Source: Ilex aquifolium (lineage: Eukaryota; Streptophyta; Magnoliopsida; Aquifoliales; Aquifoliaceae). Taken from it: a stretch of 64,000 nt of DNA. The translations under genes and the position numbers were made by a program. How positions within the stretch are numbered: position 1 is the stretch's first letter; each line of letters opens with the position of its first letter. Positions 1 through 64,000 of the stretch are shown one piece after another. The stretch spans positions 8,708,001 through 8,772,000 of the forward strand of contig OX637402.1 in the NCBI GenBank assembly GCA_951799425.1, in the 5' to 3' direction. Below the pieces are notes generated by a model that saw only the letters and a program-made list of their open reading frames with translations, had not been told where the DNA came from and did not search any database.

Positions 1-219
1 GAGGTGTCAAACTGATCATGTGATTAGTCACTTTAACAGACAGTCTTAGAATCCACATTTGTTCCATCATTTATTAACAAATAACAATATAATGCTAATT
101 CTACACATGCATTTAAAAAGGTAAAAGTGATAAAACTGAACCATTCATTTCACAAACTATGATAGTTGACAATAAAAACATAAGATTCAAATCATCCACA
201 AAAGAAGTGACAACCACAC
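1..219. other. A+T-rich sequence downstream of the third-ORF pseudogene
   Basis: No coding potential is seen on either strand. By position it is the 3' untranslated part of the minus-strand Athila-lineage element. No polypurine tract or LTR start is visible, so the 3' LTR is expected left of the window. Confidence 0.4.
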
Positions 220-1340
220 TCAAGAACATAAATCTCTCTCTCTCTCTCCGCCAGCTCCACCTGTTCCACCAGCACCACCCCTCAGAAGGCGCAGAATCTC
301 ATCCTACTTAGCTTCGATGCTAAGCATGATCTCTCAAAGTGAGCGTTGGGTGCTGGTACAGGGCCCTGCCTCCTGTGTCTGTGCCTGGTCTCTCTCAGCA
401 TCTAACTCTCTCTGCTCCTCCTCATCTAGCACATCCTGGACTTCATCAGTGCCTCAGGCAGGGGGCTCCTCTCGTCTAGCCGCTGGGCCTCCACTGTGAC
501 CTTGGCTCCTCCAGAAGGAAGCCTTGTTCAGTGGCCCCATTGGATTCTGGATAGTCATCTTAGGCCTTATCCTAATCCCGTGGTCCTTGCACATCTCCGT
601 GACCAAGGTGCCAAAAGGGAGTGAGCTCCTCTTCACATCGCATCCCTTCATCATCCCTGTCAAAATCAGTGAGGGGTGGTCTATGTTGTGGCCCTTCCCA
701 AGCGTGTATAGTAATCGGGTTGCCTCGGGGAGGATCTCGTTCTTGTGTCCAATGGGGGCAAAGTCCGAGACCGCAATCAAATTCAACATTTTATATTTAT
801 CAGACAGATCTCCTTGTCGAAAAAATCTTCGCCCTACCCAAGAAAAAGTAGTTATCCCTGTTAGGTCCGCCCCCACAACGTTCATTGCCATGCTCTTCCT
901 CGGGGGGTATGTAAGCCTTGGCACCCGAGGCACCTCTTGTCTCAATTCCCGGATGTACTTCTCATCCAAATCGATATGGGGCCCCCTCACATACGTTTTG
1001 ATTGCTCCATTAACTATTTCGGCGTTGGAGTATAACTCCCGCACCAAGTCAATTACGGCCTCATCGCCGTTTCTCAAGTACAACACCCACCCCCTATTCT
1101 CCATGTCCTCAAGAATCCCCAACTCAGCAAAATCAATCAACACCACATCCCGCTCACAAACCACAGCTTGTTCTCGGTAGAAATTTTCATACCTGTCTGC
1201 CTTGAAGGCGTTGGGGAGCGAGTTCGATCGAATCTTCGCACAATAGGCCTCCCCTCCCTTTCCTCAATGAATTCTTCCACCATATTGGGCTCTTGACTGA
1301 CTGGGTTGCGCCTAGCAGGAAGCTTCACTCTTGGAGGCAT
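220..1340 (-). pseudogene. Third ORF of element 1: plant transposon-protein domain (PF20167-like), decayed
   Basis: The ATG at 1340 opens a basic, proline-rich N-terminus (MPPRVKLPARRNPV). The frame is lost around 1200-1250 and resumes in another frame, whose longest open part is 454-1164. That part resembles the domain annotated as putative plant transposon protein: a VRELYSN segment, then YVRGPHIDLDEKYI, then a helical part ending LPFGTLVTEMCKDHGI. In-frame stops lie at 454-456, 334-336 and 304-306. Beyond them the frame still encodes an acidic stretch and a likely coiled coil (SIEAK.DEILRLLR), then glycines encoded next to a (TC)n run at 233-248. No signal peptide or membrane segment is seen, so it does not look like an envelope protein. 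Molecular function is unknown. The match is by eye. Confidence 0.6.
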
Positions 1341-1570
1341 GATTTTCGGGTTTGTGGTGTTTAAGGTTTTGAAAAGTTTGATTTTTTTGTGAAAATGATG
1401 ATTTTTAAGGTGGGAATGCCTTTGGGGTGGTTGATTTTTGGTAAAAATTGAGAATGGGTGGTGTTTTGAGACTTGGGTAGTGAAGAGTTGCCCTAGCGTT
1501 TGAGGGTTTTTGGAGATTTTAGGTGTTTTTGAACTGGGGAAGATGAACCAGGCTTTTATAGCCTGAGGGT
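1341..1570 (-). promoter_or_regulatory. TATA box and leader of the third ORF of element 1
   Basis: On the minus strand a clear TATA box (GGCTATAAAAGCC, TATA core 1553-1560) lies 213 bp upstream of the ATG at 1340. The leader is rich in A, C and T, with many CCAAAAATC-like runs and no long ORF. The first palindrome repeat sits only 13 bp upstream of the TATA core. This promoter is internal to the element, downstream of pol, and separate from the LTR promoter. Confidence 0.6.
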
Positions 1571-1572
1571 TG

Positions 1573-1866
1573 ACGTTCGAACGTAACTTTCGTTCGAACG
1601 TATGTAGAAGAATTTTAAAAGGATCATTCGGACGTGAGACTGGCATTCGAACATGGTGAGCTCCCCGTACTTTTGGGTTCTATCAGAGACCAAAGTACTG
1701 TAAGCTCATGGCGTTCGAACTTTTTATTGGTGTTCAAACGTGGAAGTCTGGTTCAAACGTTCTATTGGCGTTCGAACGTGGTGAACTCCTAGTACTTTTG
1801 GGTTCCATCAGAGACAAAAGTACTGTAAGGAGATGACGTTTGAACATTATCTGGCGTTCGAACGCC
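1573..1866 (-). repeat. Motif A cluster: about ten TTCGAA-centred palindromes upstream of the internal TATA box
   Basis: Copies related to GGCGTTCGAACGCC occur at 1573-1584, 1591-1600, 1625-1635, 1643-1654, 1711-1720, 1731-1740, 1751-1760, 1768-1781, 1834-1846 and 1853-1866. Some are perfect palindromes and others have decayed centres (TTCAAA, TTTGAA, TTCGGA). A 65-bp direct repeat (1655-1719 and 1781-1845) carries part of the cluster. The same motif recurs in the LTR of this element at 38492-38866. Confidence 0.8.
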
Positions 1867-2733
1867 AAATCAAAAATAAAAATTCTTATGGACATTAATA
1901 TTCACAATAAAAGAGGGCTATGCACATAAGTTTGAACCAAAAATTCATAGCGTCTCAAGATAAGTCCCTACCCACGCTTTAGGTTGGTATTCTAGGATAT
2001 TCCTTACTCGGCCCATGTTTCCATTTCAGTCAAAAGAGTTTGTACATAAAAATATTTTTTTACACTTTTTACAAAAATTCGAACCCTCGGCTTTCATCCC
2101 TAAAGAAACAATTTTCCTCAGTTTTATTAGAATGCAGTCTAATTCGAGTCATCCTCTGTCCCCGTGTCATTTGAACCATCAGTGACTCTTCTAATTTCCT
2201 GTCACACAAACTGGTTAAGCAAAGTACCGGAATGGGATAGCGTGTCAAGATAATCCTTACTCTGCCCATTCACTATCCAGTCTAATCGATCGAGTGTGCG
2301 ACCGAAAATTGGTTCAGAACACTGATTATATTATTTCATATGAAAGACCCAGCCACATTGTTTACAGGCACCAAGTCTTTTGGCACGACAACGTTTAGCA
2401 AATGTGTTTCTGCCACATAGTTGTTTCGCTTGCTGTTCTCGGATTTCGTTCTTTCTTACCAATCTTGTTTTTCTCATGATCACAGTATGCACATCAAATG
2501 GAAAGTTGCGTAAAACTCCCAAACTAAACAAAAAAAGTTTACTATCCATGCTTGCTAAATTTTAAGACACTCTATCTGTTTCTTTAACATCTGTCAATCA
2601 CAAAGACGATTGAAGCTGACTCACATACACAATCATCAATTTATACAAAATACGAGGCAAGGTTCACGATATGATCAGAAACAGCAACAACAACAAAAAA
2701 TTTTACGAGCACAAAATATGAATTGTAATTCTC
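1867..2733. other. Non-coding spacer between the post-pol box and the internal promoter
   Basis: No convincing ORF. A diverged short repeat (ATAGCGTSTCAAGATAA) occurs at 1948-1964 and 2238-2254. A small basic minus-strand ORF at 2331-2549 with one CxxC pair has no recognisable relatives and is not called. Confidence 0.4.
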
Positions 2734-2734
2734 A

Positions 2735-2767
2735 CCCCCCAACCTAAATTGAACATTGTCCCCAATG
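2735..2767 (-). other. Post-pol purine box of element 1 (polypurine-tract-like)
   Basis: The minus strand reads CATTGGGGACAATG, an A/T-rich spacer, then GGTTGGGGGG. The same arrangement follows pol in element 2 at 60250-60285. In element 2 a separate purine tract precedes the true 3' LTR (56339-56352), so this box is probably an internal purine tract between pol and the third ORF. Its role is not established. Confidence 0.5.
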
Positions 2768-3138
2768 TTTCAAATTTACCAGTGTATGGATCTTGGAGAT
2801 GAGGTTGAAAGGTAGAGATCTATTCATCTACTGAAACTTACAAACAAAACACAATAATTAATCATCTTTAGGGAGTTCTGGGTTTCGGGTAGGATGGAAA
2901 TCCTTGTGTGTGAGTGCGAACAAGAGCAGAACAACCATGAGCAAATACAAGATTAAAATGCAAAGCATGAAGCAAAGGATTGTATATGTGGAATGTGTGG
3001 TCATTGGTTTGCAGGGGCTGGGTCTCTTTTACAGAAAAAAAAAAAAAGAAAAACGAAGAAGAAGTAGAAGAAGAAGAAAAAGAAAGGGGGGGGGGCAATA
3101 GCTACGAATGGGAAAAAGATACAAAAGGGGTGGGGGTC
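2768..3138. other. Short spacer with low-complexity purine tract
   Basis: Non-coding stretch after the integrase stop. The plus strand has a purine-rich low-complexity tract at about 3035-3098 ending in a run of G. Nothing else is recognised. Confidence 0.5.
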
Positions 3139-4327
3139 TTATAAAGGCGTCCCAGCGGGTCGGGTTGGGTTGGATTTTTCTTGACCCGACCCATTTTTGT
3201 GTCGATAGGCACGAATCTCGGAGGAATATCCTGGATCCATTAAAAGAATGGTTTCCACTTTTTTAACAAAGTCTTCCAAAAATGGTTTCAAACACTGACC
3301 ATTGATGGCAAAGATATTACCATTTGATGGGTTTTCTATTTCCACTGCTCCATGAACAAATACTTGTTTGACAATGTAAGGTCCAGTCCATCTCGATCTC
3401 AACTTACCAGGAAAAAGATAGAGCCTTGAATTATATAACAGGACTTTTTGAGAGGGTTCAAAAGACTTCAGTACAATGTTCTTGTCAAGAAAAATTTTCA
3501 TCCTGGACTTAGCAATCTTAGCATTCTCATATGCTTCATTTCTTAATTCTTCTAGCTCATTAATTTGAAGTTTTCTTGCTAGTCCAGCCTTATCTAGGTC
3601 AAAGTTTATTGCTTTAATGGCACAGTATGCTCTGTGTTCCAATTCCACAGGTAGGTGATAAGGCTTGCCATAGACTAATAGATAGAGAGACATGCCCAAA
3701 ATTGTTTTGAAAGCAGTGTGATAAGCCCAGAGTGCATCAGTTAGTCTTAACGACCAATCTTTGCGGTCTGGGTTTACCGTTTTTTCTAAAATTAGTTTGA
3801 TCTCTCGATTAGCCAATTCTGCCTGTCCACTAGTCTGTGGATGGTAAAGGGTTGCAATTTTGTGAAAAATCAAGTATTTTTTCATCAAATTCTAGAAAGG
3901 GCGATTGCAAAAATGAGCACCCCCATCACTTATGATGAATTTCAAAATTCCAAACCGGGACAAAATATTTTCTTTTAAAAACTTGATCACTGTTCGGTGA
4001 TCATCATTTTGGCATGGAATTGCTTCAACCCATTTGGACACATAGTCTACAACTACTAAAATGTATAGATAGCCAAAGGAAGGGGGAAATGGTCCCATAT
4101 AATTGATGCCCTAACAGTCAAAGATTTCAAGTATCAGAATTGGGTTCAAGGGCATCATGTTTCTTTTAGAAATGCTTCCCAACTTCTGCATCAATCAAAT
4201 GTTAGACAAAAGGCATGGACATCTTTGAAAAGTGTGGGCCAATAAAATCCACACTGCAAGATTTTTGCAGCGGTTTTCTTTGATGAGAAATGGCACCACA
4301 TGCTTCAGAATGGCAAAATGATATTAC
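3139..4327 (-). pseudogene. Integrase of Athila-lineage element 1 (broken)
   Basis: The core lies in two segments. 3892-4098 holds the catalytic DFMGPFP-type start and the second aspartate in FIISDGGAHF. An in-frame stop at 3892 separates it from 3139-3888, which has the [15 protein letters not shown] segment with the catalytic glutamate, then the C-terminal part with the WTGPYIV (GPY/F-like) motif. The three acidic residues are therefore still visible. The N-terminal zinc-binding part between 4098 and 4327 is scrambled by frameshifts and stops. The C-terminus runs past the GPY-like region into an arginine/proline-rich tail ending at 3139. Confidence 0.85.
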
Positions 4328-6072
4328 CTATCTACTCTCACGCTCGAGGATGCAACACCTTATGATCTGATCCTTACAGTACTTAAATACGTATGGATCT
4401 TCCCAAAAGAAATTATGAACCTCCCTCAGAAATTTCTTTCTATCCATCAATGTAAAGGAAGGAGGAAACGTACCAGTAGCAAGAAAGTTAGCAATATCAG
4501 CGTACCATGGTGTTTCCATGACTGTGAACAGTTGTTCATCAGAGAAATTTTCATTAATTGGTAGTCTATCCTCCTGAAATTCATACGTTAACCTGGATAG
4601 ATGATCTGCCACCACATTCTCAACACCTTTCTTGTCCTTAATGATCAGATCAAACTCTTGGAGTAAGAGTATCCATTGTAAGAGCCTTGGCTTGGCATCC
4701 TTTTTTGTGAGCAAAAATTTTAACGCTGCATGGTCAGTGAATACAATAATAGAAGAACCAACAAGATAAGATCGAAATTTCTCCAGAGCAAAAACTATAG
4801 CAAACAATTCTTTTTCAGTTGTCGAGTAATTCATTTGAGCATCATTCAAAGTCCTGCTTGCATAGTAAATTACATAGGGTTTCTTATCTTTTCTTTGTCC
4901 CAACACAGCACCTACCGTGTAATCACTAGCATCACACATCAATTCAAACGACAAAGTCCAGTCAGGGGGTCGCATGATTAGAGCAGAAATTAACATACCT
5001 TTAAGCTTGTCAAAAGCTTTCTGGCATGCTTCACTCCACACAAAAATTACATCCTGACTCAGGAGATGACACATTGGTTTAGCTATGGTACTAAAGTCTT
5101 TTATGAATCTCCTATAGAACCCTACATGTCCTAGGAATGATCGGACATCCTTTATGGTCTTGGGAGCAGGCAAATTTTCAATCAGATATATTTTTGCCTT
5201 GTCAATTTTCATGCCTTCAGACGACACAATGTGACCCAGGACAATGCCTTGTGTTACCATGAAATGGCATTTCTCCGAATTGAGCACTAGATTGGCTTCA
5301 TTGCATCTTATTAACACTTTCTCTAGGTTATTCAAACACAAATCAAACGAGTCACCATATACAGAGAAGTCATACATAAACACTTCCAAAAAAATTTCAA
5401 CCATGTCACTGAACAAACTTAGCATGCATCTTTAGAATGTTGCAGGAGTGTTACAAAGTCCAAAAGACATCCTTTTGATGCAAAGGTGCCAAAGGGCCAT
5501 GTGAACGTTGTCTTTTCCTAGTCATTTAGTGCTATCTCGATTTGATTGTACCCAGAATACCCATCCAGGAAGCAATAGAATGTCTGTCCTGTAATTCTCT
5601 CTAGGACCTGATCAAGAAAGGGAAGAGGGAAATGGTCTTTCCTAGTCACCAAATTGAGCTTTTGATAGTCTATGCACATTCGCCATCCTGTGACGACTCG
5701 AGTTGGTACTCGTTCATTGGCATCATTTTTGACCACTGTGACCCCAGACTTCTTGGGCACAACTTGGGTTGGACTAACCCACTTGCTATCCGAGATGGGG
5801 AAGATTATCCCTGCATCTAATAGCTTAAGCACCTCAGTTCTCACAACTTCCTTCATGTGAGGGTTCAGTCTTCGCTGCATTTGACGAGAGGGTTTTGAAT
5901 CCTCTTCAAGGTATATAGCATGATTGTAGATTAACGGGCTTATACCTTTCAAGTCAGCAATGGTCCACTCAATGGTGCTTTTATGGCATTTGAGAATTTC
6001 AATCAACTTAGACTCTTGTAAGTCCGTAAGCTTAGATGAAATTACCACTGGGTATGACTCATCCTCTCCCAA
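4328..6072 (-). pseudogene. Reverse transcriptase and RNase H of Athila-lineage element 1 (broken)
   Basis: 5518-6072 encodes the N-terminal half of RT (KWVSPTQVVPKKSG, CIDYQKLN, LDGYSGYNQIEI). 4328-5425 encodes the rest plus RNase H ([52 protein letters not shown]). Stops and frame changes break the roughly 100 bp between them. The RT active-site box reads FMYDFS where Athila elements normally have FMDDFS, so one catalytic aspartate is replaced by tyrosine. RNase H keeps its acidic residues. This copy could not make active RT. Confidence 0.9.
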
Positions 6073-6074
6073 GA

Positions 6075-6276
6075 ATGCATATTTGAGGTCAGATAGGAGT
6101 GGCTTTAGCTTAGGCTTTGGTGGCTTGATATTTAATGAGAGTGGTTTTGTACCACTTGATGAAAGTTCCTCAAATATGCATATTTGAGGTCAGATGGAAG
6201 TGGCTTTAGCTCAGGCTTTGGTGGCTTGATATTTGATGAGAGTGGTTTTGTACCACTTGATGAAAGTTCCTCAAAT
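6075..6276. repeat. 101-bp tandem duplication inside pol of element 1
   Basis: 6075-6175 and 6176-6276 are near-identical (a few substitutions). The unit encodes part of the linker between protease and RT. As 101 is not a multiple of three, it shifts the frame, which explains why the linker ORF (6132-6401) does not run into RT. Confidence 0.9.
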
Positions 6277-7132
6277 TTGGATGCCCATGTCTCAACAGCA
6301 TAAGCAGGGCAACTTTGTGGATTTGAGTCATCATCTGTTGTCTTAGATGTGCTAGGTTCCAACAGATATGATTTAGCAGAGGTTTCACAAAAAGGTATCA
6401 TTCATATGTTCGTGAACCAATGACTCAATGGAATTTATTTCCCTTACTTCCTTGTCCTCTCCAGGGTGCTTGACAATATTGAAAATATTCAGCTCAAGAG
6501 TCATATTCCCAAAATTCAATTTCATGACTTCATTCCTACAATTGATTAGTGCATTTGAAGTTGCAAGGAAGGGTCGACCAAGAATAATGGGAATTTGGTT
6601 CTCTGAATGTATTGCTGGCTGAGTGTCTAGAATAATGAAGTCAACAGGGAAGAAAAAGTTGTCTACCAACTGGAGTGTGACACAAGTGGGTTTGAGTTCA
6701 CCCAGACCCAACTGTTGGTAAACAAAGAATGGGATTAAATTGACACTTGCCCCAAGATCGAGCAAAGCTTATTCTATTCTGAAGTTTTTAATGATACAAG
6801 ACACGGTTGGACACCCAAGGTCCTTGTATTTTGGAGGGGTTTTGTGTTGAAGTGAGGCACTGGCTTGTTCCGTCAAGAAAGCTATTTTTTGGACATTTTG
6901 GCTTCTCTTGATTGTGCACAAGTCTTTCAGAAACTTGGCATAAGACAGAACCTGTTTGATTGCATCCAGAAGTGGGATATTGATCTTTACTTGCTTAAAA
7001 AGCTCGTAAATTTTTGGCTGGCTATTCAACTTCTGTACAGCTTTGAGTCTTTGGGGAAAAGGAGCAGGAATAGGGCATGAAGGTTCTTTTTCCTTTGATG
7101 ATTATGGGTTCTGTTCAACCATAGGCTCAGGC
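6277..7132 (-). pseudogene. Protease and gag-protease linker of element 1 (broken)
   Basis: 6385-6765 is a retroviral-type aspartic protease of Athila type: LDLGASVNLIP active site, then IILGRPFLATSNALINC. An in-frame stop (about 6769) precedes the DLGAS block. 6769-7029 upstream is the gag-pol linker (PLLDAIKQVLSYAKFLKDL, then CTIKR). Upstream of 7029 further stops occur, and the frame is then interrupted at 7132 by the chromovirus array. It resumes at 36201-36205, beyond the array. Confidence 0.85.
7128..7132. repeat. Left target-site duplication of the array
   Basis: CAGGC directly precedes LTR1. The five bases after LTR5 (36201-36205) are CTGGC, one mismatch away. Removing the array and one copy puts the proline/glutamate-rich gag-pol linker frame of element 1 back in register. 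Confidence 0.65.
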
Positions 7133-7886
7133 TGTAAACTCCCACATGTAATAGAACTTATACCAACTATGTTGATATACAAATGTATGTTTTATAAGTT
7201 TGGGTTGGTTTTGGAAGGATTTGGAATGGAGTGAAAATGTGAAATGTGAATGCACAGGGCAATTGGGGTAGATCAGGCAAAGCGTACCGGTACGCGTACC
7301 GGTACAACGAACTCCAGTAGCCTTAGCGTACCGGAACGCATAACGGTACTGTTTGGCTGACTTCCTGATTTTATGATTTCCTCCTCTCCTGAGCTATCCC
7401 CAAGCTACCCTTTCATCCTTATTTGTCTCAAATAGTTGGGATGGTGTAGTAGATCCTATGGATGGTGGTATGTTGGGTCTAGGAGGGGTCAAGCGATTAA
7501 GAATGTACATAGGCCTTGTATTTTAAAATTTTGGTAAATTTACTTTAATAGTATGATAAATCATAAAATTAAATGTTTTTAGGATAAAACAACATTAAAA
7601 ATGAATTCGGAACGTCTAAAAACCTTAGGGTGGTCAAAGAGATCAAAATGGAGATAGTTAGTGGCAAAATTGTAATTTCAAGGAATTGGGCAGCCTTATA
7701 ACACCATTTCCTTCCATTTTCCCTCATTTCTTTCACTCCACTCTCACCCCACACCTCTTAGAACCCTAAAGGAACATTAAGGGAGAAAGAAAAGGGAGGA
7801 AGGATATCTATATAGCTTGGGTTTAGCTTGGAAATCTTGACTCAAGGTAGGGGTTTTCTTCCATTCTTGTTCATTGTTGTTAGGGT

Positions 7887-7917
<31 letters not shown>

Positions 7918-9234
7918 GTGTTTTGCCTCTAAATGTTATATATATGATATGAAATCATCCTCTATTTTTCTTTTTTTGCAAGGATTACATGTTTTTGAAC
8001 AAAGTTAGGGTTGAATACCCAAGAAATCTCTTTTTTTGCTTGAAAACCCTAGTTTTTGGAGAGTGGTGGATTTCCTTCTTAAATTCTTCCTTTATTATTG
8101 ATTTCAAAACTATAGTGCTTTGTGTTGAGTAATAAAATGATGTTGTTGTGATCTCTTGTATTTTTCTTAATTGGTTATTGGAATTGTCACATGATAAATT
8201 TGGGGATTTTTGAGATATGCTTGTAAATTGAGAAATTGAGTTTGGTATTGTATCTCTTATGAGTGTGGGATGACCATGGGTGGCCTTTGATGAGATATCG
8301 TAGAGTGGGTAGACGTGTTGCTTGCTCCGTGTGGGTTTGCATTTTTCCTACCACTCGAAATGGGGTTAGTGCTTTGGTAAGACTAAACCACTATTCGCTC
8401 TCGGGTGTCGTGTCAAAGGGTTAGTATACTAATGCCAGGGTTGGATACGTCACTGCCATTGGTATGGCATACGCCCTTCCTAAAGGATGGATATCTTTGA
8501 GAAGATTTGTGTGTGTGTGTGTGTGGGCTAGATATTACTCAATGTGTAGATTCATGGGGTTTGCCTCGCATCATGTTTGAGATACATATACATATCGTTG
8601 TGGAATATTTGAGTTATGGATTACTGTTTATTGTTTGGAAATGGTTTATTATATAAACTTGTTGGAAGTGGTTTTCTTTCTGCATTTAAATCATTGTTAT
8701 TGTGTAAACTGGAGATCCATTGAAATGTCCATGTTTTCCTTCAAAAGTTATATATATATGATATTTGTGAAATGAGCCGACTTGTTTTATATGTTTCTAA
8801 ACCTTGTTCGAGTTTGGGAGGATGTTGCTACAGAGCTTAGTGCTCACCCCCTACAAATAATATATTTTCAGGCTATGAGTTAGAAGAAGGGCTCGGAGTT
8901 GATGAGCAGGTGCCTTGGGAAACTCAAGCTGATGGGCATGTAGATCCGGAGGGAACTATATAGGATCTTTCTTATTACGTGCTAGACGAGGGGATTCCTT
9001 TTGGGAATATTGTTCATATTAATATTTTTGTTATTCCGCTGCAAATTAATAGTTGATTTTTGGAATGTAGTTGTCATAGTTGGGCATATTTTTTTGGATG
9101 TAATGGCCATGGTTTGGTCTATTCTTTTGGATGATGAATGAAAGTTTCTTTGTTTATGAAATTTATTAGTTGCTCTCATGATGTGAATGGTTTTAAATTG
9201 TAATGCCGTCCAAGGTGGATTTTGGGGCGTTACA
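7133..9234 (+). repeat. LTR1 (2102 bp)
   Basis: Starts TGTAAACTCC and ends GGGGCGTTACA. It differs from LTR2-5 at dozens of positions and has extra sequence at about 7614-7680, an extra palindrome copy and a longer (TA)n run (about 7889-7917). Motif B (GCGTACCGGTACGC) copies lie at 7282-7305 and 7326-7349, two of them decayed. A TATA-like box is at 7697-7703 and a (GT)n run at about 8507-8525. Confidence 0.95.
7282..7349 (+). promoter_or_regulatory. Motif B palindrome cluster in LTR1 U3
   Basis: Two overlapping perfect copies of GCGTACCGGTACGC (7282-7305) are followed by a decayed pair (7326-7349). LTR2-5 have one copy plus a pair: 14116-14128 and 14148-14173 in LTR2, 20861-20873 and 20893-20918 in LTR3, and matching places in LTR4 and LTR5. 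The cluster lies about 350 bp upstream of the TATA-like box. Confidence 0.8.
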
Positions 9235-9239
9235 AGTAA

Positions 9240-9252
9240 TGGTATCAGAGCC
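9240..9252 (+). other. Primer binding site, unit 1
   Basis: TGGTATCAGAGCC begins five bases after LTR1 and is complementary to the 3' end of plant initiator tRNA-Met. Confidence 0.95.
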
Positions 9253-9425
9253 TAGGAATTAGGTCTTACATGGGAGCTGTAGGTTAGGGATTACCACTAG
9301 AGAGGTAGGATTAGGTTGAAGGAAATTATTGATTTAAATTTTGATGCAATCATCATGCTTTAGATTAAGGTGATAGTTAGGATGTCTTGTACATCAAGGA
9401 ACTAAACTGTGAATTGGTGTGCAGG

Positions 9426-11336
9426 ATGGACGGTAGACGTGGACGTGGACGAGGACGTGGTGGCCAAGCAAACCCACCACCGCCACCACCTCCCGATGCA
9501 ATGAATGCCATTTATCAATGCCTAAGGGAGCTAACCACTCTGGTACAACACCAGAATGGGAACAACAATCACAATGGAGGGGCTCATCCACTAGCCCAAG
9601 TGCCGGGCAACGGGGACAGCAACTGAAGGATGGTAGTTCTTCGGGAATTTCTGAGGCAACACCTGCCTACCTTCCAAGGGAGCTCTAATCCCTTGGATGC
9701 GGATAAATGGATCCGCCGGGTGAAGAAGATATGTGACGGCATGGGGATAGCCAAGGATCTTCGGGTCGGCTTGGCTACTTATCTATTAGAGGGGGAGGCC
9801 GACCATTGGTGGGACTCAGTGAAGAGGAGAAGGAACACGGATGCTTTTAATTGGGAGGAGTTCGACCAAATCTTCCACGATAAGTACTTTCCGAAATCAG
9901 TAAGAGACAGAATGAAGGCCGATTTTCTTGCTCTCCGACAAGGCAGCATGACGGTGGCCGAGTACGATAGGAGGTTTGATGAGCTATCCCGTTATGCTAC
10001 GGAGTTTATATCTACTAAGGCCAGCAGGGCCAAGCGTTTTGAGCAGGGCTTGAGGCCTGTCATCTGGGAGAAGTTGGTGGCCCTTAAGATCCAGGAGTAT
10101 GGGGATCTGGTTGACCGAGCTACACTTGTGGAGAGAGATATAGAGGACAGTCAGCGACGACAGAGCTTCGCGAGAGGAGGTCCAATCAGGACGGGCACTA
10201 GCACCAGTAGAGTGCAGCGGGCAGCACCATACCGATGTCCAGACCAGGCAGGTGGACAGAGACTTTTGACAGCCCGAGGAGATGGAGTGGCTCAGACTAG
10301 AACAAGCACTGACCCGCGTCAGTGCTTTGCATGCGGAGAGTTTGGGCACTTCAAACATAGATGCCCCTCGTTTCCACCAAAGAGCAATCAAGCAACCGGG
10401 CAAGTACCAGCAAACAAGCCACCTCTACAAAGGCCAGTACAACAGCGACCGTTACAAGCTCAAGCTCCCGGTGGCGCCAATCAAGGGAGAGTTTTTGCTT
10501 TGACTCAACTGGAAGAGGACGCTTCCAATGCCGTAGTGGAGGGTATCGTGCTTCTTTATAATTCTTGGGCCCGAATTTTATTTGACCCCGGTGCTACACA
10601 TTCATTCATACGCACGAGATATGCTCTTAATTTGGGATTGAAATTTAAGAAGTTAGAACATGCTTTGAGTATTGTCATGCCTACAGGGGAACGGTTAGAT
10701 ACAAAAAGGGTGTGTAGAGGTTGCGCCCTTCGATGTGGGGAGCAAGAATTGATTGTAGATTTGGTTGCGTTAGACATGAAGGGGTATGATGTAATATTTG
10801 GGATGAACTTGTTGTCCATTTTCCGTGCGGTAATGGATTGTTTTCGCAAGTGGATTTCATTTCAATTACCGGGAGGGGTAGTCTTTACTTTCATGAATGA
10901 TCGCAATTCTTCCTATCCATTTCCTACTATGGGTAGTAGATTCTTGAAAGCTAAGGCGGGGAGCCATTTGAGTTTCTTAGCTAGCTTGATGGGAGATGAT
11001 CGGGATAAATTCCATGCGGATGTGGTGTTGATAGTATCAGATTTTCTGGATGTCTTCCCAGACGAACTACCCGGGCTACCCCCACACAGGGAGATTGAGT
11101 TCAAGATTGATCTCTACCCGAGAATCGAACCCATATCCATTGCTCCCTATCAGATGGCACCTTTGGAGTTAAAGGAGCTAAGGAAGCAGCTGGATCATCT
11201 GTTGACAATTGGGTTTATCCATTTGAGCACTTCACCTTGGGGAGCCCCGGTACTCTTCGTGAAGAAGCATGATGAGACACTTTGGTTGTGCACGGATTAC
11301 CGAAGATTGAATCGGGTAACAGTGAAGAACAAATAA
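9426..11336 (+). pseudogene. gag, protease and N-terminal RT of chromovirus unit 1
   Basis: Start chosen at the ATG of [13 protein letters not shown]. Gag core ([37 protein letters not shown]) is followed by a CCHC knuckle ([14 protein letters not shown], residues 300-313) and the protease. The protease active site reads FDPGATHSF, where the family normally has DSG or DTG, so it is probably inactive. RT begins near [14 protein letters not shown] unit-specific stop at 9627-9629 (CGA to TGA) breaks gag. A TAA at 11334-11336, in place of a tyrosine codon after VTVKNK, separates the rest of RT. Other unit-specific changes include HLPTF for HPPTF and LLSIF for LLCIF. Confidence 0.92.
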
Positions 11337-13925
11337 CCTTTGCCACAAATCGACGACCTATTTGATCAGTTGAGGGGTTCTAAGTATTACTCCAAGATTG
11401 ATCTTCGCACAGGGTATCATCAATTGCGGATCAAGGAGGAAGATATTCCTAAGACTGCTTTCCATACTCGGTATGGTCATTTCGAGTATACGGTGATGCC
11501 GTTCGGATTGACTAATGCTCCAACAGTCTTCATGGATTTAATGTACAGGGTATTTCGGCCGTATCTAGATCAGTTTGTCATCGTGTTTATTGATGACATA
11601 CTAATCTATTCCCGGACTCACGAGGATCATGGACGCCATCTCTCTATTGTGCTACAGACATTGAGAGAACATAAGTTATATGCGAAGATGAGTAAGTGTG
11701 AGTTTTGGATGAAGGAAGTTAAATTCCTTGGCCATGTTGTGTCGGAACAAGGGGTAGCTATTGACCCCGCAAAGATTGAGGTAGTGATGAAGTGGGAACC
11801 ACCAAAGAATGTGACCGAAGTACGTAGTTTTCTAGGCTTAGCAGGCTACTACCAGAGGTTTGTGGAAGGGTTCTCAAAGCTAGCAATGCCGATGACACGT
11901 CTCACAAAGAAGGGAGAAAAATTCTTGTGGACTCAAGAGTGTGAACTAGCTTTTCGCACCTTGAAGGAGAAGTTGACAACCGCTCATGTCCTCATTATTC
12001 CGAGTAGTGGGGAAGGATACGATGTGTACACTGATGCTTTGTTACGAGGCTTGGGGTGTGTGCTAATGCAAGGAGGGAAGGTGGTTGTCTATGGTTCTAC
12101 GCAACTCAAGGGTCATGAGCAGAATTATCCCACTCATGACTTAGAGCTTGCTGCTGTGGTTTTTGCTCTTAAGTTGTGGAGGTGTTACTTGTACGGAGAG
12201 AAATTTCAAGTGTTTTCTGATCATAAGAGCCTCAAGTACATATTCACCCAGAAGGACTTGAATCTTCAACAAAGAAGGTGGATTGAGTATTTAGAAGACT
12301 ATGATTTCACACTCAATTACCATCCGGGGAAGGCGAATGTAGTGGCGGATGCACTGAGTAGAAAATCTCGGGGTGAAATCAATTCCCTTGTGGTGAATAG
12401 GTGGAAGATGATGGATACTTTGGAGGAATTTGATCTATGGGTGGATAGACATGAGGATCGACCATGCCTATTCAATCTTGTAGCTCAACCAATGCTTCGA
12501 CAAAGGATTGTGGCGTTGCAACGATTAGACAGCGGGTTGGAGGCTATCCGGAGTAAATTGGAGAGGAGTGAGATTGTTGAGAATTGGGCGATAAGTGATG
12601 ATGAATTACGGTTTCGGGGAAGGCTATGTGTACCCGATCATGACCAAGTAAGGGAAGAAGTGTTGGGCGAGTGTCATCGTTCCAAGTTCTCCATACATCC
12701 GGGTAGTACCAAAATGTATAGGGACATGAAGCGGCAGTATTGGTGGAAGGGAATGAAGAAGGATGTGGCTAGATACGTTTCAAATTGTGTGGTGTGTCAG
12801 CAAGTGAAGATTGAGCATCAAAAGCCCAGAGGATTATTGCAGTCCTTGCCTATTCCCAAGTGGAAATGGGATCACATCACCATGGACTTTGTATCTGGCT
12901 TTCCACGGACTTCACGAGGGCATAATGTCGTATGGGTCATTGTTGATAGACTCACCAAGTCTGCTCACTTCTTGAGTATGAAGACCACCGACACGTTAGA
13001 GACCCTGAGCAAGCTCTATATCCGTCAAATTGTTAGGTTGCACGGAGTTCCGCTCTCTATTGTGTCGGATCGTGATTCTCGGTTTGTGGCGCGGTTCTGG
13101 CAAAGTCTACAACAAGCTATGGGGACTGAGTTACATTTCAGCACAGCTTTTCATCCCCAAACGGATGGCCAATCCGAGAGGGTGATCCAGATTCTAGAAG
13201 ACATGTTACGTGCTTGTGTTTTGGATTTCAAGGGAGGTTGGAGCGATCATTTGCCGTTGGTGGAATTTACATACAACAACAGCTATCAGGCAAGTATTGG
13301 GATGGCACCGTATGAGGCGTTGTATGGAAGACCATGTAGGTCCCCAACTTGTTGGTTGGAAGCTGGCAAGAATAGCTTGTTTGGGCCGGAAATTGTTCGA
13401 GAAACTACAGAGAAAATTCAATTCATCCGGGAGAGACTACGCACGGCTCAAAGTCGACAGAAAAGCTATGCGGATCAAAGACGAAGACACTTGGAATTCA
13501 AGGTGGGAGATTACGTGTTTCTTAAAGTATCACCCAAGAAGGGAGTGATGCAATTTGGCAAGAAGGGAAAGTTAGCTCCAAGGTACATAGGACCATTTGA
13601 AGTGATCAAAGCGGTGGACAAAGCGGCATACCAACTTCGATTACCAGCCCAGTTATCCGGAGTACACGACGTGTTCCACGTGTCAATGTTGAGAAAGTGT
13701 CAATCGGATACAACACACGTCATTGATTTGGAGGATATTGAAGTTCAAGATGGAGCAACATATGAAGAACAACTGGTGAAGATTCTTGATACCAAAGAGA
13801 AGGTGCTCCGCAATAAAGTCATTCAATTGGTGAAAGTTTTATAGCAACATAATGGGGTGGAGGAAGCTACCTGGGAACCCGAGCTGGAGATGCGAGAAAA
13901 GTACCCTCATTTGTTCGCTACTTAA
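11337..13925 (+). pseudogene. RT, RNase H, integrase and chromodomain remnant of chromovirus unit 1
   Basis: Continues in the same frame after the TAA at 11334. Counting from codon 11340: RT with FIDD at 83-86; RNase H with D232, E269, D294 and D337; integrase with the HHCC zinc site (H446, H453, C483, C486) and the D516, D577, E613 triad with 35 residues between the last two; then YIGPFEV. Catalytic residues of these three enzymes look intact. The chromodomain is cut by TAG at 13842-13844, in place of a tryptophan codon. The same frame then runs to 13925 with EATWEPE, a normal chromodomain ending. This unit has V at 149, N at 679, Q at 304, Q at 310 and H at 371. Confidence 0.93.
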
Positions 13926-13953
13926 GGTAAGTTTCGAGGACGAAACTTTCTTT

Positions 13954-13966
13954 AAGGGGGGTGGAT
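13954..13966 (+). other. Polypurine tract, unit 1
   Basis: AAGGGGGGTGGAT lies directly before LTR2, after the CGAGGACGAAACTTTCTTT context usual for Tekay/Del elements. Confidence 0.9.
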
Positions 13967-15979
13967 TGTAAACTCCCACATGTAATAGAACTTATACCAA
14001 CTATGTTGATATACAAATGTATGTTGTATAAGTTTGGGTTGGTTTTGGAAGGGTTTGGAATGGAGTGGAAATGTGAAATGTGAATGCACAGGGCAATTGG
14101 GGCAGATCAGGCAAAGCGTACCGGTACGACGAACTCCAGTAGCCTTAGCGTACCGGTACGCATACCGGTACGGTTTGTCTGACTTCCTGATTTTATGATT
14201 TCCTCCTCTCCTGAGCTACCCCCAAGCTACCTTTTCATCCTTATTTGTCTCAAATAGTTGGGATGGTGTAGTAGATCCTAAGGATGGTGGTATGTTGGGT
14301 CTAGGAGGGGTCAAGCGATTAAGAATGTACATAGGCCTTGTATTTTAAAATTCCAGTAAATTTACTTTAATAGTATGATAAATAATAAAATTAAATTCTT
14401 TTAGGATAAAACAACATTAAAAATGAATTCGGAACAGTAAAAATCGGGATTGGACAGCCTTATAACACCATTTCCTTCCATTTTCCCTCATTTCTTTCAC
14501 TCCACTCTCACCCCACACCTGTTAGAACCCTAAAGGAAGATTAAGGGAGAAAGAAAAGGGAGGAAGGAGATCTATAGAGCTTGGGTTTAGCTTGGAAATC
14601 TTGACTCAAGGTAGGGGTTTTCTTTCATTCTTGTTCATTGATGTTAGGGTATATATATATATGTTTTGCCTCTAAATGTTATATATATGATATGAAATCA
14701 TCCTCTCTTATTCTTTTTTTGCAAGGATTACATGTTTTTGAACAAAGTTAAGGTTGAATTCCCATGAAATCTATTTTCTTGCTTGAAAACCCTAGTTTTT
14801 GGAGAGTGATGGATTTCCTTCTTAAATTCTTCCTTTATTATTGATTTCGAAACTATAGTGTTTTGTGTTGAGTAATAAAATGATGTTGTTGTGATCTCTT
14901 GTATTTTTCTTAATTGGTTATTGAAATTGTCGCATGATAAATTTGAGGATTTTTGAGATATGCTTGTAAATTGAGAAATTGAGTTTGGTATTGTATCTCT
15001 TATGAGTGTGGGATGACCATGGGTGGCCTTTGACGAGATATCGTAGAGTGGGTAGACGTGTTGCTTGCTCCGTGTGGGTTTGCATTTTTCCTACCACTCG
15101 TAGTGGGGTTAGTGCTTTGGTAAGACTAAACCACTATTCACTCACAGGTGCCGTGTCAGAGGGTTAGTATACTAATGCTAGGGTTGGATACGTCACTGCC
15201 ATTGGTATGACATACGCCCTTAATAAATGATGGATATCTTTGAGAAGATTTGTGTGTGTGTGTGTGTGGGCTAAATATTACTCAATGTGTTGATTCATGG
15301 GGTTTGCCTCGCATCATGTTTGAGATATATATACATATTGTTGTGGAATATTTGAGTTATGGATTACTGTGTATTGTTTTTGAAATGGTTTATTATACGA
15401 ACTTGTTCGAAGTGGTTTTCTTTCTACATTTAAATCATTGTTATTGTGTAAACTGGAGATCCATTGAAATGTCCATGTTTTCCTTCAAAAGTTATATATA
15501 TATGATATTTGTGAAATGAGACCGATTTGTTTTATATGTTTCTAAACCTTGTTCGAGTTTGGGAGGATGTTGCTACAGAGCTTAGTGCTCACCCCCTACA
15601 AATAATATATTTTCAGGCTATGAGTTAGAAGAAGGGCTCGGAGTTGATGAGCAAGTGCATTGGGAAACTCAAGCTGATGGACATGTAGATCCGGAGGGAA
15701 CTATATAGGATCTTTCTTATTACGTGCTAGACGAGGGGATTCCTTTTGGGAATATTGTTCATATTAATATTTTTGTTATTCCGCTGCAAATTAATAGTTG
15801 ATTTTTGGAATGTAGTTGTCATAGTTGGGCATATTCTTTTGGATGTAATGGCCATGGTTTGGTCTATTATTTTGGATGATGAATGAAAGTTTCTTTGTTT
15901 ATGAAATTTATTAGTTGCTCTCATGATGTGAATGGTTTTAAATTGTAATGCCGTCCAAGGTAGATTTTGGGGCGTTACA
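13967..15979 (+). repeat. LTR2 (2013 bp), recombinant type
   Basis: The first about 1690 bp match LTR5 and differ from LTR1 at nearly every diagnostic site. From 15729 on it matches LTR1 and lacks the LTR5 changes. The switch lies between 15659 and 15729. The TATA-like box is at 14460-14466. Confidence 0.93.
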
Positions 15980-15984
15980 AGTAA

Positions 15985-15997
15985 TGGTATCAGAGCC
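15985..15997 (+). other. Primer binding site, unit 2
   Basis: Same initiator tRNA-Met complement as in unit 1, five bases after LTR2. Confidence 0.95.
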
Positions 15998-16170
15998 TAG
16001 GAATTAGGTCTTACATGGGAGCTGTAGGTTAGGGATTACCACTAGAGAGGTAGGATTAGGTTGAAGGAAATTATTGATTTAAATTTTGATGCAATCATCA
16101 TGCTTTAGATTAAGGTGATAGTTAGGATGTCTTGTACATCAAGGAACTAAACTGTGAATTGGTGTGCAGG

Positions 16171-18081
16171 ATGGACGGTAGACGTGGACGTGGACGAGGA
16201 CGTGGTGGCCAAGCAAACCCACCACCGCCACCACCTCCCGATGCAATGAATGCCATTTATCAATGCCTAAGGGAGCTAACCACTCTGGTACAACACCAGA
16301 ATGGGAACAACAATCACAACGGAGGGGCTCATCCACTAGCCCAAGTGCCGGGCAACGGGGACGGCAACCGAAGGATGGTAGTTCTTCGGGAATTTCTGAG
16401 GCAACACCCGCCTACCTTCCAAGGGAGCTCTAATCCCTTGGATGCGGATAAATGGATCCGCCGGGTGAAGAAGATATGTGACGGCATGGGGATAGCCAAG
16501 GATCTTCGGGTCGGCTTGGCTACTTATCTATTAGAGGGGGAGGCCGACCATTGGTGGGACTCAGTGAAGAGGAGAAGGAACACGGATGCTTTTAATTGGG
16601 AGGAGTTCGACCAAATCTTCCACGACAAGTACTTTCCGAAATCAGTAAGAAACAGAATGAAGGCCGATTTTCTTGCTCTCCGACAAGGCAGCATGACGGT
16701 GGCCGAGTACGATAGGAGGTTTGATGAGCTATCCCGTTATGCTACGGAGTTTATATCTACTAAGGCCAGCAGGGCCAAGCGCTTTGAGCAGGGCTTGAGG
16801 CCTGTCATCTGGGAGAAGTTGGTGGCCCTTAAGATCCAGGAGTATGGGGATCTGGTTGACCGAGCTACACTTGTGGAGAGAGATATAGAGGACAGTCAGC
16901 GACGACAGAGCTTCGCGAGAGGAGGTCCAATCAGGACGGGCACTAGCACCAGTAGAGTGCAGCGGGCAGCACCATACCGATGTCCAGACCAGGCAGGTGG
17001 ACAGAGACTTTTGACAGCCCGAGGAGATGGAGTGGCTCAGACTAGAACAAGCACTGACCCGCGTCAGTGCTTTGCATGCGGAGAGTTTGGGCACTTCAAA
17101 CATAGATGCCCCTCGTTTCCACCAAAGAGCAATCAAGCAACCGGGCAAGTACCAGCAAACAAGCCACCTCTACAAAGGCCAGTACAACAGCGACAGTTAC
17201 AAGCTCAAGCTCCCGGTGGCGCCAATCAAGGGAGAGTTTTTGCTTTGACTCAACTGGAAGAGGACGCTTCCAATGCCGTAGTGGAGGGTATCGTGCTTCT
17301 TTATAATTCTTGGGCCCGAATTTTATTTGACCCCGGTGCTACACATTCATTCATACGCACGAGATATGCTCTTAATTTGGGATTGAAATTTAAGAAGTTA
17401 GAACATGCTTTGAGTATTGTCATGCCTACAGGAGAACGGTTAGATACAAAAAAGGTGTGTAGAGGTTGCGCCCTTCGATGTGGGGAGCAAGAATTGATTG
17501 TAGATTTGGTTGCGTTAGACATGAAGGGGTATGATGTAATATTTGGGATGAACTTGTTGTGCATTTTCCGTGCGGTAATGGATTGTTTTCGCAAGTGGAT
17601 TTCATTTCAATTACCGGGAGGGGTAGTCTTTACTTTCATGAATGATCGCAATTCTTCCTATCCATTTCCTACTATGGGTAGTAGATTCTTGAAAGCTAAG
17701 GCGGGGAGCCATTTGAGTTTCTTAGCTAGCTTGATGGGAGATGATCGGGATAAATTCCATGCGGATGTGGTGTTGATAGTATCAGATTTTCTGGATGTCT
17801 TCCCAGACGAACTACCCGGGCTACCCCCACACAGGGAGATTGAGTTCAAGATTGATCTCTACCCGAGAATCGAACCCATATCCATTGCTCCCTATCAGAT
17901 GGCACCTTTGGAGTTAAAGGAGCTAAGGAAGCAGCTGGATCATCTGTTGACAATTGGGTTTATCCATTTGAGCACTTCACCTTGGGGAGCCCCGGTACTC
18001 TTCGTGAAGAAGCATGATGAGACACTTTGGTTGTGCACGGATTACCGAAGATTGAATCGGGTAACAGTGAAGAACAAATAA
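16171..18081 (+). pseudogene. gag, protease and N-terminal RT of chromovirus unit 2
   Basis: Gag is uninterrupted here (CGA where unit 1 has TGA), so gag, protease and the start of RT form one frame from the ATG at 16171 to the shared TAA at 18079-18081. Unit-specific changes are SVRNRM and QQRQLQ. It shares PTMGS and DETLWL with unit 1, and TKKVCRG with unit 3. The protease site is DPGA. Confidence 0.93.
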
Positions 18082-20670
18082 CCTTTGCCACAAATCGACG
18101 ACCTATTTGATCAGTTGAGGGGTTCTAAGTATTACTCCAAGATTGATCTTCGCACAGGGTATCATCAATTGCGGATCAAGGAGGAAGATATTCCTAAGAC
18201 TGCTTTCCATACTCGGTATGGTCATTTCGAGTATACGGTGATGCCGTTCGGATTGACTAATGCTCCAACAGTCTTCATGGATTTAATGTACAGGGTATTT
18301 CGGCCGTATCTAGATCAGTTTGTCATCGTGTTTATTGATGACATACTAATCTATTCCCGGACTCACGAGGATCATGGACGCCATCTCTCTATTGTGCTAC
18401 AGACATTGAGAGAACATAAGTTATATGCGAAGATGAGTAAGTGTGAGTTTTGGATGAAGGAAGTTAAATTCCTTGGCCATGTTGTGTCGGAACAAGGGGT
18501 AGCTATTGACCCCGCAAAGATTGAGGCAGTGATGAAGTGGGAACCACCAAAGAATGTGACCGAAGTACGTAGTTTTCTAGGCTTAGCAGGCTACTACCAG
18601 AGGTTTGTGGAAGGGTTCTCAAAGCTAGCAATGCCGATGACACGTCTCACAAAGAAGGGAGAAAAATTCTTGTGGACTCAAGAGTGTGAACTAGCTTTTC
18701 GCACCTTGAAGGAGAAGTTGACAACCGCTCATGTCCTCATTATTCCGAGTAGTGGGGAAGGATACGATGTGTACACTGATGCTTTGTTACGAGGCTTGGG
18801 GTGTGTGCTAATGCAAGGAGGGAAGGTGGTTGTCTATGGTTCTACGCAACTCAAGGGTCATGAGCAGAATTATCCCACTCATGACTTAGAGCTTGCTGCT
18901 GTGGTTTTTGCTCTTAAGTTGTGGAGGTGTTACTTGTACGGAGAGAAATTTCAAGTGTTTTCTGATCATAAGAGCCTCAAGTACATATTCACCCATAAGG
19001 ACTTGAATCTTCGACAAAGAAGGTGGATTGAGTATTTAGAAGACTATGATTTCACACTCAATTACCATCCGGGGAAGGCGAATGTAGTGGCGGATGCACT
19101 GAGTAGAAAATCTCGGGGTGAAATCAATTCCCTTGTGGTGAATAGGTGGAAGATGATGGATACTTTGGAGGAATTTGATCTATGGGTGGATAGACAGGAG
19201 GATCGACCATGCCTATTCAATCTTGTAGCTCAACCAATGCTTCGACAAAGGATTGTGGCGTTGCAACGATTAGACAGCGGGTTGGAGGCTATCCGGAGTA
19301 AATTGGAGAGGAGTGAGATTGTTGAGAATTGGGCGATAAGTGATGATGAATTACGGTTTCGGGGAAGGCTATGTGTACCCGATCATGACCAAGTAAGGGA
19401 AGAAGTGTTGGGCGAGTGTCATCGTTCCAAGTTCTCCATACATCCGGGTAGTACCAAAATGTATAGGGACATGAAGCGGCAGTATTGGTGGAAGGGAATG
19501 AAGAAGGATGTGGCTAGATACGTTTCAAATTGTGTGGTGTGTCAGCAAGTGAAGATTGAGCATCAAAAGCCCAGAGGATTATTGCAGTCCTTGCCTATTC
19601 CCAAGTGGAAATGGGATCACATCACCATGGACTTTGTATCTGGCTTTCCACGGACTTCACGAGGGCATAATGTCGTATGGGTCATTGTTGATAGACTCAC
19701 CAAGTCTGCTCACTTCTTGAGTATGAAGACCACCGACACGTTAGAGACCCTGAGCAAGCTCTATATCCGTCAAATTGTTAGGTTGCACGGAGTTCCGCTC
19801 TCTATTGTGTCGGATCGTGATTCTCGGTTTGTGGCGCGGTTCTGGCAAAGTCTACAACAAGCTATGGGGACTGAGTTACATTTCAGCACAGCTTTTCATC
19901 CCCAAACGGATGGCCAATCCGAGAGGGTGATCCAGATTCTAGAAGACATGTTACGTGCTTGTGTTTTGGATTTCAAGGGAGGTTGGAGCGATCATTTGCC
20001 GTTGGTGGAATTTACATACAACAACAGCTATCAGGCAAGTATTGGGATGGCACCGTATGAGGCGTTGTATGGAAGACCATGTAGGTCCCCAACTTGTTGG
20101 TTGGAAGCTGGCAAGAGTAGCTTGTTTGGGCCGGAAATTGTTCGAGAAACTACAGAGAAAATTCAATTCATCCGGGAGAGACTACGCACGGCTCAAAGTC
20201 GACAGAAAAGCTATGCGGATCAAAGACGAAGACACTTGGAATTCAAGGTGGGAGATTACGTGTTTCTTAAAGTATCACCCAAGAAGGGAGTGATGCAATT
20301 TGGCAAGAAGGGAAAGTTAGCTCCAAGGTACATAGGACCATTTGAAGTGATCAAAGCGGTGGACAAAGCGGCATACCAACTTCGATTACCAGCCCAGTTA
20401 TCCGGAGTACACGACGTGTTCCACGTGTCAATGTTGAGAAAGTGTCAATCGGATACAACACACGTCATTGATTTGGAGGATATTGAAGTTCAAGATGGAG
20501 CAACATATGAAGAACAACTGGTGAAGATTCTTGATACCAAAGAGAAGGTGCTCCGCAATAAAGTCATTCAATTGGTGAAAGTTTTATAGCAACATAATGG
20601 GGTGGAGGAAGCTACCTGGGAACCCGAGCTGGAGATGCGAGAAAAGTACCCTCATTTGTTCGCTACTTAA
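18082..20670 (+). pseudogene. RT, RNase H, integrase and chromodomain remnant of chromovirus unit 2
   Basis: Same domain order and residues as unit 1, with the shared TAG at 20587-20589 in the chromodomain and the frame resuming to 20670. Diagnostic residues are [10 protein letters not shown] and DRQED, shared with unit 3 but not with units 1 and 4. Confidence 0.93.
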
Positions 20671-20698
20671 GGTAAGTTTCGAGGACGAAACTTTCTTT

Positions 20699-20711
20699 AA
20701 GGGGGGTGGAT
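20699..20711 (+). other. Polypurine tract, unit 2
   Basis: Identical to that of unit 1, directly before LTR3. Confidence 0.9.
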
Positions 20712-22725
20712 TGTAAACTCCCACATGTAATAGAACTTATACCAACTATGTTGATATACAAATGTATGTTGTATAAGTTTGGGTTGGTTTTGGAAGGGTT
20801 TGGAATGGAGTGGAAATGTGAAATGTGAATGCACAGGGCAATTGGGGCAGATCAGGCAAAGCGTACCGGTACGACGAACTCCAGTAGCCTTAGCGTACCG
20901 GTACGCATACCGGTACGGTTTGTCTGACTTCCTGATTTTATGATTTCCTCCTCTCCTGAGCTATCCCCAAGCTACCTTTTCATCCTTATTTGTCTCAAAT
21001 AGTTGGGATGGTGTAGTAGATCCTATGGATGGTGGTATGTTGGGTCTAGGAGGGGTCAAGCGATTAAGAATGTACATAGGCCTTGTATTTTAAAATTCCA
21101 GTAAATTTACTTTAATAGTATGATAAATAATAAAATTAAATTCTTTTAGGATAAAACAACATTAAAAATGAATTTGGAACAGTAAAAATCGGGATTGGAC
21201 AGCCTTATAACACCATTTCCTTCCATTTTCCCTCATTTCTTTCACTCCACTCTCACCCCACACCTCTTAGAACCCTAAAGGAAGATTAAGGGAGAAAGAA
21301 AAGGGAGGAAGGAGATCTATAGAGCTTGGGTTTAGCTTGGAAATCTTGACTCAAGGTAGGGGTTTTCTTCCATTCTTGTTCATTGATGTTAGGGTATATA
21401 TATATATGTTTTGCCTCTAAATGTTATATATATGATATGAAATCATCCTCTCTTATTCTTTTTTTGCAAGGATTACATGTTTTTGAACAAAGTTAAGTTT
21501 GAATACCCATGAAATCTATTTTCTTGCTTGAAAACCCTAGTTTTTGGAGAGTGATGGATTTCCTTCTTAAATTCTTCCTTTATTATTGATTTCGAAACTA
21601 TAGTGTTTTGTGTTGAGTAATAAAATGATGTTGTTGTGATCTCTTGTATTTTTCTTAATTGGTTATTGAAATTGTCACATGATAAATTTGGGGATTTTTG
21701 AGATATGCTTGTAAATTGAGAAATTGAGTTTGGCATTGTATCTCTTATGAGTGTGGGATGACCATGGGTGGCCTTTGACGAGATATCGTAGAGTGGGTAG
21801 ACGTGTTGCTTGCTCCGTGTGGGTTTGCATTTTTCCTACCACTCGTAGTGGGGTTAGTGCTTTGGTAAGACTAAACCACTATTCACTCACAGGTGCCGTG
21901 TCAGAGGGTTAGTATACTAATGCTAGGGTTGGATACGTCACTGCCATTGGTATGACATACGCCCTTCCTAAATGATGGATATCTTTGAGAAGATTTGTGT
22001 GTGTGTGTGTGTGGGCTAAATATTACTCAATGTGTTGATTCATGGGGTTTGCCTCGCATCATGTTTGAGATATATATACATATTGTTGTGGAATATTTGA
22101 GTTATGGATTACTGTGTATTGTTTTTGAAATGGTTTATTATACGAACTTGTTCGAAGTGGTTTTCTTTCTGCATTTAAATCATTGTTATTGTGTAAACTG
22201 GAGATCCATTGAAATGTCCATGTTTTCCTTCAAAAGTTATATATATATGATATTTGTGAAATGAGACCGACTTGTTTTATATGTTTCTAAACCTTGTTCG
22301 AGTTTGGGAGGATGTTGCTACAGAGCTTAGTGCTCACCCCCTACAAATAATATATTTTCAGGCTATGAGTTAGAAGAAGGGCTCGGAGTTGATGAGCAAG
22401 TGCATTGGGAAACTCAAGCTGATGGGCATGTAGATCCGGAGGGGAACTATATAGGATCTTTCTTATTACGTGCTAGACGAGGGGATTCCTTTTGGGAATA
22501 TTGTTCATATTAATATTTTTGTTATTCCGCTGCAAATTAATAGTTGATTTTTGGAATGTAGTTGTCATAGTTGGGCATATTCTTTTGGATGTAATGGCCA
22601 TGGTTTGGTCTATTCTTTTGGATGATGAATGAAAGTTTCTTTGTTTATGAAATTTATTAGTTGCTCTCATGATGTGAATGGTTTTAAATTGTAATGCCGT
22701 CCAAGGTGGATTTTGGGGCGTTACA
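20712..22725 (+). repeat. LTR3 (2014 bp), recombinant type
   Basis: Same mosaic as LTR2. It shares GAGGGGAACT near 22440 and TTTGGCATTG near 21732 with LTR4 only, marking these two as the closest pair. The TATA-like box is at 21206-21212. Confidence 0.93.
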
Positions 22726-22730
22726 AGTAA

Positions 22731-22743
22731 TGGTATCAGAGCC
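22731..22743 (+). other. Primer binding site, unit 3
   Basis: Initiator tRNA-Met complement, five bases after LTR3. Confidence 0.95.
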
Positions 22744-22916
22744 TAGGAATTAGGTCTTACATGGGAGCTGTAGGTTAGGGATTACCACTAGAGAGGTAGG
22801 ATTAGGTTGAAGGAAATTATTGATTTAAATTTTGATGCAATCATCATGCTTTAGATTAAGGTGATAGTTAGGATGTCTTGTACATCAAGGAACTAAACTG
22901 TGAATTGGTGTGCAGG

Positions 22917-24827
22917 ATGGACGGTAGACGTGGACGTGGACGAGGACGTGGTGGCCAAGCAAACCCACCACCGCCACCACCTCCCGATGCAATGAATGCC
23001 ATTTATCAATGCCTAAGGGAGCTAACCACTCTGGTACAACACCAGAATGGGAACAACAATCACAACGGAGGGGCTCATCCACTAGCCCAAGTGCCGGGCA
23101 ACGGGGACGGCAACCGAAGGATGGTAGTTCTTCGGGAATTTCTGAGGCAACACCCGCCTACCTTCCAAGGGAGCTCTAATCCCTTGGATGCGGATAAATG
23201 GATCCGCCTGGTGAAGAAGATATGTGACGGCATGGGGATAACCAAGGATCTTCGGGTCGGCTTGGCTACTTATCTATTAGAGGGGGAGGCCGACCATTGG
23301 TGGGACTCAGTGAAGAGGAGAAGGAACACGGATGCTTTTAATTGGGAGGAGTTCGACCAAATCTTCCACGACAAGTACTTTCCGAAATCAGTAAGAGACA
23401 GAATGAAGGCCGATTTTCTTGCTCTCCGACAAGGCAGCATGACGGTGGCCGAGTACGATAGGAGGTTTGATGAGCTATCCCGTTATGCTACGGAGTTTAT
23501 ATCTACTAAGGCCAGCAGGGCCAAGCGCTTTGAGCAGGGCTTGAGGCCTGTCATCTGGGAGAAGTTGGTGGCCCTTAAGATCCAGGAGTATGGGGATCTG
23601 GTTGACCGAGCTACACTTGTGGAGAGAGATATAGAGGACAGTCAGCGACGACAGAGCTTCGCGAGAGGAGGTCCAATCAGGACGGGCACTAGCACCAGTA
23701 GAGTGCAGCGGGCAGCACCATACCGATGTCCAGACCAGGCAGGTGGACAGAGACTTTTGACAGCCCGAGGAGATGGAGTGGCTCAGACTAGAACAAGCAC
23801 TGACCCGCGTCAGTGCTTTGCATGCGGAGAGTTTGGGCACTTCAAACATAGATGCCCCTCGTTTCCACCAAAGAGCAATCAAGCAACCGGGCAAGTACCA
23901 GCAAACAAGCCACCTCTACAAAGGCCAGTACAACAGCGACCGTTACAAGCTCAAGCTCCCGGTGGCGCCAATCAAGGGAGAGTTTTTGCTTTGACTCAAC
24001 TGGAAGAGGACGCTTCCAATGCCGTAGTGGAGGGTATCGTGCTTCTTTATAATTCTTGGGCCCGAATTTTATTTGACCCCGGTGCTACACATTCATTCAT
24101 ACGCACGAGATATGCTCTTAATTTGGGATTGAAATTTAAGAAGTTAGAACATGCTTTGAGTATTGTCATGCCTACAGGAGAACGGTTAGATACAAAAAAG
24201 GTGTGTAGAGGTTGCGCCCTTCGATGTGGGGAGCAAGAATTGATTGTAGATTTGGTTGCGTTAGACATGAAGGGGTATGATGTAATATTTGGGATGAACT
24301 TGTTGTGCATTTTCCGTGCGGTAATGGATTGTTTTCGCAAGTGGATTTCATTTCAATTACCGGGAGGGGTAGTCTTTACTTTCATGAATGATCGCAATTC
24401 TTCCTATCCATTTCCTACTACGAGTAGTAGATTCTTGAAAGCTAAGGCGGGGAGCCATTTGAGTTTCTTAGCTAGCTTGATGGGAGATGATCGGGATAAA
24501 TTCCATGCGGATGTGGTGTTGATAGTATCAGATTTTCTGGATGTCTTCCCAGACGAACTACCCGGGCTACCCCCACACAGGGAGATTGAGTTCAAGATTG
24601 ATCTCTACCCGAGAATCGAACCCATATCCATTGCTCCCTATCAGATGGCACCTTTGGAGTTAAAGGAGCTAAGGAAGCAGCTGGATCATCTGTTGACAAT
24701 TGGGTTTATCCATTTGAGCACTTCACCTTGGGGAGCCCCGGTACTCTTCGTGAAGAAGCATGATGAGACATTTTGGTTGTGCACGGATTACCGAAGATTG
24801 AATCGGGTAACAGTGAAGAACAAATAA
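22917..24827 (+). pseudogene. gag, protease and N-terminal RT of chromovirus unit 3
   Basis: One open frame to the shared TAA at 24825-24827. [15 protein letters not shown] and DETFWL are shared only with unit 4, while TKKVCRG is shared only with unit 2. GITKDL is unit-specific. The protease site is DPGA. Confidence 0.93.
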
Positions 24828-27416
24828 CCTTTGCCACAAATCGACGACCTATTTGATCAGTTGAGGGGTTCTAAGTATTACTCCAAGATTGATCTTCGCA
24901 CAGGGTATCATCAATTGCGGATCAAGGAGGAAGATATTCCTAAGACTGCTTTCCATACTCGGTATGGTCATTTCGAGTATACGGTGATGCCGTTCGGATT
25001 GACTAATGCTCCAACAGTCTTCATGGATTTAATGTACAGGGTATTTCGGCCGTATCTAGATCAGTTTGTCATCGTGTTTATTGATGACATACTAATCTAT
25101 TCCCGGACTCACGAGGATCATGGACGCCATCTCTCTATTGTGCTACAGACATTGAGAGAACATAAGTTATATGCGAAGATGAGTAAGTGTGAGTTTTGGA
25201 TGAAGGAAGTTAAATTCCTTGGCCATGTTGTGTCGGAACAAGGGGTAGCTATTGACCCCGCAAAAATTGAGGCAGTGATGAAGTGGGAACCACCAAAGAA
25301 TGTGACCGAAGTACGTAGTTTTCTAGGCTTAGCAGGCTACTACCAGAGGTTTGTGGAAGGGTTCTCAAAGCTAGCAATGCCGATGACACGTCTCACAAAG
25401 AAGGGAGAAAAATTCTTGTGGACTCAAGAGTGTGAACTAGCTTTTCGCACCTTGAAGGAGAAGTTGACAACCGCTCATGTCCTCATTATTCCGAGTAGTG
25501 GGGAAGGATACGATGTGTACACTGATGCTTTGTTACGAGGCTTGGGGTGTGTGCTAATGCAAGGAGGGAAGGTGGTTGTCTATGGTTCTACGCAACTCAA
25601 GGGTCATGAGCAGAATTATCCCACTCATGACTTAGAGCTTGCTGCTGTGGTTTTTGCTCTTAAGTTGTGGAGGTGTTACTTGTACGGAGAGAAATTTCAA
25701 GTGTTTTCTGATCATAAGAGCCTCAAGTACATATTCACCCATAAGGACTTGAATCTTCGACAAAGAAGGTGGATTGAGTATTTAGAAGACTATGATTTCA
25801 CACTCAATTACCATCCGGGGAAGGCGAATGTAGTGGCGGATGCACTGAGTAGAAAATCTCGGGGTGAAATCAATTCCCTTGTGGTGAATAGGTGGAAGAT
25901 GATGGATACTTTGGAGGAATTTGATCTATGGGTGGATAGACAGGAGGATCGACCATGCCTATTCAATCTTGTAGCTCAACCAATGCTTCGACAAAGGATT
26001 GTGGCGTTGCAACGATTAGACAGCGGGTTGGAGGCTATCCGGAGTAAATTGGAGAGGAGTGAGATTGTTGAGAATTGGGCGATAAGTGATGATGAATTAC
26101 GGTTTCGGGGAAGGCTATGTGTACCCGATCATGACCAAGTAAGGGAAGAAGTGTTGGGCGAGTGTCATCGTTCCAAGTTCTCCATACATCCGGGTAGTAC
26201 CAAAATGTATAGGGACATGAAGCGGCAGTATTGGTGGAAGGGAATGAAGAAGGATGTGGCTAGATACGTTTCAAATTGTGTGGTGTGTCAGCAAGTGAAG
26301 ATTGAGCATCAAAAGCCCAGAGGATTATTGCAGTCCTTGCCTATTCCCAAGTGGAAATGGGATCACATCACCATGGACTTTGTATCTGGCTTTCCACGGA
26401 CTTCACGAGGGCATAATGTCGTATGGGTCATTGTTGATAGACTCACCAAGTCTGCTCACTTCTTGAGTATGAAGACCACCGACACGTTAGAGACCCTGAG
26501 CAAGCTCTATATCCGTCAAATTGTTAGGTTGCACGGAGTTCCGCTCTCTATTGTGTCGGATCGTGATTCTCGGTTTGTGGCGCGGTTCTGGCAAAGTCTA
26601 CAACAAGCTATGGGGACTGAGTTACATTTCAGCACAGCTTTTCATCCCCAAACGGATGGCCAATCCGAGAGGGTGATCCAGATTCTAGAAGACATGTTAC
26701 GTGCTTGTGTTTTGGATTTCAAGGGAGGTTGGAGCGATCATTTGCCGTTGGTGGAATTTACATACAACAACAGCTATCAGGCAAGTATTGGGATGGCACC
26801 GTATGAGGCGTTGTATGGAAGACCATGTAGGTCCCCAACTTGTTGGTTGGAAGCTGGCAAGAGTAGCTTGTTTGGGCCGGAAATTGTTCGAGAAACTACA
26901 GAGAAAATTCAATTCATCCGGGAGAGACTACGCACGGCTCAAAGTCGACAGAAAAGCTATGCGGATCAAAGACGAAGACACTTGGAATTCAAGGTGGGAG
27001 ATTACGTGTTTCTTAAAGTATCACCCAAGAAGGGAGTGATGCAATTTGGCAAGAAGGGAAAGTTAGCTCCAAGGTACGTAGGACCATTTGAAGTGATCAA
27101 AGCGGTGGACAAAGCGGCATACCAACTTCGATTACCAGCCCAGTTATCCGGAGTACACGACGTGTTCCACGTGTCAATGTTGAGAAAGTGTCAATCGGAT
27201 ACAACACACGTCATTGATTTGGAGGATATTGAAGTTCAAGATGGAGCAACATATGAAGAACAACTGGTGAAGATTCTTGATACCAAAGAGAAGGTGCTCC
27301 GCAATAAAGTCATTCAATTGGTGAAAGTTTTATAGCAACATAATGGGGTGGAGGAAGCTACCTGGGAACCCGAGCTGGAGATGCGAGAAAAGTACCCCCA
27401 TTTGTTCGCTACTTAA
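24828..27416 (+). pseudogene. RT, RNase H, integrase and chromodomain remnant of chromovirus unit 3
   Basis: The shared TAG is at 27333-27335. It carries [10 protein letters not shown] and DRQED like unit 2, and a private YVGPFEV in place of YIGPFEV. Confidence 0.93.
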
Positions 27417-27444
27417 GGTAAGTTTCGAGGATGAAACTTTCTTT

Positions 27445-27457
27445 AAGGGGGGTGGAT
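27445..27457 (+). other. Polypurine tract, unit 3
   Basis: Same tract directly before LTR4; the upstream context has one change (GAGGATGAAA for GAGGACGAAA). Confidence 0.9.
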
Positions 27458-29471
27458 TGTAAACTCCCACATGTAATAGAACTTATACCAACTATGTTGA
27501 TATACAAATGTATGTTGTATAAGTTTGGGTTGGTTTTGGAAGGGTTTGGAATGGAGTGGAAATGTGAAATGTGAATGCACAGGGCAATTGGGGCAGATCA
27601 GGCAAAGCGTACCGGTACGACGAACTCCAGTAGCCTTAGCGTACCGGTACGCATACCGGTACGGTTTGTCTGACTTCCTGATTTTATGATTTCCTCCTCT
27701 CCTGAGCTATCCCCAAGCTACCTTTTCATCCTTATTTGTCTCAAATAGTTGGGATGGTGTAGTAGATCCTATGGATGGTGGTATGTTGGGTCTAGGAGGG
27801 GTCAAGCGATTAAGAATGTACATAGGCCTTGTATTTTAAAATTCCAGTAAATTTACTTTAATAGTATGATAAATAATAAAATTAAATTCTTTTAGGATAA
27901 AACAACATTAAAAATGAATTCGGAACAGTAAAAATCGGGATTGGACAGCCTTATAACACCATTTCCTTCCATTTTCCCTCATTTCTTTCACTCCACTCTC
28001 ACCCCACACCTCTTAGAACCCTAAAGGAAGATTAAGGGAGAAAGAAAAGGGAGGAAGGAGATCTATAGAGCTTGGGTTTAGCTTGGAAATCTTGACTCAA
28101 GGTAGGGGTTTTCTTCCATTCTTGTTCATTGATGTTAGGGTATATATATATATGTTTTGCCTCTAAATGTTATATATATGATATGAAATCATCCTCTCTT
28201 ATTCTTTTTTTGCAAGGATTACATGTTTTTGAACAAAGCTAAGTTTGAATACCCATGAAATCTATTTTCTTGCTTGAAAACCCTAGTTTTTGGAGAGTGA
28301 TGGATTTCCTTCTTAAATTCTTCCTTTATTATTGATTTCGAAACTATAGTGTTTTGTGTTGAGTAATAAAATGATGTTGTTGTGATCTCTTGTATTTTTC
28401 TTAATTGGTTATTGAAATTGTCACATGATAAATTTGGGGATTTTTGAGATATGCTTGTAAATTGAGAAATTGAGTTTGGCATTGTATCTCTTATGAGTGT
28501 GGGATGACCATGGGTGGCCTTTGACGAGATATCGTAGAGTGGGTAGACGTGTTGCTTGCTCCGTGTGGGTTTGCATTTTTCCTACCACTCGTAGTGGGGT
28601 TAGTGCTTTGGTAAGACTAAACCACTATTCACTCACAGGTGCCGTGCCAGAGGGTTAGTATACTAATGCTAGGGTTGGATACGTCACTGCCATTGGTATG
28701 ACATACGCCCTTCCTAAATGATGGATATCTTTGAGAAGATTTGTGTGTGTGTGTGTGTGGGCTAAATATTACTCAATGTGTTGATTCATGGGGTTTGCCT
28801 CGCATCATGTTTGAGATATATATACATATTGTTGTGGAATATTTGAGTTATGGATTACTGTGTATTGTTTTTGAAATGGTTTATTATACGAACTTGTTCG
28901 AAGTGGTTTTCTTTCTGCATTTAAATCATTGTTATTGTGTAAACTGGAGATCCATTGAAATGTCCATGTTTTCCTTCAAAAGTTATATATATATGATATT
29001 TGTGAAATGAGACCGACTTGTTTTATATGTTTCTAAACCTTGTTCGAGTTTGGGAGGATGTTGCTACAGAGCTTAGTGCTCACCCCCTACAAATAATATA
29101 TTTTCAGGCTATGAGTTAGAAGAAGGGCTCGGAGTTGATGAGCAAGTGCATTGGGAAACTCAAGCTGATGGGCATGTAGATCCGGAGGGGAACTATATAG
29201 GATCTTTCTTATTACGTGCTAGACGAGGGGATTCCTTTTGGGAATATTGTTCATATTAATATTTTTGTTATTCCGCTGCAAATTAATAGTTGATTTTTGG
29301 AATGTAGTTGTCATAGTTGGGCATATTCTTTTGGATGTAATGGCCATGGTTTGGTCTATTCTTTTGGATGATGAATGAAAGTTTCTTTGTTTATGAAATT
29401 TATTAGTTGCTCTCATGATGTGAATGGTTTTAAATTGTAATGCCGTCCAAGGTGGATTTTGGGGCGTTACA
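27458..29471 (+). repeat. LTR4 (2014 bp), recombinant type
   Basis: Near-identical to LTR3, with the same LTR5-like 5' part and LTR1-like 3' part. The TATA-like box is at 27951-27957. Confidence 0.93.
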
Positions 29472-29476
29472 AGTAA

Positions 29477-29489
29477 TGGTATCAGAGCC
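29477..29489 (+). other. Primer binding site, unit 4
   Basis: Initiator tRNA-Met complement, five bases after LTR4. Confidence 0.95.
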
Positions 29490-29662
29490 TAGGAATTAGG
29501 TCTTACATGGGAGCTGTAGGTTAGGGATTACCACTAGAGAGGTAGGATTAGGTTGAAGGAAATTATTGATTTAAATTTTGATGCAATCATCATGCTTTAG
29601 ATTAAGGTGATAGTTAGGATGTCTTGTACATCAAGGAACTAAACTGTGAATTGGTGTGCAGG

Positions 29663-31573
29663 ATGGACGGTAGACGTGGACGTGGACGAGGACGTGGTGG
29701 CCAAGCAAACCCACCACCGCCACCACCTCCCGATGCAATGAATGCCATTTATCAATGCCTAAGGGAGCTAACCACTCTGGTACAACACCAGAATGGGAAC
29801 AACAATCACAACGGAGGGGCTCATCCACTAGCCCAAGTGCCGGGCAACGGGGACGGCAACCGAAGGATGGTAGTTCTTCGGGAATTTCTGAGGCAACACC
29901 CGCCTACCTTCCAAGGGAGCTCTAATCCCTTGGATGCGGATAAATGGATCCGCCTGGTGAAGAAGATATGTGACGGCATGGGGATAGCCAAGGATCTTCG
30001 GGTCGGCTTGGCTACTTATCTATTAGAGGGGGAGGCCGACCATTGGTGGGACTCAGTGAAGAGGAGAAGGAACACGGATGCTTTTAATTGGGAGGAGTTC
30101 GACCAAATCTTCCACGACAAGTACTTTCCGAAATCAGTAAGAGACAGAATGAAGGCCGATTTTCTTGCTCTCCGACAAGGCAGCATGACGGTGGCCGAGT
30201 ACGATAGGAGGTTTGATGAGCTATCCCGTTATGCTACGGAGTTTATATCTACTAAGGCCAGCAGTGCCAAGCGCTTTGAGCAGGGCTTGAGGCCTGTCAT
30301 CTGGGAGAAGTTGGTGGCCCTTAAGATCCAGGAGTATGGGGATCTGGTTGACCGAGCTACACTTGTGGAGAGAGATATAGAGGACAGTCAGCGACGACAG
30401 AGCTTCGCGAGAGGAGGTCCAATCAGGACGGGCACTAGCACCAGTAGAGTGCAGCGGGCAGCACCATACCGATGTCCAGACCAGGCAGGTGGACAGAGAC
30501 TTTTGACAGCCCGAGGAGATGGAGTGGCTCAGACTAGAACAAGCACTGACCCGCGTCAGTGCTTTGCATGCGGAGAGTTTGGGCACTTCAAACATAGATG
30601 CCCCTCGTTTCCACCAAAGAGCAATCAAGCAACCGGGCAAGTACCAGCAAACAAGCCACCTCTACAAAGGCCAGTACAACAGCGACCGTTACAAGCTCAA
30701 GCTCCCGGTGGCGCCAATCAAGGGAGAGTTTTTGCTTTGACTCAACTGGAAGAGGACGCTTCCAATGCCGTAGTGGAGGGTATCGTGCTTCTTTATAATT
30801 CTTGGGCCCGAATTTTATTTGACCCCGGTGCTACACATTCATTCATACGCACGAGATATGCTCTTAATTTGGGATTGAAATTTAAGAAGTTAGAACATGC
30901 TTTGAGTATTGTCATGCCTACAGGAGAACGGTTAGATACAAAAAGGGTGTGTAGAGGTTGCGCCCTTCGATGTGGGGAGCAAGAATTGATTGTAGATTTG
31001 GTTGCGTTAGACATGAAGGGGTATGATGTAATATTTGGGATGAACTTGTTGTGCATTTTCCGTGCGGTAATGGATTGTTTTCGCAAGTGGATTTCATTTC
31101 AATTACCGGGAGGGGTAGTCTTTACTTTCATGAATGATCGCAATTCTTCCTATCCATTTCCTACTACGAGTAGTAGATTCTTGAAAGCTAAGGCGGGGAG
31201 CCATTTGAGTTTCTTAGCTAGCTTGATGGGAGATGATCGGGATAAATTCCATACGGATGTGGTGTTGATAGTATCAGATTTTCTGGATGTCTTCCCAGAC
31301 GAACTACCCGGGCTACCCCCACACAGGGAGATTGAGTTCAAGATTGATCTCTACCCGAGAATCGAACCCATATCCATTGCTCCCTATCAGATGGCACCTT
31401 TGGAGTTAAAGGAGCTAAGGAAGCAGCTGGATCATCTGTTGACAATTGGGTTTATCCATTTGAGCACTTCACCTTGGGGAGCCCCGGTACTCTTCGTGAA
31501 GAAGCATGATGAGACATTTTGGTTGTGCACGGATTACCGAAGATTGAATCGGGTAACAGTGAAGAACAAATAA
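29663..31573 (+). pseudogene. gag, protease and N-terminal RT of chromovirus unit 4
   Basis: One open frame to the shared TAA at 31571-31573. [15 protein letters not shown] and DETFWL group it with unit 3, but TKRVCRG groups it with unit 1. KASSAKRF and FHTDVV are unit-specific. The protease site is DPGA. Confidence 0.93.
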
Positions 31574-34162
31574 CCTTTGCCACAAATCGACGACCTATTT
31601 GATCAGTTGAGGGGTTCTAAGTATTACTCCAAGATTGATCTTCGCACAGGGTATCATCAATTGCGGATCAAGGAGGAAGATATTCCTAAGACTGCTTTCC
31701 ATACTCGGTATGGTCATTTCGAGTATACGGTGATGCCGTTCGGATTGACTAATGCTCCAACAGTCTTCATGGATTTAATGTACAGGGTATTTCGGCCGTA
31801 TCTAGATCAGTTTGTCATCGTGTTTATTGATGACATACTAATCTATTCCCGGACTCACGAGGATCATGGACGCCATCTCTCTATTGTGCTACAGACATTG
31901 AGAGAACATAAGTTATATGCGAAGATGAGTAAGTGTGAGTTTTGGATGAAGGAAGTTAAATTCCTTGGCCATGTTGTGTCGGAACAAGGGGTAGCTATTG
32001 ACCCCGCAAAAATTGAGGCAGTGATGAAGTGGGAACCACCAAAGAATGTGACCGAAGTACGTAGTTTTCTAGGCTTAGCAGGCTACTACCAGAGGTTTGT
32101 GGAAGGGTTCTCAAAGCTAGCAATGCCGATGACACGTCTCACAAAGAAGGGAGAAAAATTCTTGTGGACTCAAGAGTGTGAACTAGCTTTTCGCACCTTG
32201 AAGGAGAAGTTGACAACCGCTCATGTCCTCATTATTCCGAGTAGTGGGGAAGGATACGATGTGTACACTGATGCTTTGTTACGAGGCTTGGGGTGTGTGC
32301 TAATGCAAGGAGGGAAGGTGGTTGTCTATGGTTCTACGCAACTCAAGGGTCATGAGCAGAATTATCCCACTCATGACTTAGAGCTTGCTGCTGTGGTTTT
32401 TGCTCTTAAGTTGTGGAGGTGTTACTTGTACGGAGAGAAATTTCAAGTGTTTTCTGATCATAAGAGCCTCAAGTACATATTCACCCAGAAGGACTTGAAT
32501 CTTCAACAAAGAAGGTGGATTGAGTATTTAGAAGACTATGATTTCACACTCAATTACCATCCGGGGAAGGCGAATGTAGTGGCGGATGCACTGAGTAGAA
32601 AATCTCGGGGTGAAATCAATTCCCTTGTGGTGAATAGGTGGAAGATGATGGATACTTTGGAGGAATTTGATCTATGGGTGGATAGACATGAGGATCGACC
32701 ATGCCTATTCAATCTTGTAGCTCAACCAATGCTTCGACAAAGGATTGTGGCGTTGCAACGATTAGACAGCGGGTTGGAGGCTATCCGGAGTAAATTGGAG
32801 AGGAGTGAGATTGTTGAGAATTGGGCGATAAGTGATGATGAATTACGGTTTCGGGGAAGGCTATGTGTACCCGATCATGACCAAGTAAGGGAAGAAGTGT
32901 TGGGCGAGTGTCATCGTTCCAAGTTCTCCATACATCCGGGTAGTACCAAAATGTATAGGGACATGAAGCGGCAGTATTGGTGGAAGGGAATGAAGAAGGA
33001 TGTGGCTAGATACGTTTCAAATTGTGTGGTGTGTCAGCAAGTGAAGATTGAGCATCAAAAGCCCAGAGGATTATTGCAGTCCTTGCCTATTCCCAAGTGG
33101 AAATGGGATCACATCACCATGGACTTTGTATCTGGCTTTCCACGGACTTCACGAGGGCATAATGTCGTATGGGTCATTGTTGATAGACTCACCAAGTCTG
33201 CTCACTTCTTGAGTATGAAGACCACCGACACGTTAGAGACCCTGAGCAAGCTCTATATCCGTCAAATTGTTAGGTTGCACGGAGTTCCGCTCTCTATTGT
33301 GTCGGATCGTGATTCTCGGTTTGTGGCGCGGTTCTGGCAAAGTCTACAACAAGCTATGGGGACTGAGTTACATTTCAGCACAGCTTTTCATCCCCAAACG
33401 GATGGCCAATCCGAGAGGGTGATCCAGATTCTAGAAGACATGTTACGTGCTTGTGTTTTGGATTTCAAGGGAGGTTGGAGCGATCATTTGCCGTTGGTGG
33501 AATTTACATACAACAACAGCTATCAGGCAAGTATTGGGATGGCACCGTATGAGGCGTTGTATGGAAGACCATGTAGGTCCCCAACTTGTTGGTTGGAAGC
33601 TGGCAAGAGTAGCTTGTTTGGGCCGGAAATTGTTCGAGAAACTACAGAGAAAATTCAATTCATCCGGGAGAGACTACGCACGGCTCAAAGTCGACAGAAA
33701 AGCTATGCGGATCAAAGACGAAGACACTTGGAATTCAAGGTGGGAGATTACGTGTTTCTTAAAGTATCACCCAAGAAGGGAGTGATGCAATTTGGCAAGA
33801 AGGGAAAGTTAGCTCCAAGGTACATAGGACCATTTGAAGTGATCAAAGCGGTGGACAAAGCGGCATACCAACTTCGATTACCAGCCCAGTTATCCGGAGT
33901 ACACGACGTGTTCCACGTGTCAATGTTGAGAAAGTGTCAATCGGATACAACACACGTCATTGATTTGGAGGATATTGAAGTTCAAGATGGAGCAACATAT
34001 GAAGAACAACTGGTGAAGATTCTTGATACCAAAGAGAAGGTGCTCCGCAATAAAGTCATTCAATTGGTGAAAGTTTTATAGCAACATAATGGGGTGGAGG
34101 AAGCTACCTGGGAACCCGAGCTGGAGATGCGAGAAAAGTACCCTCATTTGTTCGCTACTTAA
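31574..34162 (+). pseudogene. RT, RNase H, integrase and chromodomain remnant of chromovirus unit 4
   Basis: The shared TAG is at 34079-34081. It has [10 protein letters not shown] and DRHED like unit 1, but KIEAVMKW and GKSSLFG like units 2 and 3: a mosaic. Confidence 0.93.
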
Positions 34163-34190
34163 GGTAAGTTTCGAGGACGAAACTTTCTTT

Positions 34191-34203
34191 AAGGGGGGTG
34201 GAT
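34191..34203 (+). other. Polypurine tract, unit 4
   Basis: Same tract directly before LTR5. Confidence 0.9.
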
Positions 34204-36200
34204 TGTAAACTCCCACATGTAATAGAACTTATACCAACTATGTTGATATACAAATGTATGTTGTATAAGTTTGGGTTGGTTTTGGAAAGGTTTGGAATGG
34301 AGTGGAAATGTGAAATGTGAATGCACAGGGCAATTGGGGCAGATCAGGCAAAGCGTACCGGTACGACGAACTCCAGTAGCCTTAGCGTACCGGTACGCAT
34401 ACCGGTACGGTTTGTCTGACTTCCTGATTTTATGATTTCCTCCTCTCCTGTGCTATCCCCAAGCTACCTTTTCATCCTTATTTGTCTCAAATAGTTGGGA
34501 TGGTGTAGTAGATCCTACGGATGGTGGTATGTTGGGTCTAGGAGGGGTCAAGCGATTAAGAATGTACATAGGCCTTGTATTTTAAAATTCCAGTAAATTT
34601 ACTTTAATAGTATGATAAATAATAAAATTAAATTTTTTTAGGATAAAACAACATTAAAAATGAATTCGGAACAGTAAAAATCGGGATTGGACAGCCTTAT
34701 AACACCATTTCCTTCCATTTTCCCTCATTTCTTTCACTCCACTCTCACCCCACACCTCTTAGAACCCTAAAGGAAGATTAAGGGAGAAAGAAAAGGGAGG
34801 AAGGAGATCTATAGAGCTTGGGTTTAGCTTGGAAATCTTGACTCAAGGTAGGGGTTTTCTTTCATTCTTGTTCATTGATGTTAGGGTATATATATATATG
34901 TTTTGCCTCTAAATGTTATATATATGATATGAAATCATCCTCTCTTATTCTTTTTTTGCAAGGATTACATGTTTTTGAACAAAGTTAAGGTTGAATACCC
35001 ATGAAATCTATTTTCTTGCTTGAAAACCCTAGTTTTTGGAGAGTGATGGATTTCCTTCTTAAATTCTTCCTTTATTATTGATTTCGAAACTATAGTGTTT
35101 TGTGTTGAGTAATAAAATGATGTTGTTGTGATCTCTTGTATTTTTCTTAATTGGTTATTGAAATTGTCACATGATAAATTTGGGGATTTTTGAGATATGC
35201 TTGTAAATTGAGAAATTGAGTTTGGTATTGTATCTCTTATGAGTGTGGGATGACCATGGGTGGCCTTTGACGAGATATCGTAGAGTGGGTAGACGTGTTG
35301 CTTGCTCCGTGTGGGTTTGCATTTTTCCTACCACTCGTAGTGGGGTTAGTGCTTTGGTAAGACTAAACCACTATTCACTCACAGGTGCCGTGTCAGAGGG
35401 TTAGTATACTAATGCTAGGGTTGGATACGTCACTGCCATTGGTATGACATACGCCCTTCCTAAATGATGGATATCTTTGAGAAGATTTGTGTGTGTGTGT
35501 GTGTGGGCTAGATATTACTCAATGTGTTGATTCATGGGGTTTGCCTCGCATCATGTTTGAGATATATATACATATTGTTGTGGAATATTTGAGTTATGGA
35601 TTACTGTGTATTGTTTTTGAAATGGTTTATTATACGAACTTGTTGGAAGTGGTTTTCTTTCTGCATTTAAATCATTGTTATTGTGTAAACTGGAGATCCA
35701 TTGAAATGTCCATGTTTTCCTTCAAAAGTTATATATATATGATATTTGTGAAATGAGACCGACTTGTTTTATATGTTTCTAAACCTTGTTCGAGTTTGGG
35801 AGGATGTTGCTACAGAGCTTAGTGCTCACCCCCTACAAATAATATATTTTCAGGCTATGAGTTAGAAGAAGGGCTCGGAGTTGATGAGCAAGTGCATTGG
35901 GAAACTCAAGCTGATGGGCATGTAGATCCGGAGGGAACTATATAGGATCTTTCTTATTACGTGCTGGACGAGGGGATTCCTTTTGGTAATATTGTTCATA
36001 TTAATATTTTTGTTATTCCGCTGCAAATTAATAGTTGATTTTTGGAATGTAGTTGCCATAGTTGGGCATATTCTTTTGGATGTAATAGCCTTTTGGATGA
36101 TGAATGAAAGTTTCTTTGTTTATGAAATTTATTAGTTGCTCTCATGATGTGAATGGTTTTAAATTGTAATACCGTCCAAGGTGGATTTTGGGGCGTTACA
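34204..36200 (+). repeat. LTR5 (1997 bp)
   Basis: Terminal LTR of the array. Its last about 270 bp carry private changes (GTGCTGGACG, TTTTGGTAAT, TAGTTGCCAT, AATACCGTCC) and a 16-bp deletion near 36088, none of them in LTR1-4. The TATA-like box is at 34697-34703. Confidence 0.95.
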
Positions 36201-36205
36201 CTGGC
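36201..36205. repeat. Right target-site duplication of the array
   Basis: CTGGC follows LTR5; the left copy is CAGGC at 7128-7132. Confidence 0.65.
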
Positions 36206-37095
36206 TCAACTGGTTTAGGCTCAACTGGTTCAGTGCATGGAATTAACTCAGGTCTTGGCCTTGGAATCAACATGTTTCTGATTGTTTTGTCAATCAGCTT
36301 GCCGCTTCTCAGTGTAGTGATGACTTGGGCTTGGTCTTGTGGGGTTTCCATGATTAAAGGATTACCCACATGAAATTGGCCTTGTGGAGGTTTTGGTTGG
36401 GCAGGAAACTTGCCCTTCTCGTGTGTGCTCATGGATTGGGTCAATTTTTGGATGTGGCTTTTGATGTCCTCGAAAGACTGGGTGGTTTGCGCTTTGAATT
36501 CGGTGAAAGCTTTTGTGGAATGGGTGTTGTAGTTCATTTGAGTTTGCATGAATTGGTTCATTGTGTCCTCAAGGCTCCTCTTGTTTGGTGGTTGGTATGG
36601 TTGATATGTAGGAGATCCTTGAGGTGGTGGTTGTGAATTTTGTCATTGTTTAGCTTTGTCCTTTACAGAGAAAGGAAAAAGTTTCATCTTGGCCAGTTCA
36701 GAATTGTCTTGAAATGTTCCACATACTTCCTCAAAATCTTTTATGTGCAGATACGGATTTTCATATTCGAGTCCATGAAATTGAGGTAGTAGTTGCATTG
36801 TCCCCGCCTTTTCGTTAACGAGGGGTGCATTTGAAAGAAAAATAAAACAAGAGGGGAGACTATTTTTTGTGGGATGTAAGTAATCCCACAAAATTCGAAT
36901 GTTAGGCACTTCCCCTTCTCTCATAGGGACATCTCCTTGTCTCTCATTATTTGTCATACTATTTTCACAAGAGTTTGCTACTGATCTAAGTGAAGATGGT
37001 TCAGGCTGATTCACAGACCCAAAAGATTCTGCCGGCAAATTTTGATAGTGAGGAGCGTCCTCAGACATAAAAAAAATTAAAATAAATTTATCCAC
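36206..37095 (-). pseudogene. gag of Athila-lineage element 1, with internal deletion
   Basis: 36643-37095 is the N-terminal gag: an acidic start, then SNAPLVNEKAGTMQLLPQFHG and NPYLHIKDFEEVC, ending KDKAKQ and a stop. 36206-36561 is the C-terminal part (THSTKAFTEF, HIQKLTQSM, GKFPAQPKPPQGQFHVGN, ITTLRSGK), ending in a proline/glutamate-rich linker at the array junction. After the stop the frame goes straight into a Gln/Pro-rich stretch, so the core gag fold and any zinc knuckle are missing. The deletion makes element 1 dependent on other elements, if it was ever active after that event. Confidence 0.85.
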
Positions 37096-37164
37096 AGTAA
37101 ATCAAAAATATATACAAAAAGGAAGGTCTTTTCACCTTTTTGCCTTAAAACACCTTTTATGGTT

Positions 37165-37181
37165 CCCCGGCAACGGCGCCA
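37165..37181 (-). other. Primer binding site of element 1 (tRNA-Asp type)
   Basis: The minus strand reads TGGCGCCGTTGCCGGGG, complementary to the 3' end of plant tRNA-Asp and usual in Athila-type elements. It marks the 5' LTR as lying to the right. Confidence 0.92.
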
Positions 37182-38372
37182 AAAAACTTGACTTGATCCG
37201 AAATGTGCACACCCAAGTGCAGGCGGTCAAGTTGTAGTAATAATCCAGTTTAAGTCCGGAGTCGAATCCACAAGGAACTATTGTTGATGTTTTGAGGCAA
37301 GCAGTGGTGGAGACCAAATGATTATAACCCATGAGATTTGAAGTTGTGTGGTGTATGGGATTTCCTAGACAGAATATAGGATTCTTTCCAAGAGGGTTGT
37401 CTAGACAGAATATAAGATAAGCTCAAATGTAAAAAGTCACTCTTTAGTTCGAGGATCTGGACATGTAGTTAATCATCCGGTTTATTATACTTGTGCTTGA
37501 TAACTCAATTAACCCATGTGTCAACAACAAGTTAATCGGAAGATAAAGATGGATTGTGAGAATTAAGAGCATGGTTACGATGTCTTTCTAGAAGTTTACA
37601 AGAATTTTCTATGCCGAGACTCAACCCGTCTACAAACAAGCAAGTGTTTCTACAAGGCATCCAACCATGACATTAATATTCCATTTCCATTCTTTAATTG
37701 AAGCACAATAATGGTGAAGATTGAAGGGTAGTCATGAACATCTAGTCGGGGTACTTGCCTTGAACCGATGAATCTTTCTATGCAAGAGTTATCTATGTTA
37801 TAGAAAGTACTCATGGTTATACAAAGTACCTTAGCTTTGCTAGATGAAATCAATCATTCAAAAAGCAAGTGAAATATAAAGCATTAAACATAAATGAAAT
37901 ACACAGATTTAACTTTCGGATGATTTATACATGTCCATTACCTCTTACTAAAGAGTGAATGAGAAACTACTCACTCGTCATGACTTTGGTAAAGTTAGAA
38001 AAGTGAGTGATGCTCATCCCTCCAAGTAGAGGAGTTGCAAAGTAAAACACAATAAGCAAGGAGCCGATCTTCGACGAAGAATAAGGGAATCACATTCCAC
38101 CCTTCACGGCTTTGGCAAAGCTCTAGAAAAGTGGAAGAGTTTCACTCCTCTAAGGGAAGAAAGAAGCTCAAGCAATGGAAGTGAATGAAACAAATATTGA
38201 AAGTAGAAGAAAGCTAGACACTTTTGGAGGGTTTCCTCCTCAACCAAAAGATGATATATCTCTCTCTATGCAAGTAAATATAAACCTAAGTCTAAGACTA
38301 ATTCTATAATAAGCTAAGAAATGTTGGTCTAGTGCCAATCCAACTACCCTTTGGAGCTCCTATAATGGGAGT

Positions 38373-38380
38373 ATTTATAG
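38373..38380 (-). promoter_or_regulatory. TATA box of the element 1 LTR
   Basis: The minus strand reads GCCTATAAATACTCCC. It lies 112 bp downstream of the nearest motif A copy. Confidence 0.7.
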
Positions 38381-38491
38381 GCAAAGAGGAGGGGGCAAGG
38401 TAGTGTGGAGGAATAGTACAAGGCCTTCAAAGTCCAAGTGAAAGTCCCAATGTCCGGAGAAAAAATCAACCACTATGCAGCCTGTCTGGGG

Positions 38492-38866
38492 ACAACGTTC
38501 GAACGTTGTCTGGCGTTCGAACGTTGTATCTGTCTTTGCTTGATGAGCGTTCGAACGTTGTATGGCGTTCGAATGTTGCTTTTGTCTTTGCTTGATGAGC
38601 GTTCGAACGCCAGATGGGGTCTGATCTTCCCACTCAAGTGGCATATGGTCTTCTGTGAGAGCCATTTCCACACTCCATGTTCAACTTGACATTGCACTCA
38701 GCAACGTTCAATAATTCAGCAGAACGTTCGAACGTGATTTAGCGTTCAAACGTGGTACTCAAGTACTTCAGTGTTTTCCTTCTTTGCTGCAACATGCCAT
38801 GTCTCAGTAGCCTAGTCCTCAAATAATTCAAGGGGACGTTAAAATGTTATTTGGCATTCGAACGTT
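38492..38866 (-). repeat. Motif A cluster in the LTR of element 1
   Basis: About nine copies of a GCGTTCGAACG-type palindrome: 38492-38509, 38511-38527, 38545-38561, 38563-38580, 38597-38614, 38722-38736, 38741-38755, a weak one near 38836, and 38851-38866. This is the same motif as at 1573-1866, although the flanking sequence differs. Confidence 0.85.
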
Positions 38867-39058
38867 CTTGCTTTGTTCCAAGTTTCTCCAATTTTGCTCT
38901 AGGGCATGCCAGTGTTGCATGGATGTTTGATATTCGTTGCCTTTGGACCTTTGTTCAATTTATATCTTGAAATGTCATCATTTAAACTCCATCAAAGTAT
39001 AAGTAGTTTTAGAAAGGCATATTAAGATGTCAATTTTAACTATTAATCAAAGGGTCCA

Positions 39059-40330
39059 CTAGAACATCATCCACCCTGGCCATCTTGGGTGGAAGAGTAT
39101 TCCTAGTGGAATAACGGGACTCCACTTGGTCCTATCAACTACATAAGGGTAAAGTGTTACCCTAATAAAAAAGAGAGAGAAAAATTTGAAGGAATCCAAC
39201 ATACCTTTTCTCTTCGATGAGGAGCTGCTAGCCTTGGCAGAAGACACACAGCCTCTAGCATCTCTAGAAGGAGGGGTCCCTAGCCTCACCCTCTCTAAGC
39301 ATGAGGGTCCCATAGTCCCTTACGGGATAGGGCCTCACAACCTGAAGCTTCCACTCCTAATCTGCTGAGAGCATTGGAGAGCCTGGAAAAAAGGTGGTTA
39401 ATACAAAAAAAAAAGGGAGACAGGTTGTACCTATCCTCTTTGGAAGGCCCCACCTCATTGGTACTAGAGCCCTGTCTGCCTCTGAAGCCCACTCTCCTCC
39501 TACAAACAAGAAGTGATCCTTCCAGCTATGGCAGTTGGACCGCAGCCCAACAATTAATTTTCCTTCCCTCGGAATGAAGCAATACCAACCGCGGTTGGGA
39601 GCAATAGTTTCACTCAAAATATAGGCAACAAAAAACTCTTTAGGGGAGGCATCCTCATAATGCACCCTCCTCCATAGTGCAAGAAATCCTGGCAGATCTC
39701 TCTGACCATTGGGTGACAAATGCCCCGGCGTGAGTAAAAAATAATAAAGGATCCGGCAAACGGGAGAAGGTACGTGAAACCTTAACCCTGCCTCAAGTAC
39801 CTCCTCATAAATAACAATGTCCCTCGAGGATTCATCAGAGGCTGGCTCGCCCATCTCAGCCGGATGGCACAACACTGCAAGAGGAATGGAAAAAGTGGAT
39901 ATAATACAAGCAATCTCAACAGCAGTGTTAAGGGAGCTAGAGATAGAGTTCACCTTAGAGCCATCATCAGTAGACACTTTACCATGATACTTGCGTCGTC
40001 GTGGATGAGAAGGAGCACTACCACCATCATCTCTCACCACCTGTCTAGCCCCTGTCTCTGTGCATAGCTTATTCCTGACACCAAGCTCCTGCGCCCGCTC
40101 CTATACCTTCACTTGCCCATGTGCCAACGCCAACCACGGCACCCTGAACACCCACGATCGCATCCCGGCCAACTGCTACACCTTGGCCAGTGCCTGCGGC
40201 ACCCACGTTTGCGTCCTCTACGCCTGTGGGGCCCACACTCGCTACTCCCAGGACGCCCATACCTGCCTTGCCTATGTCTGCTTCACTCACACCACCTTTG
40301 CCCTACATCACTCTTTAGTCTAACCCTCTC
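39059..40330 (-). pseudogene. Antisense gag-like ORF of Tat element D (PF04195-like)
   Basis: The best part is 39357-40040. A serine-rich segment is followed by EVLEAGLRFHVPSPVCRILYY and APNRGWYCFIPREGKLIVGL, then SWKDHFLFVGGEW, resembling the 'putative gypsy type transposon' domain. The upstream part (40069-40290) is Gly/Ala/Val-rich in another frame, so the N-terminus has a frameshift or stop. Two likely GT-AG introns interrupt the 3' part: about 39382-39430 (ending TTTTTTCCAG) and about 39140-39205 (starting GTATGTTGG). Tat-lineage elements are known to carry such antisense ORFs between pol and the 3' LTR, which fits its place before the tract and LTR at 40707-42587. Confidence 0.7.
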
Positions 40331-40364
40331 AAGGAATGGAACAAAGGGAAATGAGGGGGACCTA

Positions 40365-40605
40365 TTTATAGCCCAACCTTGGGAGTTACCTAGTAGGATT
40401 GGCATTCAAGTATCCTAATTGGAGTAGGATTGACATTGAGGATCTCCTATTCACTTTGGCAGTTACCTAATTAGATTGGCATTCAAGTGTCCTAATTGGA
40501 GTAGGAGTGACACTAAGGAGCTCCCATTCACTTTGGCAGTTACCTAATTGGATTGGCATTCAAGTATCCTAGTTAGAGTAGGAATGACCTTGAGAAGTTA
40601 TCCTA
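40365..40605 (-). promoter_or_regulatory. TATA box and 77-bp tandem repeats upstream of the antisense ORF
   Basis: The minus strand has GGCTATAAATAGG (about 40366-40378). Just upstream, three tandem units of 77 bp lie at 40384-40460, 40461-40537 and 40538-40605 (last one partial and diverged). The arrangement suggests enhancer-like repeats for antisense transcription. Confidence 0.6.
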
Positions 40606-40706
40606 TGAGGATAATCCATACCAAAAAGGAAAAAAAAATTCCTCGTCAAGGAAAAGAGTTCAGCCGCAATTGGACCAGCTAATGCCTTCTCCCCCAAATC
40701 ATTAGG

Positions 40707-40728
40707 CTTGGGGTATGGGGGCAAATGA
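40707..40728 (+). other. Polypurine tract of Tat element D
   Basis: GCTTGGGGTATGGGGGCAAA directly precedes TGATGGG, the start of the LTR. Confidence 0.7.
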
Positions 40729-42587
40729 TGGGCCCAGTGATTAACCTATTTAGTATGTAAATTAAAAAATCAAAAAACTCGAATTAGTATAATAAACACA
40801 CTAAAAATTAGTACTTAGAGTGAATTAAGGTTTGTGCGGGAATGATATTAGTTATAACATTTTATCTGAAAGCTGCAGGACAAATGCTGAATTAACACAA
40901 GACCAAGGGAGCAATGTCAAGGAAATGCAAAGAATAAAGGCCAAAGTGTAATTAACCAACGAGAAGAGTCAGCATGCATGCAAGTGGAGTTTCCAGCAAA
41001 GCACCACCGTCCAGACGGTGGGACTGCCGTTCGGACGGTCACCATTGTCAGAAGTCAAGTTGCCCACTTGCCCATGTCTCTTCCCACGCCTATAAATATC
41101 CTTCTCCACTTCAGCTTTCATACGGCCGGACTGAGGCAGAAAAGAAGAGAGAAACAGAGAGATCTGAGAGAGATTCTGAAGTTCTGAAGAGAGAAAAAGA
41201 GAGAAAGAAAAGAGAAGAGAAAATACACTCCGGTCTGTGTTATACTTCAGTCCTAAGTCCTGTACCTTTATAGTTTTTGTATAGCTTTCAATTCGAATAA
41301 TTGAACTGCCGCCACTTTTTCATCTTAATCGATTATAAGAGTGGTTGTGTTTCAATCGTTCCCTGCGAAAGACATTTAAATTCCGCACTTTCCTTTCTGT
41401 TGTAATGACAACTGCTAGCTCTCCTTGCTTGTCTATAGCAATGGAGCGTGAGTAGTTCCGTATATCCTCCGGTTCGAGGGGAACACATGTATAATATTGA
41501 TCTGTTTTTGGAATTGCTGATGTTTTATTTATACGTTTATTATATATACAAGACGGGCCAGCTAGAATGACCCCGGCGTTCCTACCGGTATGGTTAATCC
41601 TCCACTGGAATGCTGAGGAAGTTCCACTGACGCCTGATAGTATTATATATATATAAGACGGGCCAGCTAGAATGACCCCGGTGATCCTGTCAGTATGGCT
41701 AGTCCTACACTGGAACGCTGAGGAAGTTCTACTGTCTATATATATATATATATATTACAAGATAACCTATTGAATAATTCAAGTATGCCGTTCGAGTAAC
41801 TTCACTTTCTGGGTGATATATCTAAATACAGTGTAGCCTAAGAAGCAGCTGTATTATGATTAACTACCACCGGTTGACCTGACAAGTCACCGGAAGATAG
41901 TCTGTACCACCTGCGGATTTTACTTGAATTAATCAATTGGAACATCTAAGCCCAGTGTAGCCTAAGAAGCAACTGTGCTATATATTACCACCGGTGTAGC
42001 CTAAGAAGCAGCTGTGTTATGGTTTATTATATATATACGTATTTGCAATCATGAGATCAAGTGAATAACTCAAGTATTCCTCATGAATGGCTTGTCCTTC
42101 TGGTTTGCTTGGGTTAATCATTTGACATAAATATAACCAGTGTAGCCTAAGAAGCAGTTGTGTTATAATATATATATACATCAGACCTGCCGGTTAGCTT
42201 GCCAGTAAAATGGAAGTTAACTGATGTGAGGTAGCAATTCCGTAACAAGACCGATGTAAAGCATGTGGGATCCTTGAACTGAAGGATATCTTTTATATTT
42301 CTGTCATTCATTTGTTTTACGTACGCATTTTATTTCTGCACCTTTATTCCACCTGTTATTTTAGAATCAAGTTTTTAGCACCGTCATTAGACTAAGCTCA
42401 CACCACAAGCGATTAAACATCAAACTACTCCAAACAACCTTTTTATTGCTTTATTTTTATTTTATTTATTTTATTTTATTTTAATTACTAAAACTCTCTG
42501 TGGGATCGATACTTGGACTCAAAAACCAAGAAAACTACAATTTGACCACTTATACTTGGGTGTAATATAATAATATAATTCTGACAC
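40729..42587 (+). repeat. 3' LTR of Tat element D
   Basis: Starts TGATGGGCCC after a polypurine tract; the end near 42587 (TTCTGACACA) is approximate. It holds two motif D palindromes, a TATA box at 41101-41108 and a GA-rich leader. Downstream are internal repeats: a 105-bp duplication containing GACGGGCCAGCTAGAATGAC (from 41551 and 41656) and four copies of AGTGTAGCCTAAGAAGCAGC (41830, 41954, 41994, 42139). (TA)n runs lie near 41646 and 41728. The pol of this element is not in the window; element 1 or a deletion separates it. Confidence 0.7.
41006..41038 (+). promoter_or_regulatory. Motif D palindromes in the Tat D LTR
   Basis: ACCGTCCAGACGGT (41006-41019) and CCGTTCGGACGG (41027-41038) lie 62 bp upstream of the TATA box at 41101-41108 (GCCTATAAATATCC). 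The spacing resembles that of motif A and its TATA boxes in element 1. Confidence 0.7.
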
Positions 42588-42599
42588 ACAAAAAAGTGC

Positions 42600-43185
42600 G
42601 AATCACCCAGCCCAAGGCCCAACTCAGATAATGGTCCCAGCCCAGATCAGGCCCAACTCAGATAATGGGCCTGACCCAGACAAGCCCTAGTAGGTCCGGC
42701 CCAGAAGAGACCCAAATCTAGTCAGGCTCACCAAAGCCCCGAGAGCCACGTCATCCTAAAGTCAAGGAGTCAACAACGCCATCAGAGAGCCTCATACATG
42801 CCATCCTGGAGTGAGAAGATCTACCACGCCATCTTGGGACTAGGTCTTGAGGAGATCTCCATGCCATCTCTACAACTGCCTCACCTGTTGCGAGGATGGC
42901 TCCCACTCCACAAAATCAGTCTTTCTGTTACTAATAAGGCGCTTATAAATTGTAAGCCCCACCTACACATGGGGGCATCTCTCATATCTTGTATCTCGCC
43001 TATTACTCACACTTGAGAACCCAACACTCCTTGAAGCAATAAACCACTCAGGCCATCCTAGCCCTTCACATTGGAGTAGGTCACCTTGACCGAACCACAT
43101 AAATTATGTTTTGCTTGTGTTGACTCTCTCCTTATTTATTTACTGCATTAATTACTTGACAGATGGTGCATAAAATTAATTTTTG
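42600..43185 (+). repeat. LTR-like remnant (E)
   Basis: A C-rich start contains a tandem phrase (GGCCCAACTCAGATAATGG at about 42617 and 42650). A TATA box (GCTTATAAATTG, about 42941-42952) follows, and the end is TGCATAAAATTAATTTTTGC. This is the build of a plant Ty3/gypsy LTR, but no partner LTR, primer site or coding region of the same element is recognised, so it is a solo or degraded LTR. Confidence 0.4.
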
Positions 43186-44021
43186 CATCATCACCTCACA
43201 TTTGCACTGCCATCGCTTGTTATAATCACCCTGAAAAAAACCACCATGACCACAACAATCGAAATTGTTACCGAATGAAAAAAATTAGTAGACCATGATA
43301 ATTAACAACCATGATTGCCACCACCAAAATTTAGTTGATGCAAATTGGTTTGTGCTCTGCAACTAAATGAACTGTGCAAAAGAGTTTGTGCAACTAATCT
43401 TTTTGGAGCACAATAACCTTTGTGTAGTATTATACGATTAATGAGCATTAAGATGAATCATTAGTTATCTGTGAAAAAGAGAAGAACAATGAAGTAGAAG
43501 GGGTTGCTCAATGTTTAATGGAAGCTCTCAACTTAGGGATATTTTATTGGCGTCATAGCAGGTTCTTTAAGTATACTTTTTACATTATCTAACTCTTTCA
43601 TGCTTTTCCACTTCACCTCTGGCATTATCTTCCTCCCTCCTATGTGCTCAACAGCTCCCCCTTCACTCACAGACCACTCCTGTTTTACTCCATGTCTCTC
43701 TATCTCACTAATGAAATTCGATCCCAATCAACTGCAAATCGATGATAAGCCAGAGTCAAGCCATTGGAACTCATTGCATTGCAAAAAATTACGACTGTAT
43801 GAATCAATTACTACTCATGTCTTAGCTTTGCTGCTTCAATCACCATGGCTGGAGCATCTATACATTTAGATTGGCATATTTGAACAATGTTAAAATTATG
43901 GACGTTGCAATGTCATGGAAGAGTTGAGCATTGTTGGCTACTCGCGGGAGGGTTGTTGGCCATGGGAGGAGGCGAAGGATGGTCGTGGGGTGTGGGTCAC
44001 CCAAGGGTAAGGTTTTTGTGC

Positions 44022-44024
<3 letters not shown>
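43186..44024. other. Intergenic sequence without a confident gene
   Basis: A + T-rich start, then short ORFs on both strands around 43533-43869 that match nothing recognisable. No repeat or promoter is evident. Confidence 0.4.

Positions 44025-44069
<45 letters not shown>
44025..44069. repeat. (GA)n microsatellite
   Basis: About 22 uninterrupted GA units. Confidence 0.98.
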
Positions 44070-44074
<5 letters not shown>

Positions 44075-44439
44075 TAATTTTGTCTTTTGAAAAATCACAC
44101 GGGCATATTTGAACATTTGAGATGAGTTTTGACTTTGACTTAAATGTTTTTCATCTATGCTCTCAAATTTGGCATGTGTGATATAATTCCCCTCAACTTG
44201 GATGAGCTCAGTAGAGATGTGAACCGAGATCAATCATTCAAAAAGGAAAATTGCAAAGAAGGCCCGAGCAATCAATCCAGACCAAGAATGAAAGGAAATG
44301 AGAAAGAAGGTTTCCCATAACGATCATCATTTGCCAAAAGAAACATGGTCTTCAAAGAGCCCATTAACAAAATACTATCCCAAATAAAGGGGAATCTTCA
44401 AATGGACAAAAAAATTAAGAGGGGATCCAGCTTTTAGGT

Positions 44440-46805
44440 GTTCCTACCACCATGATATATTGGACATATGACGGAGAACTGTCATTCCCTGAAGTAGCAT
44501 CTAGAGGAGCTCGTCCAAATTCGACATCTCTCCCAATTCATAGATCAAGAGAAGATGAAGGCTAATGTAGTTAGAGAAGGACACATGATGGGTCTGGAAC
44601 AAAATTTAGCAGGAGTAATCGACGTCATCCATCTCGCTACAGATCCTAACATGGCGACAGACAAGGCAATCAAAGCGTACATTCAAAAGGCCGCACAATT
44701 TAGAGAAATCTTTCAGGTTGGACCAATGGTTGAACACGTCCTAAAGAGGCAAAGGGTCAAGCAAATGGATAGATCAATATGCTTTTCTAAGAAGGGTAGA
44801 GCAAATTGGATAGATCAATATGCGTTCCTCAAAGATTATGTACTTGGGACTATTTCAAAAGTTAGGCTTAAAGGAGGAAGATTTGAAACTAGCAATGCCC
44901 CACTAGTCGGGTTTAGCTATAAGATGGTTTCCTAAAGGGGAAAATAACCCTCCCAGTCCGAACAAGGCCAGTCGTGAGAATGACCAAATTCCTCATCGTG
45001 GAAGTGGACTCAGCATATAATGCCATCATGTGATGTACATAGCTTCACGAGATGAAGGCAGTCCCCTCAACTTACCATTAGGTTCTAAGGTTCCCAGCAG
45101 ATGGAGGAGTCTTCGATGTAGTGCTAAAAATTGTTTGTACATCTCGATGAGAAGGAATGAGGTAATAGAGAATAATTAAACCAAGTCGACATTCAAACCA
45201 GAACAGAAATAGCAATCAAAGTTCGGCCAGCCAGGCCTAGACAAACCAATGACAAGCCCGACAGGGCGTGTAGTAAAGGACTTAAAGACTATACATTTGG
45301 ACAATAGCACTGAGAAGTTCTTCCTGATCAGGTCCTCACTTCCGTAGTATGAACAAAATTCCTTGGAGGATCTCTTAAGAAGAAAATCGATCTAGACCCG
45401 CAATTCAAGCCAATTAAGAAAAAGTAAAGAAGGTCGGCCCCGCAGCATATGGAGGCAGTCAATGAAGAGGTTGGCAAATTGTTGGAAGCACACTTTGTTA
45501 AAGAAGTGCAATATCTAACCTGGCTCTCGAATACGGTGGTGGTCAAGAAAAAGAACAATAAGTGGAGGGTCTATGTAGATTTCATCAACCTCAATAAAGC
45601 ATACCCTAAAGATAGCTTTCCACAGCAGAAAATCGACCATCTTGTTGATGCTACCTCAGGCCATGAGCACATGAGATTCCTCAATGCCTATAGAGGATAC
45701 CACAAAATACCTCACTTTGGTCCGGACTAGGATAACACCTCATTCATCACATTATAAGGAGTATAATGCTACAATGTGATGGCCTTTAGACTCAAAAATG
45801 CTGGGGCAACATGCCAGAGGTTGGTAACTAGGATGTTTAAGGATATTCTGGGAGCCACTATGGCAGTATATATTGACGACATGATCGTCAAGAGTAGGAA
45901 AGCAGCCAATCACCTTGCCGACCTCCATAAGAGATTCAACATCTTGCAAAGTTATCGAATGAGGCTTAATACCTGAAAGTGTGCCTTCGGGGCAGGTTTC
46001 GATAAATTCTTGGGGTTCCTAGTCACTAGGCGAGGAATTAAGACTAATCCCAATCAAGTAAAGGCCTTGAGAAAACTGAAGGCACCAAAAACCATCAAAG
46101 AAATACAAAGGTTAACTGCTATGATAATGCTTAATAGATTTATGTCCAGATATTTTGACAAGTGCCAACTATTTTTTCAACCTCTAAAACACAAGAGATG
46201 AGGAATATGGACCCCAGAGCGAGAGAAGGATTTTCATAATTTTAACGAATATCTGGCAGCTCTCCTTTTACTGACCACTCCAGAGCTAGGAGAATGCTTA
46301 TATCTCTATTTAGCTTTTTCGGAGCAAGCAGTGAGCAGGGCACTAATGAGAATATCTCAGAAAGCTATGAAACCGTTCTACTGCATAAGCAAGAAGCTTC
46401 TTGATTTAGAAACCAGATACCTACCTCTAGAAAAGCTAGCCTTAGCTCTAATAAGTTCATCCAGGAAGTTAATACACTACTTCTAGGCACATTCAATTAT
46501 GGTTCATACAAACCAACCCTTGAAAGCTTTGTTCAGAAAGGTTGATCTATCCGGCAGAATATCAAAATGAGCTGTGGAGATTGGGGAATATGATATGACC
46601 TTCGAACCGTGATCAACAATTAAAGGGCAAGTTGTGGCCGACTTCTTGGCAAAATTCACCCTTCTAATGATGATATCACCAAGCCATAAAAGGTTCCAAG
46701 TACCTTGGAGCCTGAAATAAAAGGAATAACATAAAAAAATCCCCGAAATTGAAGACTCCTGGAAGCTATATATGGATGGTTTATCAAACCAAAAGGGAGT
46801 TGGCA
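44440..46805 (+). pseudogene. gag end, protease, RT and RNase H of Tat element F, heavily decayed
   Basis: Around 44440-44560 a gag tail with GHMTENCHSLK-type zinc-knuckle residues is broken by an indel. 44555-44935 runs into the protease region (APLVGFSYKMV), with stops after it. RT spans about 45400-46000 (VDFINLNKAYPKDSFP; YIDDMIVKSR keeps the YxDD box). RNase H follows (LEKLALALI, VVADFLAKF), and a second RNase H begins at about 46740 (SWKLYMDGLSN), the dual RNase H typical of Tat elements. More than ten stops or shifts are present. The sequence ends within the second RNase H at about 46805; integrase is absent, and the antisense ORF begins at once. Confidence 0.85.
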
Positions 46806-47893
46806 TCCCCAAGAGCATTATTCCCGGGGATATTAACTTTGGATTGACTAGCAGGGGGAGTAGTGACCTGGTCAGTATCCGATATTAAAATTGGTTCAGC
46901 CTCAGATGGTCGAATAGTCTTAGATGGAGTTGTAACTTTGTCAGTAAGGGGGGAGCTAGGACCTTCATCAGTAATAGTTGGAGCAAAACTTGGGGAAGCA
47001 TCAGAATAAAAAACTAAGTCAACAAAATTCTTCATAGGACGACCTCGGTTAGAGAAGACGGATCTTTGACAGGACCACGGGGTAATGGCTCTGAGGGATT
47101 GGAGTGTTTCTCGGTCTTCGACTAATCGTGAATTAGGCCTATCTTGAACCGCTATAAAAGAGTGGTACGTTGGACTATAACCAAGCAGTTGGTACGTAGC
47201 TCAACAAAAGAAGGTTTCATTGTAAGACCACACTTTCTTAAGGTCCTTCATGTTGAAAGACCGCTCAGAAATTCTTCCCTTCACATATTTCCCTACTCGG
47301 CATCAAAAAATAAAAGCAAGTCAAAAAGCCCCACAAAGGATACTAAAAAAAGGTTCAAAAATTTTCAAAATAGTACAAAAGGTTACCTAGGGCACCACTC
47401 TCATAGGGCCATCTAAAATAAGGCACCTCCTCAGCCTTATGTTCCCAGTTCCTAGAAACAAAAATCATATCCTTGTCATGATTCTTGTTGGAATTAGGAA
47501 GATGAGTAACAAGATATTGACTCTTATTTCTAACTGCCAAGTAATAGTTGTCATCACTGATAGGCTTGACAATGTAACAATACAAAATTTTCCAAAGTCC
47601 CAAGTTGGTGCCAAGAAGACTATTCAAGGCCACAACCCCATCACTATCCGAAAGAATTTGGGACATCACTACAGAGGGAAAAATTTAAAGGTAGAAAGGA
47701 CTCTAAGAAGAAGAGGGTGGAGGGGAAAAATGAACTCCACCCTCAGTGATGGAGATTGTATAGAAAGGGATCGACTCCCTGGAAACTATGAGGGCTTCAT
47801 TCGCCCTTGGAAGCCTAACCTCCGTGTCGCTCGGGATATTATAAGAGGCCCTAAAGGCAAGAAGATCTTATGTAACTGAAGAAGCCATGGAAA
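46784..47893 (-). pseudogene. Antisense gag-like ORF of Tat element F (PF04195-like)
   Basis: ATG at 47893 (MASSVT), then an in-frame stop and a frame reading on through SYNIPSDTEVRLPRANEAL. The clearest part, 47355-47669, has DNYYLAVRNKSQYLVTHLP and DKDMIFVSRNWEH, matching the same domain as the ORF at 39357-40040 (WYCFIPREGKLIVGL, HFLFVGGEW). 46784-47035 is a Ser/Thr/Pro-rich C-terminal part. Several stops are present. Position and orientation, between pol and the 3' LTR, match the known antisense ORFs of Tat elements. Confidence 0.7.
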
Positions 47894-48189
47894 GAATGAG
47901 GTTGCAGAAGAAAAGAGCAAAGTTGTAAAATAAAGAAGAAGCTCTGAAGATGACATTAGGGTAAGTGATAGGAATGTTATTGAGGACCCTTAAAAAAAAA
48001 ATTAAAGAAGCCAAGGGAAATGGCGCTACAGACAAAAGGACACTTGTATTAAATGAAGCAAGGCGCCCTGCAAAGGAAAAAGACACGTACAATGCCTTTT
48101 CCCGAGAAACCAAGCAGCCTATTAAATGGGGATATGATGAACGGTCAAGGAACGTCAACCGACATGTGCCACATGGCGAACATTCCCTA

Positions 48190-48213
48190 AGGGGCAAGTG
48201 AAGGGGTACAAAA
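48190..48213 (+). other. Polypurine tract of Tat element F
   Basis: AAGGGGCAAGTG followed by AAGGGGTACAAA directly precedes TGATTGC, as in element D. Confidence 0.6.
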
Positions 48214-48832
48214 TGATTGCGCATGATTGGGACAATTAATAAGCTCACGTGCCTTGAGACACGTGACCAATAACATGTGCAAGAAACGCATGAGGGAAAC
48301 AATGTCCATCATAATCAAACCGAGCAGATGAATAGTGCTCAGTTCATTGGGCCGAGCAGTCAAAATAGCTAATCAACAATGTGACCAAGCATAATGCCAA
48401 GATAGTCTCCTAATGAAACCCTTCGACAAGCAAGAAAGTAATACAATATTGAATTACATGGAACATTGCTTTAATCATAGGAGAGTATTTATCACACCCT
48501 TATGAAACAAACATAATGAAGAAGTAGTTTAGGAGAGATCCTAGCATCCAAAACGGATTTGGCTAAACATTAGGTGTACCACCTAGGTGGATCCAAGAAA
48601 TAAAATCATGGCATATACATTGCCATACAACCCTATAAAGTCTAGGTTAAGCCTTGAGTCAAAGGTACACACAAGAATTCCTGCAAATTATTTTGCTTTC
48701 TTTCAAAGCCATTACTGACTTAGGTATCGAATTGCGTCCGACCAACTTATCTCGGCCTCTGACAGTTTGCTTGTTTTGCAAGATCAATTGTTTGATCCCT
48801 ATTCATCTTTTTAAACAAAATCAAATCAAACA
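48214..48832 (+). repeat. 3' LTR of Tat element F (619 bp)
   Basis: Starts TGATTGCGCA and ends ATCAAATCAAACA. The U3 part has two G-box palindromes (CACGTG at 48246-48251 and 48260-48265) and a CATGTG. TATA box CCTATAAAG lies at 48632-48640. No 5' partner is seen to the left, so the element is truncated at that side. Confidence 0.6.
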
Positions 48833-50931
48833 CTAAATGTAAGAGATTTTTGCCTCTTACACTTTCAATACAAAATTGTGTTTGCAAAATCAACTTTTAA
48901 TAAAAATGAAAACAAAAATTTAGAAGTATGTTTTGTGAATACGCTTTTACCTTAAAAAATATGAGTTTGAATACTTTCATAATAACAAAGAAAAAAAAGT
49001 TAGAAAGTATGGTATTTGGGTTCAAAAATTACAAAATCGAGATTAGATAACAATTGATCCAATCACATATCTTATAACTCTCACAAATTGATTCAATGAT
49101 TGAATAAAGGGCAACGTGTGAACCCATAAATGTCGAGTTTTAATTTTACTGATTGAATAAAATTTATATTTAATTGATGCATGTAATTTATAGCTAATTG
49201 CACTAAAGTCTCATGAGTCCAGATGCATATTTTTTGTTTGTAAGTAATTGCATAAGTCCATGAGTCCAGAAAACTTTTTCGAAGTGATTTGACATTACCT
49301 AAAAAACAATTACAAAGCAAATCAAACGGTTACTCATGAGTTAGATGGGGTAAGACCTGGAAGTGTGAGTTGGAAAACAGGCTGTAAGATACGTTGCTTT
49401 TGTCTTCTTTGGAATTTCCGGTCAAAAAGAAATAGACATTTTGCATTGGAGGTCGTTTCTATTGTTACAAAATTCACAACTATGTTATCATTTTGGCGAT
49501 ATCTAATAGAGTGAGTAATTTCAAAACAACAAATATTGAATCCAATTAAAAATCACGTCTTTATCACATTCTCTACTTGAGGTCAAATTTCAACCACTCC
49601 GCCCTTAGAAATTTTTTTTTTAAATAACTTTATGATCTTTGATAGAATGGTTGAAAAAGTAGAATGAAAACTAATAAAAGAACAATTTCAAATCTCAAAT
49701 CTAATCGAGTGGGTAGTTTCAAAAAAGCAAAGGTTGAATCCAATTAAAAAATACATCTTTTATCACAGTCTCTATCTGAGGTCAAATTTCAACCACTCCT
49801 CCCTTGGAAGTTTAAAAAAAAAAAAAAAAATTTTTATAATCCGTTTGATAGAATTGTTAAACAAATAGAATGAAAAATAGTAAGAGAAAATTTTTAAATC
49901 TTAAAGAAAATAAGTCTTATCCGTCTCCTTGGTTTTGTTAAGAAAGATGGAAAGAGAAGAAATTAATTTTTCTATGTCTACTATGAATAAAAAAGTATAA
50001 GAAAAGGAGTATGTGTTCATATTATACCATTATATTCATACACGAAATTAACAAATTCATAATATGTAATAAATATATAAATAAAACAATCAAATTAGGT
50101 GGGAGATGGCTTGAGAAGCCTTCCCTCTCACTTTTATTTTTTCTTAGAATTTAGAATATTTTAATTCAAAACATTAGACTCCCTCTAATCAAACGCTTAC
50201 ATGTGTCATTGGTAAACTACCCACCAATTCTTTAATAACTAAACATTATTTTTAAATTTTTTTAAAAAAAAAATCACTTTTTATCACCCAAAAACTTTAT
50301 ATAATTATTTATTTAACTTCTCAACTAAGAAAATTAAAAATTTTAAAAACATTATTTATAATCCCATGCATCGCACGGGACGAACTTAATATACATAACT
50401 AATTTTCTGTTACTTTTCTACTCAATTTTATACATATAAGTTTTGTTGAATTGAAAGAAAGATAAATACTTTCACTTATATTTTATGCATTGAAAATGCT
50501 ATTGAAACTAAAATAATGATCTAATTTGTTGACCTAATCAGTCACAATCACTATATAGGTAATGAATCTAAATAAATATTAAGATTCACAATTAAATTAA
50601 TGACAATAATTAATTAGGTCGAAACATCATATGAGCATTTTAAATCAAAATAGCATTGCTCTTTATGCATCTACTTACTTTTTCATCATTTCATTTCTCT
50701 TTCATTATATTTTAGCCATCGTACCAAACAGACTACTAGAAAAATGATTCAAAGGCCAAATTACTCGGCTGACCATACCAGGGTCCAACTACCAAATTGA
50801 ATAGTAATTTTTTGATATCATCCCTCTCAATTTCCACCAATGATAAGTAGACACATGCAAAGTTTCTATATTTTATTATTTTTACGACTAACGGCTACAA
50901 ATAAATGAAAAGAAAAGAAAATCATTGAAAG
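48833..50931. other. A+T-rich intergenic region with a tandem duplication
   Basis: No gene is recognised. 49503-49700 and 49701-49900 are diverged tandem copies, period 198 bp. A stem-like CCCATGCATCGCACGGG sits at 50365-50381. Long A and T runs are frequent. Confidence 0.6.
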
Positions 50932-50989
50932 TAAATTTCGATATGATACAAGTACCATACTAAATTTCGGTATGATACAAGTACCATAG
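50932..50989. repeat. 29-bp tandem duplication upstream of the LRR gene
   Basis: Two copies of a 29-bp unit containing TATGATACAAGTACCATA, with one internal difference. Confidence 0.9.
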
Positions 50990-51519
50990 TGCCCTCCTAA
51001 GCACCTGCTGCCATACAGCCACCAATGCGGACATATTTCCCGTGTATAAATAGTGGAACCACACATAAAGAAATCATGAGATTGATTTTTAAAAAAGTGG
51101 CAGAGAATTTTGAATCTGGTGCGCTCCAACGTTCGAGTGGTATTTAGAATCCTCGTGATCCATCAAACGGTCACAAATTTCCATGTGAACCCAATAAAAT
51201 TCATCCCTCAAAAGAAATTCAATTTTTTCCTGGGCTCTATAAACTACACATTGTTCAGATCTTCGGACCATATCATTGTCCTTCTCAGTCACTCTTAGAT
51301 TTTTCTTCTTTCTTTTTCATCATTATGCCTTCTGGTCTACGTGAAAGAATAAACCCCCGTTTCCATTGTAGAACTTCCCTTATTTTTATGTAACAAAGTA
51401 GATCTATTTTATTATTCCCAGTCTGACTGAGTTCTCTTTGTCAGATTCCAACTTCACTTCAAAATCCTGATATATTTTTCAGCAATCTTTCCAATCAAGA
51501 TCGAAACCCATTTCCCAAA
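50990..51519 (+). promoter_or_regulatory. Promoter and 5' leader of the LRR gene
   Basis: Two TATA candidates are seen: GTGTATAAATAG (51043-51053), 470 bp before the ATG, and CTCTATAAACTA (51235-51246), about 275 bp before it. The nearer one fits a typical plant leader, which would include the pyrimidine-rich stretch around 51300-51330. No upstream ORF of note. Confidence 0.5.
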
Positions 51520-53310
51520 ATGCAGAGTCTGCTGTGGGTTTTCAGGCTTTTTATCATTCTTCCATTCCTTGATCTGTCTTCAAGAGCCCTAGCCCAAGAA
51601 GAGTCAAAAGCTCCTATACTTTGCTCAGATGCTGATCGAGTTGCTCTTCTTGGTTTCAAAGCCAGAATACTGAAGGACACAACTGACATTCTCTCTTCAT
51701 GGACGGGTGGAGATTGCTGCGGAGGAGGTTGGGAAGGTGTTCAGTGTAACGAAGCCACAGGGAGGGTTACTGGGTTACTGTTGCAGAGGCCCTCCGATAG
51801 CGAAAATGGCATTTACATGAAAGGCACTCTGTCACCTTCTCTGGGTAATTTGCATTTCTTGGAGATAATGGTGATAAGTGGGATGAAACGTATTACAGGA
51901 ACAATTCCTCAGAGTTTCTCAAATCTAACCCACCTCGCCCAACTTGTGCTAGAGGACAACTCTCTCGATGGGAACATTCCTCTAAGTCTAGGTCATTTGC
52001 CCTTACTCAAAACGTTCTCAGTGAGTGGGAACCATTTGACTGGGCAGATACCTTTTAGCTTAGGAAATTTCAGAAATCTTCTCCAGCTAAATTTAGCAAG
52101 AAACTCCCTTACTGGTCCTGTACCATCCACCTTCAAGAACTTCCTCAGCCTGCAGTATATTGATCTCAGCTATAATTTAATTTCAGGGTTTGTTCCTGAA
52201 TTTTTAGGGCAGTTCAAAAACCTGACATTTCTTGACCTTTCCAATAACCAATTATCAGGTCAGTTACCCAATTCCTTGTTCAATTTGGCCAATCTTGCAG
52301 ACATGTCACTGAGCCATAATCTGCTCACAGGAAGAATCCCAGTCCTAGTCGGTAACCTAAAGTCTCTGACCAGTCTCTCACTTAGTTCTAACAAGCTTAC
52401 AGGTCAAATTCCAGAATCCATTTCACGACTGCAGAACCTTTGGTACCTTAATTTATCTCGAAATGTGCTTTCAGATCTTTTGCCAAGCAATGGCATCCCC
52501 TCTCTGTTATCAATAGACTTGTCTTACAATAGGCTGAATTTGGGGATAGTTCCTGAATGGATCAGAAGCAGAGAACTTTCCGAGGTCCATTTAGCTGGCT
52601 GCAATCTTAGAGGAACCCTCCCAAATTTCACGAAGCCTGATTCCTTGACATCCATAGACCTCTCTGACAACTATTTCACGAATGGTATTTCAAAGTTCTT
52701 CATAAAGATGTCAAGCTTGCAAAAAATCAAGCTTTCAAACAACCAGCTCAAGTCTGATCTTTCAGAAATCAAATTGCCAGGTGGCTTATCGTCCCTTGAT
52801 GTCCATTCAAATCATCTTTATGGGTCGCTCTCAAGTGTTTTGAACAATAAAACAAGCAAGTTCTTGGAGGCTATTGATGTGTCTAACAATCAAATTTCAG
52901 GTAGCATACCTGAGTTCAATGAAGGCTTGAGCTTGAAAATGCTCAAGATAGTGAGTAACAGGATTGCTGGTCACATCCCAAGTTCAATCTCAAACCTGGT
53001 TGAACTCCAAATGCTAGACATTTCAAGGAACCAAATAACAGGCACAATTCCTACAAGTTTAGGATTATTGCTGAAGTTGCAATGGTTAGACTTATCCATC
53101 AATGGACTCACAGGAAAAATCCCAGATAGCCTGCTAAGTATAGAAAATTTAAGACATGCAAACTTCAGGGCAAACAGATTATGTGGAGAGATCCCACAAG
53201 GAAGGCCAATTAATATCTTCCCTGCAGCTGCTTATGCCCACAATCTCTGCTTATGCGGGAAACCTTTACCACCTTGTAAGGGGAAGAAGTTAGGAAAAAT
53301 GGGCCAGTAA
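51520..53310 (+). CDS. Secreted leucine-rich-repeat protein, 596 residues
   Basis: Intact single-exon gene. The ATG at 51520 gives a hydrophobic signal peptide (LLWVFRLFIILPF; likely cut near ALAQ, residue 26). An N-terminal LRR cap follows, with DRVALLGFKARI and the paired cysteines of GDCCGGGWEGVQC. About twenty plant-type 24-residue repeats (LxxLxxLxLSxNxLxGxIP) run from about residue 95 to 550, with a less regular stretch around 310-420. The end has LCGEIP and a cysteine pair (LCLCGKPLPPCKG). There is no transmembrane helix and no kinase, unlike receptor kinases or most receptor-like proteins. It is probably an extracellular or wall protein in recognition or as a partner of a receptor. 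Exact orthologue not named. It is the only uninterrupted host-type gene here. Confidence 0.93.
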   Translation: MQSLLWVFRLFIILPFLDLSSRALAQEESKAPILCSDADRVALLGFKARILKDTTDILSSWTGGDCCGGGWEGVQCNEATGRVTGLLLQRPSDSENGIYMKGTLSPSLGNLHFLEIMVISGMKRITGTIPQSFSNLTHLAQLVLEDNSLDGNIPLSLGHLPLLKTFSVSGNHLTGQIPFSLGNFRNLLQLNLARNSLTGPVPSTFKNFLSLQYIDLSYNLISGFVPEFLGQFKNLTFLDLSNNQLSGQLPNSLFNLANLADMSLSHNLLTGRIPVLVGNLKSLTSLSLSSNKLTGQIPESISRLQNLWYLNLSRNVLSDLLPSNGIPSLLSIDLSYNRLNLGIVPEWIRSRELSEVHLAGCNLRGTLPNFTKPDSLTSIDLSDNYFTNGISKFFIKMSSLQKIKLSNNQLKSDLSEIKLPGGLSSLDVHSNHLYGSLSSVLNNKTSKFLEAIDVSNNQISGSIPEFNEGLSLKMLKIVSNRIAGHIPSSISNLVELQMLDISRNQITGTIPTSLGLLLKLQWLDLSINGLTGKIPDSLLSIENLRHANFRANRLCGEIPQGRPINIFPAAAYAHNLCLCGKPLPPCKGKKLGKMGQ

Positions 53311-54104
53311 CATGCTGACTCAACTGACAGAGGAGATATGCTCATGCAAAGCAAGCACTGTCACATGGACGACGGCAGGAGATAAATTATGTTTTCTACA
53401 GCCAGATGTACAACTTTTTTCCTAGTTTCTTTGGGTACAAGTCCACTTTTTCACATTATATGTTACTTGATGAAAATGAAGAAGCTTCATAAATAATGGG
53501 CTTTTTTCCCTTGCTATATCATTTTTTCATAAAGGGGTAGAGAAACTAGGCCATCAACAAAACTTAGTTTTTCTCTACTGTCAAGTTGGTATTATACCAT
53601 TCATTCGAATCTAACCTGAAGTTCAGCATTCAAATGCTGAGCAAAAGGGAGTAGCAGAAATACTGTCATGAAAAGTAAAACACATCATAAATAAGCATCA
53701 ACTAGTAAGGTTTATAGCATTAAGTTGCCAAATAAGAGTAGGAAATGTCAGAGAAACAATAGATGGAATTAGGAAGCAAAAACTAGTAGGAAACTGGAAA
53801 TGGGGCTTAAAATCTAATCAACATTCATTCAATAATCTAGAGAACCCCAAAAGAGGGAGTACAAGAACGCCAATGATGAAAAATCAAAGTCTGCATTGCT
53901 GGTTGAGCATTTTATCATCTCAAAGATGCTCAATATTCACAAGAGTAACATTAGTACACTTCACAATGACTATACCGCCTTGAGCTGTACTGAATCAAAT
54001 TGCTTTTTTTTGTTGAAACCTTCAAGACTGAGGAAGGCTTTGATGCCACCGCTGACCAACTTTCGCTGAAAACTCTATTGTGCGGAAGTTGTTCTTCAAA
54101 TATG
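53311..54104. other. 3' flank of the LRR gene
   Basis: Holds the 3' untranslated region, with A-rich polyadenylation-like signals near 53487-53498 (CATAAATAATGG). No further gene is seen. Confidence 0.4.
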
Positions 54105-54532
54105 AATGTTGAAAATTTTGTAAAACAATTTAAATATTGTATGTGTACCCGGTGCTATTTCGGAAGAATTTGAGAATCTATGGAAAGCCTTAGTGGATTC
54201 ATTTGGATTGGAGAATAATAATTGGATACCAGAAGTTTATTCGAAAATATCAAAATGGGCGGAAGCATCTTTGAAGGGTAAATTCTTTCCAAGCATAAAA
54301 GAACAAAATGTTGTGAGGGTATGAACTCATGCTTCAATCATTTTTTGAAGACACGTCTTCTACTGGTGGAGTTTGTAAGGCAAAATGAACGGGCTGTGGC
54401 ATGGATCAGGGAGAAGGAAGCAAATGATGACCATGAAACTGAACACAAATCCAAAGAGAGAACCACCCAATTGCGGTGTCTAGAGCAGCATGCAACATCC
54501 ATATATACAAGAACAATTTTCTTTAAAGTAAG
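54105..54532 (+). pseudogene. FAR1/MULE transposase fragment
   Basis: Two frames together match the C-terminal half of the transposase-like core of FAR1-related proteins: EEFENLWKALVDSFGLE and KWAEASLKGKFF in the first, then MNSCFNHFLKTR, EFVRQNERAVAWIREKEAN and LRCLEQHATSIYT in the second. A frameshift near 54320 and another near 54150 break it. No zinc finger (SWIM) or N-terminal DNA-binding part is present. It may be from a Mutator-like element or a decayed FAR1-related gene. Confidence 0.75.
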
Positions 54533-54980
54533 TTGAAGGTCAAATCCGTCTTCCCTAACTTCCCACACGAACCCGATTGTTTGTGTATATGGCTTATAGT
54601 GTATGGTGAGTGTCATTCTCCCTCAAGTTCAATGCAAAAAGTGGAGAAAATTGTGTGAGGATGAACAAAAAATGTATGTGTGCAAAATTGCTCCCCAAGC
54701 GTAGAGAGTCTTGCAATGTCGTTTTTTACTTGTATTGAGTATTCCAAAGTCGTCTCCTCGGGGAAGGCGAGGTTGGATGTTCTTGAAGAGTGATATGTGA
54801 AAAAATTAAAATTGAAAAATCTTGTGATTTGAAATTTGGTGGGTTTTGAATTGAGAAATATGCAAAAAAACAAGGTTGGCCAACCCATAGAGGCATTCCA
54901 ATGGGAATGTCAAATCGACTCATTTCATTTAACCAACGGTGTCTCGGTATTTGATTGATTCGTAGGAAGTGAGAGACTAA
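54533..54980. other. Spacer left of element 2
   Basis: No gene recognised; short ORFs on the minus strand have no family features. Confidence 0.4.
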
Positions 54981-56338
54981 TGTAGTTGTGTTGGAAAATA
55001 GCATACCCCGTGACAAGTCTATGGTGTATCAAAAGCCCACAACCATGTCCGCATTCAACCTAGTCAAACCAACACATTGCACTATGAAGAAGAATGGAAG
55101 AGAGTCGATTTCACATACCTAGGAGGAAATCCCTCTTGGATTAGCCAACTAAAAGTTTAGCTATGCATGGTAAAAGCAATAACAAACATTAAATAGAGAA
55201 ACATGGTAGTGAAATCAAGCATGGACTTGTATTAATGTAAGAGAAGGTTTAAACTACAAGAGAAGAGCCATTCATAACCGAAATGGAAAGCTTGAAGGGA
55301 ACAAAATCCAAATATGAAAATGAACCCCAAGAAACTTAGCTAAACTTGATTACAACTTTAATTAAAAGAGATTAGAGTACAAGAGGGAAAGATTACATAT
55401 AAAATGGAGCTTACTACAATGAAAATGGTGAAGGAAAATGAAAAACCCAACTTTCTCTCTCTAGAACTTCATCTTCTTCCTTGGACCTTCTCTCTCTAAA
55501 AGCTTCATAATATGAAATTGCATGTAAGAAGTGATTATTTTTGTCCATCCCCCTCTCTCTTAGCATGAGTGGCTGACTTGCAGTGTTTGGAGAGAGATTG
55601 TCCACAAAAGCTTCCAAAATTAGTCAAAGCATGGTCCCATGCTTTGACTAAGCACTCCCTCTCTCTACATTGGTCACCCTCTTCCCCATGTTTAAAATCT
55701 GAATTTAGGGGTTAGGAGGTCATAATAGAGTGTTAGAAATGTCAGAACATGGATTAGGTAACAAAAGGTGGGCCCCTATAGTTGGTGGAGTCATTTAGAG
55801 AAGAATCTGAGTTTTTTGGGTAGCAGGTATCTGTAGCTCATTGAGCTGGTACTGGTAGCTCGACATTCCTCATTCTTGATCTAGTAAGGGACATGCGGGA
55901 GGTACCAATAGCTCAGGCAATGAGGTACTGGTAGATCATTTCTAGTGGGGTCTAGTACTGGTAGCTAAAGTAGGTAGGTACCGATAGCTGATTTCCAGTA
56001 ACATTTCAGCTATCTGAGTTTCAAGGAACCGGTACCGGTAGCTAGATGAGCTGGTAGCAGTAGCTCGTTTCCAGAGAGCTGGTACCGATAGCTCTTCTTC
56101 TTGCCTTAAGATTCTTGGTCCCTTGAGCTCCCGAGCCATCTGTCTTGAGATCCTTTCTTTCACATTGACCTCGATCACTTAATGGGGTGCTTTATGCCTA
56201 CCATTTCCATCTTATCACCTGCAATCAAGCCATTCTCCATTAATTATCGATTTTAATCCATTTCCCCAAAAATTCACTACAAAACAAGTTAAATGGATGC
56301 AATGAAGATGTTTAATATGCAATGTTCGACACTCATCA
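54981..56338 (-). repeat. 3' LTR of element 2
   Basis: The minus strand starts TGATGAGTGTCG directly after the polypurine tract. The left end is uncertain by some tens of bases (54981 is one TG candidate). U3 has motif C palindromes. U5 has a typical T-rich leader with TTAATTAAAGTTG near 55365. No coding sequence. Confidence 0.65.
55823..56094 (-). repeat. Motif C cluster in the LTR of element 2
   Basis: About ten copies related to GGTACCGGTAGCTC (plus-strand reading): 55823, 55843, 55899, 55922, 55951, 55975, 56029, 56047 and 56076, plus a weak one near 56006. Most are decayed at one or two bases (GTACTGGTAGCT, GTACCGATAGCT). The same motif recurs upstream of the third ORF of this element. 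Confidence 0.85.
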
Positions 56339-56352
56339 CACCCCCCAACTTG
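56339..56352 (-). other. Polypurine tract of element 2
   Basis: The minus strand reads CTCAAGTTGGGGGGTG before the LTR start, preceded by CTAGGGACTGGCAAAG, a context usual before 3' LTRs of these lineages. Confidence 0.75.
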
Positions 56353-56589
56353 AGCTTTGCCAGTCCCTAGCAAACCTTATTTCAAAAATCTATACAATGC
56401 AAGTATAACAATCCCATTCATGTTAATCAGTTCATGGACCAAACAAAACTCTCAAATCACATTGCAATTATGTACATGAACTTGGGGAACAATTTAAACA
56501 AAAGGTAATGTTCTTTCATTCATAATCTTTCTCAGGGAGTACAAAGAACCCCAAACAAAATGGCCTACTTTCCTAGGAACTCTTCTACG

Positions 56590-57900
56590 AGGCCAATAAC
56601 TCCTAGACTGCTATCCTCCATATACAACCAACCAAAAACAAAGACTCGAATCTCTCGTAATCCTCCTCCTCGTTATCATCATCATCCTCATCCTCATCCT
56701 CATCATCAGACTCAACGACTTCCACAACAGTCGAAGTGGCTGGGGCGAACGTCCATATGTCAGCACTAGTCCCCGTAGTTGATGGTGGGAACTCTAGTGT
56801 GGTGGCCTATGATGGTGCCATCTCGGGAAGAGGCTCTCCAGGGAGTTGCCTTTCAAAAATCCTAGTAACCCATCAGCTTCAGCAACTACATAGTCCCACT
56901 GAAATCATCCAACCTCCCCTTTGATCCGAGCTAGATGCTAAGAGACCATAAGAGGTGGGGCAGCAGTAAATGGCCTGGCTGTAGATGATTTAGCTATAGA
57001 TAGCTCGGCCCGAGATGGCCTAGACCTTTCCTCTCTCTGCCCGAGCCCTCCTGTCATAGTTGTTCTCTTTATGCTGCTCGGCTTGCCTATAGGGCCGAAC
57101 TTAGGCGGGAATGTCACGTCTGTAGGGATGCCCTTGACCTTATTCTAATAGCAGTTCTAGGTGACAAGGTGGGCGTAAGGCAGGTTCGCCCTCGGCTTCG
57201 TAGCCTGGGCATAGTCCTTCATCACCTCCCAATTCATCAATGCGATGTCCATTTTGGTGCCAGCCATGAAATCATAGATGAGGGCCATTCCCCCCCCCCC
57301 CCCCCCCGGTGTTTTCTTTGCTCCCCGAGGCAAGACATTGTAGTGGAGGACTTTATTCATCACTCCGTAGGAATGCTTGAGTCCCCCGACTTGAATTTTT
57401 CCATTGAACTGTGAAGGGTCCTCATACATAAGGCTTGCATACTCCTGGAGTGATTTCCTCCCTTAGGTGTTATAGGGAAAGACAAGGGTATTGGCCAGAG
57501 GCCTCTGACACTCCAATGCCTCGGCGATGAATGCTGGAGTGACCTCGATCACCATTCCCCTCACATTCATATTGAGGAAGCACAAATCCTCATCCACCAC
57601 TGTCAATCTCTGATAAAATTCTCGACATTAGGGAATCACATACCCATTCACTGCCTGGAACCAAAAGTGTAGCCCATGGCCCTCAATCGCCCGGACTACA
57701 TCATCGTGTGGCCCGAGGGTGTTCCTATCCACTTGTCGCTCACACGTCACATTCTTGATTCCAATGCTCTTCGTATGAAGGTCGTGCTTCTTCTTCTTCC
57801 TTTGTTCCCCACCACTAGGGGCCGTCTCCTCCACCCTTTTTTTGGACCCGGTGCCCACTTGTTTTGATGTGAAAGGGCTTAATTTTTTGGTGCAGGCCAT
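56590..57900 (-). pseudogene. Third ORF of element 2: plant transposon-protein domain (PF20167-like), decayed
   Basis: ATG chosen at 57900 (MACTKKLSPFTSKQVG), followed by a lysine-rich nuclear-localisation-like stretch (EQRKKKKHD). The domain then reads in one frame through two stops (near 57630 and 57465): CREFYQRLTVVDEDLC, MNVRGMVIEVTPAFIAEAL, then KVLHYNVLPRGAKK and a helical end RANLPYAHLVT, with a further stop at 57154. An 18-base C run (57290-57307) makes an in-frame glycine run. Downstream, in a shifted frame, is a strongly acidic tail (about 56620-56720: VVEVVESDDEDEDEDDDD). No signal peptide or membrane segment is seen. Same family as 220-1340. Function unknown. Confidence 0.65.
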
Positions 57901-58269
57901 CAAAACCAAAAATGCCCCAAGGGCAAAGAACGGGAACACTCATCCCCAAAATAACTCAAAAACACCAAAAGACGAAGGTGGAGACTTACATTCTATCCAT
58001 TGTCTAAAAATCCAAGATTTGAGTGAAGGGTTTCGAGACTTTGATGGAGTATCTTGGATTTGGATGGATTTGGGGGTGTTTTATGGAGAGGAGAGGGTTT
58101 TTGAGAGAAGAGAATTGAGGAAAGTGAAGAGAAATCAAAACTTGAGGGAGAAAATCGATTAAGATGAAGGATGCCCAAGGTTTACTTGAAGGTTTGGATA
58201 GTTTTGATAAAGAGTAGAGTGTTTTTGAGAGGGAGAGGAATGAGAGAAGTGAGGGAAATTTTAAAAAAA

Positions 58270-58467
58270 AAATGGCTTTAAAACCCTTATTTTTGCGATT
58301 CTGGGCACGAGCTACCGGTTGCTCGTAAGCTAGTACCGGTAACCCTTCATGCTGGTATCAGTAGATAGCCATTCTGGAAAACAGGTACCAGTAGCTCAAG
58401 GCTCTGGTACCAGTAGCTCTTCATTATGCTTTTCTAGCCATTCTGCCTCAGAGGTACCGGTAGTTAG
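58270..58467 (-). promoter_or_regulatory. Internal promoter region of element 2 with motif C cluster
   Basis: Six copies of the GGTACCGGTAGCTC-type motif: 58309-58325, 58328-58343, 58351-58369, 58382-58398, 58402-58420 and 58451-58467. On the minus strand they are followed by GGGTTTTAAAGCC (about 58273-58285), a possible decayed TATA box comparable to GGCTATAAAAGCC in element 1. A pyrimidine-rich leader and the ATG at 57900 follow. Confidence 0.7.
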
Positions 58468-60249
58468 TTCAATTTCTGCAAAAATTTCCCTATTTGCTCA
58501 TTCTCACTCCTACTCCTCTTTTCCAACTTTATTCAACTCCAAAACATTCTAACAATATATTTCCTAACTCAGCTTCCTAAAGACTTGATCCATACTAATG
58601 AATCACACTGTATGAGTATGCCCAAATTCATTTACGAAATTGCGATGAGATTTGAGTCACGATGCTTTCAAAACACATGAATTGGAATTCTAAATTAAAC
58701 AAAATGAACACCCATCAAGTAAAGCAGAAAATAAAGTAAAAAGGTATTTCAAATTCTTTCTCATATCTAAAATTTGAGCAATATTCTCTTACCCTACTAG
58801 TCCTGGGTTGTCAAAAACAACTTTCTCCAAACACCCGAATTAATTACACATGAATTTCATCATAGCTTTAAATGTTATTCCAGAGTATACGCCTACAAAT
58901 TTCCTTTCAAAACTCGTGTGTGTGAAATGAATATGCAATTTAAACATTTACTCAACATAATCCACATTCACTTGGCTATCCAAATTTAGCTTTGATGCAA
59001 AACTCACCAAGGGTTTCCCTAAAAAATGAATCACCCAATGATTATCCTGGAATGCTCTCAATGTGTATATGTGAGATGGAATCTTGTGAACAAACCAAAA
59101 TATACTCACATATAGTCCAAAAAAAAGACGTGAATGTATAACAAGTGAAACGACCCTGACATAATCTCATGAATGGAACGTTAGGACACTAGATAGCAAA
59201 ACAAACTTTTCTTTTCATTTAAAGTGTGCTCTCACCATGCTTTCTCTAGATCATTTAGGGCTTTCATGGGTTGTAATGAGGCCTTGGGGTGATATTTGGG
59301 TTGAGTGAAATGAAGGGTAGAGGGAGACAAAAAGGGTTATTCCGAGGACACGACCTTTATTATTAAAAATCTCATTTTTGTGGAATTTTCAGCTTTACAC
59401 CTTCACTTCAACTTTTATGTCTTTTTCTTTTTTTTTCTTTTCAACCCCCTTTTCTCCCTTTTCTTGGATTTTTTTCCCTTTGGGTTTCCTCACCACATTT
59501 TGCTTTCATCATGATTAATCACAATCAGTCTCGAAACAACCAAGGTGTGGTAATCATTTTGCACATGTTTGGTAAAACATGTGACGCGGAAACGGATTTT
59601 CAATTAAGGCTCAATCACAACAGTAGGGATAAATTTTTCACAAGGAAAGGCTAAGGCTCAACGAAATTCAAAGATGGCCTAAGATCATCTCTAGATAGGC
59701 ATGGGGAGACATATTGACATTTTAAGACAAATTCAATCAACTATCCATATGCAATCTAATCGAAGCAAGCATAATGAGATTATTAAACAGATTTTGAATT
59801 TGAAAAATTATTCCTTTGAGTAAATGTAAGTTCTTCCAATAAGGATCAGCACTAAAACTCACATGGGTACTTACTTCTTCTCCACTCTATATGTCAAGCT
59901 CTAAAATATGGTTCAAATCTATAAATTTCTGAAATTACACTTTTAAGGTGCACTATGGTTGAATTTGAATGAAAACACGTATGTGCTACTCAGACATAGG
60001 ATAAATTTCTATGGTGTGCTCATATATTCAAAGTTCAAAGCAAAGATCAAGCAATCACAAATCCCATAAAAATTTGAATAGGGGAATATAGTTCAACATT
60101 AAGATATTTTCCACAAAAAAATTTAAATTTTTTTTTCACATTTCCAACTATTCTATACAAAAAATTCATAGAATATGTGAAAGGTGCATCTCACCACAAA
60201 ATGGTATTATCAACAAAAATTGGTATATCATGCAAATGGTGCACTTCAC
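58468..60249. other. Non-coding spacer between pol box and internal promoter of element 2
   Basis: 1.8 kb of A+T-rich DNA without ORFs of note. It contains T-rich and C-rich stretches (59400-59470) and no recognisable insertion. Confidence 0.5.
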
Positions 60250-60285
60250 CCCCCAACTTGAACTACACATTGTCCTCAATGCAAC
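60250..60285 (-). other. Post-pol purine box of element 2
   Basis: The minus strand reads GCATTGAGGACAATGTG, a short spacer, then AAGTTGGGGGGTGAAG. It is the counterpart of 2735-2767 in element 1 and lies about 200 bp after the integrase stop. Confidence 0.55.
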
Positions 60286-60483
60286 AAAAAGACATCCAAT
60301 AAGACAATATAAATTAAAAAACAAGAAGGGTTAGAGAACTCCTCGTAATGAGCTTTAATAAAAATACCATTATCTGCACACATAAAGAAAGAACACTATA
60401 TACAAGTGAAAGCAAGTGAACAATTTAACTTGTAAAGTAAAGGACAAAGGAAAACAACTGTACACTAATATCTACTTGAATAG

Positions 60484-61560
60484 TTATGCCTCAACAACAT
60501 CTGGATAGACCGGGTCCACCAACTCCTCCACCACTTCTTGAACTTCAAAACCCTCAAAGAATGGTTTAATTCTTTGGCAATTGACCTTGAATGTTTTACC
60601 ATGCTCAGGGTTTTCTATATCCACATCTCCAAGTGGGTAGGCCAGATTGACAATATAGGGGCCATCCCATCTCAATAGATGTTTTCCTTGGAAAATGGAG
60701 AGGCAAGAATTATACAAGAGCACTTTTTGACAGGGCTCGAATGTTTTTCTCAAAATGAATTTGTCATGAAAAATTTTAGCCCTCTCTTTGTGAATTCTAG
60801 AGCTCTCATATACATTTCTACGAGTTTCTTCCAATTCATTTATCTCCAACTTCCTATGTTCCCTAGCTAGTCTTAGGTTGAAATGCAAGGTTTTTATGGT
60901 CCAATTTGTCTTGTGCTCCATCTTCACTAGCAAGTGACAGGCCTTGCTGTAGACTAGCCGATAGAGAGATATACCAAGAATGGTCTTATAAGCGGTGCGG
61001 TAAGCCCACAAGGCATCGGTCAACCTAAGTGACTAATCATTTTGATTTGGGTTAACTGTTTTCTCAAGTTTGTTCTTTATCTCCCTATTGGCCAACTTAG
61101 CTTGGGCATTAGTCTATGGGTGATAAATAGTGGACACCTTGTGTGTTACGCCATATTTATGCATCAAAGAAGCAAATAGTATATTGCAAAAATGTGAGCC
61201 ACCGTCACTTATCATTGCACGAGACATCCCAAACCTCGAAAAAATGTTTTCTTTTAGAAATTTGACCACAACTCAGTGGTCATTGGTCTTGGTCAGGATT
61301 GCCTCTACTCACTTGGGCACATAGTCCATTGTCAGGAGTATATAAATGTAGACAAAAAGACATAGGGAATTAACCCATGAAATCGATGCCCTTAACAATC
61401 AAATATTTCAATGACAAGTACGGGGGAAAGGGGCAACATGTTTCTACGAGTCACACTTCCCAAGCTTTTGACACCTATCACATTGCTGACAAAATGAGAC
61501 ACAATCTTTAATCAATGTTGGCCAATAAAAACCACTTTGTAAAATCTTAGCTGAAGTCTT
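60484..61560 (-). pseudogene. Integrase of element 2 (broken)
   Basis: 60484-61023 is the C-terminal half (TDALWAYRTAYKTILG, then WDGPYIV, then an acidic tail EEFEVQEVV-like region). 61024-61560 holds the zinc-binding and catalytic core, interrupted by several stops; short readable pieces include the region of the catalytic aspartate and glutamate. Not functional. Confidence 0.8.
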
Positions 61561-62757
61561 CTAGGAAGAGAAATGTCTGCCACACGATTCAGAATGACAG
61601 AAAGAGAGGACATCTCGATGTTCATTTTCTGGTACACACCTCCTGATGAATTGGTCACGGCGATACTTGAACATGTACGGATTGTTGAAGTAGAAATACT
61701 TCACATCCGCCATGAATCTTCTCTTATCTTCCTGGCTCCAATGTGGGGGTATTTGACCTATGGCAAGAAAATTGCAAATGTCAGCATACCACGAAAAAAT
61801 TGAATGGATAGAAAATAATTGCTCATCAGGGAAAGAATCAGGGATAAGGATGTGCTCTTCAGTGTCTTGGACAACAAGTCGGGACAAATGGTCCGCCAAC
61901 ACGTTCTCAACTCCCTTTTTGTCCTTAATGATCAGATGAAATTCTTGAAGAAGGAGGATCCAACTAATGAGTCTTGGTTTAGCGTCTTGCTTAGACAACA
62001 AAAACTTCAAAGCAGAATGATCAGTGTAGACTACAATCAGTGAACCAATGATGTATGACCTAAATTTATCCAATGCAAACACTACGACTAGCAACTCTTT
62101 TTCAGTAGTGGTGTAATTCATTTGGGCTTTATTTAGAGTTCTGCTAGCATAATATATTACATGAGACTTTTTATCTTCCCTTTGACCTACCACTACGCCG
62201 ACCGCGTAATCGCTTGCATAACACATGAGCTTAAACGGGAATTCCCATCGGGGTGGTCACATGATTGTAGGTGAGATAAACATACTTTTAGGTTTTTGGA
62301 AAGATGCCTCACAATCATCCAACCACACAAATGGGACATCCTTTGCCAGCAAATTTGTCAAAGGTCTTGCCAATGCACTAAAATCCTTAATGAAATGGCG
62401 ATAGAAACCTGCATGGCCAAGAAACGACCTGATGTCCTTGACTACGCTTGGAGTGGGTAGATTGGAAATTGTTTCCACTTTAGATTTGTCCACTTCCATT
62501 CACTTTGCAGACACAATGTGTCCAAGCACGATCCCTTGAGTGACCATGAAATGACACTTCTCCGAGTTAAGCACCAAATTCTTCTCTTTGCGTCTCTCTA
62601 TAACTTTCTCCAAATTCTCCAAACATCCTTCAAACGAGTCTTCAAACACTGAGAAGTCATCTATGAAAAACTCCACAATCTTTTCAACCATGTCACTGAA
62701 TATCCCCATCATGCATCTTTGAAAAGTTCCCAGTGCATTGCACAACCCAAACGGCAT
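61561..62757 (-). pseudogene. RT C-terminal part and RNase H of element 2 (broken)
   Basis: 62500-62757 has the RT active site FIDDFSVFEDSF with both aspartates kept, unlike element 1. 62257-62499 has SFLGHAGFYRHFIKDFS. 61561-62226 is RNase H (CYASDYAVGVVVGQ, TTEKELLVVVFALDKF, VYTDHSALKFLL, VLADHLSRL); its first motif reads CYAS where CDAS is expected, so a catalytic aspartate is lost. In-frame stops lie near 62498 and 62256. Confidence 0.9.
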
Positions 62758-64000
62758 GCGGCGATAGACATATGTTCCAAAGGGGCATGTGAATGTGGTC
62801 TTCCCTTGATCTTCTAGGGTAATCTCTATCTGATTGTAGCCGAAGTAACCATGTAAGAAACAATAGAAAAAGATGTTCGGCTACCCTCTCCAACACTTGA
62901 TCAAGGAATGGAAGCGGGAAGTGATCTTTTCGAGTACATGAGTTAAGCTTCCGGTAATCAATGCAAAATCTCCAACCGATGACCATCCATGTTGGTATCA
63001 ACTCATTCTCCTCATTAGCCACCACCGTCACTCCTGAATTCTTTGGTACCACTTGTGTGGGGCTAACCCATTTACTGTCGACAATTGCAAAGATAATTCC
63101 CATGTCAAGTAGCTTGAGCACTTCATATCTAACCATATCCTTCATAATGGGATTGATTCTTCTTTGTGGTTGTCGGGATGGCTTGGTGTTTTCTTCAAGA
63201 TATATTCGGTGGGTGCAAATGAGAGGGCTAATTCCCTTGATGTCGGCAATGGTCCAACCGATGGTTCCTTTGTGCTTTCTCAGGACTCGCAATAATTCTT
63301 CCTCTTGCTTTGGCCTCAATGAAGAGTTCGTCACCACTGAAAATGTTTCGTGCTCCCCCAAGAATGCATATTTAAGTGTGGATGGCAATGGCTTCAACTC
63401 CAAAGTGAGTGGAAAATTTTTCTTTTCTTGTGGCGGTAGTTTTTCAAATGTCAGGGTCCAAGTCCCCACCCCTTGCACAGTCTCCGGTTCCACATCCTCA
63501 AGAAACTCCTCCTCATCCAATTTGGTATGGCACAGAAAATCCATGTGATGCTCCATCAAAGTGTCAATCCTATTGACTTCATGAACCTCCTCATCAACCA
63601 TCGATTTCTTGCAAAGGTTGAACACATTGAGATCCATTGTCATGTTTCCAAATGCAAGCTTCATTAGACCATTCCTACAATTGATCACCAAATTAGAAGT
63701 TGCAATGAAAGGCCTTCCTAATATGATAGGAACCTGTGAATTAGGGTTAGCAACGGGGTGAGTATCAAGCACAATGAAATCAGTGAAAAAATAAAATTTA
63801 TCAACTTGGACCAAAACATCCTCAAATACTCCCCTTGGTTTTCTCACGCTTTAATCCACTATTTGAAGAGTGATAGAGGTTGGTTTCAACTCATCAAGCT
63901 GTAGTTTTTGATACACCGAGAAGGGTAAGAGGTTGACACTTGCCCCCAAGTCTAGCAATGCTTGCTTAACTCGACAATTCCCAATGGTGATGGCAATGGT
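62758..64000 (-). pseudogene. Protease and N-terminal RT of element 2 (partial at the window edge)
   Basis: The protease starts outside the well-read part: 63848-64000 encodes the DLGASVNLLP site up to a stop (TAA, near 63852). 62693-63847 continues with VPIILGRPFIATS, the linker (LPSTLKYAFLGE), then RT (KWVSPTQVVPKNSG, CIDYRKLNSCTRKDHFPLPF). RT then changes frame near 62870, just before the expected DGYSGYNQI block. Gag lies outside the window. Confidence 0.88.

Follow-up and report, generated by a model that had tools for sequence, protein, structure and literature searches.

Sireviruses were described in 2010 as having element-specific palindromes at two places, clustered on the 5′ side of the TATA box in the LTR and repeated ahead of ENV; of the 13 elements carrying such a motif, the nine with ENV have it in both places and the four without ENV in the LTR only, 12 of the 13 motifs share a CGG-CCG core, and six more ENV-bearing Sireviruses lack the motif (PMC2829016). 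An internal promoter for the ENV third ORF has been reported in Athila6A (PMC4977677). Motifs of the VANC/VANDAL system are short, element-specific, dense in non-coding tandem repeats and different among related families; for VANC21, binding was measured, and its motifs stand in one orientation and are non-palindromic (PMC5735166). Grande (gene23) and Retand contain extra antisense ORFs with Transposase_28 between pol and the 3′ LTR, with an own promoter in Grande and predicted DNA binding in Retand (PMC7264820, PMC11963269).

The window, that is, the whole 64-kb stretch of DNA analysed here, contains two Athila elements in which palindromes of the U3 recur 5′ of the third ORF. The PF20167 third ORF of Athila has traditionally been termed env-like. 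Element 1 lies on the minus strand, with a 5′ LTR (37188..38981) delimited by sequence reading and a PBS-like stretch just inside (~37164-37181); genomic copies of this LTR are 81-84% identical over 1.0-1.8 kb in their main pieces and 68-72% identical in U3 pieces. Its pol pieces (3142..6768, minus) occupy several frames, with RT and RNase H recognised by Pfam and the protease and integrase parts assigned from position only. The RT_RNaseH domains, PF17917/PF17919, represent what we take to be a gypsy-type pol, not the Ty1/copia pol of Sireviruses. Downstream of pol, on the same strand, the third ORF (457..1340, minus; right end at the ATG, left end at the end of the open frame) is broken near its start and matches PF20167 over 457-1263 (E 6.9e-20, 72.1 bits; Pfam cut-off 45). 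Gypsy-type pol, an extra same-strand ORF and a domain of the PF20167/PF03078 kind place element 1 in Athila (Ty3/gypsy, OTA), and the genomic matches listed for that domain all exceed the cut-off.

Element 2, also on the minus strand, comprises a 3′ LTR starting at ~56341, pol pieces (60487..63850; 63% identity with element 1 in piece 61564-62256) and a third ORF in several broken frames (57160..57898, left end provisional). The PF20167 match of this ORF is weak (57160-57462, 20.9 bits, below the cut-off). A third Athila family is represented by an LTR at ~40737-41593, which contains the palindrome pair CCGTCCAGACGG / CCGTTCGGACGG (41007..41038, plus) with 20-bp spacing, followed by a TATA box at 41091. 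Over 884 bp this LTR shows 88% identity with the presumed 3′ LTR of L152, a genomic third-ORF locus.

In element 1, nine CGTTCGAACG-type sites, paired 18 bp apart, form the U3 array (38496..38864, minus), and ten, paired at 17-19 bp, form the third-ORF upstream array (1574..1864, minus), within which CAGTACTTTTG...CAAAAGTACT inverted repeats also occur. Both arrays are accompanied by a clear TATA box, at 38373..38379 in LTR1 and at 1554..1560 (TATAAAA) before the third ORF, both minus. In element 2, GGTACCGGTAGC-type sites are likewise clustered in U3 (55826..56094, minus; pairs at 21-23 bp) and 5′ of the third ORF (58311..58466, minus; six sites, pairs at 21-22 bp), the evidence for this motif coming from the single window copy of its family. 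In element 2, the TATA patterns searched gave nothing close to the U3 array, and only TTTAAAA (58265) precedes the third ORF.

Within the window, these clusters are specific to their own element. CGTTCGAACG-type clusters are confined to the U3 and the third-ORF upstream region of element 1, and all ten copies of GTTCGAAC in the 64 kb fall there (five at 1575-1856, five at 38497-38726). A weight matrix built from the U3 of element 1 found nine sites in its own U3 and ten at 1574-1864, none in either array of element 2 or in the chromovirus-like LTR described below, and eight scattered others, where chance alone would give 12.8 across the window. With the U3 of element 2 as source, the matrix found ten sites in its own U3 region, six at 58311-58466, none in the arrays of element 1 and six elsewhere. 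When blind seeds were scored over 300-bp intervals across the 64 kb, the best other interval was the cognate region in four of four directions, with 4, 6, 6 and 9 matches there and no more than 2, 3, 2 and 2 elsewhere. The earlier note had claimed matching arrays in U3 and 5′ of the third ORF in both elements, and these results bear it out, its array coordinates being correct within a few bases.

With the sites left out, the U3 of element 1 resembles the internal region no better than shuffled sequence does, and the idea that U3 was copied there by segmental duplication was set aside as unsupported. A slight extra likeness between the two regions is left in element 2 after masking of the sites: the masked score was 20-21 (shuffle maximum 21 with wide masking), and one 36-bp inverted match reached 83% identity (E 3.5e-5).

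Palindromes about 8 bp apart could fold as hairpins, and both array places are included in the genomic RNA, so that the palindromes might work in RNA, whether as hairpins, in dimerisation of the genomic RNA or in its long-range pairing. Pair partners, however, compensated no better than shuffled ones in small samples of 9 and 6 pairs (element 1, p 0.26 and 0.20; element 2, p 0.73 and 0.66), and 13 of the 17 changes in paired sites of element 1 were CpG transitions. The absence of hairpin compensation argues for action in DNA rather than in RNA, and we consider a role in RNA highly improbable.

A first look at the host genome (G000, 800 Mb) gave 6661 candidate PF20167 loci, and 11 third-ORF loci of this genome, none of them of element 1's class, were drawn blind to motifs. 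Further families carried other palindromes in both places, namely CGTCCGGACG, CGTCYRGACG and CAGCGC-N-GCGC. In a blind test of 13 elements, in which the downstream region was the 598-bp U3 for element 1 and 3 kb for the others, the own-pair score of 30 exceeded every one of 20,000 re-pairings, which averaged 13.6 and reached 29 at most (p<5e-5). The p value was 0.003 for the 11 sampled loci without the window elements, 0.0016 for seven family representatives and 0.067 for the five family representatives outside the window alone.

Individual loci illustrate the range. L150 has CGTCCGGACG pairs with 23-bp spacing in both places, each upstream of a TATA box, and L152 has a 32-bp pair unit 5′ of the third ORF with an exact inverted copy downstream in the presumed U3, a TATA-like box following each copy; together with element 1, these loci display the Sirevirus-type layout. 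L153 has the upstream pair only. One clade does not follow the two-place pattern: upstream TGATCGATCA sites number 17 in L151, 18 in L155 and three in L154, while no TGATCGATCA cluster of three or more was detected in 6.5 kb downstream of any of them, nor any site in the first 3 kb downstream of L151 and L155. L149, L156 and L157 carry CAGCGC-N-GCGC, with downstream arrays below threshold when the original seeds were used; their assignments are post hoc because this form was recognised after reading the sequences.

Comparison of third ORFs disclosed that palindrome class tracks their clade, a pattern that the earlier note had named as support for its reading. The CGTYYRRACG form is exclusive, among the loci compared, to element 1, L150 and L152/L153, whose third ORFs are 39-42% identical to one another and at most 36% identical to those of other clades; the seeds CGTTCGAACG and CGTCCGGACG detect each other's sites at two mismatches. 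The match within elements and the difference between families, noted first in the window, extend to most sampled families, which have paired arrays in both places. Exceptions are the L151/L154/L155 clade and L153, with arrays upstream only, and the palindrome CGTCCGGACG common to L150 and L152 despite third ORFs only 39% identical.

Conservation was evaluated in one family. Sites exceeded other columns in 22 U3 copies (0.950 v 0.885) and in 8 internal copies (0.948 v 0.869), and sites that rarely or never carried the locus-finding pattern still scored 0.938 and 0.941. At six of six genomic loci the array, the third ORF and the LTR array lay within ~4 kb; only the placement of the ORF between the clusters is independent, because the loci were chosen for two clusters ~3.5 kb apart. 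This arrangement agrees with the assignment of the left 2.7 kb of the window to the same element as the LTR at 37188-38981.

The exact unit of L152 indicates that copying can produce sharing. Template switching or conversion might carry short repeat units from U3 to the internal region or back, without any function in regulation, a reading also in keeping with the local duplication in the element 1 array (1641-1740 and 1766-1864) and with a stretch common to Athila and a chromovirus-like element. It fits poorly with the higher conservation of the sites at both places, although they are CpG-rich, with the shuffle-level likeness of the two regions of element 1 outside the sites, and with the location of the arrays, which precede TATA boxes in element 1, L150 and L152. 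We regard a mere by-product of copying as improbable.

Chromovirus-like elements bear on the identity of the binder. A tandem array of them inside element 1 (7133..36200, plus; five LTRs, four internal regions) has GTACCGGTAC palindromes in every LTR (7284, 14118, 20863, 27609 and 34355) and no ORF of at least 150 aa other than gag-pol; the name reflects a PF24626 (SH3_Tf2-1) match and a presumed affiliation, and Pfam gave no chromodomain match in this element. Elsewhere in the genome, a chromovirus-like element carries the CGTTCGAACG array in its LTRs, next to a segment that shows homology with the promoter of the Athila third ORF, and no third ORF was found in this element. Two chromovirus-like loci (L132 and L133) each have two array clusters, which lie in LTR-like sequence, and neither locus matched a third ORF. 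The CGTTCGAACG array is therefore not Athila-specific, and the motif, which the earlier note had called private, is not so genome-wide. Since no third ORF was found in either the CGTTCGAACG-bearing or the window chromovirus-like element, arrays can exist independently of it; such carriers speak for a host factor or for use in trans.

Host transcription factors could bind the palindromes, one having been recruited per family to serve both promoters, with no element-encoded regulator. The array and homologous stretch in an element without a third ORF suit this reading, as does the match of TTCGAA and its decay products to CHR-type TTYRAA, presumably read by plant CXC (TCX) proteins. It is difficult to reconcile with the tracking of third-ORF clade by palindrome class. 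Moreover, the four unlike Athila palindrome types in one genome, CGTYYRRACG (three variants), GGTACCGGTAGC, CAGCGC-N-GCGC and TGATCGATCA, would require several host factors, and in three of the four types the switch would have had to occur in both promoters. ENV-less Sireviruses retain LTR palindromes, again in favour of a host factor (PMC2829016). We give host factors a substantial minority share of the probability.

Our preferred explanation is that many Athila families possess a small enhancer of paired palindromes in two placements per element. In the LTR, 5′ of the TATA box, it would drive genomic RNA, gag and pol; ahead of an internal promoter, it would serve the third ORF. The pairs would be recognised by a dimeric DNA-binding protein that co-activates both promoters or holds both open; in the chromovirus-like element that bears it too, the array would be served in trans by the protein of Athila or by a host factor common to both. 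This explanation as a whole seems to us evenly poised between right and wrong. A common candidate enhancer at both promoters is well supported, and some protein presumably reads the palindrome pairs. That the reader is the third-ORF protein, as a self-specific activator or anti-silencing factor co-evolving with its sites, falls a little short of an even chance; in our judgement it is slightly likelier than host factors, and the rest of the probability goes to another element protein or to none. Whatever the binder, linkage alone makes the parts of an element vary together with its third ORF. Recombinants that combine the LTR of one family with the third ORF of another have been reported among Arabidopsis Athila elements (PMC2410132). 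In a more specific form, the PF20167 third ORF would be a predicted family-specific regulator that reads the palindromes of its own LTR and own promoter (positive feedback or anti-silencing), co-evolved into several specificities per genome, with chromovirus-like elements exploiting the same cassette; we consider this form possible but rather doubtful.

Protein comparisons gave no sequence link between PF20167 and VANC domains or solved DNA-binding proteins. Thirteen A4 members searched against Pfam (E up to 10, most matches above 0.1 filtered) yielded PF20167 in 12 and a VANC domain in none, and a search of solved-structure sequences with the third ORF returned a single chance-like match (E 1.2). 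Fold prediction for the piece 457-1263 gave no usable model (mean pLDDT 40.4, 13 sequences). A coiled coil in P0003 was left out of account because P0003 proved to be fused to dynactin-like sequence.

Beyond the host genome, protein scans of viral and genome contig collections confirmed no plant relatives, and a PBS pattern matched 112 loci there (15 viral and 97 genome stretches). A tblastn search with the open frames of the window matched one of the 112, L055, in gag-pol pieces; L055 shows no third ORF before a PPT-like stretch, and its U3 is partial. L010 is plant-LTR-like and has AATGGNNNNNCCATT-type repeats immediately upstream of a TATA box. These two loci offer too little to weigh for or against the proposal.

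The array pairs bear on the long-standing puzzle of the role of the extra ORF in Athila. The same signal at the main promoter and at the extra-gene promoter suggests joint switching by one regulator, and family-specific site sets at both promoters permit a direct binding test in which foreign arrays are built-in controls. If the third-ORF protein is the binder, element-encoded sequence-specific regulation, as in VANDAL DNA transposons, whose VANC proteins recognise their motifs and strip methylation, would extend to LTR retrotransposons; should host factors be the binders, the arrays would lead to them and explain an enhancer common to unrelated lineages.

Compared with the available accounts of related systems, the likeness to VANC motifs that the earlier note had drawn holds for dense, family-specific, short non-coding motifs, which here occur also in a chromovirus-like element. 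It does not extend to the proteins, DUF1985/DUF287 in VANC and PF20167 in Athila (PMC5735166), and VANDALs are DNA transposons whereas Athila is an LTR retrotransposon. Grande and Retand share with Athila an extra ORF between pol and the 3′ LTR, but theirs is antisense with a different domain, and the portions of those papers available do not mention motif sharing with the LTR (PMC7264820, PMC11963269). Athila6A has the third-ORF internal promoter in common, and the available portion of its description mentions neither palindromes nor a link to the LTR (PMC4977677). Sireviruses have the same two-place palindrome layout, so that the architecture has been known since 2010 (PMC2829016); they are Ty1/copia, whereas the elements described here are Athila, Ty3/gypsy, and their CGG-CCG core is absent from the element 1 motif. 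To that architecture our analysis adds Athila, several families per genome, the pair spacing, a conservation test and the sharing with chromovirus-like elements.

The genome scanned comprises 800 Mb in 103 contigs and holds the window at G000:C12:8708001-8772000. Both Athila (Ty3/gypsy) elements of the window lie on the minus strand, sharing 63% identity over a 231-aa piece of pol. Element 1 extends leftwards from its 5' LTR (37188-38981), with its third ORF, the extra PF20167-type frame between pol and the 3' LTR, at 457-1340 (E 6.9e-20). In element 2, pol occupies 60487-63850, the third ORF, broken and with a weak PF20167 match, lies right of 57160 (start 57898), and the 3' LTR starts at about 56341. 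An LTR at about 40737-41593 was assigned to a third Athila family, based on 88% identity over 884 bp with the presumed 3' LTR of L152, a third-ORF locus elsewhere in the genome. To the left of an Athila-type LTR, an antisense ORF (39360-40728) matches Transposase_28 (PF04195, 27.5 bits against a cut-off of 26.2); 77-bp tandem repeats stand upstream of it together with a TATA-like box, and no site in that stretch resembles the adjacent LTR's palindromes at up to 3 mismatches. Between the elements, a long open frame with leucine-rich repeats (51427-53307) is perhaps a piece of a host gene.

The earlier note had described palindromes in the LTR U3 of each element that recur upstream of its third ORF. 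The array was recovered in both element 1 regions, with GTTCGAAC occurring 10 times in the 64 kb, five times per region, and blindly picked seeds from each of the four regions ranked the cognate region first in 4/4 cases. Weight matrices built from one U3 detected the internal region of the same element and not the other element; their scattered matches elsewhere in the window (8 and 6) were within chance. In both places the sites are paired, start to start, at 17-19 bp in element 1 and 21-23 bp in element 2, a pairing that randomly placed sites over the same span reproduced at 0.00015, 0/20,000, 0.0006, and 0.0079 in the four regions. Outside the sites, the element 1 U3 and internal region were no more alike than shuffles, and a single 36-bp inverted match was left between those of element 2. 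In element 1, the paired sites deviate from their palindrome by 17 changes, of which 13 are CpG transitions, as expected for methylated DNA.

A genome-wide search with GGCGTTCGAACG returned 15,227 matches on both strands, compared with 10 for the reversed control. Around GGCGTTCGAACG places among the matches listed, all on contig C1, 26 loci (13 + 13) were fetched: Athila U3 arrays are present in 21 (the U3 match of L142 being weak), Athila internal ones in 7, six of which have both, and a chromovirus-like LTR in 4. In L121-L126, picked because the listing revealed two clusters about 3.5 kb apart, the third ORF adjoins one cluster and the LTR holds the other in 6/6. Site columns were more conserved than the remainder in 22 U3 copies, window included (identity 0.950 vs 0.885; reached by 0.003 of circular shifts), in 8 internal copies (0.948 vs 0.869; 0.001), and in 6 chromovirus-like LTR stretches (0.965 vs 0.914; 0.014). 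For sites seldom or never bearing the search pattern, the values were 0.938 (0.027), 0.941 (0.005), and 0.958 (0.058), respectively.

The description of the motif as private did not hold, since CGTTCGAACG arrays, with sites in 17-18 bp pairs, also occur in loci L132 and L133, in sequence resembling a chromovirus-like LTR. Gag pieces of these loci are 47-90% identical to gag of the window's chromovirus-like element, and neither locus matches Athila pol or third-ORF pieces; L139 and L140 also match their LTRs. With sites masked, a 45-bp stretch remained alike between the Athila internal promoter of L122 and L132 (80%, E 1.3e-5), and was found in those of L126 (E 7e-5) and, more weakly, L121; it had no match at E 0.01 in the window's own internal copy and none in the three Athila U3 regions compared. 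This shared stretch outside the sites suggests that an enhancer cassette moved between the lineages. An inverted repeat, CAGTACTTTTG...CAAAAGTACT, lies between palindrome pairs at 1640-1865 and in L132 and L133, and is common to Athila third-ORF promoters and a chromovirus-like LTR. The window's own element, which we call chromovirus-like by inference (no chromodomain match in Pfam), forms a tandem array at 7133-36200 that splits the coding part of element 1, with five LTRs, shared between units, and four internal regions at a period of about 6.75 kb. Long stretches are 98-99% identical (first LTR about 94%), and an assembly artefact is possible; the flanks, CAGGC/CTGGC, resemble a decayed target duplication. 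Its palindrome is a different one, GTACCGGTAC; the core of GTACCGGTAC, TACCGGTA, coincides with the core of the element 2 palindrome, which may be chance.

A PF20167 search, in which 150 of 6661 candidates were scored, found none in 14 control genomes. Eleven third-ORF loci were chosen for varied frame length and domain, motifs not looked at, and none was of element 1's class. At least 3 sites of one palindrome both upstream and downstream were present in 3/11: L147 (4, 3), L148 (3, 3), and L150 (8, 4). L152 has one pair, 20 bp apart, in both places; its 32-bp upstream unit recurs downstream as a perfect reverse complement, and a TATA-like box follows each copy. CAGCGC-N-GCGC, a form recognised only after the sequences were read, occurs upstream and downstream in L149 (5, 2), L156 (1, 2), and L157 (5, 1). 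L153 has a pair upstream only. Upstream of the third ORF, TGATCGATCA has 17 sites in L151, 18 in L155 (both arrays in the first 1000 bases fetched), and three in L154; none of these loci has a cluster of at least 3 within 6.5 kb downstream, with two sites in the L155 extension. The first 3 kb downstream in L151 and L155, a putative U3, has zero TGATCGATCA sites and carries GTAACCTTAC-type repeats instead. Every upstream region was also scored blindly against every downstream region for 13 elements (these 11 and the window's two), using all repeated, non-simple 10-mers irrespective of palindromy. Own pairs totalled 30, against a mean of 13.6 and a maximum of 29 in 20,000 re-pairings; the 11 loci alone gave 18 vs 11.3 (p 0.003). 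Seven family representatives gave p 0.0016 and the five outside the window p 0.067, so the window's two elements carry a good part of the effect. The twice-placed motif of the earlier note is real and replicated in most sampled families, though not all, and its regulator is unproven.

The sites are conserved and dyad-symmetric, stand in pairs upstream of TATA boxes, and show no hairpin compensation, all of which points to DNA targets of a dimeric protein that, sitting on the palindrome pairs, would act on both the LTR and third-ORF promoters. Third-ORF domain identity is 79-97% within a palindrome class (66% with L154 grouped with L151 and L155) and 21-42% between classes, element 2 being left out for its broken domain. 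The third ORFs of element 1, L150, and L152/L153 share 39-42% identity, and at most 36% with others; CGTYYRRACG-form palindromes occur only in these, CGTCCGGACG being common to L150 and L152. Such graded agreement is expected for a co-evolving binder, and linkage and common descent predict the same. The third-ORF protein is our tentative candidate, with a chance a little short of even, and host factors, on the improbable side in our judgement, could bind the arrays instead. The element 2 third ORF has a lysine-rich stretch close to its start, and a sunflower Athila third ORF that shares the domain is reported to carry a nuclear signal (accessible text of PMC11728184); neither is proof of DNA binding.

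Plant-like sequence was also seen in contigs filed as bacterial. L010 (BMWJ01000030.1, Streptomyces clavifer; 1222-1420, oriented) looks like a plant LTR in which a repeat array of its own precedes a TATA box. L055 (NZ_JABGCI010000027.1, Blastococcus endophyticus) encodes an Athila-like gag-pol and is probable plant contamination of a bacterial genome. In contigs of Candidatus Burkholderia humilis (L032, L039, L078), PBS stretches of Athila/Tat type may represent DNA of the host plant alongside bacterial sequence.

Among titles and abstract openings, covering few subscription papers, none dealt with palindromes of this kind in Athila, which is not proof of novelty. The ENV promoter of Athila6A has been put to use, according to the available part of PMC4977677, and VANC, as far as the consulted portion of PMC5735166 describes it, offers a functional model for an element-encoded regulator. 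Sirevirus LTRs carry element-specific palindromes that are repeated 5' of ENV (2010; PMC2829016, accessible sections): motif-bearing Sireviruses have them in both places in 9/9 with ENV, internal copies occur in 0/4 without ENV, and six further ENV-bearing Sireviruses lack the motif. The Athila arrays are a new variant of this already known architecture.
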